From positions 1 through 59,915 of the forward strand of contig CALVWV010000022.1 in the NCBI GenBank assembly GCA_944368065.1: a stretch of DNA of 59,915 nucleotides, given 5' to 3'. The stretch is from an uncultured Clostridia bacterium (lineage in GTDB: Bacteria; Bacillota; Clostridia; Christensenellales; Borkfalkiaceae). This document shows, piece after piece, positions 1-59,915 of the stretch. The notes under the pieces were generated by a model. The model was not told the DNA's origin. It was given only the letters and a program-made list of their open reading frames with translations, and searched no databases. Numbering within the stretch: position 1 is the first letter of the stretch; every line of letters starts with the position of its first letter. A program made the position numbers and the translations under genes.

Positions 1-500
1 GTAAATTAGGAAGAACCACCAAGCAGAGAATGGCGATACTCAGGAATCAGGCGTCTGAACTTCTGTGGTACGGCAAAATAAAGACTACTGCGGCAAGAGC
101 CAAAGAGCTTCAGCCTTACGTAGAAAAGATAATCACCAAGGCAATAAGCGTTTACGACCTTAACGAAGAAATCGATGTAGCAACCACCGACAAAAAGGGC
201 AAGGAAGTAACCGTTAAGTCCATAAAGGACACGCCTAAAAAGCTTGCCGTACGCCGCGATATAATGGCTAAACTGCGCGATTTGCAGGAAGTCAAGGCTT
301 TCAGCGAAAAGAAAGCTGAATTCAAGGCGCGCACCGAAGACGTTCAGCATCCTTTAATGGAAAAGCTCTTCAATGAAATCGCTCCCAAATACGCCCAGCG
401 CAAGGAAGAACTCGGCCAGGGCGGCGGCTACACCCGCATCTATCTGCTCGGCGAACGTCGCGGCGATGCTTCTGAAGAAGCTATAATTGAATTGGTTTAA
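1..500 (+). CDS. rplQ: 50S ribosomal protein L17 (5' end missing)
   Basis: Large-subunit ribosomal protein near the peptide exit tunnel. The reading frame is already open at base 3 and encodes the conserved L17 N-terminal segment (KLGRTTKQRMAILRNQ), so only a few residues lie outside the window; the internal ATG at 30 is not the real start. The C-terminus has the family signature GGYTRI...RRGDA..AIIELV. Compared with E. coli L17 (127 aa) there is an insertion of about 35-40 residues in the middle, which is usual in Clostridia. It would be the last gene of the alpha operon (rpsK-rpsD-rpoA-rplQ), because a strong terminator follows at 542. Confidence 0.97.
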   Translation, partial: KLGRTTKQRMAILRNQASELLWYGKIKTTAARAKELQPYVEKIITKAISVYDLNEEIDVATTDKKGKEVTVKSIKDTPKKLAVRRDIMAKLRDLQEVKAFSEKKAEFKARTEDVQHPLMEKLFNEIAPKYAQRKEELGQGGGYTRIYLLGERRGDASEEAIIELV

Positions 501-541
501 GCGGCGGGGCGCAAGCCCTCGGCTTTAATTTAAAACCGTAT

Positions 542-579
542 AAAAGCGCTGCTGCGTAATTTTACGCAGCAGCGCTTTT
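542..579 (+). terminator. Terminator of the rplQ operon
   Basis: An 18-bp perfect inverted repeat (542-559 with 562-579) whose 3' arm ends in TTTT, followed by a T-rich stretch (gtttttatgcttttttt). It lies 42 bases after the rplQ stop. Confidence 0.9.
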
Positions 580-609
580 GGTTTTTATGCTTTTTTTAAT
601 ATGCGTTAT

Positions 610-631
610 TTGCGGCATATATGCGGGGCAA
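610..631 (-). repeat. Intergenic 22-bp near-palindrome, copy A
   Basis: Reverse-strand copy of the motif with core TTGCCCCGCAYATATG followed by CCGCAA; this copy matches the consensus at every position. It is one of seven copies in the window (see 4348, 9311, 13629, 17437, 26249, 41950), all intergenic. Confidence 0.75.
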
Positions 632-688
632 TTAAGTTTTGCAAGCTTTTGTAACGCCCTTATGCCGCGTTTGAACAAATATCGCAGT

Positions 689-728
689 TGCCCGCGCGAT
701 GCGCCTTTTCAAGCGCATCGCGCGGGCA
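689..728. repeat. 16-bp GC-rich inverted repeat, no T-run
   Basis: Bases 689-704 are exactly complementary to 713-728 with an 8-base loop. Neither strand has a T-run next to it and no gene end is close, so it does not look like a normal intrinsic terminator. It could be a cruciform or an RNA hairpin of unknown use. Confidence 0.6.
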
Positions 729-1016
729 GATTGCTATGCGCATTCAGAAAAAACGCAACGCGAGTCAGAATGCGGCAAATTAACGCGCGGTAAAATGAGG
801 CAAACGCAACGCGCGGCAGAATATTGCGCAGAAGGCGCGCCGCCATTCTTCGGTAAATTGTTATAATATGCCGACGCACGCGGTATAATAAAATATATAA
901 ACCTGCGCGCAAATGCGGCACAGCTCAATATAGCTGCGGCAAGGCGCGGATGCTTATTTTCATTCCGCTTTTTCCGTTATGCCCTTTTGCGACGGCAAAA
1001 ACATAAGGAGCTTGAT

Positions 1017-1265
1017 ATGAAAGATTTCATAAGTCAGGTAAACGGACTTCCGCTTATTTTAAAAATCATTCTGTGCATACCCGTGCTTGAAATTTTTTAC
1101 GGCATATGCCGCGTTATAAACGGCGCGGCGAAAAACGACGTGTTGTGGATACTGCTCGGCGTACTGACGATAATTCCAGGCGCGTTTTTCATGTGGGTGC
1201 TCGACCTTGTATGGGTAATTGTAAAAGGTCACGCGTTCCTGCTCGGCGATACTTATCTTGGCTGA
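1017..1265 (+). CDS. Small two-helix membrane protein (paralog of 1586-1810)
   Basis: 82 residues. I do not recognise a named family. Start chosen at the ATG at 1017 because AAGGAG lies 7 bases upstream; the longer frame from 987 has no ribosome site. Two hydrophobic segments are visible, about residues 10-33 and 41-66, separated by a short polar loop with a lysine. The same plan occurs in the gene 320 bases downstream: an Ile-Pro in helix 1, an (I/T)IPxG turn, and a W-x-L-D-hydrophobic2-W motif at the end of helix 2. The two are therefore paralogs. Each has its own terminator, and the second has its own promoter. Location would be the cytoplasmic membrane; function unknown. Confidence 0.75.
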   Translation: MKDFISQVNGLPLILKIILCIPVLEIFYGICRVINGAAKNDVLWILLGVLTIIPGAFFMWVLDLVWVIVKGHAFLLGDTYLG

Positions 1266-1270
1266 AAAAC

Positions 1271-1307
1271 AAAAAAATCTGCCTGCAATGCCTCGGCAGA
1301 TTTTTTT
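1271..1307 (+). terminator. Terminator after first mini membrane protein
   Basis: Stem AAAAAAATCTGCC (1271-1283) with GGCAGATTTTTTT (1295-1307), starting six bases after the stop codon. The A/T ends make it usable on both strands. Confidence 0.85.
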
Positions 1308-1360
1308 AATGCGTTTGGCGCATAGTACGGCGTTTCAGAGCGCTCGGAAATTGATGGTGA

Positions 1361-1474
1361 CGGCGCGTTGAAAGCAGTAAAGCTGCGCGAGTAAAATTAT
1401 GCAAACGGCGCGTTGAAAGTGTTGAAAGCAGTAAAGACGCGCGCAGAAATTGCGGGGAAGTTGCGCGCAGAAAT
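1361..1474. repeat. Cluster of short direct repeats between the two paralogs
   Basis: CGGCGCGTTGAAAG occurs at 1361 and 1406; GTTGAAAGCAGTAAAG at 1367 and 1421; GCGCGCAGAAAT at 1439 and 1463. The rest of the 1308-1527 gap holds no recognisable gene. The pattern suggests slipped duplication or decay around the duplicated gene pair. Confidence 0.6.
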
Positions 1475-1527
1475 CAGGCAAAGGCGGTGTGTAGGATTGA
1501 TAAAGGGGCTCAAAAAAATTTTTTGTA

Positions 1528-1555
1528 TTGACATATCCGCCGATTGTGGTATAAT
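1528..1555 (+). promoter_or_regulatory. Promoter of second mini membrane protein
   Basis: TTGACA (1528-1533), 16-base spacer, TATAAT (1550-1555), with a TGG immediately before the -10 that could act as an extended -10. Both hexamers are perfect consensus. Confidence 0.85.
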
Positions 1556-1585
1556 AATATTATAAATAAAAATAAGGAGTGGAAT

Positions 1586-1810
1586 ATGACTTGGTTTAAC
1601 AGACAGAGCCGTCTGGTTCAGATTCTCCTTCTGCTTATTCCCGTTGTAAACTGGATAACGGAAATTGTGGTAAGGTGGAGTACCTGGCTCAAAAAAGGTG
1701 GCATTCTCAGACTTATAATCTGTATAATCGTAACCATCCCTTCCGGTATTATCGTCGGCTGGCTTGATATGATATGGTGCCTTCTCTTCAAAAAACTGTG
1801 CTTCCAGTAA
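1586..1810 (+). CDS. Small two-helix membrane protein (paralog of 1017-1265)
   Basis: 74 residues, unknown function. The ATG at 1586 follows AAGGAGT with 5 bases between, so the upstream in-frame start at 1544, which overlaps the -10 box, is rejected. Two hydrophobic helices (about residues 10-31 and 38-66) end in WLDMIW, the same motif as in its neighbour (VLDLVW); the IP and TIPSG turns are also shared. It has a consensus promoter and its own terminator, so it is expressed alone. Short monocistronic genes of this kind can be stress or membrane-associated regulators, but nothing here shows that. Confidence 0.78.
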   Translation: MTWFNRQSRLVQILLLLIPVVNWITEIVVRWSTWLKKGGILRLIICIIVTIPSGIIVGWLDMIWCLLFKKLCFQ

Positions 1811-1820
1811 TAAGCATGCA

Positions 1821-1849
1821 AGCGGCTGCGCAAAAATTGCGCAGCCGCT
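1821..1849 (+). terminator. Terminator after second mini membrane protein
   Basis: A 13-bp perfect stem (1821-1833 with 1837-1849) followed by CATTTTA, 10 bases after the stop. Confidence 0.75.
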
Positions 1850-1860
1850 CATTTTATGCA

Positions 1861-1896
1861 AATGCCGCGCCCCGAATGTTTTCGGGGCGCGGCATT
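1861..1896 (-). terminator. Terminator of the aldo/keto reductase gene
   Basis: A 16-bp perfect stem (1861-1876 with 1881-1896) between convergent genes; AT-rich on both sides. It probably ends the minus-strand reductase message and can back up the plus-strand terminator at 1821. Confidence 0.75.
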
Positions 1897-1943
1897 TGTT
1901 TACCTTATTATCCGCGAATTATTTATGCGGTGCTAAGTTTCCT

Positions 1944-2807
1944 TCATACGCCGAGGTGGAAAAATCCCAGCGTCTTTCTCAGCGGAACTTTATATCCTTT
2001 ATCCCAGGGGAAGAGACTTTCTCCGCGGTCGAGCGAGTCGATTGCGACGATATCCTCATCAGAAAGATTTACTTTAAAAAATTCTCCGTTTTCCCTGATG
2101 CGCTCAGGTTTTGATGATTTGGGTATGACGGCAACACCCTGAGCGTGCAGCCACGCAAGTATCACCTGCGCCGCTGTGCAGCCGTGTTTTTCGGCTATGC
2201 CGCAGATGACGGGGTTGCGGAATATGTCCAGCTTTCCTTCGGCAAACGGCGCCCACGCTTCGGGCAGTATGCCTCGGCTTTCAAGGTACTTTATAAGCTC
2301 CTTTCTGGCATAGAAGGGGTGCAGCTCTATCTGATTTACGGCGGGCACAATTTCCGCGCCTTTTATAAGATTTTCAAGCTCTTTTATGCCAAAGTTGGAA
2401 ACGCCTATGGCGCGTATTTTGCCTTCGCGCACGCACTCCTGCATAGCCCGCCACGCGTTTTTTACCCAGCCGTAAGGCTCGTGTATGAGGTAGAGGTCCA
2501 CATAGTCCAGCCTGAGCTTTTTCAGCGAGCGTTCAAGCGCTTTTTTCGCCTTTTTGTATCCGCAGTCGGCAAACCACAGTTTTGTGGTTATGAACAGCTC
2601 TTCGCGCGGCACTCCGCAATTTTTAATCGCCCGACCCACGGCGGCTTCGTTTCCGTATACGGCGGCGGTATCTATCATGCGGTAGCCGTTTTCAATGGCG
2701 CATATAACGCTCTTTTCGCATAGCTTCGGGTCTTTGTTCTGAAAAACTCCCAGCCCGCAGCACGGCATTTTAACGCCGTTATTCAATGTAAAATATTTGT
2801 TTTCCAT
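1944..2807 (-). CDS. Aldo/keto reductase, diketogulonate-reductase (AKR5-like) type
   Basis: NAD(P)H-dependent carbonyl reductase, cytosolic, 287 residues from the ATG at 2807. The catalytic tetrad is all present: Asp in IDTAAVYG, Tyr in the same motif, Lys in ITTKLW and His in YLIHEP. Other family marks are GLGVFQ near the N-terminus, IGVSNF, NQIELHP and the cofactor loop VIPKSSKPERI. A TTG at 2846 would add 13 residues unlike the family, so ATG 2807 is preferred, although its ribosome site is weak. It is monocistronic, with convergent plus-strand genes beyond its terminator. The physiological substrate cannot be told from sequence. Confidence 0.9.
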   Translation of the reverse strand: MENKYFTLNNGVKMPCCGLGVFQNKDPKLCEKSVICAIENGYRMIDTAAVYGNEAAVGRAIKNCGVPREELFITTKLWFADCGYKKAKKALERSLKKLRLDYVDLYLIHEPYGWVKNAWRAMQECVREGKIRAIGVSNFGIKELENLIKGAEIVPAVNQIELHPFYARKELIKYLESRGILPEAWAPFAEGKLDIFRNPVICGIAEKHGCTAAQVILAWLHAQGVAVIPKSSKPERIRENGEFFKVNLSDEDIVAIDSLDRGESLFPWDKGYKVPLRKTLGFFHLGV

Positions 2808-2834
2808 GGCTTTATCGCCCGTTCGGGCATATTT

Positions 2835-2848
2835 GCTTGAATTCAAGC
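2835..2848. promoter_or_regulatory. 14-bp perfect palindrome upstream of the reductase
   Basis: GCTTGAATTCAAGC lies 28 bases upstream of the reductase ATG, with a smaller hairpin (GCCCG-TT-CGGGC, 2817-2828) between it and the start. The size and position suit an operator for a dimeric repressor, but no -35/-10 pair stands out, so this is inference. Confidence 0.4.
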
Positions 2849-2903
2849 TATTATTGTTTCAGCCGCATGCTGCGGAATAGTCGATGAAGGAAAAATATTT
2901 TAT

Positions 2904-3431
2904 TTAAACTGTTACCTGCTTGTACTCCCTGCCGGCAATCGTTTTGAAAGTGAAAGTCCTGTTCTCATACACGATGTAGCCGCGTTCGCTTGCTTCTTTG
3001 GGAAGGCTCACCGAGCCGGGGTTGAGGTGCAGGAAGCCTGTTTTTTCTATCAGGGGAACGTGCGTGTGCCCCGTTACGTACACGTCGCCGTCGCAGAGCG
3101 GAGGCACGGCGCGGTGTCCGTGCGAAAGATAGATGTTAATGCCGTCTGCGCAGATTACCGCATAGTCAGAAAGGCAGGGGAAGGAGAGCACCATCTGGTC
3201 TACTTCCGCCTCGCAGTTGCCGCGCACGCATATGATTTTTGTCTTGTAGTTTGAAAGCATTTCCGCAACTTCCTGCGGGGCGTAGCCGTCGGGCAGGGGA
3301 TTGCGCGGACCGTGGTAGAGTATGTCGCCGAGAAGAAGCAGCTTGTCTGCTTTTTCCCTCTCGAACGCTTCAAGCATCATTCTGCAGTATTTTGCCGAAC
3401 CGTGCAGGTCAGAGGCTATAAAAAGTTTCAT
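2904..3431 (-). CDS. YfcE-type metallophosphoesterase
   Basis: Small (175 aa) calcineurin-like phosphodiesterase of the MJ0936/YfcE family. The two-metal site motifs are in order: DLHG near residue 8, GDILYHG near 36, GNCE near 72, LSHGH near 103 and GHTH near 120, then NPGS. Family members hydrolyse phosphodiester bonds in small substrates in vitro; the in vivo role is unclear. The start codon ATG overlaps the stop of the upstream phosphatase gene (ATGA), and AAGGAG lies inside that gene, so the two are translationally coupled. Confidence 0.92.
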   Translation of the reverse strand: MKLFIASDLHGSAKYCRMMLEAFEREKADKLLLLGDILYHGPRNPLPDGYAPQEVAEMLSNYKTKIICVRGNCEAEVDQMVLSFPCLSDYAVICADGINIYLSHGHRAVPPLCDGDVYVTGHTHVPLIEKTGFLHLNPGSVSLPKEASERGYIVYENRTFTFKTIAGREYKQVTV

Positions 3432-4219
3432 AAAAGCTCCTTTATCTTTTTTATTACGCCGAATTCGGCGTTGGAGGGGATGACGTTCGGTATATATTTT
3501 TTAAGCTCGGGGAATGCGTTTGCCGTAACGTAGGATTGTCCGCTCGTCTGCAGCATTTCCAGATCGTTCATATGGTCGCCGAAGGAAACGCACTGGTCGC
3601 GGTCGGCGCCCAGCTCCTTTAAAAGCGCGGCGAGCGCCATGCCCTTGTTTGCGCTGTCCGTGCACACGTCCAGCCAGTCGAAGCCCGAAACCTTTGTGCG
3701 CAGCCCCTTTATTTTTGGTATGAGCGCGGCGGAGCCGTGTTCTGCGGCGGGCAGCTTGTCCCACACTGAAATTTTTAAAATGGTGTCGTATTTTACGGCT
3801 TTTGAAAGGTCGTCAACTTTCTTTACGCTGGTATATGAGCGGTAGAGCACTTCCTCGAACTGTTTGTCGTCCGAATCGTAGTAGGCGCAGTCCACGCCGC
3901 TGCAAAGGGGGAAGAGGTCTTTTTCCCGCTTTATTATGTCAAGCGCGTACAGTATATCTTCCGCGGGGGTGGGGTTGCAGTATATAATTTTACCGCCCTT
4001 CCAGCACAGACCGCCGTTTTCTGCGATTATGGCAATTTTATCGAGCTCGGGCTCAAAAAGTTTTTTAAGATTTGGCAGCTGTCTGCCGCTCGCGGGGGTA
4101 AAGGTTATGCCGCGGCGGTACATTTCTTCTATGAGCGGAAAGGTCTCTTCGGGCATGATTTTGGTAGGGGGAAGAAGCGTGCCGTCGAGGTCGCTCGCAA
4201 TGCATTTAATTTCTTTCAC
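3428..4219 (-). CDS. Cof-type HAD hydrolase
   Basis: 263 residues, the usual size for Cof/IIB HAD sugar phosphatases. Motif I is DLDGTLL near residue 10 (nucleophile Asp, acid/base Asp two positions on), motif II is the Ser in FTPASGRQ, and motif IV is SFGDHMNDLEML near residue 216. Cap type C2 lies between motifs II and III. Likely dephosphorylates sugar phosphates, FMN or similar. It is the first gene of a two-gene operon with the YfcE-like phosphodiesterase; copy B of the intergenic 22-bp motif lies about 130 bases upstream of its start. Confidence 0.9.
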   Translation of the reverse strand: MKEIKCIASDLDGTLLPPTKIMPEETFPLIEEMYRRGITFTPASGRQLPNLKKLFEPELDKIAIIAENGGLCWKGGKIIYCNPTPAEDILYALDIIKREKDLFPLCSGVDCAYYDSDDKQFEEVLYRSYTSVKKVDDLSKAVKYDTILKISVWDKLPAAEHGSAALIPKIKGLRTKVSGFDWLDVCTDSANKGMALAALLKELGADRDQCVSFGDHMNDLEMLQTSGQSYVTANAFPELKKYIPNVIPSNAEFGVIKKIKELL

Positions 4220-4286
4220 TGTTTTTCCTGCAATATGTCAGAGTATGTGCGCGCATTTTTAAACTTCTGCGCAGTTATTTTAAAAA

Positions 4287-4330
4287 CCGCAAAAAACCGC
4301 GCAGCTCTTCTGCCTTTCGGTTTTTTGCGG
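4287..4330 (-). terminator. Probable terminator of the MDR gene
   Basis: CCGCAAAAAACCG (4287-4299) pairs with CGGTTTTTTGCGG (4318-4330); read on the minus strand the hairpin is followed by GTTTTTAAAAT. A shorter hairpin (4390-4407) lies closer to the gene end. Confidence 0.6.
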
Positions 4331-4347
4331 AATGATGTTGTTATTAA

Positions 4348-4369
4348 ATCGCACATATGTGCGGGGCAA
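4348..4369 (-). repeat. Intergenic 22-bp near-palindrome, copy B
   Basis: Core TTGCCCCGCACATATG on the minus strand; here the second arm is GTGCGAT rather than CCGCAA, which makes the centre (GCACATATGTGC) a perfect 12-bp palindrome. Confidence 0.7.
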
Positions 4370-4447
4370 TTTAAAAATTTTTTATTTTCAGCCGCTTTGC
4401 TGCGGCTTTATAAGGCTTTTTCAAAACGGGGAATCGACGGAATGTTT

Positions 4448-5467
4448 TCAGATTATAAGCTTGAACATCGTCATTTTGCCCTTGCGCGAAGCGTTCACGT
4501 CGCACAGCCCTCTGTAAATTACGTTGGGGTCAAATTCCGTGAGCGTTTCCTTTTCAAATACGTCCGTGGTAACCGCCTTGTGCACAAGCAGGTTTATGGC
4601 GGTGTCGGTGTAGCCGAAGCCGTTCATCACGGTAAAAAGGGTGGTATTTTTGTCGCACAGTTCGCGCGCGGGGATATTGAAGTTTATGGGCGCAAAACCT
4701 GCAAGCACGGCGCATTTGCCGTCTGCAAGCACGCGCATTGTGAGCGCGGGGTCAAGTCTTGAGCACGTGGTATAAACCGCGGCGTCGCAAAGCTGACCGC
4801 TCGTCGCTTCCTTTATGTTCTCGGCAAGGTCGTCGTCGGCGGCAAAGGCGTAGTAAACGCCGCAGCTGCGCGCGCGCTCCAGAGCCTGAGGACTGTTGTC
4901 TATGACTATGGGGATAAGTTTATGGTACTGAAATACCTGCGCTATTATGTTTCCCGCAAAACTGCTGCCTAAAACGGCAACCCTGCTGCCTGCGGGCAGG
5001 TCAAGCTTGTCGTAAATTTTTTCGGCGACGGCGACGGCCTCGGTGCACAGCGCTTCAGTATCGCTGACGGAATCGGGCAAAGGCGCAACGTCGGTATATT
5101 TGCATACGGCAAAATCGCGCAGAAAGCCGTCAAAATCCCTGCCTGCAATCCAGGGCGAGGCGCATTCGTCCTCTTTGCCCGTCTTGCATGCAAGGCAGCT
5201 GCCGCAGCTTCTCGTGGGCTGAAGGAGCACGCGCATGTTTTTTTCTATGCCGTAACATTCCGCGCCGACTTCCGTTATCCTGCCTACGGCAAATCTGCCG
5301 ATGGTCTTGGGGTAGCGCACTTTGTTTTCGCCCGAGTAGAGCACCGCGTCGAAGTTTGAGGCAAGAACGTAAGCTATTTTAACTTTGACTTCGTCCGCGC
5401 CTACCGTCTGTTCTTTGACCGGCTCGTTGACGAGCGAGCCTGCATTTTTTAAAATCCAGTTATCCAT
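4448..5467 (-). CDS. Zinc-containing MDR (alcohol dehydrogenase-like) protein lacking catalytic zinc ligands
   Basis: Medium-chain dehydrogenase/reductase, 339 residues from ATG 5467. The structural zinc lobe is complete (Cys 88, 91, 94 and 102) and the Rossmann turn is recognisable (VAVLGSSFAGN near residue 165). In the catalytic zinc site the usual Cys is replaced within LASNFD (about 35-40) and the usual Gly-His-Glu is GRF (57-59). Zinc-dependent alcohol oxidation is therefore doubtful; it may be a divergent reductase or sensor-like protein. The promoter lies so close that the transcript is predicted to begin about 6 bases before the ATG, with no ribosome site. It stands alone. Confidence 0.82.
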   Translation of the reverse strand: MDNWILKNAGSLVNEPVKEQTVGADEVKVKIAYVLASNFDAVLYSGENKVRYPKTIGRFAVGRITEVGAECYGIEKNMRVLLQPTRSCGSCLACKTGKEDECASPWIAGRDFDGFLRDFAVCKYTDVAPLPDSVSDTEALCTEAVAVAEKIYDKLDLPAGSRVAVLGSSFAGNIIAQVFQYHKLIPIVIDNSPQALERARSCGVYYAFAADDDLAENIKEATSGQLCDAAVYTTCSRLDPALTMRVLADGKCAVLAGFAPINFNIPARELCDKNTTLFTVMNGFGYTDTAINLLVHKAVTTDVFEKETLTEFDPNVIYRGLCDVNASRKGKMTMFKLII

Positions 5468-5479
5468 AATTCTGCTTTC

Positions 5480-5508
5480 ATTATACTCATATTTTTTTAT
5501 AAAGGCAA
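5480..5508 (-). promoter_or_regulatory. Promoter of the MDR gene, predicted leaderless start
   Basis: On the minus strand TTGCCT (5503-5508), 17 bases, TATAAT (5480-5485). Transcription would start near 5473, only about 6 bases before the ATG at 5467. Confidence 0.7.
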
Positions 5509-5607
5509 CTAAAATATTAAAAAAAGGCAAAATCGCGGCGCCGCCCTGCGTGCAGACGGGTCAAAAAGCATAAAAAATTGCGTTACGGGTGTGTTTTTCT
5601 CCTTAAA

Positions 5608-5648
5608 GCCGCCCGCCCGCAAATTTTTGTGGGCGGGCGGCATTTTTT
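5608..5648 (+). terminator. Strong terminator with no plus-strand gene before it
   Basis: GCCGCCCGCCC (from 5608) pairs with GGGCGGGCGGC (to 5641), followed by ATTTTTTTATT. The nearest upstream gene is on the other strand, so it either insulates rpmE or ends an unseen short RNA. Confidence 0.7.
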
Positions 5649-5709
5649 TATTATCATATCAATTAAAGTCGTCGACATAATTTTTTTTATGCATAAGGCG
5701 GTAAATTGA

Positions 5710-5738
5710 TTGACTGCCCATAAAGAATGATATATAAT
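5710..5738 (+). promoter_or_regulatory. rpmE promoter
   Basis: TTGACT (5710-5715), 17 bases, TATAAT (5733-5738); about 30 bases of leader before the GTG start. Confidence 0.85.
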
Positions 5739-5773
5739 GATTTAGCATTGAAATCTAACGCGAGGTGAATAAA

Positions 5774-5977
5774 GTGAAGCCCGATATACATCCTAAGTAT
5801 CATGAAGTAACGGTTGTATGCGCCTGCGGCGAAACGTTCAAAACGGGTACCACCAAAAACGTGGAAACGCTCAGGGTGGATATCTGCAATAAGTGCCACC
5901 CGTTCTTTACAGGCAAGCAGAAGCTCGTTGACACAGGCGGCCGTGTGGACAAGTTCAAGAAAAGATACAATATGTAA
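5774..5977 (+). CDS. rpmE: 50S ribosomal protein L31, zinc-binding form
   Basis: 67 residues. The GTG at 5774 is chosen because the mature family begins MKPDIHP and GAGGTG lies 6 bases upstream; the in-frame GTG at 5765 overlaps that ribosome site. The four zinc ligands of the C+ form are present (VCACG and CNKCHPF), followed by [11 protein letters not shown] typical of the C-terminus. It has its own promoter and terminator and precedes the DUF1385-PrmC and prfA genes, the standard Bacillota order. C+ L31 is usually the zinc-replete paralog; no C- copy is in view. Confidence 0.96.
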
Positions 5978-5986
5978 GGAAAGATG

Positions 5987-6024
5987 GCGGCTCCAAATTA
6001 TTTGGTGCCGCTTATTTTCCTTTT
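5987..6024 (+). terminator. rpmE terminator
   Basis: GCGGC-T-CCAAA pairs with TTTGG-T-GCCGC (5987-6011), then TTATTTTCCTTTT. Confidence 0.75.
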
Positions 6025-6061
6025 ATGCTTTTTTTCATGTAAAATGCGGCGGCGCGCCGTC

Positions 6062-6099
6062 ATATGCTATATAAGGCGTAATATGCTGTATAAGGCGTA
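6062..6099. repeat. Tandem 19-bp duplication before the DUF1385-PrmC gene
   Basis: Two adjacent 19-base units (6062-6080 and 6081-6099) that begin ATATGCT and end ATAAGGCGTA, differing at one base. A perfect 7-bp hairpin (CCCTGCA/TGCAGGG, 6142-6158) follows 13 bases before the start codon. Confidence 0.7.
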
Positions 6100-6171
6100 A
6101 AAAGGCGCATTGCATTCCGTCCGCATTTCAGTGCACATCAGCCCTGCAAAATGCAGGGACGCGGATAAATT

Positions 6172-7992
6172 ATGTCTGAAAAAACAAAGAAAAAGAAAAT
6201 TTCCTGTTCGATAGGCGGCCAGGCCGTGCTTGAAGGCGTAATGATGATGGGCAAAACGTGCATGGCGACTGCCGTGCGCGACCCCGACGGGCAGATTCAG
6301 GTGGAGGCAAAGCGCCTCAAAGTTTCGCCCTCGCTTGCCCGCGCATCAAAAATACCTTTCGTGCGCGGCATAGTCAACATGGTTGCAAGCCTTGTTCGCG
6401 GCACGGGCACGCTGATGCGCTCCGCCGCCGTGTACGGAGAGGAAGAGGAGGCGGGCAGGTTCGAAAAGTGGCTCGCCGAAAAATTCAAAATAAATTTAAT
6501 GACGGTGGTATCCACCATAGCGGTGTGCCTCGGCGTAGTTCTCGCCGTCGTGCTGTTCATGGTGCTGCCCAACCTTGCCGTAAGCGCCCTTAAGGAGCTT
6601 TTTCCTTCCCTTACGGGCAGCGCGTGGGAATACGTGCTTTTAGGCGTGTTCAAACTTGCGATATTCTTCATATATCTCGGACTCATTCTCGTTTTAAAGG
6701 ATATCCGCAGGCTGTACATGTATCACGGCGCGGAGCATAAAACCATCACCTGTTACGAAAAGGGCATGCCCCTCACCGTAGAAAACGTCATGAGCTGTTC
6801 GCGCATGCACGCACGCTGCGGCACTTCCTTTCTCTTTATAGTAATAGCCGTAAACATACTCATAATTTCGCTCGTCAACTGGGCGCTCGGCGTGGCTTCC
6901 ATTGAAAACGGCGTTCTGCAGTTCCTTGCAAAACTCGGCATAGAAATAGTGCTGTTGCCTGTAATCGCGGGCATTTCGTACGAAATTTTAAAGCTCGTGG
7001 CCAGGTTCGACAATAAGTTCGTGCTTATTTTCAAAGCGCCCGGCTTCCTTATCCAGAAGTTGTTCACCACGCGCGAACCCACCAGGGAGATGGCAGAAGT
7101 GGCGATTGCCGCCTTTGAAAAGGTGCTTGAAATGGACGCCGACCCCAAAATGGAAGAGACAGAGTTCATAACGGGCGGCATACTTTCGCAGAAGCTTGCC
7201 GATACCAAGAAAAAATTTGCCGCAAAAGGCATAGACGAAAGCGATGCCGAGTGGATATATTCGCTCGTTCTGGACATTAAGCGCAGCGAACTTTCTTCCG
7301 AGCGCATAATAACCCCAGCCGAGAGCAAGCAGATTGCGTCCATCGTGGAAAAGCGCCTTACGGGCAGACCGCTGTGGTACATCATAGGCGACGTCGATTT
7401 CTGCGGCTGCACCATAAAGGTGGACGAAAGGGTGCTCATACCCCGTCCCGAAACGGAGCAGCTCGCCGAAATAGCCATAAAGACGGTTGAAGAGGGCGAC
7501 AAGGTGCTGGATATGTGCACGGGCAGCGGCTGTCTTGCGATAGCGATAGCCAAGGGCTGTGCCGGCAAAAACATATCGGTGACGGCGGCAGACGTGTCCG
7601 ACGCGGCGCTTATGCTCGCCAAGGAAAATGCCAATTTCAACAGCGCGGTGGTGCACTTCGTGCAGACCGACCTGTTTGAAAATATCCGCGGCAGATTCAA
7701 CGTAATCGTATGCAATCCGCCCTATATAAAGACGGAGGAAATCGCCGCGCTTGACAGAGAAGTTAAGGACTTCGAGCCGAGGATTGCGCTCGACGGCGGC
7801 GAAGACGGGCTTGATTTTTACAGAAGGCTTGCAAAAGAGGTCAACCGCTACGTTGCGCGCGGCGGCATGCTCATTATGGAAGTCGGCGAAGACCAGGCGG
7901 CGGAAGTTTTGCGCCTCTTTGAAAAGCGCGACTATGCTATAGTCATAAAGGACTTAGAGGGCAAAGACAGGTTCCTTAAAATAGCATTTTAA
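6172..7992 (+). CDS. prmC: DUF1385 (YqhQ-like) membrane domain fused to PrmC release-factor methyltransferase
   Basis: 606 residues in one uninterrupted frame. Residues about 10-320 are DUF1385: IGGQAVLEGVMMMG at the start, transmembrane segments near 108-133, 150-170, 218-240 and 260-285, and the conserved YHGAEHKTITCYE and C(S)RMHARCGTSF motifs. Residues about 335-606 are PrmC, which methylates the Gln of the GGQ motif in release factors: the N-terminal helical domain, the SAM loop DMCTGSGCLAIA and the catalytic NPPY (CNPPYIKTEE). In most Bacillota these are adjacent separate genes between rpmE and prfA; here they are joined. prfA, the PrmC substrate, follows. The start ATG has only a weak ribosome site. 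Confidence 0.93.
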   Translation: MSEKTKKKKISCSIGGQAVLEGVMMMGKTCMATAVRDPDGQIQVEAKRLKVSPSLARASKIPFVRGIVNMVASLVRGTGTLMRSAAVYGEEEEAGRFEKWLAEKFKINLMTVVSTIAVCLGVVLAVVLFMVLPNLAVSALKELFPSLTGSAWEYVLLGVFKLAIFFIYLGLILVLKDIRRLYMYHGAEHKTITCYEKGMPLTVENVMSCSRMHARCGTSFLFIVIAVNILIISLVNWALGVASIENGVLQFLAKLGIEIVLLPVIAGISYEILKLVARFDNKFVLIFKAPGFLIQKLFTTREPTREMAEVAIAAFEKVLEMDADPKMEETEFITGGILSQKLADTKKKFAAKGIDESDAEWIYSLVLDIKRSELSSERIITPAESKQIASIVEKRLTGRPLWYIIGDVDFCGCTIKVDERVLIPRPETEQLAEIAIKTVEEGDKVLDMCTGSGCLAIAIAKGCAGKNISVTAADVSDAALMLAKENANFNSAVVHFVQTDLFENIRGRFNVIVCNPPYIKTEEIAALDREVKDFEPRIALDGGEDGLDFYRRLAKEVNRYVARGGMLIMEVGEDQAAEVLRLFEKRDYAIVIKDLEGKDRFLKIAF

Positions 7993-8005
7993 ATTAAAAT
8001 AGAGC

Positions 8006-8037
8006 GCGGCGGCGCGTGCGCGGGCACGCGCCGCCGC
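8006..8037 (+). terminator. GC-rich hairpin between prmC and prfA
   Basis: A 14-bp perfect stem (8006-8019 with 8024-8037) with a 4-base loop, 13 bases after the stop. It is followed by ATTATAATATA rather than a T-run, so it may attenuate or stabilise the message rather than end it. Confidence 0.5.
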
Positions 8038-8168
8038 ATTATAATATAAGGATATTCTGCGCAGAAACATTTATCGCCGTTTTTGTGCATAGCGGCGTAA
8101 ATGCGCCATATCCCCTTGCGTTTATTGCCCGCAATCCAAAATTATTTAATTTTACGGTAATTCAAGTC

Positions 8169-9236
8169 ATGATTTTTTTTGAGAAGTTAGAGGACATTTA
8201 CAATAAATATCAGACGCTTTCCCAAAAGATGGCAGACCCCGAAGTCATAGCCGACAGCGCCCTGTGGACAAAGCTCGCAAAGGAGCAGTCCGAACTTTCC
8301 GAAACGGCTGAAAAGTACGCGGAATACAAGGAGACGGAAAGGAGACTTAACGATACTTCCGAAGCGCTTAAATCCGAGGCTGACCCCGAAATGCGCATAC
8401 TCATGTCGGAGGAAGAGCAGTCGCTCAAAAAGCAGCTGGAAGGCATAGAGGGCGAGCTCAAGGTATTGCTCCTTCCCAAGGACAAGAACGACGACAGGAA
8501 CTGTATCGTGGAAATCCGCGGCGGCGCGGGCGGCGACGAAGCCGCGCTTTTTGCGGCTGAGCTGTACCGCATGTACCTCGGCTATTGCGAAAAGCACCGC
8601 CTCAAGACCGAGGTCGTGGATTTGAACGAAACCGAGCTCGGCGGCGTAAAGGAAGTGGTGTTCAACGTAAGCGGCAAGGGCGCGTATAAGCTTTTAAAGT
8701 TTGAAAGCGGCGTGCACCGCGTTCAGCGCGTGCCCGAAACGGAGTCGCAGGGCAGGGTTCACACTTCAACAGCCACGGTCGCAGTGCTTCCCGAAGCCGA
8801 GGACGTGGACGTTGAAATACGCGACGAGGATATAAGGGTGGACGTGTACCGCTCTTCGGGCGCAGGCGGGCAGAAGGTCAACAAAACGGAGACGGCTATC
8901 CGCATAACGCACTTCCCTACGGGCATAGTCGTGACCTGTCAGGACGAGCGCAGCCAGCTTAAAAACAAGGATAAAGCTTTCAAGGTGCTCCGCTCCAGAC
9001 TTTACGATTATTACAATTCCCAGAACCGCAGCGAATACGACAAGCACCGCAAAAGTCTTGTGGGTACTGGCGACAGAAGCGAGCGCATCCGCACATACAA
9101 CTTTCCTCAGGGCAGGGTCACCGACCACCGCATAGGGCTTTCGCTCTATTCCATTGAATCGTTCATGCAGGGCGATATAGACGCCATGGTCGAAGCTCTC
9201 ACCGTGGCGGAAAGGGAAGCCCAGCTTGCAGAATAA
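8169..9236 (+). CDS. prfA: Peptide chain release factor 1
   Basis: Ends translation at UAA and UAG. 355 residues from the ATG at 8169; the 51 extra residues of the longer frame, which begin in the preceding hairpin, are unlike the family. The stop-codon recognition tripeptide is PET (VPETESQGR), common in Bacillota RF1, and the peptidyl-hydrolysis motif is GAGGQKVNKTE. VECQDERSQ is replaced by the equivalent CQDERSQLKNK. Its GGQ glutamine is the expected target of the PrmC domain encoded upstream. The ribosome site before ATG 8169 is poor. Confidence 0.96.
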   Translation: MIFFEKLEDIYNKYQTLSQKMADPEVIADSALWTKLAKEQSELSETAEKYAEYKETERRLNDTSEALKSEADPEMRILMSEEEQSLKKQLEGIEGELKVLLLPKDKNDDRNCIVEIRGGAGGDEAALFAAELYRMYLGYCEKHRLKTEVVDLNETELGGVKEVVFNVSGKGAYKLLKFESGVHRVQRVPETESQGRVHTSTATVAVLPEAEDVDVEIRDEDIRVDVYRSSGAGGQKVNKTETAIRITHFPTGIVVTCQDERSQLKNKDKAFKVLRSRLYDYYNSQNRSEYDKHRKSLVGTGDRSERIRTYNFPQGRVTDHRIGLSLYSIESFMQGDIDAMVEALTVAEREAQLAE

Positions 9237-9310
9237 ATAATTCTGCGTAAGGGCGCGCGCATATTGTTTTCAGGCAGTGCAAGGATTTAAGGTGCTGCTT
9301 TTATTTCCGA

Positions 9311-9332
9311 TTGCCCCGCACATATGCCGCAA
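9311..9332 (+). repeat. Intergenic 22-bp near-palindrome, copy C
   Basis: TTGCCCCGCACATATG followed by CCGCAA, one base from consensus. It ends 23 bases before the -35 box of the metalloregulator promoter, the closest motif-promoter distance in the window. Confidence 0.75.
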
Positions 9333-9355
9333 CAATCGCGCAAAAGCTTTATGTA

Positions 9356-9384
9356 TTGACTTTAACCGTGCCATGTGATAAAAT
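9356..9384 (+). promoter_or_regulatory. Promoter of the DtxR-type regulator
   Basis: TTGACT (9356-9361), 17 bases, TAAAAT (9379-9384). GGAGGT at 9415 is the ribosome site. Confidence 0.8.
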
Positions 9385-9425
9385 ACTTTCTGTAAATTGA
9401 TTGACATACTGTACGGAGGTTCGGG

Positions 9426-9791
9426 ATGAGGCACAATCAGTCCGGCGAAGATTATCTTGAAACTATACTGCTTTTATCCGGCGAAAAACCGGCCGTTCAC
9501 AGAATAGACGTCGCGCGCGCCGCGGGCGTATCACAGCCCGCCGTGCAGAAGGCGATAAAGCTGCTCATATCCCAGGGCTACGTCCGTACGGACGGCATGC
9601 ATATCCGGCTTACCGAAAGCGGAAAAAATTACGCAGAGGAAGTGTACGAAAGGCACTGCACCATACGCGCTTTTTTAAAGCTCCACGGCATTTCCGACGA
9701 AGTTGCAGAAAAAGACGCCTGCGAAATGGAACACGTCATTTCGGAGGAGACGTACAAAATGATGCTCTCCTGTATAAAAGAAAAAAGTTGA
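9426..9791 (+). CDS. DtxR/MntR-family metal-dependent repressor
   Basis: 121 residues: a winged helix (about 10-65) and the metal-binding dimerisation domain (about 66-120); the SH3-like third domain of DtxR is absent, as in MntR. Candidate ligands are Asp9 and Glu12 in GEDYLE, a His in YERHC and the cluster DACEMEH near 96-102. The Asp is MntR-like while the Cys in the last cluster is DtxR-like, so the preferred metal (Fe2+ or Mn2+) is open. The ferrous uptake operon 435 bases downstream is the obvious target. Expected action: binds operator when metal-loaded and shuts off uptake. Confidence 0.9.
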   Translation: MRHNQSGEDYLETILLLSGEKPAVHRIDVARAAGVSQPAVQKAIKLLISQGYVRTDGMHIRLTESGKNYAEEVYERHCTIRAFLKLHGISDEVAEKDACEMEHVISEETYKMMLSCIKEKS

Positions 9792-9807
9792 TTTGAAATA
9801 AATTGTA

Positions 9808-9845
9808 AATGCGTCCGCGCTTTAACGCGCGGACGCATTTTTTTA
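9808..9845 (+). terminator. Terminator of the metalloregulator gene
   Basis: A 13-bp stem (9808-9820 with 9827-9839) followed by TTTTTT. A second 13-bp GC-only stem follows directly (9848-9860 with 9868-9880). Confidence 0.9.
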
Positions 9846-10061
9846 TAGCCGCCGCGCGGAACAGCCTTCCGCGCGGCGGCTTGTTGTCTGTCTTTGCTCG
9901 TTCTTGCCGTTTTTCTTCTTTTTCCATTCCCGACAGCCTCGTTTTGCCCATATTTTGTCCGTATTTTTTTCAGTCGCTTTCTTTCCGTTTTTTGTTCTGC
10001 TTCATTTCTGCCGTTTGCCTTTCGAATGATTTTTCAGTCGTCTGAAAAAAATATAAACTAT

Positions 10062-10135
10062 GGTTAATTTTTAGTTGACAAACTGTTTTTGTGCCGCTAT
10101 AATTGTCAATGTAAATAAACCGCGGTTAATTTTTA
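10062..10135 (+). promoter_or_regulatory. feo operon promoter with candidate operators
   Basis: Perfect consensus promoter: TTGACA (10075-10080), 17 bases, TATAAT (10098-10103). It is flanked by two identical 12-base direct repeats GGTTAATTTTTA at 10062-10073 and 10124-10135. The second overlaps a perfect palindrome AACCGCGGTT (10118-10127) located just downstream of the expected transcription start. Both are sensible places for a repressor; the DtxR-type protein encoded upstream is the natural candidate, by inference. Confidence 0.75.
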
Positions 10136-10226
10136 TATCTGCAGAGCGGAAAAGTCCGCGGGATAAAATTAAGGCGCAAATAAAAAGGTTTAAGTAAAGA
10201 TAACGGCAAATAAGGAGTAAAAGTTT

Positions 10227-10448
10227 ATGCCTCTATGCATAGCGCCGCAGGGCGCGGCGGTGGAAATTAAAAAAGTCGGCGCGGACGAAAAGGTTTCAAA
10301 GCATCTGCGCGAACTCGGCATAACGGCGGGGGCGCGCATAAAAGTGCTCTCTTCCGAAGGCGGAAGCGTTATAGTGCAGGTGATGGAAGGCAGGCTGTGC
10401 CTTGATAAGCAGCTCGCCTCGCGCATAATGGTTGCACCCGCCGCGTAG
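10227..10448 (+). CDS. feoA: FeoA-domain protein (first copy)
   Basis: 73 residues, an SH3-like FeoA domain that is thought to act on the cytoplasmic side of FeoB. Recognisable by the pattern KHLRELGITAGARIKVL followed by a short beta-strand region ending SRIMV. Ribosome site AAGGAG upstream of ATG 10227. It begins the operon; a second FeoA domain and feoB follow. The N-terminus (MPLCIAPQG) is short and has a Cys. Confidence 0.88.
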   Translation: MPLCIAPQGAAVEIKKVGADEKVSKHLRELGITAGARIKVLSSEGGSVIVQVMEGRLCLDKQLASRIMVAPAA

Positions 10449-10555
10449 TGGCAGACGCGCGGTCTTGGGATAAACTTCAAACAGAAAAATTGCCGCAAGC
10501 TTTTCAGTAATTTGCGGATTTGAAGATTTGAAATAAAGGAGAAGTTTTAAGTATT

Positions 10556-10789
10556 ATGGGAAAATTACTTTGCGATTTTGCCGCAGGCGAACGCGGCGTA
10601 ATCAAATCTGTCGGCGGCGAAGGCAGGGTGCGCAGGCGACTTTTCGATATGGGCGTAACTCCCGGTGCGGAGGTTGCGCTCGTGAAAAGAGCGCCGCTGG
10701 GCGACCCTGTCGAAGTCACAATCCGCGGATATCAGCTTACGCTGAGAAAGACAGAGGCGCAGTGCGTTGAAACGGAGGCGGCTTTATGA
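10556..10789 (+). CDS. feoA: FeoA-domain protein (second copy)
   Basis: 77 residues with the standard FeoA plan: RRRLFDMGVTPGAEVALVKRAPLGDPVEV and the end IRGYQLTLRKTEA. AAAGGAG lies 15 bases upstream of the ATG. Its stop overlaps the feoB start (ATGA), so the two are translated together. It is closer to the classical FeoA than the first copy; the two copies differ enough to have separate roles. Confidence 0.93.
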   Translation: MGKLLCDFAAGERGVIKSVGGEGRVRRRLFDMGVTPGAEVALVKRAPLGDPVEVTIRGYQLTLRKTEAQCVETEAAL

Positions 10790-13089
10790 AAACTTTTGCG
10801 CTTGCAGGCAATCCCAACAGCGGCAAGACCACTCTTTTCAATGCGCTTACGGGTTCGACGGCGCACGTAGGCAACTGGCCGGGCGTCACCGTGGACAAAA
10901 GGGAGGGTGTGTATAAGGGCAGCTCTCACGCGGCAATAGTCGACCTGCCCGGCATTTACTCGCTTTCGCCGTACACGCCCGAAGAGGTGATTGCGCGCAA
11001 CTACATATTAAGCGGCGGTGCGGACGGCATAATAAACATAGTCGACGCCACCAATCTCGAGCGCAACTTGTATCTTACTACGCAGCTTCTTGAAATGGAC
11101 GTGCCCGTTATAATCGCGCTCAACATGATGGACGCGGTGAATAAATCGGGCGACAGCATAGACGCCGCCGAGCTGGAAAAAAACATCGGCGTGCCCGTCG
11201 TGCCCATATCCGCGCTGAAGGGTACGGGCATAAATAAGCTGATGGACCGCGCGCTTGCGCTCGGTAAAGAGCGCAAGGGGCGTACAGTCGTGGGCGGCGC
11301 GCTTGAAGAGCCCGTAAAAAAGGCGGAAAGCTATTTTGCGGCAAAGGAGGGGGTAAAATCCCCGCTTTTCCACGCGCTCAAGCTCATAGAAGGCGACGAA
11401 CTTGAACTTGAAGGCGGCGAGGAGCGCGCGCTTTACAAAAAAATTCAGTCGGAGTACGGCTCCGATATGGAGGCTGCAGTCGCTGACGAAAGATATAAGT
11501 ACATATCCGCCAACTTTTCCACGGCGAAGAAGAAGTCGGGCAGAACTTCCTATACAAAATCGGACAAAGCCGACCGCGTGCTTACGCATAAAATATGGGG
11601 CATACCTGTATTTATAGTAATACTCTTTGCAATTTTCCACCTGACGTTTTCCGAAGACCTGTTCTACATAAACGCCATAGCCACGGCGGCGGGCAGTCCG
11701 CTGCCCACGTTCGAAGACCTCGGCTTTGAAAGGCTCGCGGGGTTTGAAGATTTGTACGCAAACTTCGGCATAGGGCTTGCGTCCTGTTTTTACGACGGCG
11801 CGGTGTTCTCGCCTGGGGTAATGCTGACAAATCTGCTCAACCTTTTTTTAAACTACATAGTTTACGGAATAGGCCTCGGAGTGGAGGCGGCGGGCGCGGC
11901 TGACTGGGCTGCGGCGCTCATCAACGACGGCATAGTCGGCGGCATAACGGCGGTGCTCGGTTTCCTTCCCCAGATTCTTACGCTGTTTCTCTTTTTCTCC
12001 ATACTCGAAGATACGGGGTACATGGCGCGCGTGGCGTTCATTCTGGACAGAATTTTCCGCCGCTTCGGGCTTTCGGGCAGAGCGTTCATGCCCATGATAA
12101 TGGGCTTCGGCTGCTCGTTGCCCGCAATGATAAATACCCGTACGCTCGCCGACGAAAATGAGCGCACGGCGACCATAAGGGTGATACCATTCTTCAGTTG
12201 CGGCGCAAAACTGCCCATTCTTACGGCTATCGCGGGCGGCATATGCTATATGGTGGGGCTGAGCAATGTGGATATTATCACATATTCCATGTACCTTCTC
12301 GGCATAATCTGCGCCATAATATGCGTCATCGTGATGCGCTCCACGACTATGCGCGGCGAAGTTCCGCCCTTTATAATGGAGCTCCCCGCATATCACGCGC
12401 CCGGATTTAAAAATCTTATGCTCCACCTGTGGGATAAAACGGGGCACTTCGTCAAAAAAGCGTTTACGATAATTTTTGCGTCGACCGTGCTCATCTGGTT
12501 TTTGCAGTCCTTCAGCTGGAACTGGCAGTACCTCGGCGAAGAGGGAATGCAGTCCTCGATACTTGCGTCCGTAGGTCAGCTCATACAGCCGCTGTTCACC
12601 CCGCTCGGGTTCGGCTCACAGCTCAACGGCTACGGCTGGGTGTTCGCGGTGGCGGCAATAACGGGGCTTATCGCAAAGGAAAACGTTATAGCAACTTTCT
12701 CCGTGCTCGCCGCAATGTTTGTGTCCGGGTTCGAAGGCACGGAGGATGGAGTGGCGGAAGCCATCGTGATGATAGAAAATACAGGCATAACGTGGCCCGC
12801 GCTCATTGCGTTCATAATGTTCAACATGACGACCATTCCCTGCTTTGCGGCGTGCGCCACGGCGAAGGCGGAATTGCCTAAGGGGAAGTTCGGCTGGACG
12901 ATACTCTTCTGGCTGGTTACAAGCTACATCGTCGGCGCAGCCTGCTACACGGTGCTCAGCTGGTGGTGGACGTTGTTCATATGGCTTGCTGCAGCTGCCG
13001 CCGCGGCTGCCGTCATAGTGCTTAAAAACAGGGGCATGTTAAAGCTGCCCGCGCTCAGAAAAAGGCGCGCGGCGGATACAGAAAAATAA
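10786..13089 (+). CDS. feoB: Ferrous iron transport protein B
   Basis: 767-residue Fe2+ transporter of the cytoplasmic membrane. The N-terminal G domain has G1 GNPNSGKTT (about 8-16), G3 DLPGIYSL, G4 NMMD and G5 SAL; a helical GDI region follows; then about eight or more membrane helices with two Gate-like repeats (for example FMPMIMGFGCSLPA and FFSCGAKLPI, each with the conserved Cys) from about residue 275 on. Length is normal. It lies in an operon with two FeoA proteins before and a Cys-rich membrane peptide after it, under a promoter with candidate operators. Confidence 0.97.
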   Translation: MKTFALAGNPNSGKTTLFNALTGSTAHVGNWPGVTVDKREGVYKGSSHAAIVDLPGIYSLSPYTPEEVIARNYILSGGADGIINIVDATNLERNLYLTTQLLEMDVPVIIALNMMDAVNKSGDSIDAAELEKNIGVPVVPISALKGTGINKLMDRALALGKERKGRTVVGGALEEPVKKAESYFAAKEGVKSPLFHALKLIEGDELELEGGEERALYKKIQSEYGSDMEAAVADERYKYISANFSTAKKKSGRTSYTKSDKADRVLTHKIWGIPVFIVILFAIFHLTFSEDLFYINAIATAAGSPLPTFEDLGFERLAGFEDLYANFGIGLASCFYDGAVFSPGVMLTNLLNLFLNYIVYGIGLGVEAAGAADWAAALINDGIVGGITAVLGFLPQILTLFLFFSILEDTGYMARVAFILDRIFRRFGLSGRAFMPMIMGFGCSLPAMINTRTLADENERTATIRVIPFFSCGAKLPILTAIAGGICYMVGLSNVDIITYSMYLLGIICAIICVIVMRSTTMRGEVPPFIMELPAYHAPGFKNLMLHLWDKTGHFVKKAFTIIFASTVLIWFLQSFSWNWQYLGEEGMQSSILASVGQLIQPLFTPLGFGSQLNGYGWVFAVAAITGLIAKENVIATFSVLAAMFVSGFEGTEDGVAEAIVMIENTGITWPALIAFIMFNMTTIPCFAACATAKAELPKGKFGWTILFWLVTSYIVGAACYTVLSWWWTLFIWLAAAAAAAAVIVLKNRGMLKLPALRKRRAADTEK

Positions 13090-13125
13090 AAATAATGCAA
13101 AAAAATGCATTGAATGAGGCATATT

Positions 13126-13314
13126 ATGGGTCCTTTTGAAATTGTTACTGTAATAGTGGTGGGGCTTGCGGTGCTCGCCGCGGTGGGCTATCTCATTTAC
13201 AAAAAGGTAAAAGGCCAGGGCGGCTGCGACTGCGGTTGCGGCTCCTGCCACGGCTGCGACGCCTGCCGCACGCGCGCGTCGGAAAAGACGGACGCGGCCA
13301 AAACAAAAAAGTAA
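13126..13314 (+). CDS. FeoB-associated Cys-rich membrane protein
   Basis: 62 residues from ATG 13126 (an in-frame ATG at 13114 overlaps the likely ribosome site GAGG). One N-terminal transmembrane helix (about 4-22), the sequence YLIYKKVKG, then a Cys-rich tail with the spacing GGCDCGCGSCHGCDAC. This matches the small FeoB-associated proteins that follow feoB in many Clostridia and are often placed where FeoC lies in enterobacteria. The cysteines may bind iron or zinc; unproven. Confidence 0.85.
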   Translation: MGPFEIVTVIVVGLAVLAAVGYLIYKKVKGQGGCDCGCGSCHGCDACRTRASEKTDAAKTKK

Positions 13315-13530
13315 TTCAAGCTTTTGCGGCTGCGGCAGGCGCGGAAAAGCGCCTGCCCGCGGCTGAAATGAAAGGGCGAGCCGCATAAAAGAAAAAAACG
13401 GCAAAGCCGTAACAAATTCAAATAAGCGGCAAAGCGCGTTTAAGCCAAAAACCAAATGGCAAAAACCGTATCAGTGCCAATAACGCGGGATGAGCAAATC
13501 CCGCTCTCCTTTGAATAAATCAGTCTTAAA

Positions 13531-13574
13531 CTCTGAGCCCCGCGCAGAAAACTGCGCGGGGCTCAGAGCTTTTT
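13531..13574 (+). terminator. Terminator, probably of the feo operon
   Basis: A 17-bp perfect stem (13531-13547 with 13552-13568) with an AAAA loop and a CTTTTTTG tail. It lies 216 bases after the Cys-rich peptide gene, so the operon would have a long 3' untranslated region. Confidence 0.85.
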
Positions 13575-13628
13575 TGTTAAGCTTTTTCAGTAATTTTATA
13601 TCGCTATAGTCTTGTAATTATGCATTAA

Positions 13629-13650
13629 TCTGCATATATATGCGGGACAA
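13629..13650 (-). repeat. Intergenic 22-bp near-palindrome, copy D (diverged)
   Basis: Minus-strand TTGTCCCGCATATATATG: one substitution in the C-run and two extra bases in the AT centre. It lies about 117 bases upstream of the aminotransferase -35 box. Confidence 0.55.
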
Positions 13651-13760
13651 TATGTTTGGAAGAAGGGCGCAATGCACTGTCTGACAGTTGAAATTTTTGT
13701 AAAATAGACCAATTTTTATTGTCATAACTAACAAAAAGAGGGAGGAGGACAAATTTTGTT

Positions 13761-13796
13761 CAAACGTTTGTCAAACACCGCTTAATTATGTATAAT
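13761..13796 (+). promoter_or_regulatory. Aminotransferase promoter with overlapping palindrome
   Basis: TTGTCA (13768-13773), 17 bases, TATAAT (13791-13796). A perfect 10-bp palindrome CAAACGTTTG (13761-13770) overlaps the -35 box, a typical place for a repressor. Confidence 0.75.
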
Positions 13797-13921
13797 TGAA
13801 TGGAAAATCATAAACAGGTCAAAAACTAACGTACAGGCGGCGGTTGCACCCGTTTCACCGGCATTCAGATTGCCCGCCGCGCAGGTTTGCGACCTGTAAA
13901 ATTTGCAAAGGAAGTGCAGTT

Positions 13922-15124
13922 ATGTCTAAAATTTCTAAGAGAGTGGCTAACATTTCGCCTTCTATGACGCTGGCTATGTCTGCCAAGGCGGCAGAACTCA
14001 AAGCCGCAGGCGAAAATGTAATTTCTTTCGGCGTCGGCGAACCTGACTTCATCACGCCCGCCCACATCATACAGGCGGCTAAGGACGCGCTGGACGCAGG
14101 CTACACCAAGTACGTGGCGGCGGCAGGTCTGCCCGCACTCAAAAAAGCCGTGTGCAAAAAGTTCAAAAACGAAAACGGAATTGACTACGATCCTTCGCAG
14201 ATTATAATTTCAAACGGCGCAAAGCATTCCATTTTTAATGCGGTATTCGCAACGGTCGACCCCGGCGACGAGGTCATAATTCCCGCGCCCTACTGGCTCA
14301 CCTATCCCGAAGTGGTAAAGTGCTGCGGCGGCGTGCCCGTGTACGTTACCTCCACGCGCGAGAGCGGCTTCAAAGTAACCGCCGAGCAGATTGAAGCGGC
14401 GGTTACGCCCAAGACAAAGATGCTTATCTTCAACAGCCCCTGCAACCCCACGGGCGCGGTTTATACCGAAGAGGAGATAAGAAAGATTGCCGCAGTCTGC
14501 GAAAAGCACGATATTCTGGTGCTTGCCGACGAAATTTACGAAAAGCTTATCTACGGCGGAGAAAAGCCCTTCTCCATAGCAACCGTTTCGCCTAAGATGA
14601 AGGAACTTACCATAACGGTAAACGGCGTTTCCAAATCTTACGCAATGACGGGCTGGAGGCTGGGTTACCTCGGCGCAGCTCCCGAAATTGCAAAGGCAAT
14701 CGCCTCTTTCCAGAGCCACGCAACATCCAACGTAAACACAATGACGCAGTACGCCACCATCGCCGCGCTCGAAGGTCCCACGGAGCCCATGCAGGAGATG
14801 GTAAAGGCATTCGGCGACCGCCGCGAACGCATGATGCAGATACTCGACGAGATGAAGCCCCTCGGCCTCGACTACGTTAAGCCCGACGGCGCGTTCTACG
14901 TAATGCTTCTGTGCGACAAGTTCTACGGCAGGACGTACGACGGCAAGGTTATAAAGGGCAGCATGGATATGACCGAAATGCTCCTTACCTATGCGAAAGT
15001 TGCGCTTACCCCCGGCATATGCTTCGGCGACGACGACTGCGTGCGCTTATCTTACGCCCTTTCAATGGAAGATATGGTGGAAGGCTTAAGGCGCATAGGC
15101 GAATTTGTCAGAAACATAAAGTAA
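13922..15124 (+). CDS. Pyridoxal-phosphate aminotransferase, aspartate aminotransferase type
   Basis: 400 residues, class I fold, subgroup I-gamma (AspB/AspC of Bacillota). ATG 13922 follows AAAGGAAG; the longer frame from 13844 runs through the leader. Marks of the family: GEPDF near residue 40, YTKYVAAAGLPALK, the substrate-binding NSPCNPTGAVY, DEIYEKL (Asp binding the PLP ring nitrogen) and the Schiff-base lysine in SKSYAMTGWRLGY near 238. Likely transfers amino groups between aspartate and 2-oxoglutarate. It is monocistronic with a good promoter; a 13-bp hairpin follows. Confidence 0.95.
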   Translation: MSKISKRVANISPSMTLAMSAKAAELKAAGENVISFGVGEPDFITPAHIIQAAKDALDAGYTKYVAAAGLPALKKAVCKKFKNENGIDYDPSQIIISNGAKHSIFNAVFATVDPGDEVIIPAPYWLTYPEVVKCCGGVPVYVTSTRESGFKVTAEQIEAAVTPKTKMLIFNSPCNPTGAVYTEEEIRKIAAVCEKHDILVLADEIYEKLIYGGEKPFSIATVSPKMKELTITVNGVSKSYAMTGWRLGYLGAAPEIAKAIASFQSHATSNVNTMTQYATIAALEGPTEPMQEMVKAFGDRRERMMQILDEMKPLGLDYVKPDGAFYVMLLCDKFYGRTYDGKVIKGSMDMTEMLLTYAKVALTPGICFGDDDCVRLSYALSMEDMVEGLRRIGEFVRNIK

Positions 15125-15138
15125 AATAATTTATATGG

Positions 15139-15176
15139 TTGCGCCGCAGACGGAAAAGAAGCCTGTCTGCGGCGCA
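15139..15176 (+). terminator. Hairpin after the aminotransferase gene
   Basis: A 13-bp perfect stem (15139-15151 with 15164-15176), followed by TATAAG rather than a T-run. Confidence 0.55.
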
Positions 15177-15275
15177 ATATAAGCTCGCACGGGAACAAAT
15201 ACCGCGTTCGGGCGGCTATAAAGTGAAATAATAGCGTTTATTCGCAAAAATTTTGCTTAAATTTACACAAAGGTA

Positions 15276-15304
15276 TTGAAATTCCTCCGTTTTACTGCTA
15301 AAAT
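15276..15304 (+). promoter_or_regulatory. Promoter of the small P-loop protein
   Basis: TTGAAA (15276-15281), 17 bases, TAAAAT (15299-15304); AGGAGGT at 15332 is a near-perfect ribosome site. Confidence 0.75.
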
Positions 15305-15346
15305 AGAATAAAGATACCTATCTACGGTATTACAGGAGGTTTTATA

Positions 15347-15754
15347 ATGATTAAAATCATAACGGGCGCAAAGGGTACGGGCAAGACAAAGAAACTCATA
15401 GACGCAGCCAACAAAGACGCGGCATCAGCGAAAGGCGTAAGTGCGTTCATTACCGATACCAAAAGGTACATGTACGATTTGAACCGTGCCGTGCGTTTTA
15501 TAGACGTTACTGATTATAATATCGCAGGGGAAGACGCTCTCTGCGGTTTCGTAAAGGGCATTGCCGCAGGCAACCACGATTACGAATATATCTACATAGA
15601 CGGCATAGCGCGCATAGCGGGCAAAGAACTTTCCGAGATGGCCGGCATATTCTATATGCTTGAAAAGCTTTCCAACGACAACAACATAGTAATAACCATT
15701 ACTTGCAGCTGCCCTGTGGAAAGCCTGCCCGAATTTGTTGCCAAGTACGTTTGA
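15347..15754 (+). CDS. Small P-loop ATPase-like protein
   Basis: 135 residues, a minimal nucleotide-binding fold. Walker A is GAKGTGKTKK at residues 7-16; a Walker B-like strand EYIYIDGIAR is near 85-95. Similar short Clostridia proteins are often labelled twitching-motility PilT-like, but the hexameric PilT domains are absent and that name should not be trusted. No partner is encoded beside it: it has its own promoter and is followed by a hairpin before thrC. Strong ribosome site suggests good expression. Function unknown. Confidence 0.82.
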   Translation: MIKIITGAKGTGKTKKLIDAANKDAASAKGVSAFITDTKRYMYDLNRAVRFIDVTDYNIAGEDALCGFVKGIAAGNHDYEYIYIDGIARIAGKELSEMAGIFYMLEKLSNDNNIVITITCSCPVESLPEFVAKYV

Positions 15755-15781
15755 TGACGTAAAGACCCTTAAAAATTCAAG

Positions 15782-15830
15782 GGGAGCGCAAAATTTTTTC
15801 GCGCTCCCTTTGCCTTATTTTTTTTGATTT
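15782..15830 (+). terminator. Terminator after the P-loop protein
   Basis: GGGAGCGC (15782-15789) pairs with GCGCTCCC (15801-15808); T-rich sequence with an eight-T run follows. Confidence 0.7.
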
Positions 15831-15859
15831 ACTTTTTTTGATTTAGCGGGAGTGAGAAG

Positions 15860-17344
15860 ATGAATTTTATAAGTACGCGCGGCGGCGAAAAGGTTACGGG
15901 CGCAAGGGCAATAGTAAAAGGACTTTCAGATAACGGCGGACTTTTCGTACCGGAAAGTTTCCCCGCCGTATCGCGCGAAGAGCTTGAGGAGATGCTCGGC
16001 ATGAGCTATCCCGAAAGGGCGGCAAAGGTGCTTTCCAAATATCTCGACGATTACGACGGCGCAGAGCTTTTGTCTGCGCTGGAAGCGGCTTACGCCAAAT
16101 TTGACGGCGACCCCGCGCCCCTCGTAAGAATTGACGACGGCATATACATTCTCGAGCTCTGGCACGGCCCCACGTGCGCGTTCAAGGATATGGCGCTCAC
16201 CGTTCTTCCCTATCTTCTGAGGAAGGGTTCGGATATCTGCGGAATCAAGGAGAACATTCTCATTCTCGTCGCAACGTCGGGCGATACCGGCAAAGCGGCG
16301 CTCGAAGGCTTTAAGGACGCCGTGGGCATAAAGATAATGGTATTCTATCCCGACGACGGCGTATCCAAAATGCAGAAGCTGCAGATGTGCACGCAGGAGG
16401 GCTCGAACGTCAACGTGGTTGCGGTAAAGGGCAACTTCGACGACTGCCAGACGGCGGTAAAGCGCATTTTCGCCAACAAAGAGTACGCAAAAATTCTCAA
16501 GGATAAAAACGTTATCCTCTCTTCTGCAAACTCCATAAACTTCGGCCGCCTCGCCCCGCAGATAGCCTATTATTTTTCCTCTTACCTCGATTTGGTGAGC
16601 GGCGGTCAGATAGAGATGGGTGAAGAGGTGGATTTCTCCGTACCCACCGGCAATTTCGGCAATATACTCGCGGCGTACTACGCAAAGCGCATGGGGCTGC
16701 CCGTACGCAGGCTACACTGCGCTTCCAACATGAACAACATTCTGACCGACTTCATGTCCAGCGGCACGTACGACACTCACCGCAATTTCTATAAAACGAC
16801 TTCCCCTTCCATGGATATTCTCATATCCTCCAACCTCGAAAGGCTTCTGTTTGAGGTGTGCGGCAGAAATGCCGAGCGCACCGCAGAGCTTATGAAGGAG
16901 CTCAAGGAAAAGGGCACATACACCATAACCGCAGCGGAAAAGGCGGCTATATCGTCCATATTCGACGGCGGATTTGCCAACGAGGACGAGGTGGTTGAAA
17001 CCATTTACGACGTATTCTGCGACACGGGCTATACAATGGATACTCACACGGGCTGCGCAATGAAGGTCGCGCTCGACTGGTTCGACAAGAACAAAAAGGA
17101 TACCACAAAGATGGTCGTCGTATCCACGGCAAACCCTTACAAGTTCCCCCAGGACGTTCTGTATGCCGTAACTGGCAACGACGTGAAGGACAGCTTCAAG
17201 GGCATAAAAAGGCTGCACGCCGCAACGGCGATGGCAGTTCCCAAGAGCCTTTCCGGCCTGCGCGACAAGCCCGTCCGCTTCACAAAGACGGCAAAGCGCG
17301 ACGCGCTTTTTGAAGAAGTTCTGGAATTTGTGGATAAAAAATAA
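15860..17344 (+). CDS. thrC: Threonine synthase
   Basis: PLP enzyme converting O-phosphohomoserine to threonine, 494 residues, matching the long (class I, E. coli/yeast-like) form. N-terminal STRG near residue 4, the PLP lysine in FKDMAL near 112, the GDTGKAAL phosphate loop, and the DVPTGNFGN equivalent SVPTGNFGNILA. Ribosome site GGGAGTGA upstream of ATG 15860. Other threonine genes are not adjacent, so the pathway is scattered in this genome. Confidence 0.96.
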   Translation: MNFISTRGGEKVTGARAIVKGLSDNGGLFVPESFPAVSREELEEMLGMSYPERAAKVLSKYLDDYDGAELLSALEAAYAKFDGDPAPLVRIDDGIYILELWHGPTCAFKDMALTVLPYLLRKGSDICGIKENILILVATSGDTGKAALEGFKDAVGIKIMVFYPDDGVSKMQKLQMCTQEGSNVNVVAVKGNFDDCQTAVKRIFANKEYAKILKDKNVILSSANSINFGRLAPQIAYYFSSYLDLVSGGQIEMGEEVDFSVPTGNFGNILAAYYAKRMGLPVRRLHCASNMNNILTDFMSSGTYDTHRNFYKTTSPSMDILISSNLERLLFEVCGRNAERTAELMKELKEKGTYTITAAEKAAISSIFDGGFANEDEVVETIYDVFCDTGYTMDTHTGCAMKVALDWFDKNKKDTTKMVVVSTANPYKFPQDVLYAVTGNDVKDSFKGIKRLHAATAMAVPKSLSGLRDKPVRFTKTAKRDALFEEVLEFVDKK

Positions 17345-17362
17345 ATTCAGATTAAATTTCAA

Positions 17363-17390
17363 GGGGCAACCGCAAAGCTGCGGTTGCCCC
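17363..17390 (+). terminator. thrC terminator hairpin
   Basis: GGGGCAACCGC (17363-17373) with GCGGTTGCCCC (17380-17390), loop AAAGCT, followed by GTTATATAT. Confidence 0.65.
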
Positions 17391-17436
17391 GTTATATATG
17401 CAATTGAAATATGGCGCGCGCAAAAAGTTTATCGGA

Positions 17437-17458
17437 ATGCCCCGCATATATGCCGCAA
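17437..17458 (+). repeat. Intergenic 22-bp near-palindrome, copy E
   Basis: ATGCCCCGCATATATG followed by CCGCAA, one base from the consensus; about 135 bases upstream of the trpS -35 box. Confidence 0.75.
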
Positions 17459-17592
17459 TCAACGCTGAAAAATCAAAAAACGGCGTTGCTGCGCCTGATA
17501 TTTTGCAAAAAGCGCGTGGCGGATTATGGTGAAAAAGGGGTGTAAATTTCCGCTTACTTTGGTGATTGATTAAACTAAGCGCGTCAATCTCG

Positions 17593-17621
17593 TTGCATTT
17601 TGATGTGCAGTATGTTAAAAT
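17593..17621 (+). promoter_or_regulatory. trpS promoter
   Basis: TTGCAT (17593-17598), 17 bases, TAAAAT (17616-17621), about 95 bases before the start codon. Confidence 0.65.
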
Positions 17622-17724
17622 AATAACATATAAGTAAAATTTTACCTTCGATTCGATTATCCCCTGCGGATAAGCCGCAGAATTAATTTTGCAGCCATTC
17701 CGCGAGGTAACGGGGCTATATATT

Positions 17725-18753
17725 ATGGACGAAATAAAACAGATATTTGTAGAAAAAGAAGTAAAAAAGACTTTATATTCGGCGGTACAGCCTACAAACG
17801 CGCTCACGATAGGCAACTATATAGGCGCAATAAAGAACATGGTGGATATGCAGCATGAGTACAACTGCTTTTTTGCCATAGCCAACATGCACGCAATCAC
17901 CGTCCGCCAGGTGCCCGCACAGCTCAGGCAGAAAACGCTCGCCCTTCTGGCGCTGTATATCGCCTGCGGCCTCGACCCCGAAAAGTGCACTATTTACGTT
18001 CAGTCGCACGTGCCCTGCCATGCGGAGCTCGCGTGGGTGCTCAACACCTTCACGTACGTAGGCGAAATGGAGCGCATGACGCAGTTCAAGGATAAGAGTG
18101 CAAAACATGCCGATAATATAAACATGGGGCTTATGGATTACCCCGTGCTTATGGCTGCGGATATACTTCTGTACAAGACGGACGTTGTGCCCGTCGGCAT
18201 CGACCAGCGCCAGCATCTTGAAATCACGCGCGATATAGCCACGCGTTTCAACAATTTATTTTCCCCTACGTTCGTCATACCCGAGGGCGTATATCCCAAG
18301 GTCGGCGCAAAAATCGGCGACCTTCTCGACCCTTCCAAGAAGATGTCAAAGTCTGCGGAAAACCCCGCCGGCACAATATTTATGGATGACGACAGGGATA
18401 CCATCATAAGAAAGTTCCGCCGCGCCGTAACGGACAGCGAAAGCGAAGTGCGTTACGACCCCGCAAACAAAGTCGGCGTAAGCAACCTGCTCTCCATCTA
18501 CACGGCATTTTCAGGAAAGAGCATAGAGGAGGCGGAAAAAGAGTTTGCAGGCAAGGGCTACGGCGACTTCAAGCTCGCTGTAGGCGAAGCGGTTGCGGAT
18601 AAGCTTGCGCCCGTACAGAAGGAGCAGGCGCGCCTTCTTGCAGACAAAGATTACCTCAACTCGGTTTTAAAGGAGGGCGCCGCAAAGGCGTACAAAGTTG
18701 CGTCGTCAACTCTCTCCAAAGTATATCGCAAAATCGGCTTTTACCAGCTTTAA
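17725..18753 (+). CDS. trpS: Tryptophanyl-tRNA synthetase
   Basis: Class Ic synthetase charging tRNA-Trp. 342 residues from ATG 17725; the TTG at 17689 would add residues with no family match. The HIGH-equivalent is TIGNYIGA near residue 32, the Trp-site region VGIDQRQHLEITRDIA near 155 and KMSKS is intact (SKKMSKSAEN near 207). It carries about 15 residues before the usual first strand (KTLYSAVQPTN). GAGGT lies upstream with long spacing. The DUF5685 gene follows 9 bases after the stop, so they are probably cotranscribed. Confidence 0.96.
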   Translation: MDEIKQIFVEKEVKKTLYSAVQPTNALTIGNYIGAIKNMVDMQHEYNCFFAIANMHAITVRQVPAQLRQKTLALLALYIACGLDPEKCTIYVQSHVPCHAELAWVLNTFTYVGEMERMTQFKDKSAKHADNINMGLMDYPVLMAADILLYKTDVVPVGIDQRQHLEITRDIATRFNNLFSPTFVIPEGVYPKVGAKIGDLLDPSKKMSKSAENPAGTIFMDDDRDTIIRKFRRAVTDSESEVRYDPANKVGVSNLLSIYTAFSGKSIEEAEKEFAGKGYGDFKLAVGEAVADKLAPVQKEQARLLADKDYLNSVLKEGAAKAYKVASSTLSKVYRKIGFYQL

Positions 18754-18762
18754 GGTGCGAGT

Positions 18763-19647
18763 ATGTTCGGATATATCGGCCCTGACAGACCCTATCTCTT
18801 CATCAAGGACGAAACGCTTTACAAGGCTTTGTACTGCGGAGTATGCCGCAGCATAGCCGCCGAATGCGGTCAGATGGCGCGCTCGGCGCTCACGTACGAC
18901 ATAGCTTTCATGTCCGCGCTCGTGCACAATATACGCGGCGAGGACGTAAAAATAGTAAGGCGGCGCTGTCCCGTTCATCCTTTAAGAAGGCGCCCGATGA
19001 CCGAAAAGGACGAAATAACGGGCATTCTCGCCTGCGCGAACACGGCGCTCGCTTACTTCAAACTTTCCGACGACAAGGCGGATAAAGAGGCGCGCGGCGC
19101 ATTGCGCTTTTTATACAGCGGCGGTTACAAAAAAGTGCTTAAAAAGCACCCCCGCATTGCAGAGATTGTTTCAGAGCAGATGAACGCCCAGCAGAAGCTT
19201 GAAAAAGAGGGCTGTGCGGTCATAGATATGGCTTGCGAACCCACTGCGCTTATGATGCAACAGCTTTCGCGCTATGTGCTCGGCGAATACGCTACCGAGC
19301 ATACCGACGGACTGATGTACGCGATAGGCAAGTGGGTATATCTCATTGACGCGCTCGACGATTACGACAAAGACGCAAAAAAAGGCCGCTATAACGTGCT
19401 TTATTTAAATTACGGCGAAAAGACTTTGCAGGCGGCGGCAGAAAAAGGCAGAAACGAACTCATTTTTATATTCGACAGTCTGTTTGCCGATATGCGCCAG
19501 CATCTTGCGGCAATCAAATTTCATTTCAATCACGACCTCACCGATAACATAATACTGCGCGGCATACCGCTTAAAACGCGGCAGATTATGTTCGGCACGG
19601 CTAAAAACGGGAGAACAAGGAAAAAACATGAAGAAGTCCAATCTTGA
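18763..19647 (+). CDS. DUF5685 family protein
   Basis: 294 residues. The N-terminus MFGYIGPDRP...FYKA-like YKALYCGVCRSI is the signature of DUF5685, a Clostridia family of unknown function. An all-helical body with DALDDYDKDAKKGRYN near residue 200 recalls the Asp-rich motif of isoprenoid-synthase folds, but that link is only structural guesswork. AAGGTG precedes the ATG. It overlaps the start of the J-domain gene by 20 bases, and this pairing with a J-domain/TPR protein is common in related bacteria. Confidence 0.85.
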   Translation: MFGYIGPDRPYLFIKDETLYKALYCGVCRSIAAECGQMARSALTYDIAFMSALVHNIRGEDVKIVRRRCPVHPLRRRPMTEKDEITGILACANTALAYFKLSDDKADKEARGALRFLYSGGYKKVLKKHPRIAEIVSEQMNAQQKLEKEGCAVIDMACEPTALMMQQLSRYVLGEYATEHTDGLMYAIGKWVYLIDALDDYDKDAKKGRYNVLYLNYGEKTLQAAAEKGRNELIFIFDSLFADMRQHLAAIKFHFNHDLTDNIILRGIPLKTRQIMFGTAKNGRTRKKHEEVQS

Positions 19648-20248
19648 ACTTTTAGGCCTTTCAGAAGGCGCAACCGAAGAGGAAATAAAGGACGCCTATG
19701 CAAAGCTCCGCGCAAAGTATCTTGAAGACCGCTTCAAGGACGGCGAAGAGGGCAACGAGGCTGCCCGCATGCTCACCAGGCTCGATACTGCTTATAACGA
19801 GCTGATGAGCGAACTTTCCGAAGACCAGAATGCGGCGGGCGGCGGCACTTCGTTCGAAAGGGTGGAAGAGCTTATCCGTTCGGGCGACATTCAGGAAGCG
19901 CAGAGGGTGCTCGAATCATAGAACGAAAGGAACGGCCGCGGGCACTAACTCCCGAGTGTGGTAATCTATAAAAAGAGCTGGATGAACGAGAGCAAGAAAC
20001 AGCTTGAAATAGCCATGCAGCTCGACCCTGAAAACGAAAAGTATAAGGAAGCATACCGCAAACTCAACGAAAGGCTTAAAAGCAGTTCGCAGCAGGCACA
20101 GAACCCCGCGGGCAATCAGGGCGTTTACGAAGGGCAGACAATGCAGTCCGCCGCAGACGACCAGATGGGCGGCAGTTTCTGCTCCTGGTGCATACAGTGC
20201 TGTGCCATAAATATGTGCATAAACATGCTCTGCAACTGCTGCAGATAA
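19628..20248 (+). pseudogene. J-domain/TPR protein with a Cys-rich tail, interrupted by two in-frame stops
   Basis: A J-like domain (LGLSEGATEEEIKDAYAKLRAKY, but with no HPD; the position reads LED) and the start of a TPR helix end at a TAG at 19919-19921. In the same frame, after a second stop (TAA, 19949-19951), the rest of the family continues: a TPR (YKKSW...ESKKQLEIAMQLDPEN) and a Cys-rich C-terminus. Only 12 codons separate the last residue before the TAG from the resumed homology, and these still resemble the family (NERNGRGH at the place of ERNAEWHY). There is no length change. Either it is a recent pseudogene, two separate short proteins (GTG at 19958, no ribosome site), recoding, or sequence error. 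Confidence 0.75.
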
Positions 20249-20292
20249 CTTTTGGCTGCGGTATGATGCGGCTTTGCCGCAGGTAAGGCAGT

Positions 20293-21228
20293 ATGAAAGC
20301 TGATTTGAACAACGGAGGGGAAGGGCGTCAGACCCTCCCCGAAGAAAATAAAAACAACGCGGAAAGCGGAAAATCCCGAAATGATTTGCCTGACGGAAGC
20401 TCTCAGAAAGCTCCTTCGCATTCGGAAGTCGGGGACTGCGGAAAAGATGCACAAAGCGACTTAAGTCCTTCTTGCGGTCCGGACGGGCAGACTGTCCGCG
20501 GCTCTTTCAAAGAAGGCGCGGAAAAGCGCGGCGCGGACAGCGCTGACGACTTTTTCGCGGATTTGGATGCGCCTTTGCCCCCCGCGCAGAACGGACAGAC
20601 CGAAAACGGCGGCGAAGGAAAAGGTGGCAAGAGCGGCAAAAAGTTTGTGCTCTGGCGAAAGCCTGCCCCCGAGCCCAAAAGGAAGTATTCTCCCGCGTTC
20701 ATAGTGGCGCTTTCGGGCATATCGTGCGCCGTTGCGGTAGTTGCGCTTACGCTCGGGATTCTGAGCAGCGTGCTCGTGGCAACGGGGTATATAGTCGCGC
20801 AGATTGCGCTTATGGTACCACTTTCCAAGCGCTTTTATCTGGGCGGATTCCTTGCGTACGTCGGAACGGTGCTTCTTTCGGTAGTGTTCGGCGCGCTTAC
20901 GCAGTTCTGGAACGTCGTTCCTTTTGCGATGTTCTTCGGGCTTCATCCGCTCGCAAACGCTTTCCAGCTTAAATACAGCGTAAACAAATGGCTGGCAGTA
21001 CCCGTAAAAATGGCGTGGTTCGATGCGACGCTGTATGTGATGTACCTCGTCGTGTTCAACGGGGTGCTGGGCGCAAGCCACGGCGATTCGGCTTTTTTCA
21101 CTTTCGTCAACGATTATATCTGGCTTGTGATAATAGTTTTCGGTTCGCTTTTGTTCCTCGCTTACGACTATGTGATGACAAGGGCGCAGCGCTGGATAAA
21201 CGTGCTCGTCAATAAAATAAAAAAATAG
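20293..21228 (+). CDS. Multi-pass membrane protein with a long disordered N-terminus
   Basis: 311 residues, family not recognised. Residues 1-135 are polar, rich in Gly, Asp, Lys and Ser and without predicted order. From about 137 on there are five or six hydrophobic segments (about 137-160, 162-178, 183-205, 210-228, 240-260, 275-295) and a basic tail. The core resembles small integral proteins annotated as hypothetical in Clostridia. It sits between the J-domain gene and a terminator, so it may be the last gene of the trpS-DUF5685 transcription unit. Confidence 0.7.
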   Translation: MKADLNNGGEGRQTLPEENKNNAESGKSRNDLPDGSSQKAPSHSEVGDCGKDAQSDLSPSCGPDGQTVRGSFKEGAEKRGADSADDFFADLDAPLPPAQNGQTENGGEGKGGKSGKKFVLWRKPAPEPKRKYSPAFIVALSGISCAVAVVALTLGILSSVLVATGYIVAQIALMVPLSKRFYLGGFLAYVGTVLLSVVFGALTQFWNVVPFAMFFGLHPLANAFQLKYSVNKWLAVPVKMAWFDATLYVMYLVVFNGVLGASHGDSAFFTFVNDYIWLVIIVFGSLLFLAYDYVMTRAQRWINVLVNKIKK

Positions 21229-21333
21229 TCTTAAAGGCTTTAAGAGCTCAGCTTAAAGCTGTGCAAAAGTTCGGCTTCAGGCCGTAAAAAAATAAATTGC
21301 GGCGGCAATATGCCTTAATCAACAGGTATAAAT

Positions 21334-21378
21334 CAGCCGCCCTCCGCGGCGGTGCGCCGCGGAGGGCGGCTTTAATTT
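21334..21378 (+). terminator. 17-bp terminator-like hairpin directly before the rlmD start
   Basis: Bases 21334-21350 pair perfectly with 21354-21370; the tail is TTAATTTT and the rlmD ATG is at 21380. It probably ends the upstream operon, but its 3' arm occupies the place of the rlmD ribosome site. Confidence 0.75.
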
Positions 21379-21379
21379 T

Positions 21380-22774
21380 ATGCAGAAAAACGAAATTTAC
21401 ACATCTACGGCAACGGGTTACGGCACCGAAGGCGAGGCTGTTTTCAGCGTGGAAAATACGCCCGTTTTCGTGCCTTACTGCCTCGAGGGCGAGCGCGCTG
21501 AAATTAAAATACTGTCCGTCAAAGGCGGCGCGGCGTACGGCAAGTGCGAGCGCGTCCTGCAGCCTTCCCCGCTCAGGACAGAACCCGCTTGTCCGCTCTT
21601 TTATAAATGCGGCGGCTGCCAGCTCCAGCATATGCAGTATTCCGCCCAGCTTGAATTCAAGGCGGGGCTTGTAAGAAACGCCCTTCGCAAAATAGCGGGA
21701 ATTGAGGCCGATGTGCTCCCCGCCCATGCAAGCGCGCAGCAGTACCGCTACCGCAACAAACTCGTGCTGCCCGTGGGCGCGGACAGGGACGGCAAAACGG
21801 TGGTCGGCTTTTATGCCGCAAGAAGTCACCGCATAGTCCCCGCGGACGACTGCCCCATTCAGTCTGAGTGGTGCTCGGCGGTTATTTCTGCAGTTAAAAA
21901 ATATATGTCGGAGTGCGGTCTTAAAGGTTACGACGAGGAGGCGCGCCGCGGCGATATCCGCAGAATAGCGGTAAGGGAGGTAGGCGGCAGGTACATAGTC
22001 GCCTTGGTTGCGGCAAAGGCGGTAAACGCCACGCCTCTTGCCGATATTCTCGAAAAAAATCTCGGCGAAGTTACTCTTCTTTTAAATATAAACAAGTCTC
22101 AGGGCAACGCCGTTTTCAGCGATGACTGGCGCATAGTGCGGGGTAAAGGCTTTTTTGAGTCTGAGGATATGGGCATAAAATTCCGCGCGGGCGCAAACAC
22201 GTTTCTGCAGGTAAACGACGGAGTGCGCTCCGATTTGTATTCGGAAATCGTGAGGGAAGCCGCCGACGGCGGAGCAGTTGCCATTGATTTGTACAGCGGC
22301 GGAGGCATGCTTACCGCTCTTCTTGCGCGCGCGTGCAAAGCGGCGTACGGCGTGGAAATAGTAAGGGAGGCTTCTGCCTGCGCCGAAGAACTCAAAGAAA
22401 TGAACGGCCTTTCGGACAGAATGGTAAATATATGCGGCAAGGTCGAAGAGGAGCTTTCTTCGGTGTTTGCAAGGACGGAGGGCGAGCGCAGAGTCATAGT
22501 CTGCGACCCGCCGAGGAAGGGAATGGAGCGCTCCGCGGTGGAGGCTGTAAGGGACAGCGGCGCGGACAAGGTGATACTTGTTTCCTGCAATCCCGCAACG
22601 CTTGCAAGGGATTTAGGCATACTGCTCGGGGCGCTCAAAGAAGAGGACGGAGTTCTTAAAAAGAATCCCGACTATGCCTCAACGAGCGCATATTCAATCT
22701 CGTATATCCGCCCTTACGACATGTTCCCTCAGACCCGCCATACGGAAACCCTCGTTGTCCTTGAAAGGAAATAG
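21380..22774 (+). CDS. rlmD: 23S rRNA (uracil-5-)-methyltransferase, RlmD/RumA type
   Basis: SAM-dependent enzyme making 5-methyluridine in rRNA, 464 residues. An N-terminal TRAM domain (about 1-60); Cys residues CPLFYKCGGCQ near 70-81 plus DDCP near 155 that would hold a 4Fe-4S cluster; the SAM site AIDLYSGGGMLTALLA near 296; the catalytic nucleophile in VSCNPATLARD near 398; and HTETL at the end. No ribosome site precedes the ATG because a GC-rich hairpin ends 9 bases upstream. The last 20 bases of the gene are duplicated 412 bases further on, around the next ORF. Confidence 0.93.
   Translation: MQKNEIYTSTATGYGTEGEAVFSVENTPVFVPYCLEGERAEIKILSVKGGAAYGKCERVLQPSPLRTEPACPLFYKCGGCQLQHMQYSAQLEFKAGLVRNALRKIAGIEADVLPAHASAQQYRYRNKLVLPVGADRDGKTVVGFYAARSHRIVPADDCPIQSEWCSAVISAVKKYMSECGLKGYDEEARRGDIRRIAVREVGGRYIVALVAAKAVNATPLADILEKNLGEVTLLLNINKSQGNAVFSDDWRIVRGKGFFESEDMGIKFRAGANTFLQVNDGVRSDLYSEIVREAADGGAVAIDLYSGGGMLTALLARACKAAYGVEIVREASACAEELKEMNGLSDRMVNICGKVEEELSSVFARTEGERRVIVCDPPRKGMERSAVEAVRDSGADKVILVSCNPATLARDLGILLGALKEEDGVLKKNPDYASTSAYSISYIRPYDMFPQTRHTETLVVLERK
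22753..22772 (+). repeat. 20-bp direct repeat, left copy (rlmD 3' end)
   Basis: The sequence ending CCTTGAAAGGAAAT at the rlmD stop recurs at 23165-23184 with one mismatch in 20. It also supplies a ribosome-site-like AAAGGAAA in both places. Confidence 0.75.
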
Positions 22775-22789
22775 TTTTAAGGGAATAAT

Positions 22790-23176
22790 ATGGACGATTG
22801 GAGACTGCGCGGCGATGATGATAATTTAAAAAATGCCGTTTTATATGAAATCAGATTTCCTCAATTCTGGGAAAGAGCTTATCGGGAAAAGAATGGCTTT
22901 TATCAACTTGTACAAAACGACGCTGAAAATTACGTAAAAAGGACGGGCAAGTGTGCGGAATTGCTTGAAGGGGAAAAAATCCAGCATTTCTGGCACGAGC
23001 ATTGCTTTTTCTGCTGGGAAAAAGCAACGACCGATGCAGAAGCGGTGTTTTATTGTACAGAAGATATGAATGTGTGGATTTGCGCAAAATGCTTTAACGA
23101 CTTCAAAGATAAATTTCATTGGGTCGTAAAATCGGTCGATGAGTGGCATCCGGAAAATGCCCGACGTTGCCCTTGA
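22790..23176 (+). CDS. Small Cys-rich (Zn-ribbon-like) hypothetical protein
   Basis: 128 residues. Two CxxC-type pairs, HCFFCWEK near 68 and WICAKCFNDFKDKF near 97, and a YCTED element between them make a zinc site likely. I have a recollection of similar Clostridia proteins with a DHCEFCWEKF-like motif and no assigned function. The ORF is clearly more AT-rich than its surroundings. Its last codons (ending ..RRCP stop) are read from the second copy of the 20-bp rlmD repeat in another frame, so the coding end was made by the duplication. AAGGGA is the ribosome site. Single small accessory genes of this sort are sometimes immunity proteins; unproven. Confidence 0.75.
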   Translation: MDDWRLRGDDDNLKNAVLYEIRFPQFWERAYREKNGFYQLVQNDAENYVKRTGKCAELLEGEKIQHFWHEHCFFCWEKATTDAEAVFYCTEDMNVWICAKCFNDFKDKFHWVVKSVDEWHPENARRCP

Positions 23177-23184
23177 AAGGAAAT
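23165..23184 (+). repeat. 20-bp direct repeat, right copy
   Basis: 19 of 20 bases match 22753-22772. Together the copies bracket 392 bases that hold the Zn-ribbon ORF. Confidence 0.75.
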
Positions 23185-23192
23185 GATGTTGC

Positions 23193-23966
23193 ATGCATTA
23201 TAAAAAAATAGAACTCTGTACAAAAGGAAATAAAACAGTAAATCAGTCAGAAGTTCAGGAGCTTTTACGGCATTTTCTTTTTGTGTTGAACTGTAACGGG
23301 CAGATTCTTTCCGATTACAAGGTAATACTGCAGAATAACTATGCTTTATATGTGACAACGCCCAAGCAGGATTCGCTGTCTGAAAAGTATGACAGTCCTT
23401 ATGTGAAAAAGGCAAGGAAAAAAATAACAGAACTGTTTGCTGTCTGCGTGGAAGATTGCGGTATCGACACGCAAAGTCAGAGCTATTGTAACTGCAAAAA
23501 CAGAAGTGCTATAGAAATGCAGACTGCTGAGTATGATACAGACAGCGTGTTTACTTGTTGCGATTGCGGAAAGCCCGTTGCACTTTATGAGTTGCCGCTC
23601 CTTAAAGACAGCGAAGATTATTGCCGTATTCAGACGTGGCAGCATAATTATGCCGATACAGACAGACTTTGGATGAATGGTCTGTTCGATAGGTTTACGG
23701 GCAATCAGCGTGTGAATTTTGATTCTGCGCTGAATAAGCTGGGCAGAAAAATTGCGGATGAGATGAGCGAAAATCTCGGCTGTCCTGTTTATTATCATCT
23801 CGCCTCTGATTATGGAAAGAAGGTAAAATTGCAGGAAGTCGGCAATGAAAAGCTGCACGTATGCCCGAAATGCGGCAAAATCATGAAGCGTATGGAAATT
23901 TCTGAAAAATATAAAATAGATGTATGCGCTGAATGCAGACTTTCTTACGATGTTGATAAAGATTAA
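23193..23966 (+). CDS. DUF2310 family Zn-ribbon protein
   Basis: 257 residues. DUF2310 marks: LNCNGQIL near residue 32, DSLSEKYDSPYVKKA near 61, the CNCKN and CCDCGKPVALYELP cysteine pairs, WQHNYADTDRLWMN near 152, and a C-terminal Zn ribbon (CPKCGK...CAECRLS). The family is described as Zn-ribbon and possibly nucleic-acid binding; no activity is known. AT-rich codon use, like the preceding ORF and unlike rlmD, suggests acquisition. AAAGG lies in the repeat upstream of the ATG. A bidirectional terminator follows. Confidence 0.85.
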   Translation: MHYKKIELCTKGNKTVNQSEVQELLRHFLFVLNCNGQILSDYKVILQNNYALYVTTPKQDSLSEKYDSPYVKKARKKITELFAVCVEDCGIDTQSQSYCNCKNRSAIEMQTAEYDTDSVFTCCDCGKPVALYELPLLKDSEDYCRIQTWQHNYADTDRLWMNGLFDRFTGNQRVNFDSALNKLGRKIADEMSENLGCPVYYHLASDYGKKVKLQEVGNEKLHVCPKCGKIMKRMEISEKYKIDVCAECRLSYDVDKD

Positions 23967-23990
23967 GTGGCATAAGTTATTTAAATAAAT

Positions 23991-24021
23991 AAGCGCCGCG
24001 GCGAAATTCGCCGCGGCGCTT
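23991..24021. terminator. Bidirectional terminator between DUF2310 and flotillin genes
   Basis: A 15-bp perfect stem (23991-24005 with 24007-24021). On the minus strand it is followed by TTATTTATTT, on the plus strand by TAAAATTT. Confidence 0.8.
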
Positions 24022-24034
24022 AAAATTTCATAAT

Positions 24035-25492
24035 TTATTTTTTGCCTTTTTCTTCGGGTTTGTTGTCTGCGGGTTCTGCAGGTTTCAACGCTTCGGGCTC
24101 AGGTTTTTCAACCTTCTCTGCGCCTTCGGTTTTTTCCTCTTTCACGGGGGAAACTATTTTGGGAAGCGAGAGTCCCGCCATGTTGTAAATTTCTTCAAGC
24201 GGGGGGAGAGACTTCAAAAGCCCGGATAAAAAGTTTGCCGTGGAAGTCTTTCCGTCTGCATTCTGACCGCCATCCCATACGGTTACCTTGTCTATCTTCA
24301 CGCCGGAAATGGCTTTTACCTGTTCGGCAACGATATCTTCAAGTTTGTCTGCAATGAGCAGTCTTACCGCGTCGGGCGCCGTTCCCGCGCTCTTTACGAG
24401 CGCGTCCATGCCTTCTGCCTGCTTTGTAAGCTTTTCTCTCACACCGCGCGCTTCCGCGTCCATCTTGCAGAATATTGCGTCCGCTTCGCCCTGCGCCTTT
24501 CTTCTCGTCTGTTCGGCAATGGCTTCGGCCTCGATTTCAAGCTTTCTCTTTTCGATGTCTGCGGCGACGATGACATCGGCTTCCTTTGTAGCTTTTTCAC
24601 GCGCGGCACGCGCAACTTCCGCCGACTGTTCGGCGCTGTAGCTCTCTTCGAGCGCTTTCGCCGCCTGAACCTTTTCTGCGGCTACTGCAAGTTTGAGCGC
24701 TTCGGCTTCCTTCTCGCGCAGAACGGCCTGCGAGCGCGCTATCTCGGCTTTTGCCTTGTTTTCGCCGTCGATTGCGGCGGACTCGGCTTCGGCAACGCGT
24801 ATGCGCTCTTCCATTTTAGCGTTGGCCTGACCAATCGCGCCCTTCTTGTCTTCTTCGGCGACGGATACGCGCGCGTCGTTTATGGCTTTTGCAGCCGCCT
24901 CTTTGCCGAGCGCGGTTATGTATCCCGATTCGTCGGTTATATCCGTAACGTTTACGTTTATCAGCCTTAAGCCCACTTTTTTGAGCTCGCCTTCGACGTT
25001 TCTGGAAATTGCTTCGAGGAACTTATCCCTGTCGGAATTTATTTCCTCTATGTTCATGGTAGCTATTACAAGCCTGAGCTGACCGAATATTATGTCGCGC
25101 GCAAGGTCGCTTATTTCCGCCATTTTGAGCATTCCCAGTCTTTCGGCGGCGTTCTGCATTACGCCCGTGTCGGTGGATATGCCTACGGTGAAAATGGAGG
25201 GGACGTCTATCCTTATATTCTGTTTGGACAGCGCGTTTTTAAGGTCAACGGAAATGGAAAGGGGCGTAAGGTCCATGAAAGTATATTTCTGGAAGAACGG
25301 CCATACGAATGCCGCGCCGCCGTGCAGGCACTTTGCCGAATGGTAAGTACCGTCTGACGATGCTTTGAGCTTGCCGTATATTATCATTATCTTGTCGGGC
25401 GGGCAGGTCTTATAGCGCACCGCTACGGTAAGTATGATCATGAACAGCAAAAGCACCACAACAACTACAATGGCTATAATAGCTTCTGTCAT
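24035..25492 (-). CDS. Flotillin-like protein (YuaG/FloT type)
   Basis: 485 residues. One N-terminal membrane segment (about 5-25), a band-7/SPFH domain (about 28-200), then a long Ala/Glu/Lys-rich coiled coil with the EA-repeats typical of flotillins (about 200-370), and a charged Pro/Glu/Lys tail that replaces the shorter B. subtilis end. Flotillins organise membrane domains and act with NfeD proteins; the NfeD/YuaF gene lies 36 bases upstream in the same operon. AAGGAG precedes the ATG at 25492. Acts at the cytoplasmic membrane. Confidence 0.93.
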   Translation of the reverse strand: MTEAIIAIVVVVVLLLFMIILTVAVRYKTCPPDKIMIIYGKLKASSDGTYHSAKCLHGGAAFVWPFFQKYTFMDLTPLSISVDLKNALSKQNIRIDVPSIFTVGISTDTGVMQNAAERLGMLKMAEISDLARDIIFGQLRLVIATMNIEEINSDRDKFLEAISRNVEGELKKVGLRLINVNVTDITDESGYITALGKEAAAKAINDARVSVAEEDKKGAIGQANAKMEERIRVAEAESAAIDGENKAKAEIARSQAVLREKEAEALKLAVAAEKVQAAKALEESYSAEQSAEVARAAREKATKEADVIVAADIEKRKLEIEAEAIAEQTRRKAQGEADAIFCKMDAEARGVREKLTKQAEGMDALVKSAGTAPDAVRLLIADKLEDIVAEQVKAISGVKIDKVTVWDGGQNADGKTSTANFLSGLLKSLPPLEEIYNMAGLSLPKIVSPVKEEKTEGAEKVEKPEPEALKPAEPADNKPEEKGKK

Positions 25493-25528
25493 AACATATT
25501 CTCCTTGGATTTATAATAGGTTAAGCGG

Positions 25529-26107
25529 TCATACTTTTTTGACGACCGCAAAATCGTCGCTGTATTCGGTAATTTCCACGGTGCTGTCTACGGGTATGCG
25601 CTCGTCATCGTCCGTCATTGCGTCAATTTCCATAAAGCTGCCCTGCGCGGTAAGCGTTATCTTGCCCCTGCCCGAGCGCTTTTCCGGAATGCTTACGTAG
25701 ACGGTGGCTACCGTTCCTATAAGGTTTTTCTTTACGAGGTTGCCAGAACACTGCAGCTTTGATATTCCGCGCATAGCAAAAGCAACGCCCAGAAGGGCAA
25801 CCGTGCCCGTTGCAACGGCAATGAGAATGGGCGCCCATATATTGTCGCCGAGTGAAGTCTGCGCGGCAAAACCGCACCAGCCGCCGAGCGCAAAGAAAGC
25901 CGTAATGCTCTTTACCGTAAAGAATGAAAGTCCGCCGTCGGCGTCGTCTATGGAGTCGGGCGAGTCAAAACCGCCGTCCATGTCTATATCCCCGCCGCCG
26001 AGCGAAAAGAGCATGACTATTATCTGTATTATAAGAAAAATGCTGGCGACCACGGCTATTATGAAGTATATTTTCCCCGCGGTGCTCAGTTCTATGAACC
26101 AGTCCAT
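25529..26107 (-). CDS. NfeD-like membrane protein (YuaF type)
   Basis: 192 residues from ATG 26107, which follows GGAGG; the longer frame to 26170 would begin inside the -35 box. Three hydrophobic segments (about 9-36, 63-85 and 90-115) with an Asp/Gly-rich acidic loop (GGGDIDMDGG) between the first and second, and a C-terminal OB-fold (about 125-192) like that of YuaF. YuaF supports flotillin function in B. subtilis. It is the first gene of the operon with the flotillin. Confidence 0.88.
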   Translation of the reverse strand: MDWFIELSTAGKIYFIIAVVASIFLIIQIIVMLFSLGGGDIDMDGGFDSPDSIDDADGGLSFFTVKSITAFFALGGWCGFAAQTSLGDNIWAPILIAVATGTVALLGVAFAMRGISKLQCSGNLVKKNLIGTVATVYVSIPEKRSGRGKITLTAQGSFMEIDAMTDDDERIPVDSTVEITEYSDDFAVVKKV

Positions 26108-26140
26108 AACTTCCTCCGTACACAATCTGTGTGCACTGAC

Positions 26141-26170
26141 ATTATAACATGAGATGTTGCGCACTGTCAA
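26141..26170 (-). promoter_or_regulatory. Promoter of the NfeD-flotillin operon
   Basis: On the minus strand TTGACA (26165-26170), 18 bases, TATAAT (26141-26146). The leader contains GTGCACACAG/CTGTGTGCAC-like symmetry. Confidence 0.85.
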
Positions 26171-26248
26171 CAGCGCGCATTTAAATTATACGCGGGCGGA
26201 ACGGGGCATATGATTTCCTCATTTTCCTTAAAACGGCAAAAAATGAGA

Positions 26249-26270
26249 TTGCCCCGCATATATGAGCTGA
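26249..26270 (+). repeat. Intergenic 22-bp near-palindrome, copy F
   Basis: TTGCCCCGCATATATG is exact; the trailing arm is AGCTGA instead of CCGCAA. About 80 bases from each of two divergent promoters. Confidence 0.7.
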
Positions 26271-26351
26271 TGAAATTGTTTTTACCCGGAATTGCAGACC
26301 ATTATCTTGCCCGTTTTTAATTATTTGTCCGCCGATTTTTCATTTTGCTCA

Positions 26352-26380
26352 TTGAATTTTCACACAGTCGGATATATAAT
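26352..26380 (+). promoter_or_regulatory. Promoter of the P-type ATPase
   Basis: TTGAAT (26352-26357), 17 bases, TATAAT (26375-26380); about 70-base leader before AGGAG and the ATG at 26456. Confidence 0.75.
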
Positions 26381-26455
26381 AAATGCAGAACAGATTATTT
26401 TGATTTACGGCAATTTTTCAAATTTGCGCAAACTAACCTAAGGAGCTTAAAAATT

Positions 26456-29158
26456 ATGGAAGAGAGAAAAACTCCCGGGCAGGTTTCGGCTACGGATGCA
26501 AAAGAATTTTACCTTTCCTCGGCGGAGGAGGTGTGCAGGGAATACGACTCGGATTCAGATAGCGGTCTCGGCGAAGAGGAGGCGCGTTCCCGCCTTGAAA
26601 AATACGGGCGCAACGCGTTTGAAAAGCAGAAAAAAAAGAGCCTTGCCCGCCTTATATTGTCCCAGCTCAAAGACGTATCCACGATAATACTTTTAATTGC
26701 GGGCGGCATGAGCCTTGCGATGTCTGTAATCGAGTGGGAGGGCGTGCACAGCCTCATAGAGCCGCTCGTCATTTTCGTCATCATAGTAATGAACGTCATT
26801 CTCGCCGTCACGCAGGAGCGCAGCGCGGAGAACGCGCTCGAGGCGCTGTCTTCGCTGTCCTCGCCGGTATGCCGCGTTGTGCGCGGCGGAGCCGTGCGCG
26901 AGATGAACCCCGAAGAGCTCGTCCCCGGCGATATCATAAGGCTTAAAACGGGCGACCTCGTCCCCGCGGACGCGCGCCTTATTCATTCAGAAAGTCTTGC
27001 CGCAGACGAATCTTCGCTCACGGGCGAAAGCGTCCCCGCTGAAAAGGACGCGGCGGCGTCGTTTGAAGAGGAAGTGCCGCTTGGCGACAGGTCCAACTGC
27101 GTATTTTCGGGCTGCCTTATAACTTCGGGCAACGCTTCCGCAGTGGTTGCGCGCACGGGCATGAATACCGAAATGGGCAAGATAGCGCGCTTTCTTACCG
27201 ATACCAAGCAGAAAAAGACCACCCTGCAGGTAAGGCTGGATAAAGTAGGCAAAGTAATAAGCGGACTCGCAATAATCTCCGCTGTAATAATGTTTGTAGT
27301 CGGCGTGTTCGTGTACAGGCACGACCTTACGGATATGCTGATGGCGGCGGTAACGCTTGCCGTGGCGGCGGTGCCCGAAACGCTTTCGCTTATCGTAACG
27401 CTCATACTTTCATACGGCGCAAAAAAGATGGCTGCAAAAAACGCGCTCGTGCGGCAGATGCAGGCGGTGGAAACGCTGGGCAGTACTTCGGTGATATGTT
27501 CGGACAAAACGGGCACGCTCACCATGAACAGAATGACGGTCAAAAGGCTGTGGGTATACGGCGGCGAACCTGTCGGCGACAACGATGAGTTTGACAACGC
27601 GCAGACGGCTTTTCTTGAAAGATTGTGCCTCGCCTGCTCGGCTACGCTGGGCACGGACGGCGACGGCAACAGAAAAATCCTCGGCGACCCTACGGAGACG
27701 GCTATAATCCGCCTTGCCGAAAGCAAGGGAACGGACTACGCGGCGCTTCAGTCGGGATATGTGAAGGTTGCCGAGATACCTTTTTCTTCCGCAAGAAAGA
27801 TGATGACAAACGTCTACAAAACGGAAGAGGGATATCTCGTACTCACCAAGGGCGCGTTCGACAGGCTTCCTTTCGACCGCTCCGACCATAACTATATGCA
27901 CAGGCTCAACGAGGTGCACGACTCATTTGCAAAGGACGCGCTCCGCGTGATAGCGCTCGCTTCCAAGGTTGTGCAGCGCCTTCCCGAAAATATTGAAGAG
28001 GTGGAGCAGGCGCTCACATTCAACGGCTTCGTGGGCATAATAGACCCGCCCCGCCCCGAAGCGGCGGCAGCCATAGCCAAGGCCAAGGCGGCTGGCATAA
28101 GGACGATAATGATAACGGGCGACCACGCGGCAACGGCGGGCGCAATCGCGCGCGAACTCGGCATAATAGTAGCGGGCGAAGGCGTTATAACCGGTCAGGA
28201 ACTTGCCCGCCTTTCCGACGAAGAGCTCAATGAAAGCATTGAATTTTATTCGGTGTACGCAAGGGTGAGCCCCGAAGATAAAATCCGCATAGTTAAGGCG
28301 TGGCAGGCGCGCGGCGAAGTAGTCGCAATGACGGGCGACGGCGTAAACGACGCCCCCGCTCTCAAGGCGGCGGACGTAGGCGTTGCGATGGGCATAAACG
28401 GCACCGAAGTTTCAAAGAGCGCCGCAAAGATGATACTTACGGACGATAAGTTCTCCACGATAATAGAAGCCGTCGGCGAGGGCAGAAACATCTTTTCCAA
28501 CATACGCAAGCTCGTGTATTTCCTGCTCGTGTGCAACATATCGGAAATAGTCGTTATGCTCTTCGCCCAGTTCATAAACTGGGAGCTTCCTTTAACGCCC
28601 ATAATGCTTCTTCTCATAAACGTACTCGGCGACGGTATCCCCGGACTTGCGCTTGCAAAAGAGCAGTCGGATAAAAGGATAATGAAACGAAAGCCGATAG
28701 GCAGGGAGGAAAGCTTCTTCGGAGGCGGGCTTATGGAAGTCATAATCCAGCAGATTTTCGTGTTTGCGGCGGCAACGCTGGCGGGATACTATATAGGAAT
28801 GCACGTTGAGTTCGGCGGCGTTGCGGGCTCGCTTGCGGCGGGCAGAACGATGGCGTTCCTCATCACGGGCTGGACATCAATTCTGCACGTCCTCACGGTA
28901 AGAAGCCGCAGCATGCTTTATAAATACCGCATAAAGGATAATCCCCAGCTTTATATAAGCTGCGGCGCGATGATTATAGTGTTCGCGCTGATAGCGGCAG
29001 TGCCTCCCGTGGCGTCGGCTCTTGAAATGAGCGCGCTCGGCTGGCAGCAATGGCTGATTGCGGCGGTGCTTTCGCTCGTTCCTCTGCTCGTTGCCGAATA
29101 CGGCAAGCTCTGGGACGCGGTTAGGTCAAAAAATCTCGAAAAGACCAAGGTGCGCTGA
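26456..29158 (+). CDS. P-type cation ATPase, Ca2+-transporting (P2A) type
   Basis: 900 residues. N-terminal cation ATPase domain, actuator loop SLTGESVPAEK near 185-195, membrane helix 4 AAVPETLS near 310, phosphorylation site CSDKTGTLTMN (Asp near 350), nucleotide-binding segment near KGAFDRLP, hinge MTGDGVNDAPALKAADVG near 625-640, and four further helices. Helix 6 reads NVLGDGIPG in place of NLVTDGLPA; the key Asp is kept. Likely exports Ca2+, although the PET/GDG changes leave Mn2+ or another ion possible. ATG 26456 is chosen by the AGGAG site. It is monocistronic. Confidence 0.92.
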   Translation: MEERKTPGQVSATDAKEFYLSSAEEVCREYDSDSDSGLGEEEARSRLEKYGRNAFEKQKKKSLARLILSQLKDVSTIILLIAGGMSLAMSVIEWEGVHSLIEPLVIFVIIVMNVILAVTQERSAENALEALSSLSSPVCRVVRGGAVREMNPEELVPGDIIRLKTGDLVPADARLIHSESLAADESSLTGESVPAEKDAAASFEEEVPLGDRSNCVFSGCLITSGNASAVVARTGMNTEMGKIARFLTDTKQKKTTLQVRLDKVGKVISGLAIISAVIMFVVGVFVYRHDLTDMLMAAVTLAVAAVPETLSLIVTLILSYGAKKMAAKNALVRQMQAVETLGSTSVICSDKTGTLTMNRMTVKRLWVYGGEPVGDNDEFDNAQTAFLERLCLACSATLGTDGDGNRKILGDPTETAIIRLAESKGTDYAALQSGYVKVAEIPFSSARKMMTNVYKTEEGYLVLTKGAFDRLPFDRSDHNYMHRLNEVHDSFAKDALRVIALASKVVQRLPENIEEVEQALTFNGFVGIIDPPRPEAAAAIAKAKAAGIRTIMITGDHAATAGAIARELGIIVAGEGVITGQELARLSDEELNESIEFYSVYARVSPEDKIRIVKAWQARGEVVAMTGDGVNDAPALKAADVGVAMGINGTEVSKSAAKMILTDDKFSTIIEAVGEGRNIFSNIRKLVYFLLVCNISEIVVMLFAQFINWELPLTPIMLLLINVLGDGIPGLALAKEQSDKRIMKRKPIGREESFFGGGLMEVIIQQIFVFAAATLAGYYIGMHVEFGGVAGSLAAGRTMAFLITGWTSILHVLTVRSRSMLYKYRIKDNPQLYISCGAMIIVFALIAAVPPVASALEMSALGWQQWLIAAVLSLVPLLVAEYGKLWDAVRSKNLEKTKVR

Positions 29159-29190
29159 AATGTGTGAATTTTTCGCTGAAATGTTAATTT

Positions 29191-29228
29191 GAATGAGCGG
29201 GCGCGGCTTCAGCTGCGCCCGCTCATTC
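29191..29228 (+). terminator. Terminator of the P-type ATPase
   Basis: A 14-bp stem (29191-29204 with 29215-29228) followed by AATTTGTT. Confidence 0.7.
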
Positions 29229-29302
29229 AATTTGTTAAAAACTAAAATTTTATGCCGCCTTTTCCGTTAAAATAAAATTACATTTATTTTACGCGCTTTC
29301 GC

Positions 29303-29331
29303 TTGCCAATCCTTTGTTCAGGCTGTAAAAT
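29303..29331 (+). promoter_or_regulatory. Promoter of the HAD phosphatase
   Basis: TTGCCA (29303-29308), 17 bases, TAAAAT (29326-29331). Confidence 0.7.
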
Positions 29332-29381
29332 TAGGTAGTATTTTTTGATGCGCCCTTAGGCGCTTTTATTTAAGGAGAAGT

Positions 29382-30044
29382 ATGGACGGAGTTATTTTTG
29401 ACCTCGACGGAACGTTGCTCGACTCTATGGGACTGTGGCGCAAGGCGGGTTGCATTTACCTTGAAAAATTCGGAATAAAGGCTGACGAAAGCCTTGCAGA
29501 TATAATCCTGCCGCTCACTATAAGCGGCGCAGCCGTGTATATAAAGCAGAATTTTTCCATTCCCCTGCCCGTCGGACAGATAAAGGACGGCATAAACGCG
29601 GTGATGGAGGAGGGATATAAAAATTATATCCCCGCCAAAGAGGGCGCGTCGGAGCTGCTCGCGGGGCTGTATGCGCATAAAATACCCATGGCGCTCGCTA
29701 CGGCTACGGACAGGTACCTTGTGGAAAGCGCTTTCCGCCGCTTCGGCTGGGAAAAGTATTTTACCGGCATTTTCACCTGCTCGGAGGTGGGCGTAGGCAA
29801 GCGCGACGGCGCGGACGTGTACCTCGCCGCAATGAAGAGCTTTTGCGGCACGGTAAAGGGAAGCTGGGTGTTCGAAGATTCTCCCCACGCCGCAAAAACG
29901 GCTTATAACGCGGGATTCAATGTCGCTGGCGTAAAAGATGAAGGCGGCAAGGGCAACCAGGAAGAGCTTAAAAAGTTCAGCACGGTATATTTTGAAAGCC
30001 TTTCGCCTGCGGAAAAGGTGCTCAAAACTCTTGGCGCCGAATAA
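29382..30044 (+). CDS. HAD-superfamily phosphatase, beta-phosphoglucomutase-like
   Basis: 220 residues, HAD subfamily IA with a helical C1 cap. Motif I FDLDGTLLDS (nucleophile at about 7), motif II ATATDR near 108 (Thr replaces Ser), motif III Lys in VGVGKRDGADVYL near 140, motif IV WVFEDSPHAAKTA near 163. The sequence fits phosphatases such as those acting on 2-phosphoglycolate or sugar phosphates; true phosphoglucomutases have more specific cap residues that I cannot confirm. AAGGAG precedes the ATG. Confidence 0.88.
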   Translation: MDGVIFDLDGTLLDSMGLWRKAGCIYLEKFGIKADESLADIILPLTISGAAVYIKQNFSIPLPVGQIKDGINAVMEEGYKNYIPAKEGASELLAGLYAHKIPMALATATDRYLVESAFRRFGWEKYFTGIFTCSEVGVGKRDGADVYLAAMKSFCGTVKGSWVFEDSPHAAKTAYNAGFNVAGVKDEGGKGNQEELKKFSTVYFESLSPAEKVLKTLGAE

Positions 30045-30102
30045 CGCTTATCCGGTTGAATAAGGCATATGCGCAAGTCAATCAGATTATGATATTTTAA
30101 TG

Positions 30103-30138
30103 ATATATGGCGGGCAATTTTAATTGCCCGCCATATAT
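30103..30138. terminator. 17-bp palindromic hairpin between convergent genes
   Basis: Bases 30103-30119 pair with 30122-30138 (ATATATGGCGGGCAATT and complement). Flanking sequence is AT-rich but has no T-run; likely a shared terminator. Confidence 0.55.
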
Positions 30139-30141
30139 AGC

Positions 30142-30474
30142 TTAATTATTTTTCTTTACAAATAACCTGCAGTACGCAGGGCGGAATTTTTTGCCGTCCT
30201 CTCCGCGGCGAAAAAGTTTCTCGTCGGCGCTGAGCGCTATGAAATCGCAGTTTTCCGCGCCCTCGGGCGAGGTGAACGACTGAAGCCTGACGTATGCGCC
30301 GTCGCGCTTTTTTTTGCGTAAAGTGTGGCGCTCTTTTGCTTTGAAAACCGTCATGAGCGAAAGTCCTTCGATGTCGCCCTCTTCAAACGGAATGTATCCC
30401 GCGCCGAGGATTGCGCCTGCGACCTCCGCCGAGGTCTTTTTTTTATTGAGTTTTCTTAAAAGTCTGCCTTTCAT
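30142..30474 (-). CDS. Hypothetical basic protein, predicted leaderless
   Basis: 110 residues, not recognised. Strongly basic at both ends (RKLNKKK near the start, FVKKNN at the end), a central KERHTLRKKKRDG stretch, and no membrane segment. Supported as a gene by a good promoter exactly in register: the -10 box ends 8 bases before the ATG, so transcription would begin about 2 bases upstream, and there is no ribosome site. Codon use resembles that of the neighbouring genes. It could bind nucleic acid given its charge, which is a guess. Confidence 0.6.
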   Translation of the reverse strand: MKGRLLRKLNKKKTSAEVAGAILGAGYIPFEEGDIEGLSLMTVFKAKERHTLRKKKRDGAYVRLQSFTSPEGAENCDFIALSADEKLFRRGEDGKKFRPAYCRLFVKKNN

Positions 30475-30482
30475 ATAAAAGC

Positions 30483-30511
30483 ATTATATCACGTTTTTCA
30501 GTCAAAGTAAA
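30483..30511 (-). promoter_or_regulatory. Promoter giving a near-zero leader
   Basis: On the minus strand TTTACT (30506-30511), 17 bases, TATAAT (30483-30488); the ATG is at 30474. The -35 box lies at the base of the hairpin 30508-30542. Confidence 0.65.
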
Positions 30512-30542
30512 CCGCCGCGCTTTTTTAAAGCGCGGCGGTTTA
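30508..30542 (-). terminator. Hairpin downstream of the AKR fusion gene
   Basis: A 16-bp perfect stem (30508-30523 with 30527-30542), likely the terminator of the minus-strand operon ending at 30627; the tail on that strand is only moderately T-rich. A second short hairpin lies at about 30565-30582. Confidence 0.55.
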
Positions 30543-30626
30543 CCGACATTTTTTCTCCATATGCGGCCGCCGCACGGCGGCCGGTATTGTAAGCTGAAAA
30601 ATTTTTTGCGAAAAATCAGAAAGCGC

Positions 30627-32177
30627 TTATCTTTCAAATTTTTCCGCAACCTTTTCAAGAAGGTCGCGTATGGGCAGGTGCTGGGGGCAATGCTCCTCGC
30701 ACGAGCCGCACTTTATGCAGTCCGAAGCCTTTCCGTGACTGCGCGCATAATTTTCGTAGTAATTCTGCTGGGGTGTCCAGCGGTCCTTGTTTTCTATCAC
30801 CTCAAGGTTGTAAAGCGAAAAGTAGTCGGGTATGGGTATGTTCATCGGGCAGTTTTCCGTGCAGTATCTGCACGCAGTGCACGCTATCGCGCCCGTGCCC
30901 TTTATTATGGAGCATACTTTTTTAACCGTTTCAAGCTCCTTTTCATTGAGCGGCGTGAAGTTCTGCATGAAGGAGGTGTTGTCTTCGAGCTGTTCAAGCG
31001 ACGACATGCCGGAAAGCACCATAAACACTCCGTCCAGCCCTGCGGCAAAGCGTATCGCCCAGCCCGGCGCAGAGAGGTCGGGGTTCGCCGATTTCAGAAG
31101 TCCCGCGGCGTTTTCAGGCACGTTTGCAAGCGTGCCGCCCTTTACGGGTTCCATTACTATTATAGGCTTGCCGTGCTTTCTTGCCACTTCCCACAGCCTG
31201 CGCGACTGCACGCCTTCGCTCTCCCAGTCGAGGTAGTTTATCTGGAGCTGTACGAACTCCGCGTCGGGGTGGTCGCACAGTATTTTATCCAGAAGTTCGG
31301 GGGTGTCGTGGAAAGAAAAGCCGTAGTGCTTTATTTTTCCCTGTTCCTTAAGCTTTCTTGCAAAGCCGAAGGCGTCGTAATCCTGTACCAGATTGTAGTC
31401 GCCCGAATTGAGGTTATGCAGAAGGTAGTTGTCAAAATATTCCACTCCGCATTTTTCGCACTGCTTGTCGAATATTTTCTGCATATCCTCCGCGCAGGTC
31501 AGCGAAAATACGGGCAGTTTCGTGGCAAGGCGGAAGCACTCCCTCGGATACCTTTTCACAAGGCATTCGCGCACGGCAACTTCGCTCGTGTGTTCGTGGT
31601 ACATCCACGCCGTGTCAAAGTATTCAAACCCGCGTTCAAGGAACATGTCAACCATTTTTTTGACCTGTTCAAGGTCTATGTCGTTCTGTCTGCCGCCGAG
31701 GACGGGCAGCCTCATCATTCCGAATCCTAATTTCTTCATATCTTTTCCTCCGTGAGCCTGCGCCGCAAGCACTTTCTGCGTGCGCCGTATTGCTTTCTCC
31801 GCTTCGGCGGGGTCGTCCGCATATCTCACCGTCTGCTCCATGGGGCAGGGCGCAGTCCCCGCACGGTTTATAATCCCGCGCGTGCGCGCGCCGTAAGAAT
31901 ATCTGATGCCGAATCGCTCAAAAACCTCAATGGCGCCGTCGCTTATAACTTCGGCGTAAACTTCGGCAACTTTCCCGCCCGCCATAAGCAGCGCGGCGGC
32001 CTTGCCTACAATCTTGTCCGCCGCTGCCGCGCCGTCAAGGAGCTCTTTGTCTTCGTCGTAAAGTGTGGTAAGGCTCTTTACTCCGCGTTCGCAAAAAACT
32101 TTTTCGCGCTCACCGTTCACCACGGCAAGCGCCGCGCCCTCTTTAAGAAGGCTTACCGCCCTTTCAATCGCGGTCAT
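30627..32177 (-). CDS. DUF1893 domain fused to a ferredoxin-containing aldo/keto reductase
   Basis: 516 residues in one frame. Residues about 10-130 are DUF1893: GAALAVVNGEREKVFCERGVKSL, the ADKIVGKAAALLM segment and a CPME motif. From about 146 (MKKLGFGMMRLP, a typical AKR beginning) runs an aldo/keto reductase of the YghZ/radical-free Fd-linked class with DTAWMYH, ATKLPV and LLHNL motifs, and from about 425 two 4Fe-4S clusters (CTACRYCTENCP and CIKCGSCEEHCP). No stop lies between the parts; an internal start at the Met of MKKLGFG could also yield the reductase alone. Its start overlaps the ECF transporter gene by 14 bases. Confidence 0.88.
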   Translation of the reverse strand: MTAIERAVSLLKEGAALAVVNGEREKVFCERGVKSLTTLYDEDKELLDGAAAADKIVGKAAALLMAGGKVAEVYAEVISDGAIEVFERFGIRYSYGARTRGIINRAGTAPCPMEQTVRYADDPAEAEKAIRRTQKVLAAQAHGGKDMKKLGFGMMRLPVLGGRQNDIDLEQVKKMVDMFLERGFEYFDTAWMYHEHTSEVAVRECLVKRYPRECFRLATKLPVFSLTCAEDMQKIFDKQCEKCGVEYFDNYLLHNLNSGDYNLVQDYDAFGFARKLKEQGKIKHYGFSFHDTPELLDKILCDHPDAEFVQLQINYLDWESEGVQSRRLWEVARKHGKPIIVMEPVKGGTLANVPENAAGLLKSANPDLSAPGWAIRFAAGLDGVFMVLSGMSSLEQLEDNTSFMQNFTPLNEKELETVKKVCSIIKGTGAIACTACRYCTENCPMNIPIPDYFSLYNLEVIENKDRWTPQQNYYENYARSHGKASDCIKCGSCEEHCPQHLPIRDLLEKVAEKFER

Positions 32178-32727
32178 GTTTTACCGCCAGCGAAAGGAGG
32201 AGGACTATGACGGGCACTGCCGCCGCCTGTATGTAAAGCCCCGTAAGTCCGCTTTCAATTACAGCCCATACGGCTGCGGGACTCTGTCCGGATATGGCAG
32301 CCGCGGCAAAGTAAACAAGTCTGCCCGCTACCTGCGCGCATATAACCGCGGGGAAGGCAAAGAGCGCATTTTTTTCAATTTTCTTTGAAAAAAGACCGCT
32401 CACCAGTCCGAAAACTGCGAGTTCGGCTATCATGTACGGCAGCCTCGCCGCGGCGGGCATTGCCGTTCCGGCAAAAGCCGAGGTGAACGCAAAGCTCACC
32501 ACGGGCGAAAGCGCGCCTACGCCCAGACCCCACTGCCAGCCGAGGATGCAGCCTGCAATGAGCGCGGGCGCATACATGGGCAGGTATACCGTTCCGGCGG
32601 CGCTTCCGCCGAAGAAGTGCGCAATCTGCGGCAGCACCGCCGCCAACGCCGCAAGCAACACGGCTGTTGCGCCCTTTACCGTAAGCCTTACGGGAAGGCT
32701 TTTGTCTTTAAGTATGGCGTCAATCAT
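32164..32727 (-). CDS. ECF transporter S component
   Basis: 187 residues with five or six hydrophobic helices and the small Gly/Ala-rich pattern of substrate-binding S proteins of energy-coupling factor vitamin importers (AALAAVLPQIAHFF, LPMYAPALIAGCILGW, SFAFTSAFAGTAMP). The substrate cannot be told. CAGGAG precedes the ATG at 32727. It forms an operon with the DUF1893-AKR-ferredoxin protein, which hints that the imported compound is a substrate or cofactor precursor for that enzyme. The shared EcfA/EcfT genes are elsewhere. Confidence 0.85.
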   Translation of the reverse strand: MIDAILKDKSLPVRLTVKGATAVLLAALAAVLPQIAHFFGGSAAGTVYLPMYAPALIAGCILGWQWGLGVGALSPVVSFAFTSAFAGTAMPAAARLPYMIAELAVFGLVSGLFSKKIEKNALFAFPAVICAQVAGRLVYFAAAAISGQSPAAVWAVIESGLTGLYIQAAAVPVIVLLLSLAVKHDRD

Positions 32728-32762
32728 AAATAACTCCTGTAAAAATTTCTGTGTTCAATGAT

Positions 32763-32791
32763 TATATAATATAAAGTCGGCTTTAAGTCAA
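32763..32791 (-). promoter_or_regulatory. Possible promoter of the ECF-AKR operon
   Basis: TTGACT on the minus strand (32786-32791) and a TATATA/TATAAT stretch at 32761-32768, spacing 17-19. Confidence 0.5.
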
Positions 32792-32948
32792 TAGGCAAAT
32801 CAAAATTTTTTTGCGTATATGCGCATTTTTTTGTCGGTAAAGCTTAAAAATGTCTTTTGAACGGCTTTTTATAACCCGCGCATTGTCTTTATGCGCCGAC
32901 TTCCGCGCCGTTTTATCAAAAAGAGGGACACAACTTCCGTTCAAAAGG

Positions 32949-32977
32949 TTTACGCGGGCGCGCGTTTGTGCTAAAAT
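32949..32977 (+). promoter_or_regulatory. Promoter of the mscS-like gene
   Basis: TTTACG (32949-32954), 17 bases, TAAAAT (32972-32977). Confidence 0.55.
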
Positions 32978-33022
32978 TCTGTTAACGGCGCCTCGCGCCC
33001 ATAAAACATAAGGAGAATATAA

Positions 33023-33865
33023 TTGGAACAGTTCATTCAGGCGGTAAAGGATTTCTTTTCCGACTTCGCCTACAGCGGAGGACTTATTATAATCCGCACG
33101 ATAGCGTTCGCGCTTCTGGGACTTGTAGTGCTTAAAATAGTGCGCATGCTCACAAGGCGCGCCGCAATGCGCAGCAAGCTGGATAAAGCTGCCGCTACGT
33201 TCATAATATCCATAATAACCGTAGTGCTGTACATCGCGCTGGTCATAGTCATCGTAAGCTCGCTCGGCATATCCACCGCGGGCATAATAGCGGCGTTCTC
33301 CGCAATAGCCCTCGCCATAGCGCTCGCTTTGCAGAACAGCCTCGCAAGCCTTGCAAACGGAGTGATAATAATTTTTACCAAGCCGTTCAAAAAGGGCGAT
33401 ATAATAATGATAAACGGCATGGAAGGCACCGTGCAGGATATCCGCCTCTTCAATACCAAAATTCTTACGTTCAACAATGAAGAGGTGATAATCCCCAACA
33501 GCGACATCCTTTCCGAAACGCTCATAAACGAAAGCAACAGACCGTTAAGGCGCGTTGAAATGCCCTTTTATCTCTCGTATGTCGCCGACGCGACGGAAGT
33601 CCGCGCGGAAATTCTGTCGCAGATCATGAAGAACAAGGCGATAGTGAATTCGCCCAAGCCCGCAGTCGTAATTGACAGCTTCGGCGAAATGACGGTGCGC
33701 TGCACGGCGTATGCGTGGGCGCCCGTGGAAGGCTATACTCCCGCAAAAATTGCCGTGAGAGACATAATATACGCTTCAATCCGCAAGTTCGGGGCAGAGC
33801 CTTCCGCACGCAAAGTGCACGTGGATATGGCACAGAATGCATCTTCGGAGGGTAAGGATGAATAA
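33023..33865 (+). CDS. mscS: Small-conductance mechanosensitive channel, MscS type
   Basis: 280 residues, starting at a TTG (33023) 8 bases after AAGGAG. Three membrane helices: about 17-38, 58-80 and the pore helix near 84-115 (Gly/Ala-rich ALAIALALQNSLASLANG), then the beta domain with PFKKGDIIMINGMEGTVQDI and VIIPNSDIL, and the alpha/beta C-terminal domain. Opens on membrane tension to relieve osmotic shock. Length equals E. coli MscS. The next gene starts inside its last codons, so they are coupled. Confidence 0.95.
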   Translation: MEQFIQAVKDFFSDFAYSGGLIIIRTIAFALLGLVVLKIVRMLTRRAAMRSKLDKAAATFIISIITVVLYIALVIVIVSSLGISTAGIIAAFSAIALAIALALQNSLASLANGVIIIFTKPFKKGDIIMINGMEGTVQDIRLFNTKILTFNNEEVIIPNSDILSETLINESNRPLRRVEMPFYLSYVADATEVRAEILSQIMKNKAIVNSPKPAVVIDSFGEMTVRCTAYAWAPVEGYTPAKIAVRDIIYASIRKFGAEPSARKVHVDMAQNASSEGKDE

Positions 33866-34385
33866 TCTGCTCGCAATTCTTCTTGCTGCCGCGGACGGCG
33901 GCGAAACCGCAGAGACGGTTGCAAAAACGCCTGAAACCTGGCAGCTTATAACACAGTACGTCGTTTACGCCGTGATAATAGTGGTGAGCATTCTCATTCT
34001 CATGCTCTTGAGGAAGCACACAAGGCTTCCCCGCCACGGCGAACTCAAAAAAAAGATGCAGACCCTGCTTTCGGATATACGCTCGATAGACGTCAAGAGC
34101 AAGCGCATGGACTTTATCAAAAGCGTTTCGCGCACGATGTATAAGGCGGACAGCCTTTCGTACAGCGCGGGCATGCTCGCTGAAAAGGAGAGGTATTCCG
34201 ACCTCGGCACGATATCCACGTTGCTCTCCGAAGCGCGCGCCGAACTTTCGCCTTATAAATTCGGCAGCAAGGAAGCGGAGGAGGCGGAGGGACTGGCTGC
34301 CGCCGCAGAAAAGACGGAAAAGGCTCTCGAAGTGCTCGAAGGCATAATCCAGCGCGACGGCGAACTCAAAGGCAAGCGCGGATAA
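33858..34385 (+). CDS. Single-span membrane protein coupled to mscS
   Basis: 175 residues from ATG 33858, which lies in the mscS end (8-base overlap) after GGTAAGGA. A hydrophobic start (NNLLAILLAAA) could be a weak signal, and one clear helix is near 35-55 (YVVYAVIIVVSILILMLL); the rest is a soluble helical domain, charged and coiled-coil-like. Family not recognised. Position suggests an accessory or regulator of the channel, by neighbourhood only. Confidence 0.7.
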   Translation: MNNLLAILLAAADGGETAETVAKTPETWQLITQYVVYAVIIVVSILILMLLRKHTRLPRHGELKKKMQTLLSDIRSIDVKSKRMDFIKSVSRTMYKADSLSYSAGMLAEKERYSDLGTISTLLSEARAELSPYKFGSKEAEEAEGLAAAAEKTEKALEVLEGIIQRDGELKGKRG

Positions 34386-34410
34386 ACTGATATTTTCATA
34401 AAGCGTATCA

Positions 34411-34455
34411 AAGCGCCCGCGGGGTGCGGCGGAAAGCCGCACCCCGCGGGCGCTT
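34411..34455 (+). terminator. Terminator of the mscS operon
   Basis: A 20-bp perfect stem (34411-34430 with 34436-34455), loop GGAAA, followed by AATAATTTTT. Confidence 0.85.
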
Positions 34456-34581
34456 AATAATTTTTAAGCGCTTTTGCCCGCCTGACCGCCGAAAATTCAT
34501 TCGCCGCGCGCATTGAAATTGTCTGCGTTTGCAAAAGAAAATAAACTTAATTATTCGTAAAAAAATTATTTTGTTTTTTTG

Positions 34582-34609
34582 TTTTAAACGTTTCAGACAG
34601 TGTTATAAT
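34582..34609 (+). promoter_or_regulatory. Possible hsp20 promoter
   Basis: TATAAT at 34604-34609 is clear; the -35 is poor (TTTTAA at 34582, 16-base spacing). No CIRCE element (TTAGCACTC repeat) is seen, so HrcA control is not indicated. Confidence 0.45.
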
Positions 34610-34677
34610 TAAAGTGAAAAAAGAATCAAGGCAAACGCCCGGATCCTTTAAATAAATTTAAAGGAGATTTAAATATT

Positions 34678-35109
34678 ATGAAAAACTATTTACAGAAAAG
34701 AAATTATGCACGCGACCCCTTCTTCGACGCTTTTGACGATTTCTTCAAACCCGTATTTTACGATGACAGGGAAACAAGCATGCGCACGGATATAAAGGAA
34801 ACAGACAACGGCTATCAGCTCGATGTTGAAATGCCCGGCTTCGATAAAAAGGATATAAAAATTTCGCTTGAAAACGGTTATCTTACCGTAAGCGCTCAGA
34901 AGAGCACCAAGGAAGAAAACGGCGAAAGCGAAAAGAAGGAAAGGTATCTCCGCAAGGAATGCAGCGTATCCTGCAGCCGCAGCTACTATGTCGGCGACGA
35001 TATAGAAAAGGAGAACGTAAAGGCTAAGTATGAAAACGGTATGCTTACTCTTACCGTTCCCAAGAGCCAGCCTAAGCAGCTTCCTTCGCACAATATCGAG
35101 ATTGAGTGA
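34678..35109 (+). CDS. Hsp20/alpha-crystallin small heat shock protein
   Basis: 143 residues, an ATP-independent holdase chaperone. The alpha-crystallin domain covers about 38-130: TDIKETDNGYQLDVEMPGFDKKDIKIS, the LTVSA strand, RKECSVSCSRSYYVG in place of the usual R.F.R.F element, and KAKYENGMLTLTVPK. Unusual is the Cys pair in that element. C-terminal tail ends in NIEIE (IxI-type motif). AAAGGAG precedes the ATG. Monocistronic. Confidence 0.94.
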   Translation: MKNYLQKRNYARDPFFDAFDDFFKPVFYDDRETSMRTDIKETDNGYQLDVEMPGFDKKDIKISLENGYLTVSAQKSTKEENGESEKKERYLRKECSVSCSRSYYVGDDIEKENVKAKYENGMLTLTVPKSQPKQLPSHNIEIE

Positions 35110-35341
35110 GGAAGGAGCAACCTTCGCCGCGGCAATGCGCGGCAACAAAAATTACGCGTACAAAGGCGGAGCGGAGGAAAATCCGCCCGGCCCTTAAAGC
35201 GGAATAAAATTCCGCTGTCAAATAAGCTTGCGGAAATAATTAATAAGGTATTTATTTCTGATTTGATTTTTCCGCATGCCTGAAAGCGATTACACTCCGC
35301 CGCTTGCGGCGGTCAATACGTAAATCTCTCCTTAAAGTAGT

Positions 35342-35382
35342 CATGGGCGGCGCAGAGTAATCTGCGCCGCCCATGTTTTTTT
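35342..35382 (+). terminator. Terminator 230 bases after hsp20
   Basis: A 15-bp perfect stem (35342-35356 with 35361-35375), loop GTAA, followed by seven T. Confidence 0.9.
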
Positions 35383-35536
35383 ACTGTATTTTTTATTTGA
35401 TTAATTGTATTTTTAAAAATAAAAAACGAGCAATTAATTTCTTATAAATTGGCGAAAAATCAATAAAAAAATAATCAGTTTTTATTTGCAATAATTTAAT
35501 TAAAAATATGCTCAAAAAAATTCTGAAAAAATACGG

Positions 35537-35571
35537 AAAAAAGCGGCGGAAAAAATTTCCGCCGCTTTTTT
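35537..35571 (-). terminator. Terminator of the KDPG aldolase gene
   Basis: A 16-bp perfect stem (35537-35552 with 35556-35571), A-rich and T-rich at the ends so that it works on both strands. Confidence 0.8.
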
Positions 35572-35582
35572 ATTTTAATGTT

Positions 35583-36203
35583 TTATGCGTTTTTTACGAG
35601 TTTTACAACTTCTTTGGTTTTTGCTTCGATTTCTTCGGGAGTGCCCTTCATCATCCAGCTGCCGCCGCATGCGATGATTTTATCGTAAGCAAGGTATTCC
35701 ATGATATTGTCTGCGGAAATGCCGCCCGTGGGCATAATCTGAAGATAAGGGAATGCCGCGCAGATAGCTTTGATGGTTTTAAGTCCGCCGTAGTTTGAAG
35801 CGGGGAAGAACTTTAACGTGGTAAGACCTTTAGCTATTGCAGCCATTGCCTCGGTAGGGGTAACAATGCCGGGCAGGTAAAGCATTTCGTGTTCTTCGCA
35901 GCAGTCGGCAACTTCTGCGGAGAAGCCGGGCGAAACTATGAATTTAGCGCCTGCAACAATAGCCTGTTCGCACTGATTTTTATTTATAACCGTGCCTGCA
36001 CCGATAAGCGCGTCGGGGAAGTTATCTACGGCAAGCTTGATGGCTTCAGCCGCGCATTCTGTGCGGAATGTAATTTCTGCGCAGGGAAGACCGCCCTTTA
36101 CAAGCGCCGTCATCTTGGGCATAACTTCGTCTATAGAGTTGAAAACTACTACAGGCACAACTTTGGTTTCCTTGATTTTTTCAATCATCTGCTGTTTTGT
36201 CAT
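35583..36203 (-). CDS. eda: KDPG/KHG aldolase
   Basis: 206 residues, class I aldolase that splits 2-keto-3-deoxy-6-phosphogluconate into pyruvate and glyceraldehyde 3-phosphate (and acts on 4-hydroxy-2-oxoglutarate). TIM-barrel marks: VVPVVVFN near the start, Glu in CAEITFRT near 44, GAGTV near 69, and the Schiff-base lysine in TTLKFFPA near 128, followed by MPTGGI. GGAGG precedes the ATG at 36203. Alone in its operon; no kdgK or edd nearby. Confidence 0.94.
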   Translation of the reverse strand: MTKQQMIEKIKETKVVPVVVFNSIDEVMPKMTALVKGGLPCAEITFRTECAAEAIKLAVDNFPDALIGAGTVINKNQCEQAIVAGAKFIVSPGFSAEVADCCEEHEMLYLPGIVTPTEAMAAIAKGLTTLKFFPASNYGGLKTIKAICAAFPYLQIMPTGGISADNIMEYLAYDKIIACGGSWMMKGTPEEIEAKTKEVVKLVKNA

Positions 36204-36277
36204 TTTAAACCTCCGTGTGGTTTCAGATTTTACTTTATTCAGGGCGCTCTTTTGCGCCCCTTCTTAACTCCGCCATT

Positions 36278-36306
36278 ATTTTACCACACTGTTTTGCATA
36301 ATGCAA
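36278..36306 (-). promoter_or_regulatory. eda promoter
   Basis: On the minus strand TTGCAT (36301-36306), 17 bases, TAAAAT (36278-36283). Confidence 0.7.
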
Positions 36307-36505
36307 CATTTGCGTAAAAATTGTGCATAAATTTTACTTTTGCTGTGAATGATTTCATATAAATATTCTTATACAAATTAAAAGAATCGTACGGCGCAAA
36401 ATTTTTTTTAACGGGTAAAACTTTTTAACCGCTATATATGCTTAAAACATCGCGTAATTTTACAATAAATTTACGCGATTGCAGATTTGTGCAATGATAT
36501 GTATA

Positions 36506-36551
36506 TTGACATTGATTTGGGGCTGGGGTATAATTAAGTTACTTATAAGTA
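36506..36551 (+). promoter_or_regulatory. Promoter of the large surface protein, with palindrome at +1
   Basis: Perfect consensus TTGACA (36506-36511), 17 bases, TATAAT (36529-36534). A perfect 12-bp palindrome TACTTATAAGTA (36540-36551) sits at the expected start of transcription, a candidate operator. The 200 bases upstream to the eda promoter hold no ORF. Confidence 0.85.
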
Positions 36552-36680
36552 GCCTGAAGAGGAGTAAAAGGATTAAAGGGGCATGCCCCTTTGTGCTGTG
36601 ATACACAGCACAACAATGCTTCTTAAAAGCCGAGTAATTTTTTGCGGGTCGCTTTAAGAATAAACAGGAGGCTTAAATTA
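36552..36680 (+). promoter_or_regulatory. Structured 5' leader of the surface protein gene
   Basis: About 140 nt of untranslated leader. It contains an 18-bp perfect palindrome AAAGGGGCATGCCCCTTT (36575-36592), immediately followed by an 8-bp hairpin GTGCTGTG-ATA-CACAGCAC (36593-36611), and a longer imperfect pairing of CTTAAAAGC (about 36622) with GCTTTAAG (about 36651), just before AGGAGG. No known riboswitch class is recognised. Confidence 0.55.
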
Positions 36681-39600
36681 ATGTATTTTACAAAGAGAAA
36701 AGGCCTGATAGCCTTTTAGTGGTCCTGTTTGCGGCAGCGTTCATTTCGTGCCTTGCGATGTTCGCTGTGCCGGGAAAGACTGTATTTGCTGCAGATGACA
36801 CCGGAACGCAGACTGACGGCGAGCAGACGGAAAATGTAACTACTGTAACTGATGCGGGTTCGCTGAAAAATGCCATCAGCAGTACAGATGCTGAGGTTAA
36901 TATCAGGCTCGGCGCAAATATTGCTGCCGATGTTGAGGTGCCTGATGGTAAAACTGTAACGCTTGACCTCAACGGTTTTACTCTTACAAACGTAATTGAT
37001 CATACAATCACCAATAGGGGTTTTCTTACTATTATTGACAGTTCTGCTGAACATATCGGAACCGTCGATAATATATCAAATCAAAGAAATGCTATTTTTA
37101 ATCTTGGCGAGGCAACTCTGCTCGGCGGCAATTATACTCGCAGCCACGAGGCAGGCAGCGATCTTAACAACGGCGGTGGCAACAGTTGGTACAATATTAA
37201 AAATCTCGGTCATCTTACAATAGGCGAAAAAGGTAAGGAATGTAACGTCAAAATTATTCAGACCGGTCATTTTTCCAGCCTTGTAACCAATGGTTATTAT
37301 TACGATGATGATGTCGTGGGTGAGGACTATATGGATTATAGCAACTTAGTAACGACCGGCGATAAGATTCCTACGCTTACGATTTATGGCGGCGAATTTA
37401 CAGGTGGTGCTAATTCTATAAAAAATGATAATCATGGTGTTATTACAATAGAAGACGGAACATTCAACAACAGTACCCAGTCGGTAATTCTTAACTGGAA
37501 CTATCTTACAATCAACGGCGGCTCATTCAACATTAGCGATACAGCTACGGCTGCTGTGACGACGTCTTATTTAAATTCCGGTTATAATAATGGTACGACC
37601 ACAATCGATGACGGCCAATTTAATGGTGCTATATTGGCTGGTACTGGCGCAGCTAATGTTAAATACAGCATTTCTGGCGGCGAGTTCACAACCGCTTTGA
37701 ATGAAAAGTTTATTGCTGACGATAGCTTGTTCTATGCTACAGAGAATGGCTATTCTGTCGGAACAGAGGAAGAGGCGGGTGAAGCAGGCGCAGTTGCGGC
37801 TATAGGCAAAATAACTTATGAATCGCTTCAGGCAGCAGTTGATGATGCCGATAATGGCGACACTGTAGCTCTTATCGAGGGTGCAAACGGTACACAAAAG
37901 GGCGGCGGTGTAATGATAGAGGCAGCCAACGCAAAAGATATAACTATAGATTTTAAGGGGCTTACATATGAAATGGCAGGACCTTCGGTTGGTTCCAGCG
38001 GCACAGAAAGTCAGTCATTCCATTTTGAAAAAGGGTGCAATATAGTATTAAAAAATGGCAATCTTTTCTCTTCTGACGAAGCTTGCAGAATGCTGATACA
38101 GAACTATGCTAATCTGACTCTTGAAAATATCGTTCTTGATGCGGCGTCCAGTGCAAATCCCGAATGCGAAGCCCTGTCTGTAAACTGCGGTAACGTTATT
38201 ATAAAAGGCAACACTCAATTGCTTGCAGCTGACTATGTAGCTTTCGACGTGTATTACTGGCCTAGCGGCGGTTATGGAGAGGGAGCAAGCGTTACTTTCG
38301 ACGAAACTTTTTCTGGCAGGGTCGAAGGTGTAGTTGGTTATGATAGCGATAATGTTGGGGCTGCCGAGATATATGATAACTTATCCGTTGAAATAAATGG
38401 TAACGGATCTTTTGATATCAGTCTTGCGGTAAATAGCAGCAGCGCTAAAATTGTTGCAAACAGCGGTATCTTTACAGAGATGTTGCCTGAAGAATACCTT
38501 GGCGAAAACTCTGTACTTTATACGGATAATGAAGGTACTTATGCAGTTGCGTCCTCAGCTCCTGAAGGTATGGTAAAGGTCGGAGTTTTTGCAAACGGCA
38601 AAGCATACACCACAGTAGCCGATGCGCTTGCCGCAACCGAAGGCGAAGTAACGGTTATGCTTTATGATGATCTGGTTGAAGATGTTGTGATTCCGGAAGG
38701 CAGAACTGTAACCCTTGACCTTAACGGTAAAACGCTTACCAACGCAGAAGCAAATCCGATAACTAATAATGGTAATCTTACCATAACCGGAAACGGTATC
38801 GTCAGAGCTGGAGGAGAAAAAGGATTATTCAGGGCTGTCGATAATGCAGGCGGAGTTGTTTTAATTGAAAATGGTGAATTTATCTCCAATTCTGTTGCTA
38901 TCTATAATACTAACGGCGAAGCAACAATAAATGGCGGCAGATTTGTCGGGTCAAATCAAAGCCTTGTTATTTCTATGGGGGAAATGACGATAAACGGCGG
39001 AACGTTTGTAAATGAATTATATGTTAATGCTACAGCGGTAAATGCCATTACAGGTACTCTGACTATCAATGACGGTTCGTTTTCTGCTGTTAGTCAGGCT
39101 GTGTCCGCAAGTGTAGGTGTTACTGTTAATATCTATGGCGGTACGTTTGAAGTCAGCAGTTATGCTTATGGCACAATGCTCAATGTGATGGGAGCAGATC
39201 TTACTGTAACCGGCGGTACATTTGTAACTCCTAATTCGGATATGATAGTAGCTGTTAATCTGACTAATAATGGTACGGTTGCCATAAGCGGCGGCACATT
39301 TAGTCTTCCGATTTCTATGGATTACTTAGAAGAGGGATATGCTCTCAGCTATGATTCTGTAAAAGATACGTTTACCGTTGAATCTGGCACGCTGTTTGCG
39401 CATGTTGCCCGCGGTTTAAAGACGTACGGTTTTGTTCAGCCTAACTATGCAATTGCATTTGCGGACGAGGGTGAAACAGTTGTTTTTGATGTAAGTTTCA
39501 ATATTAGTGGCGGGGCACTTGTAATAAATAAGGCGATTAATATTGACCTTAACGGAAAAACAATAACAAACTCTGATACAACTTATGCCGTAATTCAGAT

Positions 39601-41818
39601 TAATGGCCTTGAATCAGGCAAAACATTTGACGTGAATATTTATTCCTCAGCAGAAGGGGCAAAGATTGCGAGCGGTAGTTCAATTGCTCTTTGGGCATTT
39701 GACGATGCGAACGTAACGGTTGATGGAATTACGCTTGAAGGCGCGTTAAGGGCAGCTGCTGTCGGCAAAGATGGTAACTTTACCAATGCGAGCCTTACGC
39801 TTAATAATTGCTTGGTGGTCACAACAAAGAAAGATGCTGACGGTATAGCCGTTATGGGTAATGTTACAAACGGCAACGAAGCTTATTACGATACGCTTAA
39901 TCCCGTAACGCTTGTATTGAACAATACAGAAATTAAAGTCAAGGGATATGCTGTATTTGGCAACGGTTTGTATCATAATACATATATTGAAATAAATGAC
40001 AGCAATCTCTTAACGGACGGCTCCGGATATACCGGCATATATCATCCCCAGAACGGTACGTTGATAGTAAACGGTGGTTCTATCACGGCTGAGAATGCCG
40101 CTATAGAAATCCGTGCGGGCGATCTTACAATTAAGAGTGACGCCGAACTTACCGCAACCAGTACAGAATTTGAAACTTTGCCCAATGGCGGGGATCATCC
40201 CGACGGCAATACCGTTGCCGGTGCAGCGCTTGCAATATCGCAGCATACTACCGATTTGGATATAAACGTTAATATTGAAAGCGGTACATTTAACGGCGTA
40301 AAAGCTGTTTATGAAAATGACTTGCAGAATGATTCAAGCGACAATATATCTCTCAGCATTTCAAACGGACAATTTAACGGTGCGGTTGAAAGTGAGAATG
40401 AAATTGGTTACATAACCGGCGGTCTGTTTAAAGAGCTTCCCGCTCCAGACGCTTTTGCTGCCGGGCTTACGGGTGAACTTTTTGACGGCTATTATGTTAC
40501 AGTAAATGCTGAAGAAGCTGGCACTGCGGCAACGATAGCTGACAGGCTTAGCGCTCAGAACGATATGCGCGTTTACCTTGCGGCATTTGGACTTACTCTT
40601 GACAATATTCAGAAACTCGCGGAAACTGATGATTCGGCAGCTGCTGTCGCTGAAGCTTATGAAGACATATTCATGAGCAACACTAAAGATGATATCGCAA
40701 AATCACTTGCTGCAGCTATGGATGCGGTGGACGCGTTCGTCGACGCGCTCAACGCTGCACGCGATGCGGCTGTGGCTGAACTTGAGATTTACGCGGCGGC
40801 AGGTGAAGGAACTGTGGAGGTGGCTCTTCCCACGTACATTCTTTCCGCAATCAACGGTGCTGAATCTGCCGACGAAATCAACGCTTACCTGGATTCTGCA
40901 AAAGCGGAAATAGATGAAATCCGTGCAGAGCGCAAAGCCGCTGAAGAAGATACGGCTGACCTTGAACGGCAGATAAAAGATGTTGCGAATAAACTTGCTG
41001 CTGTTGAAAGCATAGCAGGTAATAATTCCACAAAACTCGATAATCTGACAGCGGATATGGCTGAGGCAAACGATGCGATTGACGAGATTCAGGCTCTTTT
41101 AGGATCTGCGGCGGACACATCGGCAAACGAGACGATAGTCGGCATGATAAAGGAAACTCAGGATAAAGTCGCGGCGGTTGAAACCAATCTTAAGGCTTAC
41201 ATAGACGGCGCGGTGACAAAATTATCCGAAAATGTCAGGTCAATGCTCGACGCGCTTGACTTTGCCGACAGCGCCGACGTGGCGGCTCTCGAGAGCAAGC
41301 TTACAGAGATAAGCGGATATGTTGATGGCGTGGAGGCGGGCATAGGCAACCTTGCCGACGGCGAAACGCTTGCGTCCGTACTCGGCGGCATTGCAACCGC
41401 TCAGGAAGACCTTGAGACTGCGGTAGGCGAATACAAGACAGCTGTTGAAGATGCTTTGGCGGATATAACCGAAACTCTTGCAACGCTCAAGAGCAGCGTT
41501 GAAGGGCTTTCAGAAGACGTTGCGGATAACAAGACGGCTCTTTCTGCAGAGATTGCAAAACTGCAGACGACGGCTGACAAGCTTTCCGAAGACCTCTCTT
41601 CGATAGGCAAGGAAGACCAGACCGATCTTTCTGCGATAGCTCAGAGCGTAACAGAGCTCAAGACCCAGCTTTCTTCTGTGGCGCAGTCCGTGGATACCCT
41701 TGCAACCAACAACGAACAGGCGGGCAGCAGCGTGGCAGGGCTCTATATATTCGTTGCGGTGTTGGTTGTCCTCGTGCTTGCAGTGCTCGTGGTTGTATCC
41801 TTCAAAAAGCGCAGATAA
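36681..41818 (+). CDS. Giant beta-helix surface protein with C-terminal membrane anchor (frameshift in the signal peptide)
   Basis: About 1,710 residues. The best start is ATG 36681 after AGGAGG, encoding MYFTKRKGLIAF, but TAG follows at 36717. One extra T in the CTTTTA run (near 36713) would join it to the large frame as ..AFLVVLFAAAF.., a complete signal peptide ending near VFAADD. The body (to about 40500) is rich in Asn/Gly/Thr and has repeated beta-helix rungs: xVxxPxGxTVTLDLNGxTLTN occurs around 36930, 38700 and 39540, each followed by NxGxLTI and INGGxF strands. From about 40560 to 41730 comes an Ala/Leu-rich coiled-coil stalk, then a transmembrane helix (41737-41800) and KKRR. There is no LPXTG. 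Likely a surface adhesin or carbohydrate-binding protein. Confidence 0.82.
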
Positions 41819-41887
41819 AATGCGATTAAAGAATCTTAGTGAAATCTGCATACGAACGGGTATAAATAAAAACTGACAAAGTGGCAG

Positions 41888-41923
41888 AAGCCGCCGCGCG
41901 TTTTAACGCGCGGCGGCTTTTTT
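41888..41923 (+). terminator. Terminator of the surface protein gene
   Basis: A 15-bp perfect stem (41888-41902 with 41905-41919), loop TT, followed by six T. Confidence 0.9.
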
Positions 41924-41949
41924 ATATCATGCCCATATCAATAAAAAAA

Positions 41950-41971
41950 TTGCCCCGCATATATGCCTTAA
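41950..41971 (+). repeat. Intergenic 22-bp near-palindrome, copy G
   Basis: TTGCCCCGCATATATG exact, then CCTTAA in place of CCGCAA; 131 bases upstream of the next -35 box. Confidence 0.75.
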
Positions 41972-42102
41972 ATATCTGCTTTTCGCGGCTGAATGCTGCA
42001 TTTCTTTTTTATAATTTTATTGCGCGCGCCTCATTCAGGTTTATGCTTTTTCCGCGTAAAGTTTCAGCCTTTTCGGAACATAAAAATATAAAAAAGTAGG
42101 CA

Positions 42103-42131
42103 TTGACAAAAATGTGGTTTTATGTTAAAAT
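42103..42131 (+). promoter_or_regulatory. Promoter of the two-component operon
   Basis: TTGACA (42103-42108), 17 bases, TAAAAT (42126-42131). Confidence 0.8.
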
Positions 42132-42166
42132 CTAAAGTAATAATCCACATTTTCATTGGGGGAAAA

Positions 42167-42883
42167 ATGGAACATATTGCCATTGTCGAAGATGAGGACG
42201 AAGAGGCAAAGGTCCTTATTTCATATATAGAAAAATATGCGGCATCGACGGGGCAGGAGTTTAAGGTAAAGCGTTTTAATAACGCCGTTGATTTTCTGGC
42301 GGACTATAAGTCGGTGTATGCCGTCGTGTTCATGGACATACAGATGCCGCAGATGAACGGCATGGACGCCGCTGTAGAGCTGAGAAAGGTGGATAAATCG
42401 GTTTCGCTCGTATTTATAACCAATCTCGTGCAGTATGCGCAGAAAGGGTACGAGGTGGACGCGGTAGGCTTTCTTGTAAAGCCGGTAAGCTACTTTGATT
42501 TTTCGCTTAAATTCCGCAAAGCGCTGGATATTTACGTTATGAGCGAGGAGCGCTGCATAACCATAAAATACCGCAGCGGCATGTGCCGCATTTCCACCGA
42601 CAGGCTTATGTATGTGGAGATAATCGCGCACAGACTTTATTATCACCTTGTCGACGGCGATATAGAGATTACGGGCGTGCTCGCGGAAGCCGAGCGCGAA
42701 CTTTCCGCTTTCGGTTTTTTAAGGTGCAACAAATGCTACCTTATTAACCCCAAGTTTGTTGTGGCCATAAAGGGTTCGGAAGTGCAGGTGGGCAACAGCT
42801 CCCTTCAGATAAGCCGTCCGCGCCGCGCGGCGTTTCTTGCCGAACTTGCCAACTGGTATGCGGGGCAGGGCGATAAATCATGA
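42167..42883 (+). CDS. LytTR-family response regulator
   Basis: 238 residues from ATG 42167 (GGGGGA upstream). Receiver domain about 1-120 with the acidic pair in VEDEDEE, the phospho-acceptor Asp in VVFMDIQMPQMNGMD near 57, the Thr/Ser position in FITNLVQYA and the Lys in FLVKPV near 107. The LytTR DNA-binding domain is about 135-235 (CITIKYRSGMCRI, VEIIAHRLYYHL, FLRCNKCYLINPKFV). AgrA/VirR-type regulators bind direct repeats near promoters. Its stop overlaps the sensor kinase start (ATGA). Position between the surface protein and the glucanases suggests it controls one or both. Confidence 0.93.
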   Translation: MEHIAIVEDEDEEAKVLISYIEKYAASTGQEFKVKRFNNAVDFLADYKSVYAVVFMDIQMPQMNGMDAAVELRKVDKSVSLVFITNLVQYAQKGYEVDAVGFLVKPVSYFDFSLKFRKALDIYVMSEERCITIKYRSGMCRISTDRLMYVEIIAHRLYYHLVDGDIEITGVLAEAERELSAFGFLRCNKCYLINPKFVVAIKGSEVQVGNSSLQISRPRRAAFLAELANWYAGQGDKS

Positions 42884-44265
42884 TTTCCGAAGTTTTGTCT
42901 CTGTATGTGCGCATAATACTGCAGTTCCTTGCGGAGCTGTATATTTTTTATGCGCTCGTCCTGTTCAGGCTCAGCCGCTCGCGCCTGTTTGCAGCAAAGC
43001 TTTTTTCGGGGCTTTTCTGCGTTGCCGCGCTTGCATTCGGCGCGTCGTTTTTCTATTATTTTTACGGCGGCACGCTGCCCGGCAGAATAGGCGTGTATAT
43101 ATTCCTGTTCCTAATAACGACCGCGCACGTGCGCTTGTGCTTTTCGGAAAGTTATAAAACGGTGCTGTACTGCTGTTCGCTCGCATATGCAGCGCAGAAC
43201 CTTGTGTACAAGCTTTTTCTCGTGCTTTATTGCATCGGCGAACAGCTGCGCCTCTTTGACGGCTGGGGCGAAATGTTTGCGCTCTATTACCGCCTCATTT
43301 ACTACGCGTTTTTCGCGGCGGCGACCGCGGCTACCTACTATGTGCTTCTGCGCCGCCAGGTCAGGCGCCTGCCCGAGGGTAAAATTGATTTCCGCATGCT
43401 GGCAATCTCGCTGTTCGTGCTGTGCATAACGGTAATTCTGTGCTCGGCGGAGGATGTGTATTTCTCCCGCTTCAGCGAGGGGAGGGAGAACAGGTTCGAC
43501 TCTTACGACATTTTCGTTCTGAGGGAAACGGGCAATATTTTTTCCGTGCTTTGCTGCGGAGTCGTGCTTCTTCTTATGTCACACGCCATAGTGGAGCGCG
43601 ATCTGAAGCGCGAGGTTGAGTATCTTCAGTACGCCGTGCGGCAGAGCAAAAAGCAGTACGAAATATCCAAAGACACCATAGATATGATAAATATCAAGTG
43701 CCACGATATAAAGTATAAGGTAAATTCCCTTCTTTCGGGCGCACAGGTTGCGCCGCCCGCGCTTGACGACCTTAAAGAGAGCATCTCTATATACGATACG
43801 CGCGTGGAGACGGGCAACCAGATACTAAACGTTCTGCTTACGGAAAAAAGTCTTTACTGCGAGCAGAACGGAATAAAATTTTCCTGCATGGCGGACGGCG
43901 AAAAGCTTTCGTTCATGTCGGAGGGCGACCTCTATTGCCTGTTCGGCAACATCATAGACAACGCGCTCGAGGCGGTGAATAAAATACCCGACAAGGAGCG
44001 CAGAATAATAAATTTTGTCGTAAAGTCCAAAAATGATATGCTCGTCGTGCAGGAAGAAAATTATTTCAGCGGCGGGCTGGAGTTCAAGGACGGACTGCCG
44101 CAGACAACGAAAAGCGACAAGAATTACCACGGTTTCGGCATGCGCAGCATACGCATGATAGTAAACAAGTACGAGGGCGCGCTCACCGCCTATGCGAAGG
44201 ACGACGTTTATTACCTTAATATCATTTTCAGCCCCGATAAAGAAAAAAAGTTACAGAATAAGTAA
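42880..44265 (+). CDS. GHKL sensor histidine kinase (AgrC/LytS-like)
   Basis: 461 residues. About six or seven membrane helices in the first 240 residues, no large extracellular domain, then a coiled coil (EVEYLQYAVRQSKKQYEISK), the His box with IKCHDIKYKVN near 278 (acceptor His), and the ATPase domain with N-box NIIDNALEAV near 360 and G-box HGFGMRSIRMIVNKYEG near 427. This plan fits kinases that sense peptides or membrane-soluble ligands. Coupled to the LytTR regulator by an ATGA overlap. A terminator follows. Confidence 0.9.
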   Translation: MISEVLSLYVRIILQFLAELYIFYALVLFRLSRSRLFAAKLFSGLFCVAALAFGASFFYYFYGGTLPGRIGVYIFLFLITTAHVRLCFSESYKTVLYCCSLAYAAQNLVYKLFLVLYCIGEQLRLFDGWGEMFALYYRLIYYAFFAAATAATYYVLLRRQVRRLPEGKIDFRMLAISLFVLCITVILCSAEDVYFSRFSEGRENRFDSYDIFVLRETGNIFSVLCCGVVLLLMSHAIVERDLKREVEYLQYAVRQSKKQYEISKDTIDMINIKCHDIKYKVNSLLSGAQVAPPALDDLKESISIYDTRVETGNQILNVLLTEKSLYCEQNGIKFSCMADGEKLSFMSEGDLYCLFGNIIDNALEAVNKIPDKERRIINFVVKSKNDMLVVQEENYFSGGLEFKDGLPQTTKSDKNYHGFGMRSIRMIVNKYEGALTAYAKDDVYYLNIIFSPDKEKKLQNK

Positions 44266-44282
44266 ATAATTTGCAGTTCAGG

Positions 44283-44315
44283 GAACGCCCGTTGACAACG
44301 GGCGTTCTTTATTTT
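44283..44315 (+). terminator. Terminator of the two-component operon
   Basis: GAACGCCCGTT (44283-44293) with AACGGGCGTTC (44297-44307) followed by TTTATTTT. Confidence 0.85.
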
Positions 44316-44392
44316 ATAGTTAAAGCACATAAAACGCGGCGCGGTCAGATATATTTTGCGCCGCAGCCAAGGTGCATTTCAAAGGCTTATAG

Positions 44393-45229
44393 ATGAAAAA
44401 ATTTTTTGTCGCTCTTCTCGCCGCGGCGACGGCATTTTCCTGCGTTGCGGCGGGCTGTAACATTTTCAGCTCCCCCGAAGGGGATGGCAATGCCTCTCAG
44501 GGCGGAAACACGCAGGGGCTCGGCGGCAGTCCGGGTTCTCAAGACGCACCGCAGCAGACGCCCGACGATGGCGGCGCGTCCGCCCTTCCCGAAAAATTTA
44601 CGGATAAGGCGGACATAATAGCCGACTTTTCGGCAAACAGGACGTCCGACTTCTATTCGTCAGACGGCTATTCCAACGGCGGCATGTTCAACTGCATGTG
44701 GTCGAGGAACAATACCGTAATTTCGGGCGGGGTTATGAACATGACCGTAAGCAAGGACAAAAACAGGTTTTACGGCGCAGAGTACCGCACCCGCAGGCGC
44801 TATTCATACGGCTACTATTCGGTATGCATGAAGGCGGCAAAGTGTTCGGGCGTCGTTTCCTCGTTCTTCACTTACACAAACAATCCTTGGGACGAGATTG
44901 ACATAGAATTCCTCGGCAACGATACCACAAAGGTGCAGTTCAACTATTATACGAGCGGCGTAGGCGGGCACGAATACCATTACAACCTCGGCTTCGACGC
45001 GTCGGAAGATTTCCACGAATACGGCTTCGACTGGCAGAGGGACTCTATAACGTGGTATGTCGACGGCAAACCCGTCTACCGCGCAGAAAAACAGATACCC
45101 ATAACCGATACGCAGATAATGATGAATGTCTGGAACTGTACGGGGCACGACGACTGGACGGGCCCGCTTGACGAAAGTTCGCTGCCTGCCACGGCGCAGT
45201 ATAAGTGGGTGGCGTACAAAGCGGCATAA
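44393..45229 (+). CDS. GH16 beta-glucanase lipoprotein (short form)
   Basis: 278 residues. Lipoprotein signal with a VAAGC lipobox (Cys 22), a Gly/Gln/Pro-rich tether (about 25-65), then a GH16 jelly roll of the lichenase type. The catalytic motif is WDEIDIEFLG near residue 165 (nucleophile first Glu, acid/base last Glu), followed by TTKVQFNYY and the His/Tyr region GGHEYHYNLGFDAS. It would cut beta-1,3-1,4- or beta-1,3-glucan at the cell surface. The motif region is almost identical at DNA level to the next gene (45740-45850), showing duplication. Ribosome site AAAGG is weak. Confidence 0.92.
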   Translation: MKKFFVALLAAATAFSCVAAGCNIFSSPEGDGNASQGGNTQGLGGSPGSQDAPQQTPDDGGASALPEKFTDKADIIADFSANRTSDFYSSDGYSNGGMFNCMWSRNNTVISGGVMNMTVSKDKNRFYGAEYRTRRRYSYGYYSVCMKAAKCSGVVSSFFTYTNNPWDEIDIEFLGNDTTKVQFNYYTSGVGGHEYHYNLGFDASEDFHEYGFDWQRDSITWYVDGKPVYRAEKQIPITDTQIMMNVWNCTGHDDWTGPLDESSLPATAQYKWVAYKAA

Positions 45230-45292
45230 CGGCGGTGCGCCTTGCGCGCGGCCTTGTATGATAAAAGAAAAAAATTAAAGGGAGAAAAGTAT

Positions 45293-48200
45293 ATGAAGAA
45301 AAAGATGTTGCGTTCATTGTCGGCGTTCGCGCTGGCAACGACGGTGTCGGCAGGCATGTTCGCGCTTGCGGCGTGCAAGTTCGACGAAGACCCTCCGCTT
45401 ACCGATGCTCCTCTTTCGGGCGAAATGCTCATGGACTGGTCGCAAGGCGAATCAGACCTTGCGTACAAATCGCAGGGCTGGTCAAACAAGGGCTCTTTCA
45501 ATACCGAGTGGTCGTCTGATTACGTCAATTATGAAGACGGCGTAATGAAGCTCACGCTCGGCGAAAACCCCGACGGCACTAAGGAAGATTGCAACGAGTA
45601 TCTTGGCGGCGAACTGCGCACGTACAGCTGGTACGGCTACGGCGATTATGAAGTGTGCATGAAGCCTTCCGATAAGCCCGGCACGGCAAGCACTTTCTTT
45701 ATCTGCACCGGCAGCTACGACAAGAACCCCGATACGGGCGAAAATAACCCTTGGGACGAGATTGATATAGAGTTCCTCGGAAAGGATACCACAAAGGTAC
45801 AGTTCAACTTCTATCAGGACGGCGACAACAACGTGCGCGGGCACGAATACATGTACGACCTTGGATTCGACGCTTCCGAAGAGTTCCACACCTACGGCTT
45901 CCGCTGGGCGGAGGACTACATTGTATGGTTTGTGGACGGCGAGCCCGTCTACAGGGTTGACGATATAGAAAGCGACCCTCAGCCCACAACGCCCGGCCGC
46001 ATACTCATGAACTACTGGTGCGGCACCGAGCAGGCAGTTGACTGGATGGGCAAGTATGAAGGCGTCGACGATACGGCGGCTGAGTATAAGTGGGTGAAAA
46101 CCTCTGCCGAAGCCATATGGACTGAGCAGCCCGGCGGTTCGGAGGATACCCCCGGCGATACTCCGGGAGAAACGCCCGAAATTCCCACCGAGGGAACAAA
46201 ATACCCCGTGGATATGTCAAAAGTAACGGTAGGCGGCGACCTTGCTTCCGTCAATGGCGGACCTTACACGGCTACCGTGGAAAATAATGCGCTCAACGTA
46301 ACTTACGCTTCCGCATCCGACTATAAAAACGTTTCGCTTTCAGGTCTCAGCGCCATGGCAAAGGCCAACAACGTGTTTATGGCAAAGGTTAAAAACAACG
46401 GCACGGAAACGGTAAATCTCCGCGTGGATGTGCTGAGCAGCGAAAACGTCTCGGCCAACACAAAGGCGTGCAACATTGCGGCAACGCAGGACGGCGTCGG
46501 GGTGCGCACGGATACCGACTGGGGCGGCTCGTTCTTCACGATTGAACCTGATAAGACGGTGGAAATTGCCATACTGTACGATAACACCAAGCCTCAGGCT
46601 TCCGTACAGTTCATGATAGACTCGCATACAGGCGCGGCTGTTACTCACGGCGGCGATGTGACGATATCCGAAATGGCGTTCACGGGCGGCACATACACCC
46701 CCGGAGATGAACCCGAAAATCCCGAACCCGAAACCCCTTTGGAGCCCGCAATTCCTGAAGACGGAACCAAAACGCAGGTGAATATCGCAGATGTAACAAT
46801 AGGCGGCAACCTCGCTGCAAACGGCGGTCCTTACACGGCGACCGCGGGCGAAAATAATGCGCTCAACGTAACTTACGCTTCTGCTTCCGATTATGCCAAT
46901 GTAGACCTTTCCGGCATGGGCGCTTTACAGTCGGCAAACAATGTGTTTACGGCAAAGGTTACGAATAACGGTACCGAAACTGTAAGCTTCCGCGTCGATG
47001 TAATGAGCAGCGAAAACGTCTCGACCAATACCAAGGCGTGCAACATTCTTGCAACGCAGGACGGCGAAGAGGTGCGCACGGATACCGACTGGGGCGGCTC
47101 CTTCTTCACCGTGGATGCGGGCGATACCGTAATCATCAAGATATTGTACGATAATTCAAAGCCTCAGGCTTCCGTACAGTTCATGATAGATTCCCACCTC
47201 GGCACGCCTGTCGCTCACGGCGGCAATATAACGATATCCGAGATGGCGTTCATAGACAGCGCGTCCTCTGAAAATCCCGAGGAAGGCGATGACCCCGTAA
47301 CTCCTCCCGAGGAAGGCGATGACCCCGTAACCCCTCCCGAGGAGGGCGATGACCCCGTGACTCCTCCCGAAGAGGAAGACCCTGTAACTCCTCCCGAAGA
47401 GGAGGACCCTGTAACTCCTCCCGAAGAGGAGGACCCCGTAACTCCTCCCGAGGAAGAAGACCCCGTGACTCCTCCCGAAGAGGAAGAACCCGCTGTTACC
47501 GAACAGAAAGTCACGATAAACGGTGCGGATATAGCGGTGGACGGCAATCTTGCGCCCGACGGACCTTATACAGCGACGGTAAACGCAGAAAAGACCGAAC
47601 TCAACGTAACTTATACAAATATGGCAGGTGGCACGTGGTTCAACGTGGCGTTGCAGGGAATATCCGATATAGCGGGCGCGCACAACGCATTCAATGCGCA
47701 GATTAAAAATAACGGCGCGGAAAACGTGCTCGTGCGTGTGGATATATGCGCGGCGAGCGGCAATATTATAAACTTATCGGCAACGCAGGACGGAGTCGGC
47801 GTAAATACCGACCTTGTAAACGGCGGTTCGTTCTTTACGGTAGCGCCCGGTGCAACGGTGGCCATACAAGTGGTTTATGACGGCAGCAAAGCTCCCGCTT
47901 ATGCGCTCTTCATGCTCGATTCCTCAACATATAAGGATACAAATGTTTACAACGGCGACGTAACCATATCGGCAATGTCCTTTGCCGATGTTACTGTTAC
48001 CCCTCCCGAAGAGGAAGACCCCGTAACCCCTCCCGAAGAACAGCCTTCCGATACCGTCACAATAAACGGCACGGCGGCAAAGCCCCAGACGGATGCAGAT
48101 TTCACTGCAACAGTTGATTCTGAAAAGAATGCCGTTAACGTCGTCTATGCAGACGTCAATGGCAACGATTACAGCGGAATCAGGATTGACGGCATTTCCT

Positions 48201-48556
48201 CTGTAGTTGCTGAAAACAATACTCTCACCTTAAAGATAACGAACAACGGCGATACGGCGGTAAACGTGCGCGTGGATGTCCTGGCTAACATACCGGACGC
48301 AACTTATAATCACAACAAGTGCAACCTGTCGTCCACAATGAACGGAGAGTACGCGTACACAGATTTGCGGTGGGGCGGTTCAATTTTCGACGGAATTGCT
48401 CCCGGTGCAACGGTAACGATTGTAATCACTTACGATAATGAACGCGAACCCTATATGCTGATGTTCATGTTTGATACGCATAAGGGCGATACTTCAACCC
48501 ACAGCGGCAACGTCACCATTTCCGAAATAGCTTTTTCGGACAGCACGGCTGAATAA
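45293..48556 (+). CDS. Multimodular GH16 beta-glucanase lipoprotein
   Basis: 1,087 residues from ATG 45293 (AAAGGGAG upstream). Lipobox ALAAC (Cys 28), a GH16 domain about 40-280 with WDEIDIEFLG near 155, then four repeated beta-rich modules of about 160 residues (about 46200-46690, 46770-47265, 47505-47990, 48050-48550). Each has NxGPYTATV (or a variant), NVTYA, NNGTETVN(L)RVDV and WGGSFF elements and ends in (V)TISEMAF. They resemble carbohydrate-binding modules but I cannot assign a CBM family. Linkers are rich in Pro/Glu/Asp, with a tandem repeat between modules two and three. A surface-tethered glucanase with several binding sites for a long polymer. Confidence 0.9.
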   Translation: MKKKMLRSLSAFALATTVSAGMFALAACKFDEDPPLTDAPLSGEMLMDWSQGESDLAYKSQGWSNKGSFNTEWSSDYVNYEDGVMKLTLGENPDGTKEDCNEYLGGELRTYSWYGYGDYEVCMKPSDKPGTASTFFICTGSYDKNPDTGENNPWDEIDIEFLGKDTTKVQFNFYQDGDNNVRGHEYMYDLGFDASEEFHTYGFRWAEDYIVWFVDGEPVYRVDDIESDPQPTTPGRILMNYWCGTEQAVDWMGKYEGVDDTAAEYKWVKTSAEAIWTEQPGGSEDTPGDTPGETPEIPTEGTKYPVDMSKVTVGGDLASVNGGPYTATVENNALNVTYASASDYKNVSLSGLSAMAKANNVFMAKVKNNGTETVNLRVDVLSSENVSANTKACNIAATQDGVGVRTDTDWGGSFFTIEPDKTVEIAILYDNTKPQASVQFMIDSHTGAAVTHGGDVTISEMAFTGGTYTPGDEPENPEPETPLEPAIPEDGTKTQVNIADVTIGGNLAANGGPYTATAGENNALNVTYASASDYANVDLSGMGALQSANNVFTAKVTNNGTETVSFRVDVMSSENVSTNTKACNILATQDGEEVRTDTDWGGSFFTVDAGDTVIIKILYDNSKPQASVQFMIDSHLGTPVAHGGNITISEMAFIDSASSENPEEGDDPVTPPEEGDDPVTPPEEGDDPVTPPEEEDPVTPPEEEDPVTPPEEEDPVTPPEEEDPVTPPEEEEPAVTEQKVTINGADIAVDGNLAPDGPYTATVNAEKTELNVTYTNMAGGTWFNVALQGISDIAGAHNAFNAQIKNNGAENVLVRVDICAASGNIINLSATQDGVGVNTDLVNGGSFFTVAPGATVAIQVVYDGSKAPAYALFMLDSSTYKDTNVYNGDVTISAMSFADVTVTPPEEEDPVTPPEEQPSDTVTINGTAAKPQTDADFTATVDSEKNAVNVVYADVNGNDYSGIRIDGISSVVAENNTLTLKITNNGDTAVNVRVDVLANIPDATYNHNKCNLSSTMNGEYAYTDLRWGGSIFDGIAPGATVTIVITYDNEREPYMLMFMFDTHKGDTSTHSGNVTISEIAFSDSTAE
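47276..47491 (+). repeat. In-frame tandem repeat, Pro/Glu/Asp linker
   Basis: Three units of PEEGDDPVTP (30 nt) and four of PEEEDPVTP (27 nt), then a partial unit. The units differ slightly in codon use (GAGGAAGGC, GAAGAGGAA). A shorter version recurs at 48001-48040. Such arrays can vary in copy number between strains. Confidence 0.9.
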
Positions 48557-48587
48557 TATCAAAGAGTAAAAAAGTTAAAAAAATATT

Positions 48588-48615
48588 TGCGGGCAGATGT
48601 AAAAATCTGCCCGCA
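48588..48615 (+). terminator. Hairpin between GH16 and GH3 genes
   Basis: An 11-bp perfect stem (48588-48598 with 48605-48615) followed by GAAAATCG, no T-run. Probably an attenuator or RNA-stability element inside the operon. Confidence 0.5.
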
Positions 48616-48637
48616 GAAAATCGAATAAGGGACAAAA

Positions 48638-51600
48638 ATGAAAAAGACAAAGAAACTGGGAATTATCATAATATCGGTCGCAATCGCCGTTATAATTGTA
48701 TTTACTTTCTTTCTGAACTACCTCGCGCTCAACAAGTTCGACAACATATTCGAACAGTTCTTCAAAAAGACTGAAGACAGCCTTCAGGGCGACACAAAGG
48801 GCGCAGACACGCAGTACTACAAGAGCTCTTTCAATAGCTCAAAGGACCTCTACGAATACGAAGAGGACCTCGTCGCCGAAATGGCTATGGAGGGCGCAAC
48901 CCTCCTTGAAAACGACGGTGTACTTCCCCTCGAAAAGGGCACTACGCTCAGTCTTTTCAGCCACTCTTCCGTCGACCTCGTAAGCGGCGGTTCGGGCTCG
49001 GGTTCGGGCTCTTTCGAACTCACTGCAAACCTCAAGAAAGGTCTGGAGGCTGCGGGACTCAAGGTTAACGGCACTCTCTGGAATTTCTATGAAAAGGGCA
49101 ACGGTTCGGGCTATAAGCGCGGCGCGGGTTCCATAAACTACGGCGCTTCCCTCGACTGGAGCATAAACGAATGCCCCTTAAGCAAAATCACCGCTGAAAA
49201 AGGCCTTGCCGACACGTTTGACGGCACCGTGGCAATGTTCGTGCTCTCGCGCACGGGCGGCGAGGGCGCCGACCTTGCAAGGGACATGAAGGCTTACGGC
49301 GGAGAATCGGGGCAGCACTACCTCGAGCCCGACAAAACCGAACTTGAAATAATAGATTATCTCAATAAAAATTTCGACGATGTAATAATCCTCGTAAACG
49401 CAAACAACGTAATGGAACTCGGCTGGGTGGAAAATTACGAAAACATCTCTGCGGTAGTAAACTTCCCCGGCGCCGGCAGAACTGGCACTTACGGCCTCGG
49501 CTATATGCTCACGGGTCTTGATAAGGACGGAAAGGAAATTTCCGCTTCGGGTCACCTCGTGGACACCGTCGCTTACGACAGTTTCTCTTCCCCCGCGATG
49601 CAGAACATGGGCGACTACAGGTACGACGGCACCGATTATTACTACGTAAATTACGCCGAAGGCATTTACGTAGGTTACAAGTATTACGAAACGAGGTATG
49701 AGGACGCCGTCCTTTCGCAGGGCAACGCGGGCAGCTACAATTACAGCCAGACCGTTCAGTATCCCTTCGGCTACGGACTTTCTTATACAACCTTCGAATG
49801 GACGGATTTCAACGTGTCGGACGCGGATGAAAACGGCGATATAACTGTATCGCTCACCGTAACCAACAACGGCCCCCGCCGCGGCAAAGAGGTGGTGCAG
49901 GTATACGTGCAGTCGCCTTTCACCGATTACGATAAGAAAAACGGCGTGGAAAAGGCTTCCGTAACGCTCGCGGGATTCTTTAAAACAGATTACATAGACG
50001 TCGACGGACACGAGGACGTATCCTTTACAATAAATCTCAAAGATTTCACCTCGTACGACGCCAACAACGCAAAGACTTACATACTTGAAGACGGCACCTA
50101 TTATATAACCGCCGCTACTGACGCACACAAGGCGCTCAACAACATACTTGCCGCCCGCGGCGTATCTTCCGATAAGCTCACTTCAGCGGGCGGACTGGAC
50201 AAAGAAGAAAGCGCCGGCAATGCCGAATTCGTAGGCACTTACAGGCAGGCAACATTTGACGCGGACACCTATTCCGTGGGCGCGGACAACGAAAAAATAA
50301 CCAACAGGTTCGACTACGCTTCGCTTGACGATGCAAAGTACCTTTCCCGCACCGACTGGAGCGCAATGGATAACAACGCGCTGCGCTACGGCACGGCGTC
50401 GTCCGCTGACAGCGGCGCAGAAATAGGCGGCAAGCAGTGGTCGCACGCGATAACAAACGAACTCAAAGCGGCGCTCGATTCAAGGACTTCGCGCAATCCC
50501 GCCGAAGGCACCGTGCCCGAAACGTACAAGTTCGGTCAGGACGGCGAACTCGACCTTATAGATATGCGCGGACTCGCCTTCGACGACGAGGGCTGGAACG
50601 ACATATTGAGCCAGATAACGCTTGAAGAGCTTGCTCTCCTCGTTGACGAATGTGGTTATTGCTCGCCCGAAGTCAAGTCCATAAACAAGCCCAAGGTAAC
50701 CGACCTCGACGGCCCTGCGGGACTCAATCTCGTCGTAGGTCACGGCTCCGTGCCCATAGGCGACGGATACCTGTCCATGACGTGGCCGAGCGAATACATG
50801 CTGGCAAGCACGTGGAACGAAGACCTCGCGTTTAAAATGGGCGAGGGCATAGGCGAAGACGGACTTCACGGCGGCGTTCAGGGCTGGTACGGTCCCGCCG
50901 TCAACATTCACAGAACGCCTTTCGCAGGTCGTAACTTCGAATATTATTCCGAAGATTCCTACCTCAGCGGCATATTCGGCTACCAGGCTGTAAACGGCGC
51001 CGCAACGAAGGGAATGTACGCATTCCTCAAGCACTTTGCCCTCAACGACCAGGAAACGCACCGCGACCATCTCGGTCTCGTTACGTGGGCTGGCGAACAG
51101 GCAATACGCGAAATTTATCTCAAGCCCTTCGAACTTACCATAGAGGACAACACCGTCGAAATTATGTATAACGAGGCGGTGAAGAACGAAAACGGCGACA
51201 TAACCGGTTACGTTGAAAAAACTGCAACTGTCCCCGCGGCTACGGGCATAATGTCTTCCTTCAACCGCATAGGCCCCACGTGGGCGGGCGGCAACTATAA
51301 CCTCATAACCGAAGTTCTGCGCAACGAGTGGGGCTTCAACGGGTTTGTGCTCACCGACTACGAAGTTGCAAGCTACATGTTCACCGACCAGTGCCTTGCG
51401 GCGGGCGGCGACGCCAAGCTCAAGACGGTAGGTCTTGAAGGCAACATGCTCTTCGGCTACTCGCTCGAAGGCAACGAAGAGGACCAGGGCTACGCGCGCG
51501 AAGCTGCGCACCGCATTCTCTATACTGTAGTTCACTCCTCGGGCATGAACGGATTCGTTCACGGCGTAAGGTACATCAACGGCTTTGCATACTATAAGAT

Positions 51601-51706
51601 AATACTTATCGTATGGGATGTGCTTGCGGCTGCAGGCGTGGGCGTGCTCGTATACTTCCTCGTAAAAAAGATAAGGCGCAACCTTGCGGCAAAAGAGGAA
51701 AAATAA
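48638..51706 (+). CDS. GH3 beta-glucosidase, permuted domains, anchored at both ends
   Basis: 1,022 residues. N-terminal membrane helix (about 8-28); then the alpha/beta sandwich domain first (VAEMAMEGATLLENDGVLPL near 85; acid/base region SRTGGEGADLARD near 205; the fibronectin-III-like part around YPFGYGLSYTTFEW 375-480), and only then the TIM barrel (DGPAGLN near 690, KHFALNDQETHRDH near 805, nucleophile Asp in GFVLTDYEV near 906). This is the reverse of the usual order. A second membrane helix lies near 985-1005 with a basic tail. It would hydrolyse beta-glucooligosaccharides made by the GH16 enzymes, at the outer face of the membrane. GGGA precedes the ATG. Confidence 0.9.
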   Translation: MKKTKKLGIIIISVAIAVIIVFTFFLNYLALNKFDNIFEQFFKKTEDSLQGDTKGADTQYYKSSFNSSKDLYEYEEDLVAEMAMEGATLLENDGVLPLEKGTTLSLFSHSSVDLVSGGSGSGSGSFELTANLKKGLEAAGLKVNGTLWNFYEKGNGSGYKRGAGSINYGASLDWSINECPLSKITAEKGLADTFDGTVAMFVLSRTGGEGADLARDMKAYGGESGQHYLEPDKTELEIIDYLNKNFDDVIILVNANNVMELGWVENYENISAVVNFPGAGRTGTYGLGYMLTGLDKDGKEISASGHLVDTVAYDSFSSPAMQNMGDYRYDGTDYYYVNYAEGIYVGYKYYETRYEDAVLSQGNAGSYNYSQTVQYPFGYGLSYTTFEWTDFNVSDADENGDITVSLTVTNNGPRRGKEVVQVYVQSPFTDYDKKNGVEKASVTLAGFFKTDYIDVDGHEDVSFTINLKDFTSYDANNAKTYILEDGTYYITAATDAHKALNNILAARGVSSDKLTSAGGLDKEESAGNAEFVGTYRQATFDADTYSVGADNEKITNRFDYASLDDAKYLSRTDWSAMDNNALRYGTASSADSGAEIGGKQWSHAITNELKAALDSRTSRNPAEGTVPETYKFGQDGELDLIDMRGLAFDDEGWNDILSQITLEELALLVDECGYCSPEVKSINKPKVTDLDGPAGLNLVVGHGSVPIGDGYLSMTWPSEYMLASTWNEDLAFKMGEGIGEDGLHGGVQGWYGPAVNIHRTPFAGRNFEYYSEDSYLSGIFGYQAVNGAATKGMYAFLKHFALNDQETHRDHLGLVTWAGEQAIREIYLKPFELTIEDNTVEIMYNEAVKNENGDITGYVEKTATVPAATGIMSSFNRIGPTWAGGNYNLITEVLRNEWGFNGFVLTDYEVASYMFTDQCLAAGGDAKLKTVGLEGNMLFGYSLEGNEEDQGYAREAAHRILYTVVHSSGMNGFVHGVRYINGFAYYKIILIVWDVLAAAGVGVLVYFLVKKIRRNLAAKEEK

Positions 51707-51760
51707 TAATTGACTGAGGCATATTGCCGCACCAATCAAACAAAACCAATTAAAGTAAAA

Positions 51761-51800
51761 GCCGCCCCGCGGATTTATCCGCGGGGCGGCTGTTTTGTTT
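51761..51800 (+). terminator. Terminator of the glucanase operon
   Basis: A 13-bp perfect stem (51761-51773 with 51778-51790) followed by TGTTTTGTTTTC. It lies between convergent genes and serves the minus-strand permease as well. Confidence 0.85.
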
Positions 51801-51806
51801 TCATCG

Positions 51807-52934
51807 TCACATAATCCATTCAATAATAAAGAACAGTCCTATCAGCACGGCGAGGAAAGCTATGTTAAAAATGGTGAATGCAAGAAGATACTTAGGTCTT
51901 CTTTCGGGGTAATCTTTGGCGATTGCCTTGTAGGATATAAGGCTTGCCATGGAAGCTATCAGCGTGCCCAGACCGCCTATGTTGCAGCCTATTATAAGCG
52001 CGCGCCAGTTTTCGGAAAAGCCCGAAAGCAGAAGCGCGGCGGGCACGTTGCTTATCACCTGACTTGCAAGCACGGCTACAAGCGTCTCGTTTCCGCTTAT
52101 GACCGAGTTTATGAAATTGCGGAAACTTTCAATGTTTCCCATATTGCCTATAAATATGAACAGCGCTATGAACGTCACGAGCAGCGAGTAGTCTACTTTT
52201 GCAAGCGCTTTGCGGTCGGCAAACAGCAGAAACACAAAAATCACTGCGGCGATAATCAGCGCGGGCAGAACGTCGGACAGGCAGAGTATGCATATTGCAA
52301 ACCCGACGGCGGGCCAGACGAGGCGGAATGGTCTGCCGAGCTGACTCTTTTCTGCAAGGTGCTCGACTGGCACCGATTTGAAGCACATTATTACTACAAA
52401 CAGCATTACTGCCGAAGCTATAGTGTAGGGCAGCATAGTAAGCACCAGCCCGCCGAAGCCTATGTCGCTCGAGTTGTAAAGGTAAAGGTTCTGCGGGTTG
52501 CCCATGGGGGTGAGCATGCTGCCGAGGTTTGCCGCCAGCGTCTGAAGAATGACTAAGGGCACAACAAGCCTTTCCTGTCCCGAAGCTTTCAGAACGGTAA
52601 TTCCGAACGGCACGAAGGTTATGAGCGAAACGTCGTTGGTAACCAGCATGCTGAGGAAAAAGGGCAGAAACACGAGCACCAGCATAAGCTTTTTCGTGGT
52701 GTCGGCCTTCTTTAAAAGCTTTTCGGCGAGGAAGGAAAAGAGCCCCGCGCCCTGAAAACCCTTCATTACCGCCATCAGCGAAAACAAGAGGGCGAGGGTG
52801 TCCCAGTCTATATAATCTATATATGCGGCGCTGGGCGGCACGAAAAAGACTGAAATTATGGCAATCAGTACTGCCACGCACAGCACGGCTTCTTTTTTGA
52901 CAAAGCGCCCCACGGCGCATGCAAACTTTTTCAT
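51807..52934 (-). CDS. ArsB/NhaD (ion transporter superfamily) permease
   Basis: 375 residues from ATG 52934, about ten membrane helices. Two related half-repeats with the conserved Asn-rich re-entrant hairpins: LVTNDVSLITFVPFG near 105 and LASQVISNVPAALLLSG near 290, plus NLGSMLTPMGNPQNL. This is the pattern of SLC13/ArsB/NhaD-type anion or Na+/H+ transporters; the substrate is not evident. The start has no ribosome site and the -10 box ends 10 bases before it, so the mRNA is predicted to begin about 4 bases upstream of the ATG. Single gene. Confidence 0.85.
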   Translation of the reverse strand: MKKFACAVGRFVKKEAVLCVAVLIAIISVFFVPPSAAYIDYIDWDTLALLFSLMAVMKGFQGAGLFSFLAEKLLKKADTTKKLMLVLVFLPFFLSMLVTNDVSLITFVPFGITVLKASGQERLVVPLVILQTLAANLGSMLTPMGNPQNLYLYNSSDIGFGGLVLTMLPYTIASAVMLFVVIMCFKSVPVEHLAEKSQLGRPFRLVWPAVGFAICILCLSDVLPALIIAAVIFVFLLFADRKALAKVDYSLLVTFIALFIFIGNMGNIESFRNFINSVISGNETLVAVLASQVISNVPAALLLSGFSENWRALIIGCNIGGLGTLIASMASLISYKAIAKDYPERRPKYLLAFTIFNIAFLAVLIGLFFIIEWIM

Positions 52935-52944
52935 AACGCACGTG

Positions 52945-52973
52945 ATTATATCACCGCGCAAAAAAAATTACAA
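52945..52973 (-). promoter_or_regulatory. Permease promoter, predicted leaderless start
   Basis: On the minus strand TTGTAA (52968-52973), 17 bases, TATAAT (52945-52950); ATG at 52934. Confidence 0.65.
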
Positions 52974-53004
52974 CAGATTTTTTTATCTGTACAGCAAAAA
53001 ACAG

Positions 53005-53033
53005 TTGACAAACTTTTTATAAAACAATATAAT
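53005..53033 (+). promoter_or_regulatory. rplJL operon promoter
   Basis: Perfect consensus TTGACA (53005-53010), 17 bases, TATAAT (53028-53033). Confidence 0.9.
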
Positions 53034-53049
53034 TAGCTGGTAAAAACAA

Positions 53050-53178
53050 AGATGCCGCAGACAGCAGGCGCCGCAAACACGGCTTAATCCCCTGCCGAGG
53101 TGTTAAGGTTTGAAAAAAGATTACACAAAGTTCATTCTTTTTTTGATGTCCTTATGCCGTGCGGCGTAAGGGCTTTTT
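53050..53178 (+). ncRNA. L10 leader (ribosomal protein leader RNA)
   Basis: The leader of rplJ shows the L10-leader pattern known in Bacillota: AGACAGCAGGCGCC, GGCTTAATCCCCTGCCGAGGT, and a terminator-like hairpin CCTTATGCCG-TG-CGGCGTAAGG (53150-53171) with a GCTTTTTAA tail. In this class L10(L12)4 binds the leader to stop its own synthesis, here most likely by termination at the last hairpin. Confidence 0.88.
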
Positions 53179-53202
53179 AAATTCTTAAAGGAGGTACACA
53201 GT

Positions 53203-53724
53203 TTGTCAGCTAATTTCGAAGCCAAGAAGCTGGTTGTCGAAGAGATAACCTCTAAAATCAAGGCGTCCAAATCAGTGGTTTTTGTTGACTACAACAAACT
53301 GACCGTTGCAGAAGTTTCTGAACTCAGGAACAAGTGCAGGGAAGCAGGTTGCGAATACAAAGTTTACAAGAACACTCTGGTAAGAAAGGCATTCAACGAG
53401 CTCGGTTATAACCAGTTCGACGAAGCTCTCAACGGCCCCACGGCTATAGCTTTCAGCGCGGACGAAGTAACCGCGGCAAAGCTCATGACCAAGGCTGCTA
53501 AAGACTACGACGGCAAAATCGTTTTGAAGTGCGCTTTCTCGGACAACGCTTATGTTGACAAGAAGGGTGTGGAAGCGCTCGCAACCATGCCTTCCAGGGA
53601 AGAGCTCGTTGCAAAAATGCTCGGCTCTATGCAGGCGCCTCTTTCCAATTTCGCAGGCGTGCTCACCAACCTTATGTCCGGTATCGTGCGCGTGCTCAAC
53701 GGAATTGCGGAAAGCAAGGCATAA
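53203..53724 (+). CDS. rplJ: 50S ribosomal protein L10
   Basis: 173 residues, starting at a TTG (53203) after AAAGGAGGT. Stalk base protein that carries L7/L12 dimers. N-terminal rRNA-binding part (KKLVVEEITSKIKASKSVVFVDYNKLTVAEVSELR family pattern, read in order here), the NTLVRKAF motif near 63, and a C-terminal helix for L12 binding. Preceded by its autoregulatory leader and followed by rplL, the standard order. Confidence 0.97.
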   Translation: MSANFEAKKLVVEEITSKIKASKSVVFVDYNKLTVAEVSELRNKCREAGCEYKVYKNTLVRKAFNELGYNQFDEALNGPTAIAFSADEVTAAKLMTKAAKDYDGKIVLKCAFSDNAYVDKKGVEALATMPSREELVAKMLGSMQAPLSNFAGVLTNLMSGIVRVLNGIAESKA

Positions 53725-53836
53725 CATCCGCTTCGGCGGGAAATGCGGCGTCCCGCGCCGCTTAAAATGCGGGTAAGGCGCGTCCCTGCCTGAACGGGGC
53801 AAATTAAAAACCATTAAAAATCGGAGGAACATTAAA

Positions 53837-54217
53837 ATGGCAGATATCAATAAGTTTATAGATGAAATCAGCAACATGACCGTTCTTGAGCTCAACGAGC
53901 TCGTAAAGGCCCTTGAGGAGAAGTTCGGCGTATCCGCAGCAGCTCCCGTAGCAGTAGCAGCAGCTCCCGCAGCTGGCGCAGCCGCAGCAGCTCCCGCAGC
54001 TGAAGAAAAGACCGAATTCAACGTAGTTCTTAAGGACGTTGGCGCTAAGAAGATCGACGTTATCAAGGTTGTACGCGGCTTCACCGGTCTCGGCCTTGTA
54101 GAAGCTAAGGCTGCAGTTGAAAAGGGCGGCGTGCTTAAGGAAAACGTTGCTAAGGAAGAAGCTGAGAAGATCGTTGCAGAGCTCAAGGCTGCCGGCGCAA
54201 CCGCTGCTATGGAATAA
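53837..54217 (+). CDS. rplL: 50S ribosomal protein L7/L12
   Basis: 126 residues. N-terminal dimerisation domain (about 1-33), an Ala/Pro-rich hinge (about 36-56; its GCAGCT-rich codons make a low-complexity DNA stretch at 53934-54002), and the C-terminal factor-binding domain with [20 protein letters not shown] and [21 protein letters not shown] precedes the ATG. A terminator follows. Confidence 0.98.
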
Positions 54218-54244
54218 TTTAAGAATTAAAAAAAGCTTTGAAAG

Positions 54245-54275
54245 GCGGGCGGATTTTTTCCGTCCGCTTTTTTTT
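54245..54275 (+). terminator. rplJL terminator
   Basis: GCGGGCGGA (54245-54253) with TCCGTCCGC (54259-54267), one G-T pair, followed by eight T. Confidence 0.9.
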
Positions 54276-54433
54276 GCCGAAAGGCGGGAACGGCAGAAAA
54301 AAGCGGACGCAATTTTTAAGTTTTTTTACCTTCATAAAAGTCCTTAAAAACTGCGGCCTGGCATAAAAAGCGGCAAAGTAAGTTATTTTAAATGTCAAAG
54401 CGGTGAAATTTAGCCGCCCGCGCTGTAAATCGC

Positions 54434-54462
54434 TTGACTGCCCCGCTAAAATTAAGTAAAAT
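54434..54462 (+). promoter_or_regulatory. Promoter of the cyclophilin-like lipoprotein
   Basis: TTGACT (54434-54439), 17 bases, TAAAAT (54457-54462). A 9-bp hairpin AAAAGGTAA/TTACCTTTT (54489-54507) lies just before the ribosome site. The rest of the 54218-54519 gap holds only the rplL terminator. Confidence 0.75.
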
Positions 54463-54519
54463 ACAATAGTATCAGCAAAAAATTATCAAAAAGGTAAATT
54501 ACCTTTTAAGGCGGCAGAT

Positions 54520-55470
54520 ATGTCATTCAGAAGGTTAAAACGCGCCATGCTCGGCGTTGCCGTTGCTGCGGCAATCGGCGCATCGGCGGCGCTTGCGGGA
54601 TGCACTATTGAAACAAATCACCCCCGCGCGCAAATCACAATAGAATTCAACGGCACGGAGTACGTTCTCGAGTACACGATGTACAGGAACATGTACCCTC
54701 AGACGGTGCGCCACTTCATAGAGCTTGCCGAAGCCGGCTACTACGACGGCACCATAATTCACGATTATCAGTCCAACGACTGGTACGGCGGCGCATACAA
54801 ATACAACGCTGACGCCTATGCCGAAGCTTACGACAGCCTCGCAATGGACGATTACCTCAGCGACCCCGCCAACTTCCTCGAGGACGACTATATTTCCCTG
54901 TTCAAGGCAGGCAGCCTCACCCCTTCTGTATTCAGGGACGGCGGCTATACCCAGGATAACGACGGCAATATGCTTCCAGTGGAAGGCGACGCGATCCCCA
55001 CGCTGTACGGCGAATTTTCCAACAACGGTCACACGGTGGAAAACGGTCAGCGCGGCTCTGAATACGGCGCGCTCAAGATGTTCTATACCGTAGGCAGCGA
55101 CGACGACAACGCCCGCACCCACGTGCTTGTAAACACCGCCGGCGGACAGGTTCTCACCCGCGAGTACTACTCCAACAGCGCAACCAGCCTGTTTGCCCTT
55201 CAGGTGGGCAGCTCTTCCTCGCTTTCCACGTCGAGCTATGCAACTTTTGCATATCTTTCGGATGACAATTCCGAGGCCGTTCTCGACGATTTGCGCGACG
55301 ATATAGATAATTATATCGACGACGAGCTCAGCTCCGAAAGCGACTTCACCACAAAGGTGGAGACGGAAGTGGACAGGGACGACTCTCTTCTTGTCGGACC
55401 CGTTCAGGTCGAATATTCCGTTACGGAATCTGCGATAGTAATCAAATCTGTCGTAATAACAAGGTATTGA
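54520..55470 (+). CDS. Cyclophilin-like (peptidyl-prolyl isomerase fold) lipoprotein, probably inactive
   Basis: 316 residues. Lipobox ALAGC (Cys 28). The cyclophilin pattern is visible: strand ITIEFNGTEYVLE, TVRHFIELAEAGYYDGTIIH near 62-81, and after a long insertion (about 90-165) LYGEFSNNGHT, ALKMFYTVGSD and a Thr-rich segment. The catalytic Arg that follows FH in active enzymes is Asp here (HDYQ, residue 82), and the QGG element is changed to YGG. A Ser/Asp-rich C-terminal part is extra. An extracytoplasmic folding factor or binding protein; isomerase activity is doubtful. Confidence 0.8.
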   Translation: MSFRRLKRAMLGVAVAAAIGASAALAGCTIETNHPRAQITIEFNGTEYVLEYTMYRNMYPQTVRHFIELAEAGYYDGTIIHDYQSNDWYGGAYKYNADAYAEAYDSLAMDDYLSDPANFLEDDYISLFKAGSLTPSVFRDGGYTQDNDGNMLPVEGDAIPTLYGEFSNNGHTVENGQRGSEYGALKMFYTVGSDDDNARTHVLVNTAGGQVLTREYYSNSATSLFALQVGSSSSLSTSSYATFAYLSDDNSEAVLDDLRDDIDNYIDDELSSESDFTTKVETEVDRDDSLLVGPVQVEYSVTESAIVIKSVVITRY

Positions 55471-55485
55471 TTGAAAAATAAATTG

Positions 55486-55513
55486 CGGACGGCTTCTGCC
55501 GTCCGTTTTTTTT
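55486..55513 (+). terminator. Terminator of the cyclophilin-like gene
   Basis: CGGACGGC (55486-55493) with GCCGTCCG (55498-55505) followed by eight T. Confidence 0.9.
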
Positions 55514-55520
55514 ATAAATG

Positions 55521-55555
55521 AGCTGCGCCGCCCGGAACTTTCGGGCGGCGCAGCT
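55521..55555 (-). terminator. Terminator of the 55558-56496 gene
   Basis: A 14-bp stem (55521-55534 with 55542-55555); on the minus strand followed by CATTTATAAAAAAAA. Starts three bases after the stop. Confidence 0.75.
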
Positions 55556-55557
55556 TT

Positions 55558-56496
55558 TCATTCTTCGTCCGCGGGAAAGATGTTGGCAATTTTTCCGTCC
55601 TGCATTTCTGCTTTAAAATACTTCACTTTAAAAAGTCTGCCGTTTTCCCTGTATAAAAGTCCCGCCGAGCGTTCGCCGTACAGTTCGAGCGCCCGCCCGC
55701 AAGGGGGCAGTACGGCGATAAAGTTGCCGAGGTAATCTTTTAGCGCGCCGGCGTGCTCTTTCAGCTCGTCGCACAGCCGCGCGGAGCAGTCCCCGCCGTA
55801 CAGAACGCTTTCAAAAAACGCAATGTGCTCTGCGCCCGCGCACGGCGGACGGCGCTCGGTTATTTTCTGGCTGTTCAAAACAAATTTCTCTCCGTCGAAG
55901 AGGTATTCTCTTTCGGCTACGGCGTCCGTGCAGCTTCTCAGGCAGACTTCTGCGTTAAGGCTTGCGCCCAAAGAGTATTTGTCCGCCTCGCCGCAGAACG
56001 CCTGCCTGCAGCCGCAAAACAGGGCGAGCATTCTTCCGCTTTTTACTGCGGCAAACTTTAATCCTCCGCATTCCTTCTCAGTTATTTCGGGTGAGCGGAA
56101 GGAGTCCGGCAGCGGAAAAATTGCGTAATCTGCTTTTCCGCAATCTGCGCCCTCGCAGGCGGCGTAAATTCCGCCCGCGCGGAAAACTGTGATTATCGTA
56201 CCGTCTGTATTCGCCTGGGCAAGCACTTGCAAACCGCACTTATCGGCGTATCCGTCTATGCGAATGAAGTGTTCGCCGCAGGAAGAGTATGTGTCGGCGA
56301 AGTCGTGCGGCCTTGCAAAAAAATTTTCGTCTATAAAAAAATTGAGCGGCTGACCGTTTTCGTACGGCACTATTTCGGCAAGCGCGCCGCGCGCGCCGTC
56401 TATATCCGCATATCGCTCGAAAGCGTCGATTGTTCCTGCATATTGCCCGTCTAATTTGAGCGCGGCGCGCTCTTCGGAAATAAAGTATACCCGCAT
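55558..56496 (-). CDS. Hypothetical protein, Cys-rich
   Basis: 312 residues, no family recognised. No signal peptide or membrane helix. It opens with a beta-rich part (MRVYFISEERAALKLDGQYAGTID) that resembles small carbohydrate-related or regulatory beta domains, and contains about a dozen cysteines, mostly single. Support: long ORF with host-like codon use, a TTGACA-type -35 at 56551-56556 (minus strand) with AT-rich sequence after it, AAGGCAG before the ATG, and a terminator directly behind. Function unknown. Confidence 0.75.
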   Translation of the reverse strand: MRVYFISEERAALKLDGQYAGTIDAFERYADIDGARGALAEIVPYENGQPLNFFIDENFFARPHDFADTYSSCGEHFIRIDGYADKCGLQVLAQANTDGTIITVFRAGGIYAACEGADCGKADYAIFPLPDSFRSPEITEKECGGLKFAAVKSGRMLALFCGCRQAFCGEADKYSLGASLNAEVCLRSCTDAVAEREYLFDGEKFVLNSQKITERRPPCAGAEHIAFFESVLYGGDCSARLCDELKEHAGALKDYLGNFIAVLPPCGRALELYGERSAGLLYRENGRLFKVKYFKAEMQDGKIANIFPADEE

Positions 56497-56671
56497 ATTT
56501 TAACTGCCTTGATTTATTTTTATATTTTAATGTATTGAAAGCGCAATTTATGTCAATACACAATGCGCAGACAACGCTTTCTCCGCGCAAAAGCAGCGCG
56601 GGAGGGAGACGTGCGCGCATGTGCGCGCCGTCCTGAAATAAACTTAAAAAAGCCTTGTGGCGGGAGGAAAT

Positions 56672-57262
56672 ATGAATAAAATAAACGGCTATACCGAAGA
56701 TGAAGCGCGCGCGTTCGTGCAGTATATATATGCCGGCAGGCGAGCGGGAAGAACGCTTTCTGCGCTGTTTGACGGCTACGCAAAAAAATCGGGCAGGGCA
56801 AAGGGCAGCGTGCGCAATTACTACTACGCGCTGCTGCGCAGCACGGACAACAAGGAGGTAAAAAAGCTTCTCAGGGGCACGGGGCTCAAAGCCGAACCCA
56901 TACGCGCGTTTTCAGATGAGGAGACGGACAAGCTTCTGCGCGCCATACTCGCCGAAAAAAGCAAGGGGGTATCCGTGCGCCGCGCCGTTCTGAACCTTGC
57001 CGGCGGCGACGACAAGCTTATGCTGCGCTACCAGAACAAGTACCGCAACGTGCTCACAAAACAGCCTGAGCGCATGCAGGAGCTTATGCGCGAATGCGGA
57101 ATAGATGAGGGCGCGCGCCGCCGCGTGGAAAAGGAAATAGACGGGCTTTACGACAGGCTCGCATCCTCATTGCGCGAGGAAAACGCCCGCCTTCAGGAAA
57201 CGGTCAGAAGGCTCACCGAAGAAAATTCCGTCTTGAGGCTCAGGGTAAAAAATTTACAGTAA
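56672..57262 (+). CDS. Hypothetical protein with helical N-terminus and C-terminal coiled coil
   Basis: 196 residues from ATG 56672 (GGGAGGA upstream). The first part (NKINGYTEDEARAFVQYIYAGRRAGRTLSALFDGYAKKSGRAKGSVRNYYY in parts) has the look of a Myb/HTH-like fold of the RsfA type with conserved GSVRNYYY; the last 40 residues (EENARLQETVRRLTEENSVLRLRV) are a leucine-zipper-like coiled coil. That combination suggests a DNA-binding regulator, as proposed for related sporulation proteins, but this is weak inference. Confidence 0.72.
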   Translation: MNKINGYTEDEARAFVQYIYAGRRAGRTLSALFDGYAKKSGRAKGSVRNYYYALLRSTDNKEVKKLLRGTGLKAEPIRAFSDEETDKLLRAILAEKSKGVSVRRAVLNLAGGDDKLMLRYQNKYRNVLTKQPERMQELMRECGIDEGARRRVEKEIDGLYDRLASSLREENARLQETVRRLTEENSVLRLRVKNLQ

Positions 57263-57393
57263 TATACAGTAATATTTTTACAGTTATAAAGGCGCGCCGC
57301 GTTCCGCATACTGTGTGTAAAGGGCATTGAACGGCATATATATGCGCATCTTTTGCATTATGCTTCATAGTTCTTCCCTTTGAAGGAGCGGTT

Positions 57394-57609
57394 GTGAAAG
57401 AATTTATTTTAGGTCTCGCCGCAGGTATGGCGGGCGGCGCAATTCTTGTAGCCAACAGCTGCAAGCTCAGAAAAATGATTAAAAAGAATCAGGACGAGCT
57501 CATGCAGAAGGCTGAATGCTATATCGACGAGCAGCTCGAAAAAAATTCCGCGCAGAATGCGGAAAAGGGCGCAGGTCAGGATACGGCAAAGAAGAGCGAA
57601 AAGAACTGA
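57394..57609 (+). CDS. Small YtxH-like membrane-anchored protein
   Basis: 71 residues, starting at a GTG (57394) 5 bases after AAGGAG. One N-terminal helix with small residues (FILGLAAGMAGGAILVA), then a Lys/Glu/Gln-rich cytoplasmic tail (MIKKNQDELMQKAECYIDEQ). The plan is that of YtxH-type or similar small stress-related proteins; I would not name it. Ends before a GC-rich hairpin. Confidence 0.7.
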   Translation: MKEFILGLAAGMAGGAILVANSCKLRKMIKKNQDELMQKAECYIDEQLEKNSAQNAEKGAGQDTAKKSEKN

Positions 57610-57627
57610 ACTTTTAAAAAGTAAGAG

Positions 57628-57662
57628 GGGGTGCCGCGGCGCAAAATGCGCCGCGGCACCCC
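57628..57662 (+). terminator. GC-rich hairpin after the small membrane protein
   Basis: A 16-bp perfect stem (57628-57643 with 57647-57662), loop AAA, followed by TTCGCC; no T-run. Confidence 0.55.
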
Positions 57663-57835
57663 TTCGCCAATGTATTCATGCGCTTTCCGCTCCCGAATTC
57701 TGCGCCGCATTTTTTTCCGTCCGCTTGACTTAAACAAGCTTTTCCGCGGCATATATCTTCCGCGCGGGCACAAGTAAGGCAGATAAAACCTTATATGAAA
57801 ATTTCTGCCTGCGTTCAAAATAATGCGCCGCGTAC

Positions 57836-57864
57836 TTGAAAATCGCGCCTGCGTATGTTATAAT
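57836..57864 (+). promoter_or_regulatory. ruvX-yrzB promoter
   Basis: TTGAAA (57836-57841), 17 bases, TATAAT (57859-57864); CGGAGGT precedes the ATG at 57901. Confidence 0.8.
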
Positions 57865-57900
57865 CTTCACGTGACCGCTTAAAGCGGCAAAACGGAGGTA

Positions 57901-58335
57901 ATGTTGGAAAGGTACATAGCTTTCGATATAGGCGACAGGCGCATAGGCGTCGCCGTATCCGACCCGTTCAACAGCTACGCGCTGCCTTCCTCTACTTATG
58001 TGAGGACAGGCTTTTCGCGCGACATAGCTGCGCTCAAAAAGCTGGTGGAGGAGAAGGGCGCTACGGTCATAGTATGCGGACTGCCCGTCAATGCGGACGG
58101 CACGCCTTCAGTCCAGACGGAAAAGACGGAGCGTTTCATTCTTGCCCTTGAAGAGGCGACGGGCAAAAAAGTCGTGCGCGAGGACGAGCGCTACACATCT
58201 CTCGCTGCGCACGAACAGCTTTACGAAGGCGGTCACCGCGCCAAAGAGCATAAAAAATACGTCGACGCGCTCGCCGCGGCAAGCATACTCGACGGCTACC
58301 TTTCAAGAATATCCGCAAAAGGAGAAAAATCATGA
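57901..58335 (+). CDS. ruvX: YqgF/RuvX-type nuclease
   Basis: 144 residues, RNase H-like fold; acts in 16S rRNA 5' end maturation and has been described as a putative Holliday junction resolvase. Marks: FDIGDRRIGVAVSDP near 8 (first Asp), VCGLPVNADGT near 60, EDERYTSLAA near 98 (Glu/Asp) and VDALAAASILDGYL near 121 (last Asp). Usual length. It is followed by the DUF1292 gene with an ATGA overlap; the IreB gene that often precedes it is not here. Confidence 0.95.
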   Translation: MLERYIAFDIGDRRIGVAVSDPFNSYALPSSTYVRTGFSRDIAALKKLVEEKGATVIVCGLPVNADGTPSVQTEKTERFILALEEATGKKVVREDERYTSLAAHEQLYEGGHRAKEHKKYVDALAAASILDGYLSRISAKGEKS

Positions 58336-58649
58336 GCGAAGAAAAAAATGAAGAAGCCGTAACCGAAGAAGAGGGCATAATAGAACTTATAGACGATGAA
58401 AACAACGTCGTGAAATTCAAACTCCTCGACGTGACGGAGTACAAGGGCGAAAAGTACACCCTTCTTCTCGCCGCCGAACCCAACGACGATGTTGCCGAGG
58501 ACGAGGTTGTGATATTCCGCCTCAACGAGGCGGAGGAAACGCTCGAGCCCATAGAGGACGAGAACCTTTTACAGGAAGTTTTCGACTTCTACCAAAGCGA
58601 AGCTGAGGACGAGGAAGGCGACGAGGGCGACGAAGAGAGCGCCGACTGA
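58332..58649 (+). CDS. yrzB: DUF1292 (YrzB-like) acidic protein
   Basis: 105 residues, very acidic (the tail is nearly all Glu/Asp). The core IIELIDDENNVVKFKLLDV...YLLL-like KYTLLLAAEP and VVIFRLNEAEE define DUF1292. Found beside ruvX in most Bacillota; function unknown. Translationally coupled to ruvX. Confidence 0.9.
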   Translation: MSEEKNEEAVTEEEGIIELIDDENNVVKFKLLDVTEYKGEKYTLLLAAEPNDDVAEDEVVIFRLNEAEETLEPIEDENLLQEVFDFYQSEAEDEEGDEGDEESAD

Positions 58650-58980
58650 GCAGAGCCGAAAAAGGCGGTCTTTTCAACGCATTGACGGCGTTGAAAGCGT
58701 AGTACTCAGAGCTTTGCCCGCGGCGTGCAAGCCGCGTATTTTAAGGCGAATGCCGCGCGCAAGCTTACAATTTTATTTAATATTATATAATTTGTTGCGC
58801 GCGCACGCCCGTTTTGCTTGCGCGCGCGTAAAAATTATGCTAAAATAACAAAGCTGTAAAAATTCACACCCGCAGAGCTCGCGCTCCGTGGCGGCAAATA
58901 CTTTTTCCTGCCGCCGTAAGCGCAACGTGCAAATGCACACCTGCAGCGTCCGCGGGGAGGTAAAAACGGAGGAATTTAAT
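58650..58980. other. Intergenic region and rpsB leader
   Basis: No ORF. Contains GC-rich repeats (CATTGACGGCGTTGAAAG near 58680, like those at 1361), the rpsB promoter (58818-58846) and a 130-base leader with a GGCGGCA...TGCCGCC hairpin (about 58893-58917). The leader could be a ribosomal-protein autoregulatory element, which I cannot classify. Confidence 0.55.
58818..58846 (+). promoter_or_regulatory. rpsB promoter
   Basis: TTGCGC (58818-58823), 17 bases, TAAAAT (58841-58846). Confidence 0.6.
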
Positions 58981-59739
58981 ATGGCAGTTATCACTATGAA
59001 GCAGCTTCTTGAAGCAGGCGTTCATTTCGGCCACCAGACCAGAAAATGGAACCCCAAAATGAGCCGTTACATCTATGCTGCACGCAACGACATTCACATC
59101 ATCGACCTTCAGCTCACCGTAGGCCTTATCGAAAAGGCATACAACTACGTTGTTGACAGCGTTAAAGAAGGCAAGACGGTGCTCTTCGTAGGCACCAAGA
59201 AGCAGGCTCAGGACGCCATCAAGGAAGAGGCAGAGCGCTGCGGCCAGTTCTATGTAAATTCGCGCTGGCTCGGCGGCACGCTTACCAACTTCAGGACGAT
59301 ACGTTCCCGCATCGACCGCATGGTTAAGCTTGAAAAGATGGAAGAAAACGGCGAGTTCGACCTTCTTCCCAAAAAGGAAGTTGCCAAGCTCAAGGAAGAG
59401 ATGGCAAAGCTCCAGACCAACCTCAACGGTATCCGCAACATGAACAAGCTTCCCGGCCTCATGTTCGTGGTTGACCCTCATAACGAGGACATTGCCGTTG
59501 CAGAAGCGCGCAAGCTCAACATCCCCATCGTAGCCATCACCGATACCAACTGCGATCCTGACCTTATCGACTATGTAATTCCCGGCAACGACGATGCAAT
59601 AAGGGCAATCAAGCTCATCGCATCCGTAATCGCAAACGCCGTTATAGAAGCTAACCAGGGCGAAACCGCCGCCGCAGAAGGCGCCGAAGAAGCTCCCGCA
59701 GAAGAGGGCGAACAGCCTTCCGAAGAAACCGCAGAATAA
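58981..59739 (+). CDS. rpsB: 30S ribosomal protein S2
   Basis: 252 residues from ATG 58981 (CGGAGGA upstream); the longer frame to 58888 runs through the leader. Family motifs [52 protein letters not shown] and the [10 protein letters not shown] end. The last 25 residues are an Ala/Glu-rich acidic tail, common in Bacillota. tsf follows 20 bases later in the usual rpsB-tsf operon. Confidence 0.97.
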
Positions 59740-59759
59740 TTTAAAAGAGGTTTTGATTT

Positions 59760-59915
59760 ATGGCATTCACAGCTAAAGACGTTATGAATCTCCGCGAAAA
59801 GAGCGGCGCCGGCATGCTCGACTGCAAAAAGGCTTTGCAGGATGCAGACGGCGATATGGAAAAGGCAGCCGAGCTTTTAAGGGAGCGCGGCATAGCCAAA
59901 GCAGTTAAAAAGGAA
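59760..59915 (+). CDS. tsf: Elongation factor Ts (3' end outside the window)
   Basis: The first 52 codons only. The N-terminal UBA-like domain is intact, with [21 protein letters not shown] and [14 protein letters not shown], the parts that touch EF-Tu. AAAAGAGG precedes the ATG at 59760. EF-Ts exchanges GDP for GTP on EF-Tu. Confidence 0.96.

Follow-up and report, generated by a model that had tools for sequence, protein, structure and literature searches.

A dispersed 26-bp asymmetric dyad with phased A/T flanks at gene boundaries in uncultured gut Clostridia suggests a chromosome-organising protein

A short, nearly palindromic sequence recurs between the genes of this 59,915-nucleotide stretch of DNA (hereafter the window), which raises the question of what kind of element it is. 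A sequence-only reading had listed seven copies. All seven were found, five with an exact 16-bp core, one with a single mismatch and one with two (Table 1), and they do all lie between genes as claimed, six in co-directional spacers and one, at 26249, in a divergent spacer. The same reading judged chance a very unlikely source. This view holds: with up to three mismatches allowed, the window contains 10 matches, whereas 100 dinucleotide shuffles average 1.13 and never exceed 3. Three weaker copies, in a cluster at 30054-30151, had been overlooked. Positions 1-43000 of the window gave no Rfam match, and the literature searched, judged at title level, yielded no description of the element.

Table 1. 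Sites in the window, with the state of the orthologous place in relatives where this was read
Feature	Position	Strand	Score (bits)	Core	Context	Orthologous place in relatives
26-bp site	606-631	-	45	exact, 616-631	between the end of an rplQ-like gene (500) and the next gene	none within 450 bp after the orthologous gene in the 7 relatives read
26-bp site	4344-4369	-	36	exact, 4354-4369	between Cof-type hydrolase-like and alcohol-dehydrogenase-like genes	site in G061, G015 and G115; none in G002 and G029
26-bp site	9311-9336	+	39	exact, 9311-9326	between prfA and the DtxR-like gene preceding feoB	opposite-strand sites in G061 and G015; none of at least 16 bits in G116, G115 and G083
26-bp site, diverged	13625-13650	-	27	2 mismatches (13635)	after the feoB region	sites in G061 and G115; none in G015, G116, G002 and G083
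26-bp site	17437-17462	+	40	1 mismatch	between thrC and trpS	5 of the 7 relatives read have a site of at least 31 bits and a sixth has one of 17 bits, including relatives with other genes intervening between thrC and trpS
26-bp site	26249-26274	+	29	exact, 26249-26264	divergent spacer ahead of P-type ATPase gene	none upstream of the ATPase gene in the 8 other species read
Weak site (matrix scan)	30056-30081	-	20		convergent spacer	
Back-to-back pair, left member	30092-30117	-	17	3 mismatches		
Back-to-back pair, right member	30124-30149	+	26	3 mismatches		
26-bp site	41950-41975	+		exact, 41950-41965	ahead of response-regulator-like gene	

The window, contig C22, belongs to a Candidatus Coproplasma-like MAG of 1.70 Mb that is 83% complete; the release factor encoded here has its nearest matches in Candidatus Coproplasma and other Clostridia genomes. 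At up to two mismatches this MAG contains 81 core matches, about one per 20 kb, of which 22 are exact. The pattern written backwards occurs twice, and the genome-wide count is therefore far from random. The projection of several hundred copies per genome was nevertheless too high, since 81 matches in an 83% complete MAG lead to an estimate of roughly 100-200. The distribution is uneven, with 25 contigs (592,705 bp) having no core match compared with 28 matches expected. Contamination was rejected as the source of these contigs, which correlate with the genome in tetranucleotide composition at r of at least 0.90, except for the 4.8-kb contig C16 (0.84).

The motif is widespread within the genus and uneven among its species. 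At least 10 core matches, again at up to two mismatches, are present in 28 of 36 other species, with fewer than 10 in the remaining 8. By comparison, other families of the order (24 families, one genome each, with no other genus of the same family sampled) have 0-4 core matches per genome, similar to controls. Searching 93 genomes of the genus with a shorter core and one mismatch allowed gave between 3 (G010) and 173 (G061) matches, with 4-22 for the backwards pattern; G015, which is 94% complete, has 142 core matches. Some species of the genus lack the site, their counts being near the control. In the motif-poor G110, 400 kb of sequence contained 3 matrix hits (0 in reversed sequence) and no obvious substitute motif, the top intergenic 10-mers looking promoter-like.

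Alignment of the 81 core matches defines the unit as a 26-bp asymmetric dyad, TTGMCCCGCAYAT followed directly by ATGCCNNAAYYAA, rather than the 22 bp proposed earlier. The conserved stretch runs from the A preceding the core to about 28 bases on. The dyad is built from two unlike half-sites, L (TTGMCCCGCAYAT) and R, which reads TTRRTTGCGGCAT on the other strand, and its centre is the middle of a CATATG-like YATATG. Among strong sites (at least 22 bits, n = 109), 102 combine L with R, 7 are L/L and 0 are R/R. Looser half-site cut-offs give 107 L/R or R/L arrangements, 8 L/L and 5 weak R/R, with 1 R/R in reversed sequence. One L/L copy, at C23:19330, is a perfect 26-bp palindrome.

The flanking sequence differs between copies except in its A/T pattern, and the view that nothing is conserved past 22 bp has to be amended in this respect. 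Outside the unit, the A/T content rises and falls in a symmetric manner, with a period of 11 bp, as far as about 45 bp on each side. Averaged over 107 isolated sites from this genome and 8 relatives, the A/T fraction is about 0.81 at 19-21 bp from the dyad, 0.43 at 26 bp, 0.71 at 31 bp, 0.38 at 37 bp, 0.57-0.59 at 42-45 bp and 0.45 at 48 bp, the oscillating positions being outside the 29 alignment bases. The power at periods of 11 and 11.5 bp (0.115 and 0.122) was reached by 0 of 300 randomisations in which each flank was rotated at random (null maxima about 0.012). The same peaks and troughs are seen in the 57 sites from relatives only. A/T phasing of this kind is what would be expected if the DNA were bent around a protein with the A/T minor grooves on the inside, and its combination with an asymmetric dyad suggests a protein-binding site.

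Our leading interpretation, held tentatively and with somewhat less than even confidence, is that the sites are recognised by a sequence-specific DNA-bending or DNA-wrapping protein that organises the chromosome or insulates at gene boundaries. Such a protein would contact the unlike half-sites L and R on either side of the CATATG-like centre and wrap about 90 bp of DNA, whose A/T-rich minor grooves would face it every 11 bp.

Strong gyrase sites, such as the Mu SGS and the E. coli motif, likewise have phased A/T flanks, extending over about 90 bp or more, and a bias to positions downstream of genes. The repeats could be strong DNA gyrase sites of a dedicated kind, comparable to the phage Mu site or BIME-2, and absorb positive supercoils behind genes. 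A study of E. coli gyrase describes a long, 130-bp motif with 10-bp phased G/C and accumulation of the enzyme downstream of transcribed units (PMC6379681), and the 3'-end and convergent-gene placement of our sites would fit this behaviour. A comparison of type II enzymes from three species gives common -4G/+8C and -2A/+6T preferences (PMC12324340; a preprint, PMC12393610, concerns gyrase wrapping). The left half of our unit agrees with both of these cleavage preferences (G 95%, A 95%). The right half departs from them, with T at 12% and C at 31% in the equivalent positions, and the +1G/+4C positions are A/T here. Moreover, known gyrase motifs are degenerate whereas the 26-bp core is strict, paired sites 32 bp apart (see below) are too close for two gyrase complexes, and GyrA-family genes are present in all 30 genomes searched, whether rich or poor in the motif. 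We regard a gyrase site as quite improbable, although it stays in contention as a rival.

If the putative protein were instead a global transcription regulator, the sites would be its operators, located upstream of promoters in co-directional spacers. We called genes, terminators and promoters with simple scripts, including our own gene caller, by which 81% of the sampled bases are coding. Of the 81 core matches, 50 are in co-directional spacers, 16 in convergent and 2, including the copy at 26249, in divergent ones, 6 are at stretch ends and only 7 are genic; copies thus avoid genes. The 81 spacer sites of at least 18 bits in this genome include 2 in divergent spacers, compared with 15.7 expected (P = 2e-5), and 19 in convergent spacers, compared with 10.6 expected (P = 0.013). 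Site density per kb of spacer is 1.48 for co-directional, 2.42 for convergent and 0.17 for divergent spacers, in a sample chosen round core matches, a choice that bears on the absolute values and leaves the contrast between spacer types unaffected.

Relatives were sampled by orthology, and their 379 kb contain 66 sites, with none in the reversed sequence; 17 of the 66 lie inside called genes. Their divergent spacers contain 0 sites, compared with 5.1 expected (P = 0.006), and their convergent spacers 7, compared with 4.9 expected (P = 0.22), so that the divergent deficit is common to both samples and the convergent excess reaches significance in this genome alone. The corresponding densities are 0.89 (co-directional), 1.18 (convergent) and 0.00 (divergent) per kb. 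Within co-directional spacers the sites lean towards the upstream stop codon, with a mean position of 0.36 for 60 sites here and 0.41 for 37 in relatives, and show no strand bias (29 same, 31 opposite).

These distributions bear directly on the operator interpretation. The strong 26-bp dyad-like motif is what a regulator might recognise, one site lies ahead of the DtxR-feoB region with sites in the same spacer of two relatives, and 29 of 34 sites are upstream of the best promoter-like sequence, compared with 23.7 expected, in a comparison that used the 28 spacers with a site among the 82 co-directional ones that had a promoter-like score. The earlier description of the copies as mostly upstream of promoters is supported to this extent. 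However, the distance to the promoter-like sequence is not fixed, the strand is not constrained, and the sites favour the 3' ends of genes. Both samples show avoidance of divergent spacers, where there are two promoters, density is highest in convergent spacers, where there are none, and the enrichment in promoter-bearing spacers expected of operators was not seen. We consider operators of a global regulator unlikely. The sequence-only reading had offered a global regulator or a nucleoid protein; the dyad and flanks do resemble a protein-binding site, but the distribution is of a structural or boundary kind, unlike that of promoter operators. Because the sites are mostly at gene boundaries and away from divergent promoters, we infer an organising or insulating role for the putative wrapping protein, the complex perhaps forming a topological barrier or a roadblock to transcription where genes end, instead of switching promoters.

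Copies recur at orthologous places. The sequence-only reading had named a near-random count, equal frequency inside genes and a lack of conservation in position as outcomes that would refute it, and none of these was observed. We compared 26 spacers with those of 8 relatives (gene DNA mostly 70-87% identical) at a cut-off of 16 bits, excluding relative spacers with broken synteny or shorter than 30 bp. A relative's orthologous spacer has a site in 18 of 37 cases when one is present here and in 15 of 89 when it is absent (P = 0.0006). By spacer length, recurrence is 8/14 with a site here and 0/20 without for spacers of at least 250 bp, and 10/23 and 10/42 for those of 120-250 bp; at 40-120 bp none with a site here was assessable, and 5 of 27 without one had a site in the relative. 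Relative to the best site here, 13 of the relatives' sites have the same orientation and 5 the opposite one.

Flank identity in 31 orthologous same-strand pairs is 33%, near the 28% of unrelated sites, which indicates that neutral positions are close to saturation while the consensus persists. This persistence could be due to selection on the site or to sites being gained repeatedly at the same places. The ten variable core positions are no more alike in orthologous sites (48% identical) than in unrelated ones (47%), and common descent of each individual site is thus not supported.

Recurrence also bears on whether the element could be a short mobile repeat of the REP type, which a transposase would spread and which would be cleared from promoters and genes. 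REP and BIME elements are short, high-copy, intergenic, species-variable and away from promoters, with a bias to gene 3' ends, and our repeat resembles them in all of these traits. A match to the Y1 transposase (PF01797) is present in 28 of the 93 genus genomes and is commoner in the 23 motif-rich genomes (at least 50 short-core matches) than in the other 70 (11/23 versus 17/70, P = 0.04; this and the family comparisons below are uncorrected for relatedness). However, 12 of the 23 richest genomes lack a match, among them G015 (94% complete) and G002 (95% complete). The element further differs from REPs in its asymmetric 26-bp core, its A/T-phased flanks and the failure of single copies to form a hairpin. 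REP repeats are described as having a GTAG or CGTC tag at one end, and the position table of the 81 aligned matches contains neither. As for the earlier suggestion of a new family of short interspersed repeats, a mobile element is less likely given the unshared flanks, the recurrence in orthologous spacers with saturated flanks and the lack of a Y1 match in 12 of the 23 richest genomes, and we rate a transposase-spread repeat about as improbable as a gyrase site. A wrapping protein that marks transcription-unit boundaries fits these observations better than either a promoter regulator or a hopping repeat. Several results count against it, namely the species of the genus without the site, the match-free contigs, the genic sites in relatives, the convergent excess confined to this genome, the copies here that lack a counterpart in relatives and the unshared variable core positions of orthologous sites.

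Neighbouring sites show a preferred spacing. In a survey of most of the DNA analysed from this genome and relatives, with 224 sites of at least 14 bits, 28 pairs lie within 130 bp; 6 of them have a centre-to-centre distance of exactly 32 bp, and every other distance occurs at most twice. Two of the six are tandem and four back-to-back; three of them are one orthologous pair, leaving four independent events. This orthologous pair occupies the convergent spacer at 30045-30141 of the window and has the same layout in G061 and G015. Under the wrapping model, neighbouring sites three helical turns apart could be occupied together. The arms of the orthologous pair are unlike across the three species yet mirror images within each, which is most simply read as hairpin selection or template switching.

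The back-to-back pair in the window is predicted to fold as a strong RNA hairpin (z -5.8). This hairpin, its mirror-image arms in three species, the restriction to one genus and the frequent location at gene ends could point to a transcription-terminator signal or a DNA-uptake signal. However, most sites are single, and five single sites fold no better than shuffles (z 0.6, 0.45, -0.25, 0.6 and 0.3). There is no strand bias, and a simple finder gave no link to predicted terminators (a site in 17 of 50 terminator spacers versus 33 of 114 others). DNA-uptake signals are far denser than the roughly one core match per 20 kb seen here. Signals of these two kinds are very unlikely, and the least likely of the explanations that we considered.

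Which protein might read the site? A match to the Lrp/AsnC family is present in 75 of the 93 genus genomes, including 23 of 23 motif-rich genomes and 52 of the other 70 (P = 0.005, relatedness again uncorrected). Regulators of this family resemble the putative reader in wrapping DNA and in having neighbouring sites about three turns apart. Yet in motif-rich sister species the single Lrp/AsnC-type protein is most variable in its putative recognition helix. In a comparison of 41 of the 75 proteins, residues 30-45, the inferred helix position, are 64% identical among nine sister species, compared with 94% for residues 61-150. We rejected the family as the reader on the grounds that this helix drifts among sister species having the motif in common.

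Only a few chromosome-organising proteins, mostly from model species, are known to have dispersed sites. Among such sites, parS, Noc sites and matS are likewise dispersed, sequence-specific and free in orientation, but they have other sequences, and here few copies (7/81) are genic. A ParB match (PF02195) is present in 84 of the 93 genomes, comprising 16 of the 23 motif-rich and 68 of the other 70. A Noc-like ParB paralogue was rejected: 7 of the 23 motif-rich genomes lack PF02195, most of the rest have one full match as do most genomes overall, and second matches, in G062 and G072, are weak, with no clear Noc-like second copy in motif-rich genomes. The Y1, Lrp/AsnC and ParB families thus gained little support, and none accounts well for the motif.

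What is observed is the asymmetric motif, its phased flanks, the 32-bp pairing, the placement between genes and the recurrence at orthologous places. Together they suggest that a hitherto unrecognised protein binds and wraps the DNA at these sites and so has an organising or insulating role in the chromosome. A more specific form of this proposal, which we think unlikely on present sequence evidence, is a nucleosome-like, sequence-encoded insulator, in which a putative two-contact protein would wrap about 90 bp and form a gene-end barrier limiting read-through and the diffusion of supercoils between transcription units. If confirmed, the leading interpretation would provide a handle on how uncultured gut Clostridia separate neighbouring genes. 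The site would be a ready bait for finding the protein, and the range of 3 to 173 short-core matches within one genus is a natural experiment in which the partner could be sought by gene content. One spacer of C11, at 18794-18973 of L345, is site-free here, and 6 of its 7 assessable counterparts in relatives have a site, each time on the same strand.

Matches to the 16-base core of the site, counted with up to two mismatches, are distributed very unevenly along the G000 genome, to which the window belongs. Twenty-five of its 52 contigs, spanning 592,705 bp, contain none of these matches against an expectation of 28, and contig C10 (145 kb) contains a single match where 6.9 would be expected. 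When C10 and 18 of the 25 match-free contigs (325 kb sampled) were scanned with the weight matrix of the full 26-bp site, seven sites of at least 18 bits were found. The spread of core matches also looks uneven in the congeneric genome G002, and looks less so in G015.

The sequence TTGCCCCGATTATATG accounts for nine of the 52 matches in G002, on its contigs C1, C3 and C6, and is apparently a piece of a different dispersed repeat. Core variants that recur in several genomes, such as TTGCCCGCCATATATG, present in five copies in G015, may represent sub-families of the site.

The site is also present in the spacer between dnaA and mnmG. In other genomes of the genus, this spacer holds one strong, single site (G015), weak sites (G085 and G083) or no site (G061, G115, G002 and G029).

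Tandem copies of the site in the G000 genome
Feature	Location	Context
Three tandem site copies	L345:11300-11498 (contig C11)	Between dnaA and mnmG

Among the 23 motif-rich genomes, those with at least 50 short-core matches, a match to the ParB family PF02195 is absent from 7 (G000, G028, G032, G061, G003, G035 and G115), compared with 2 of the 70 others (P = 0.0007). These absences are likely to reflect contig breaks around the expected locus. G000 has a parS-like word with two mismatches at C14:35303.

An 18-bp segment of the site occurs once in each of two IMG/VR viral contigs of 58-60% GC, L343 and L344, with scores of 30 and 25 bits; one copy lies in a called gene and the other is intergenic. 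Separately, the G000 stretch L331 (C24:1-20000) has 41% GC, is 51% coding according to our own gene caller, and differs from the remainder of the genome.
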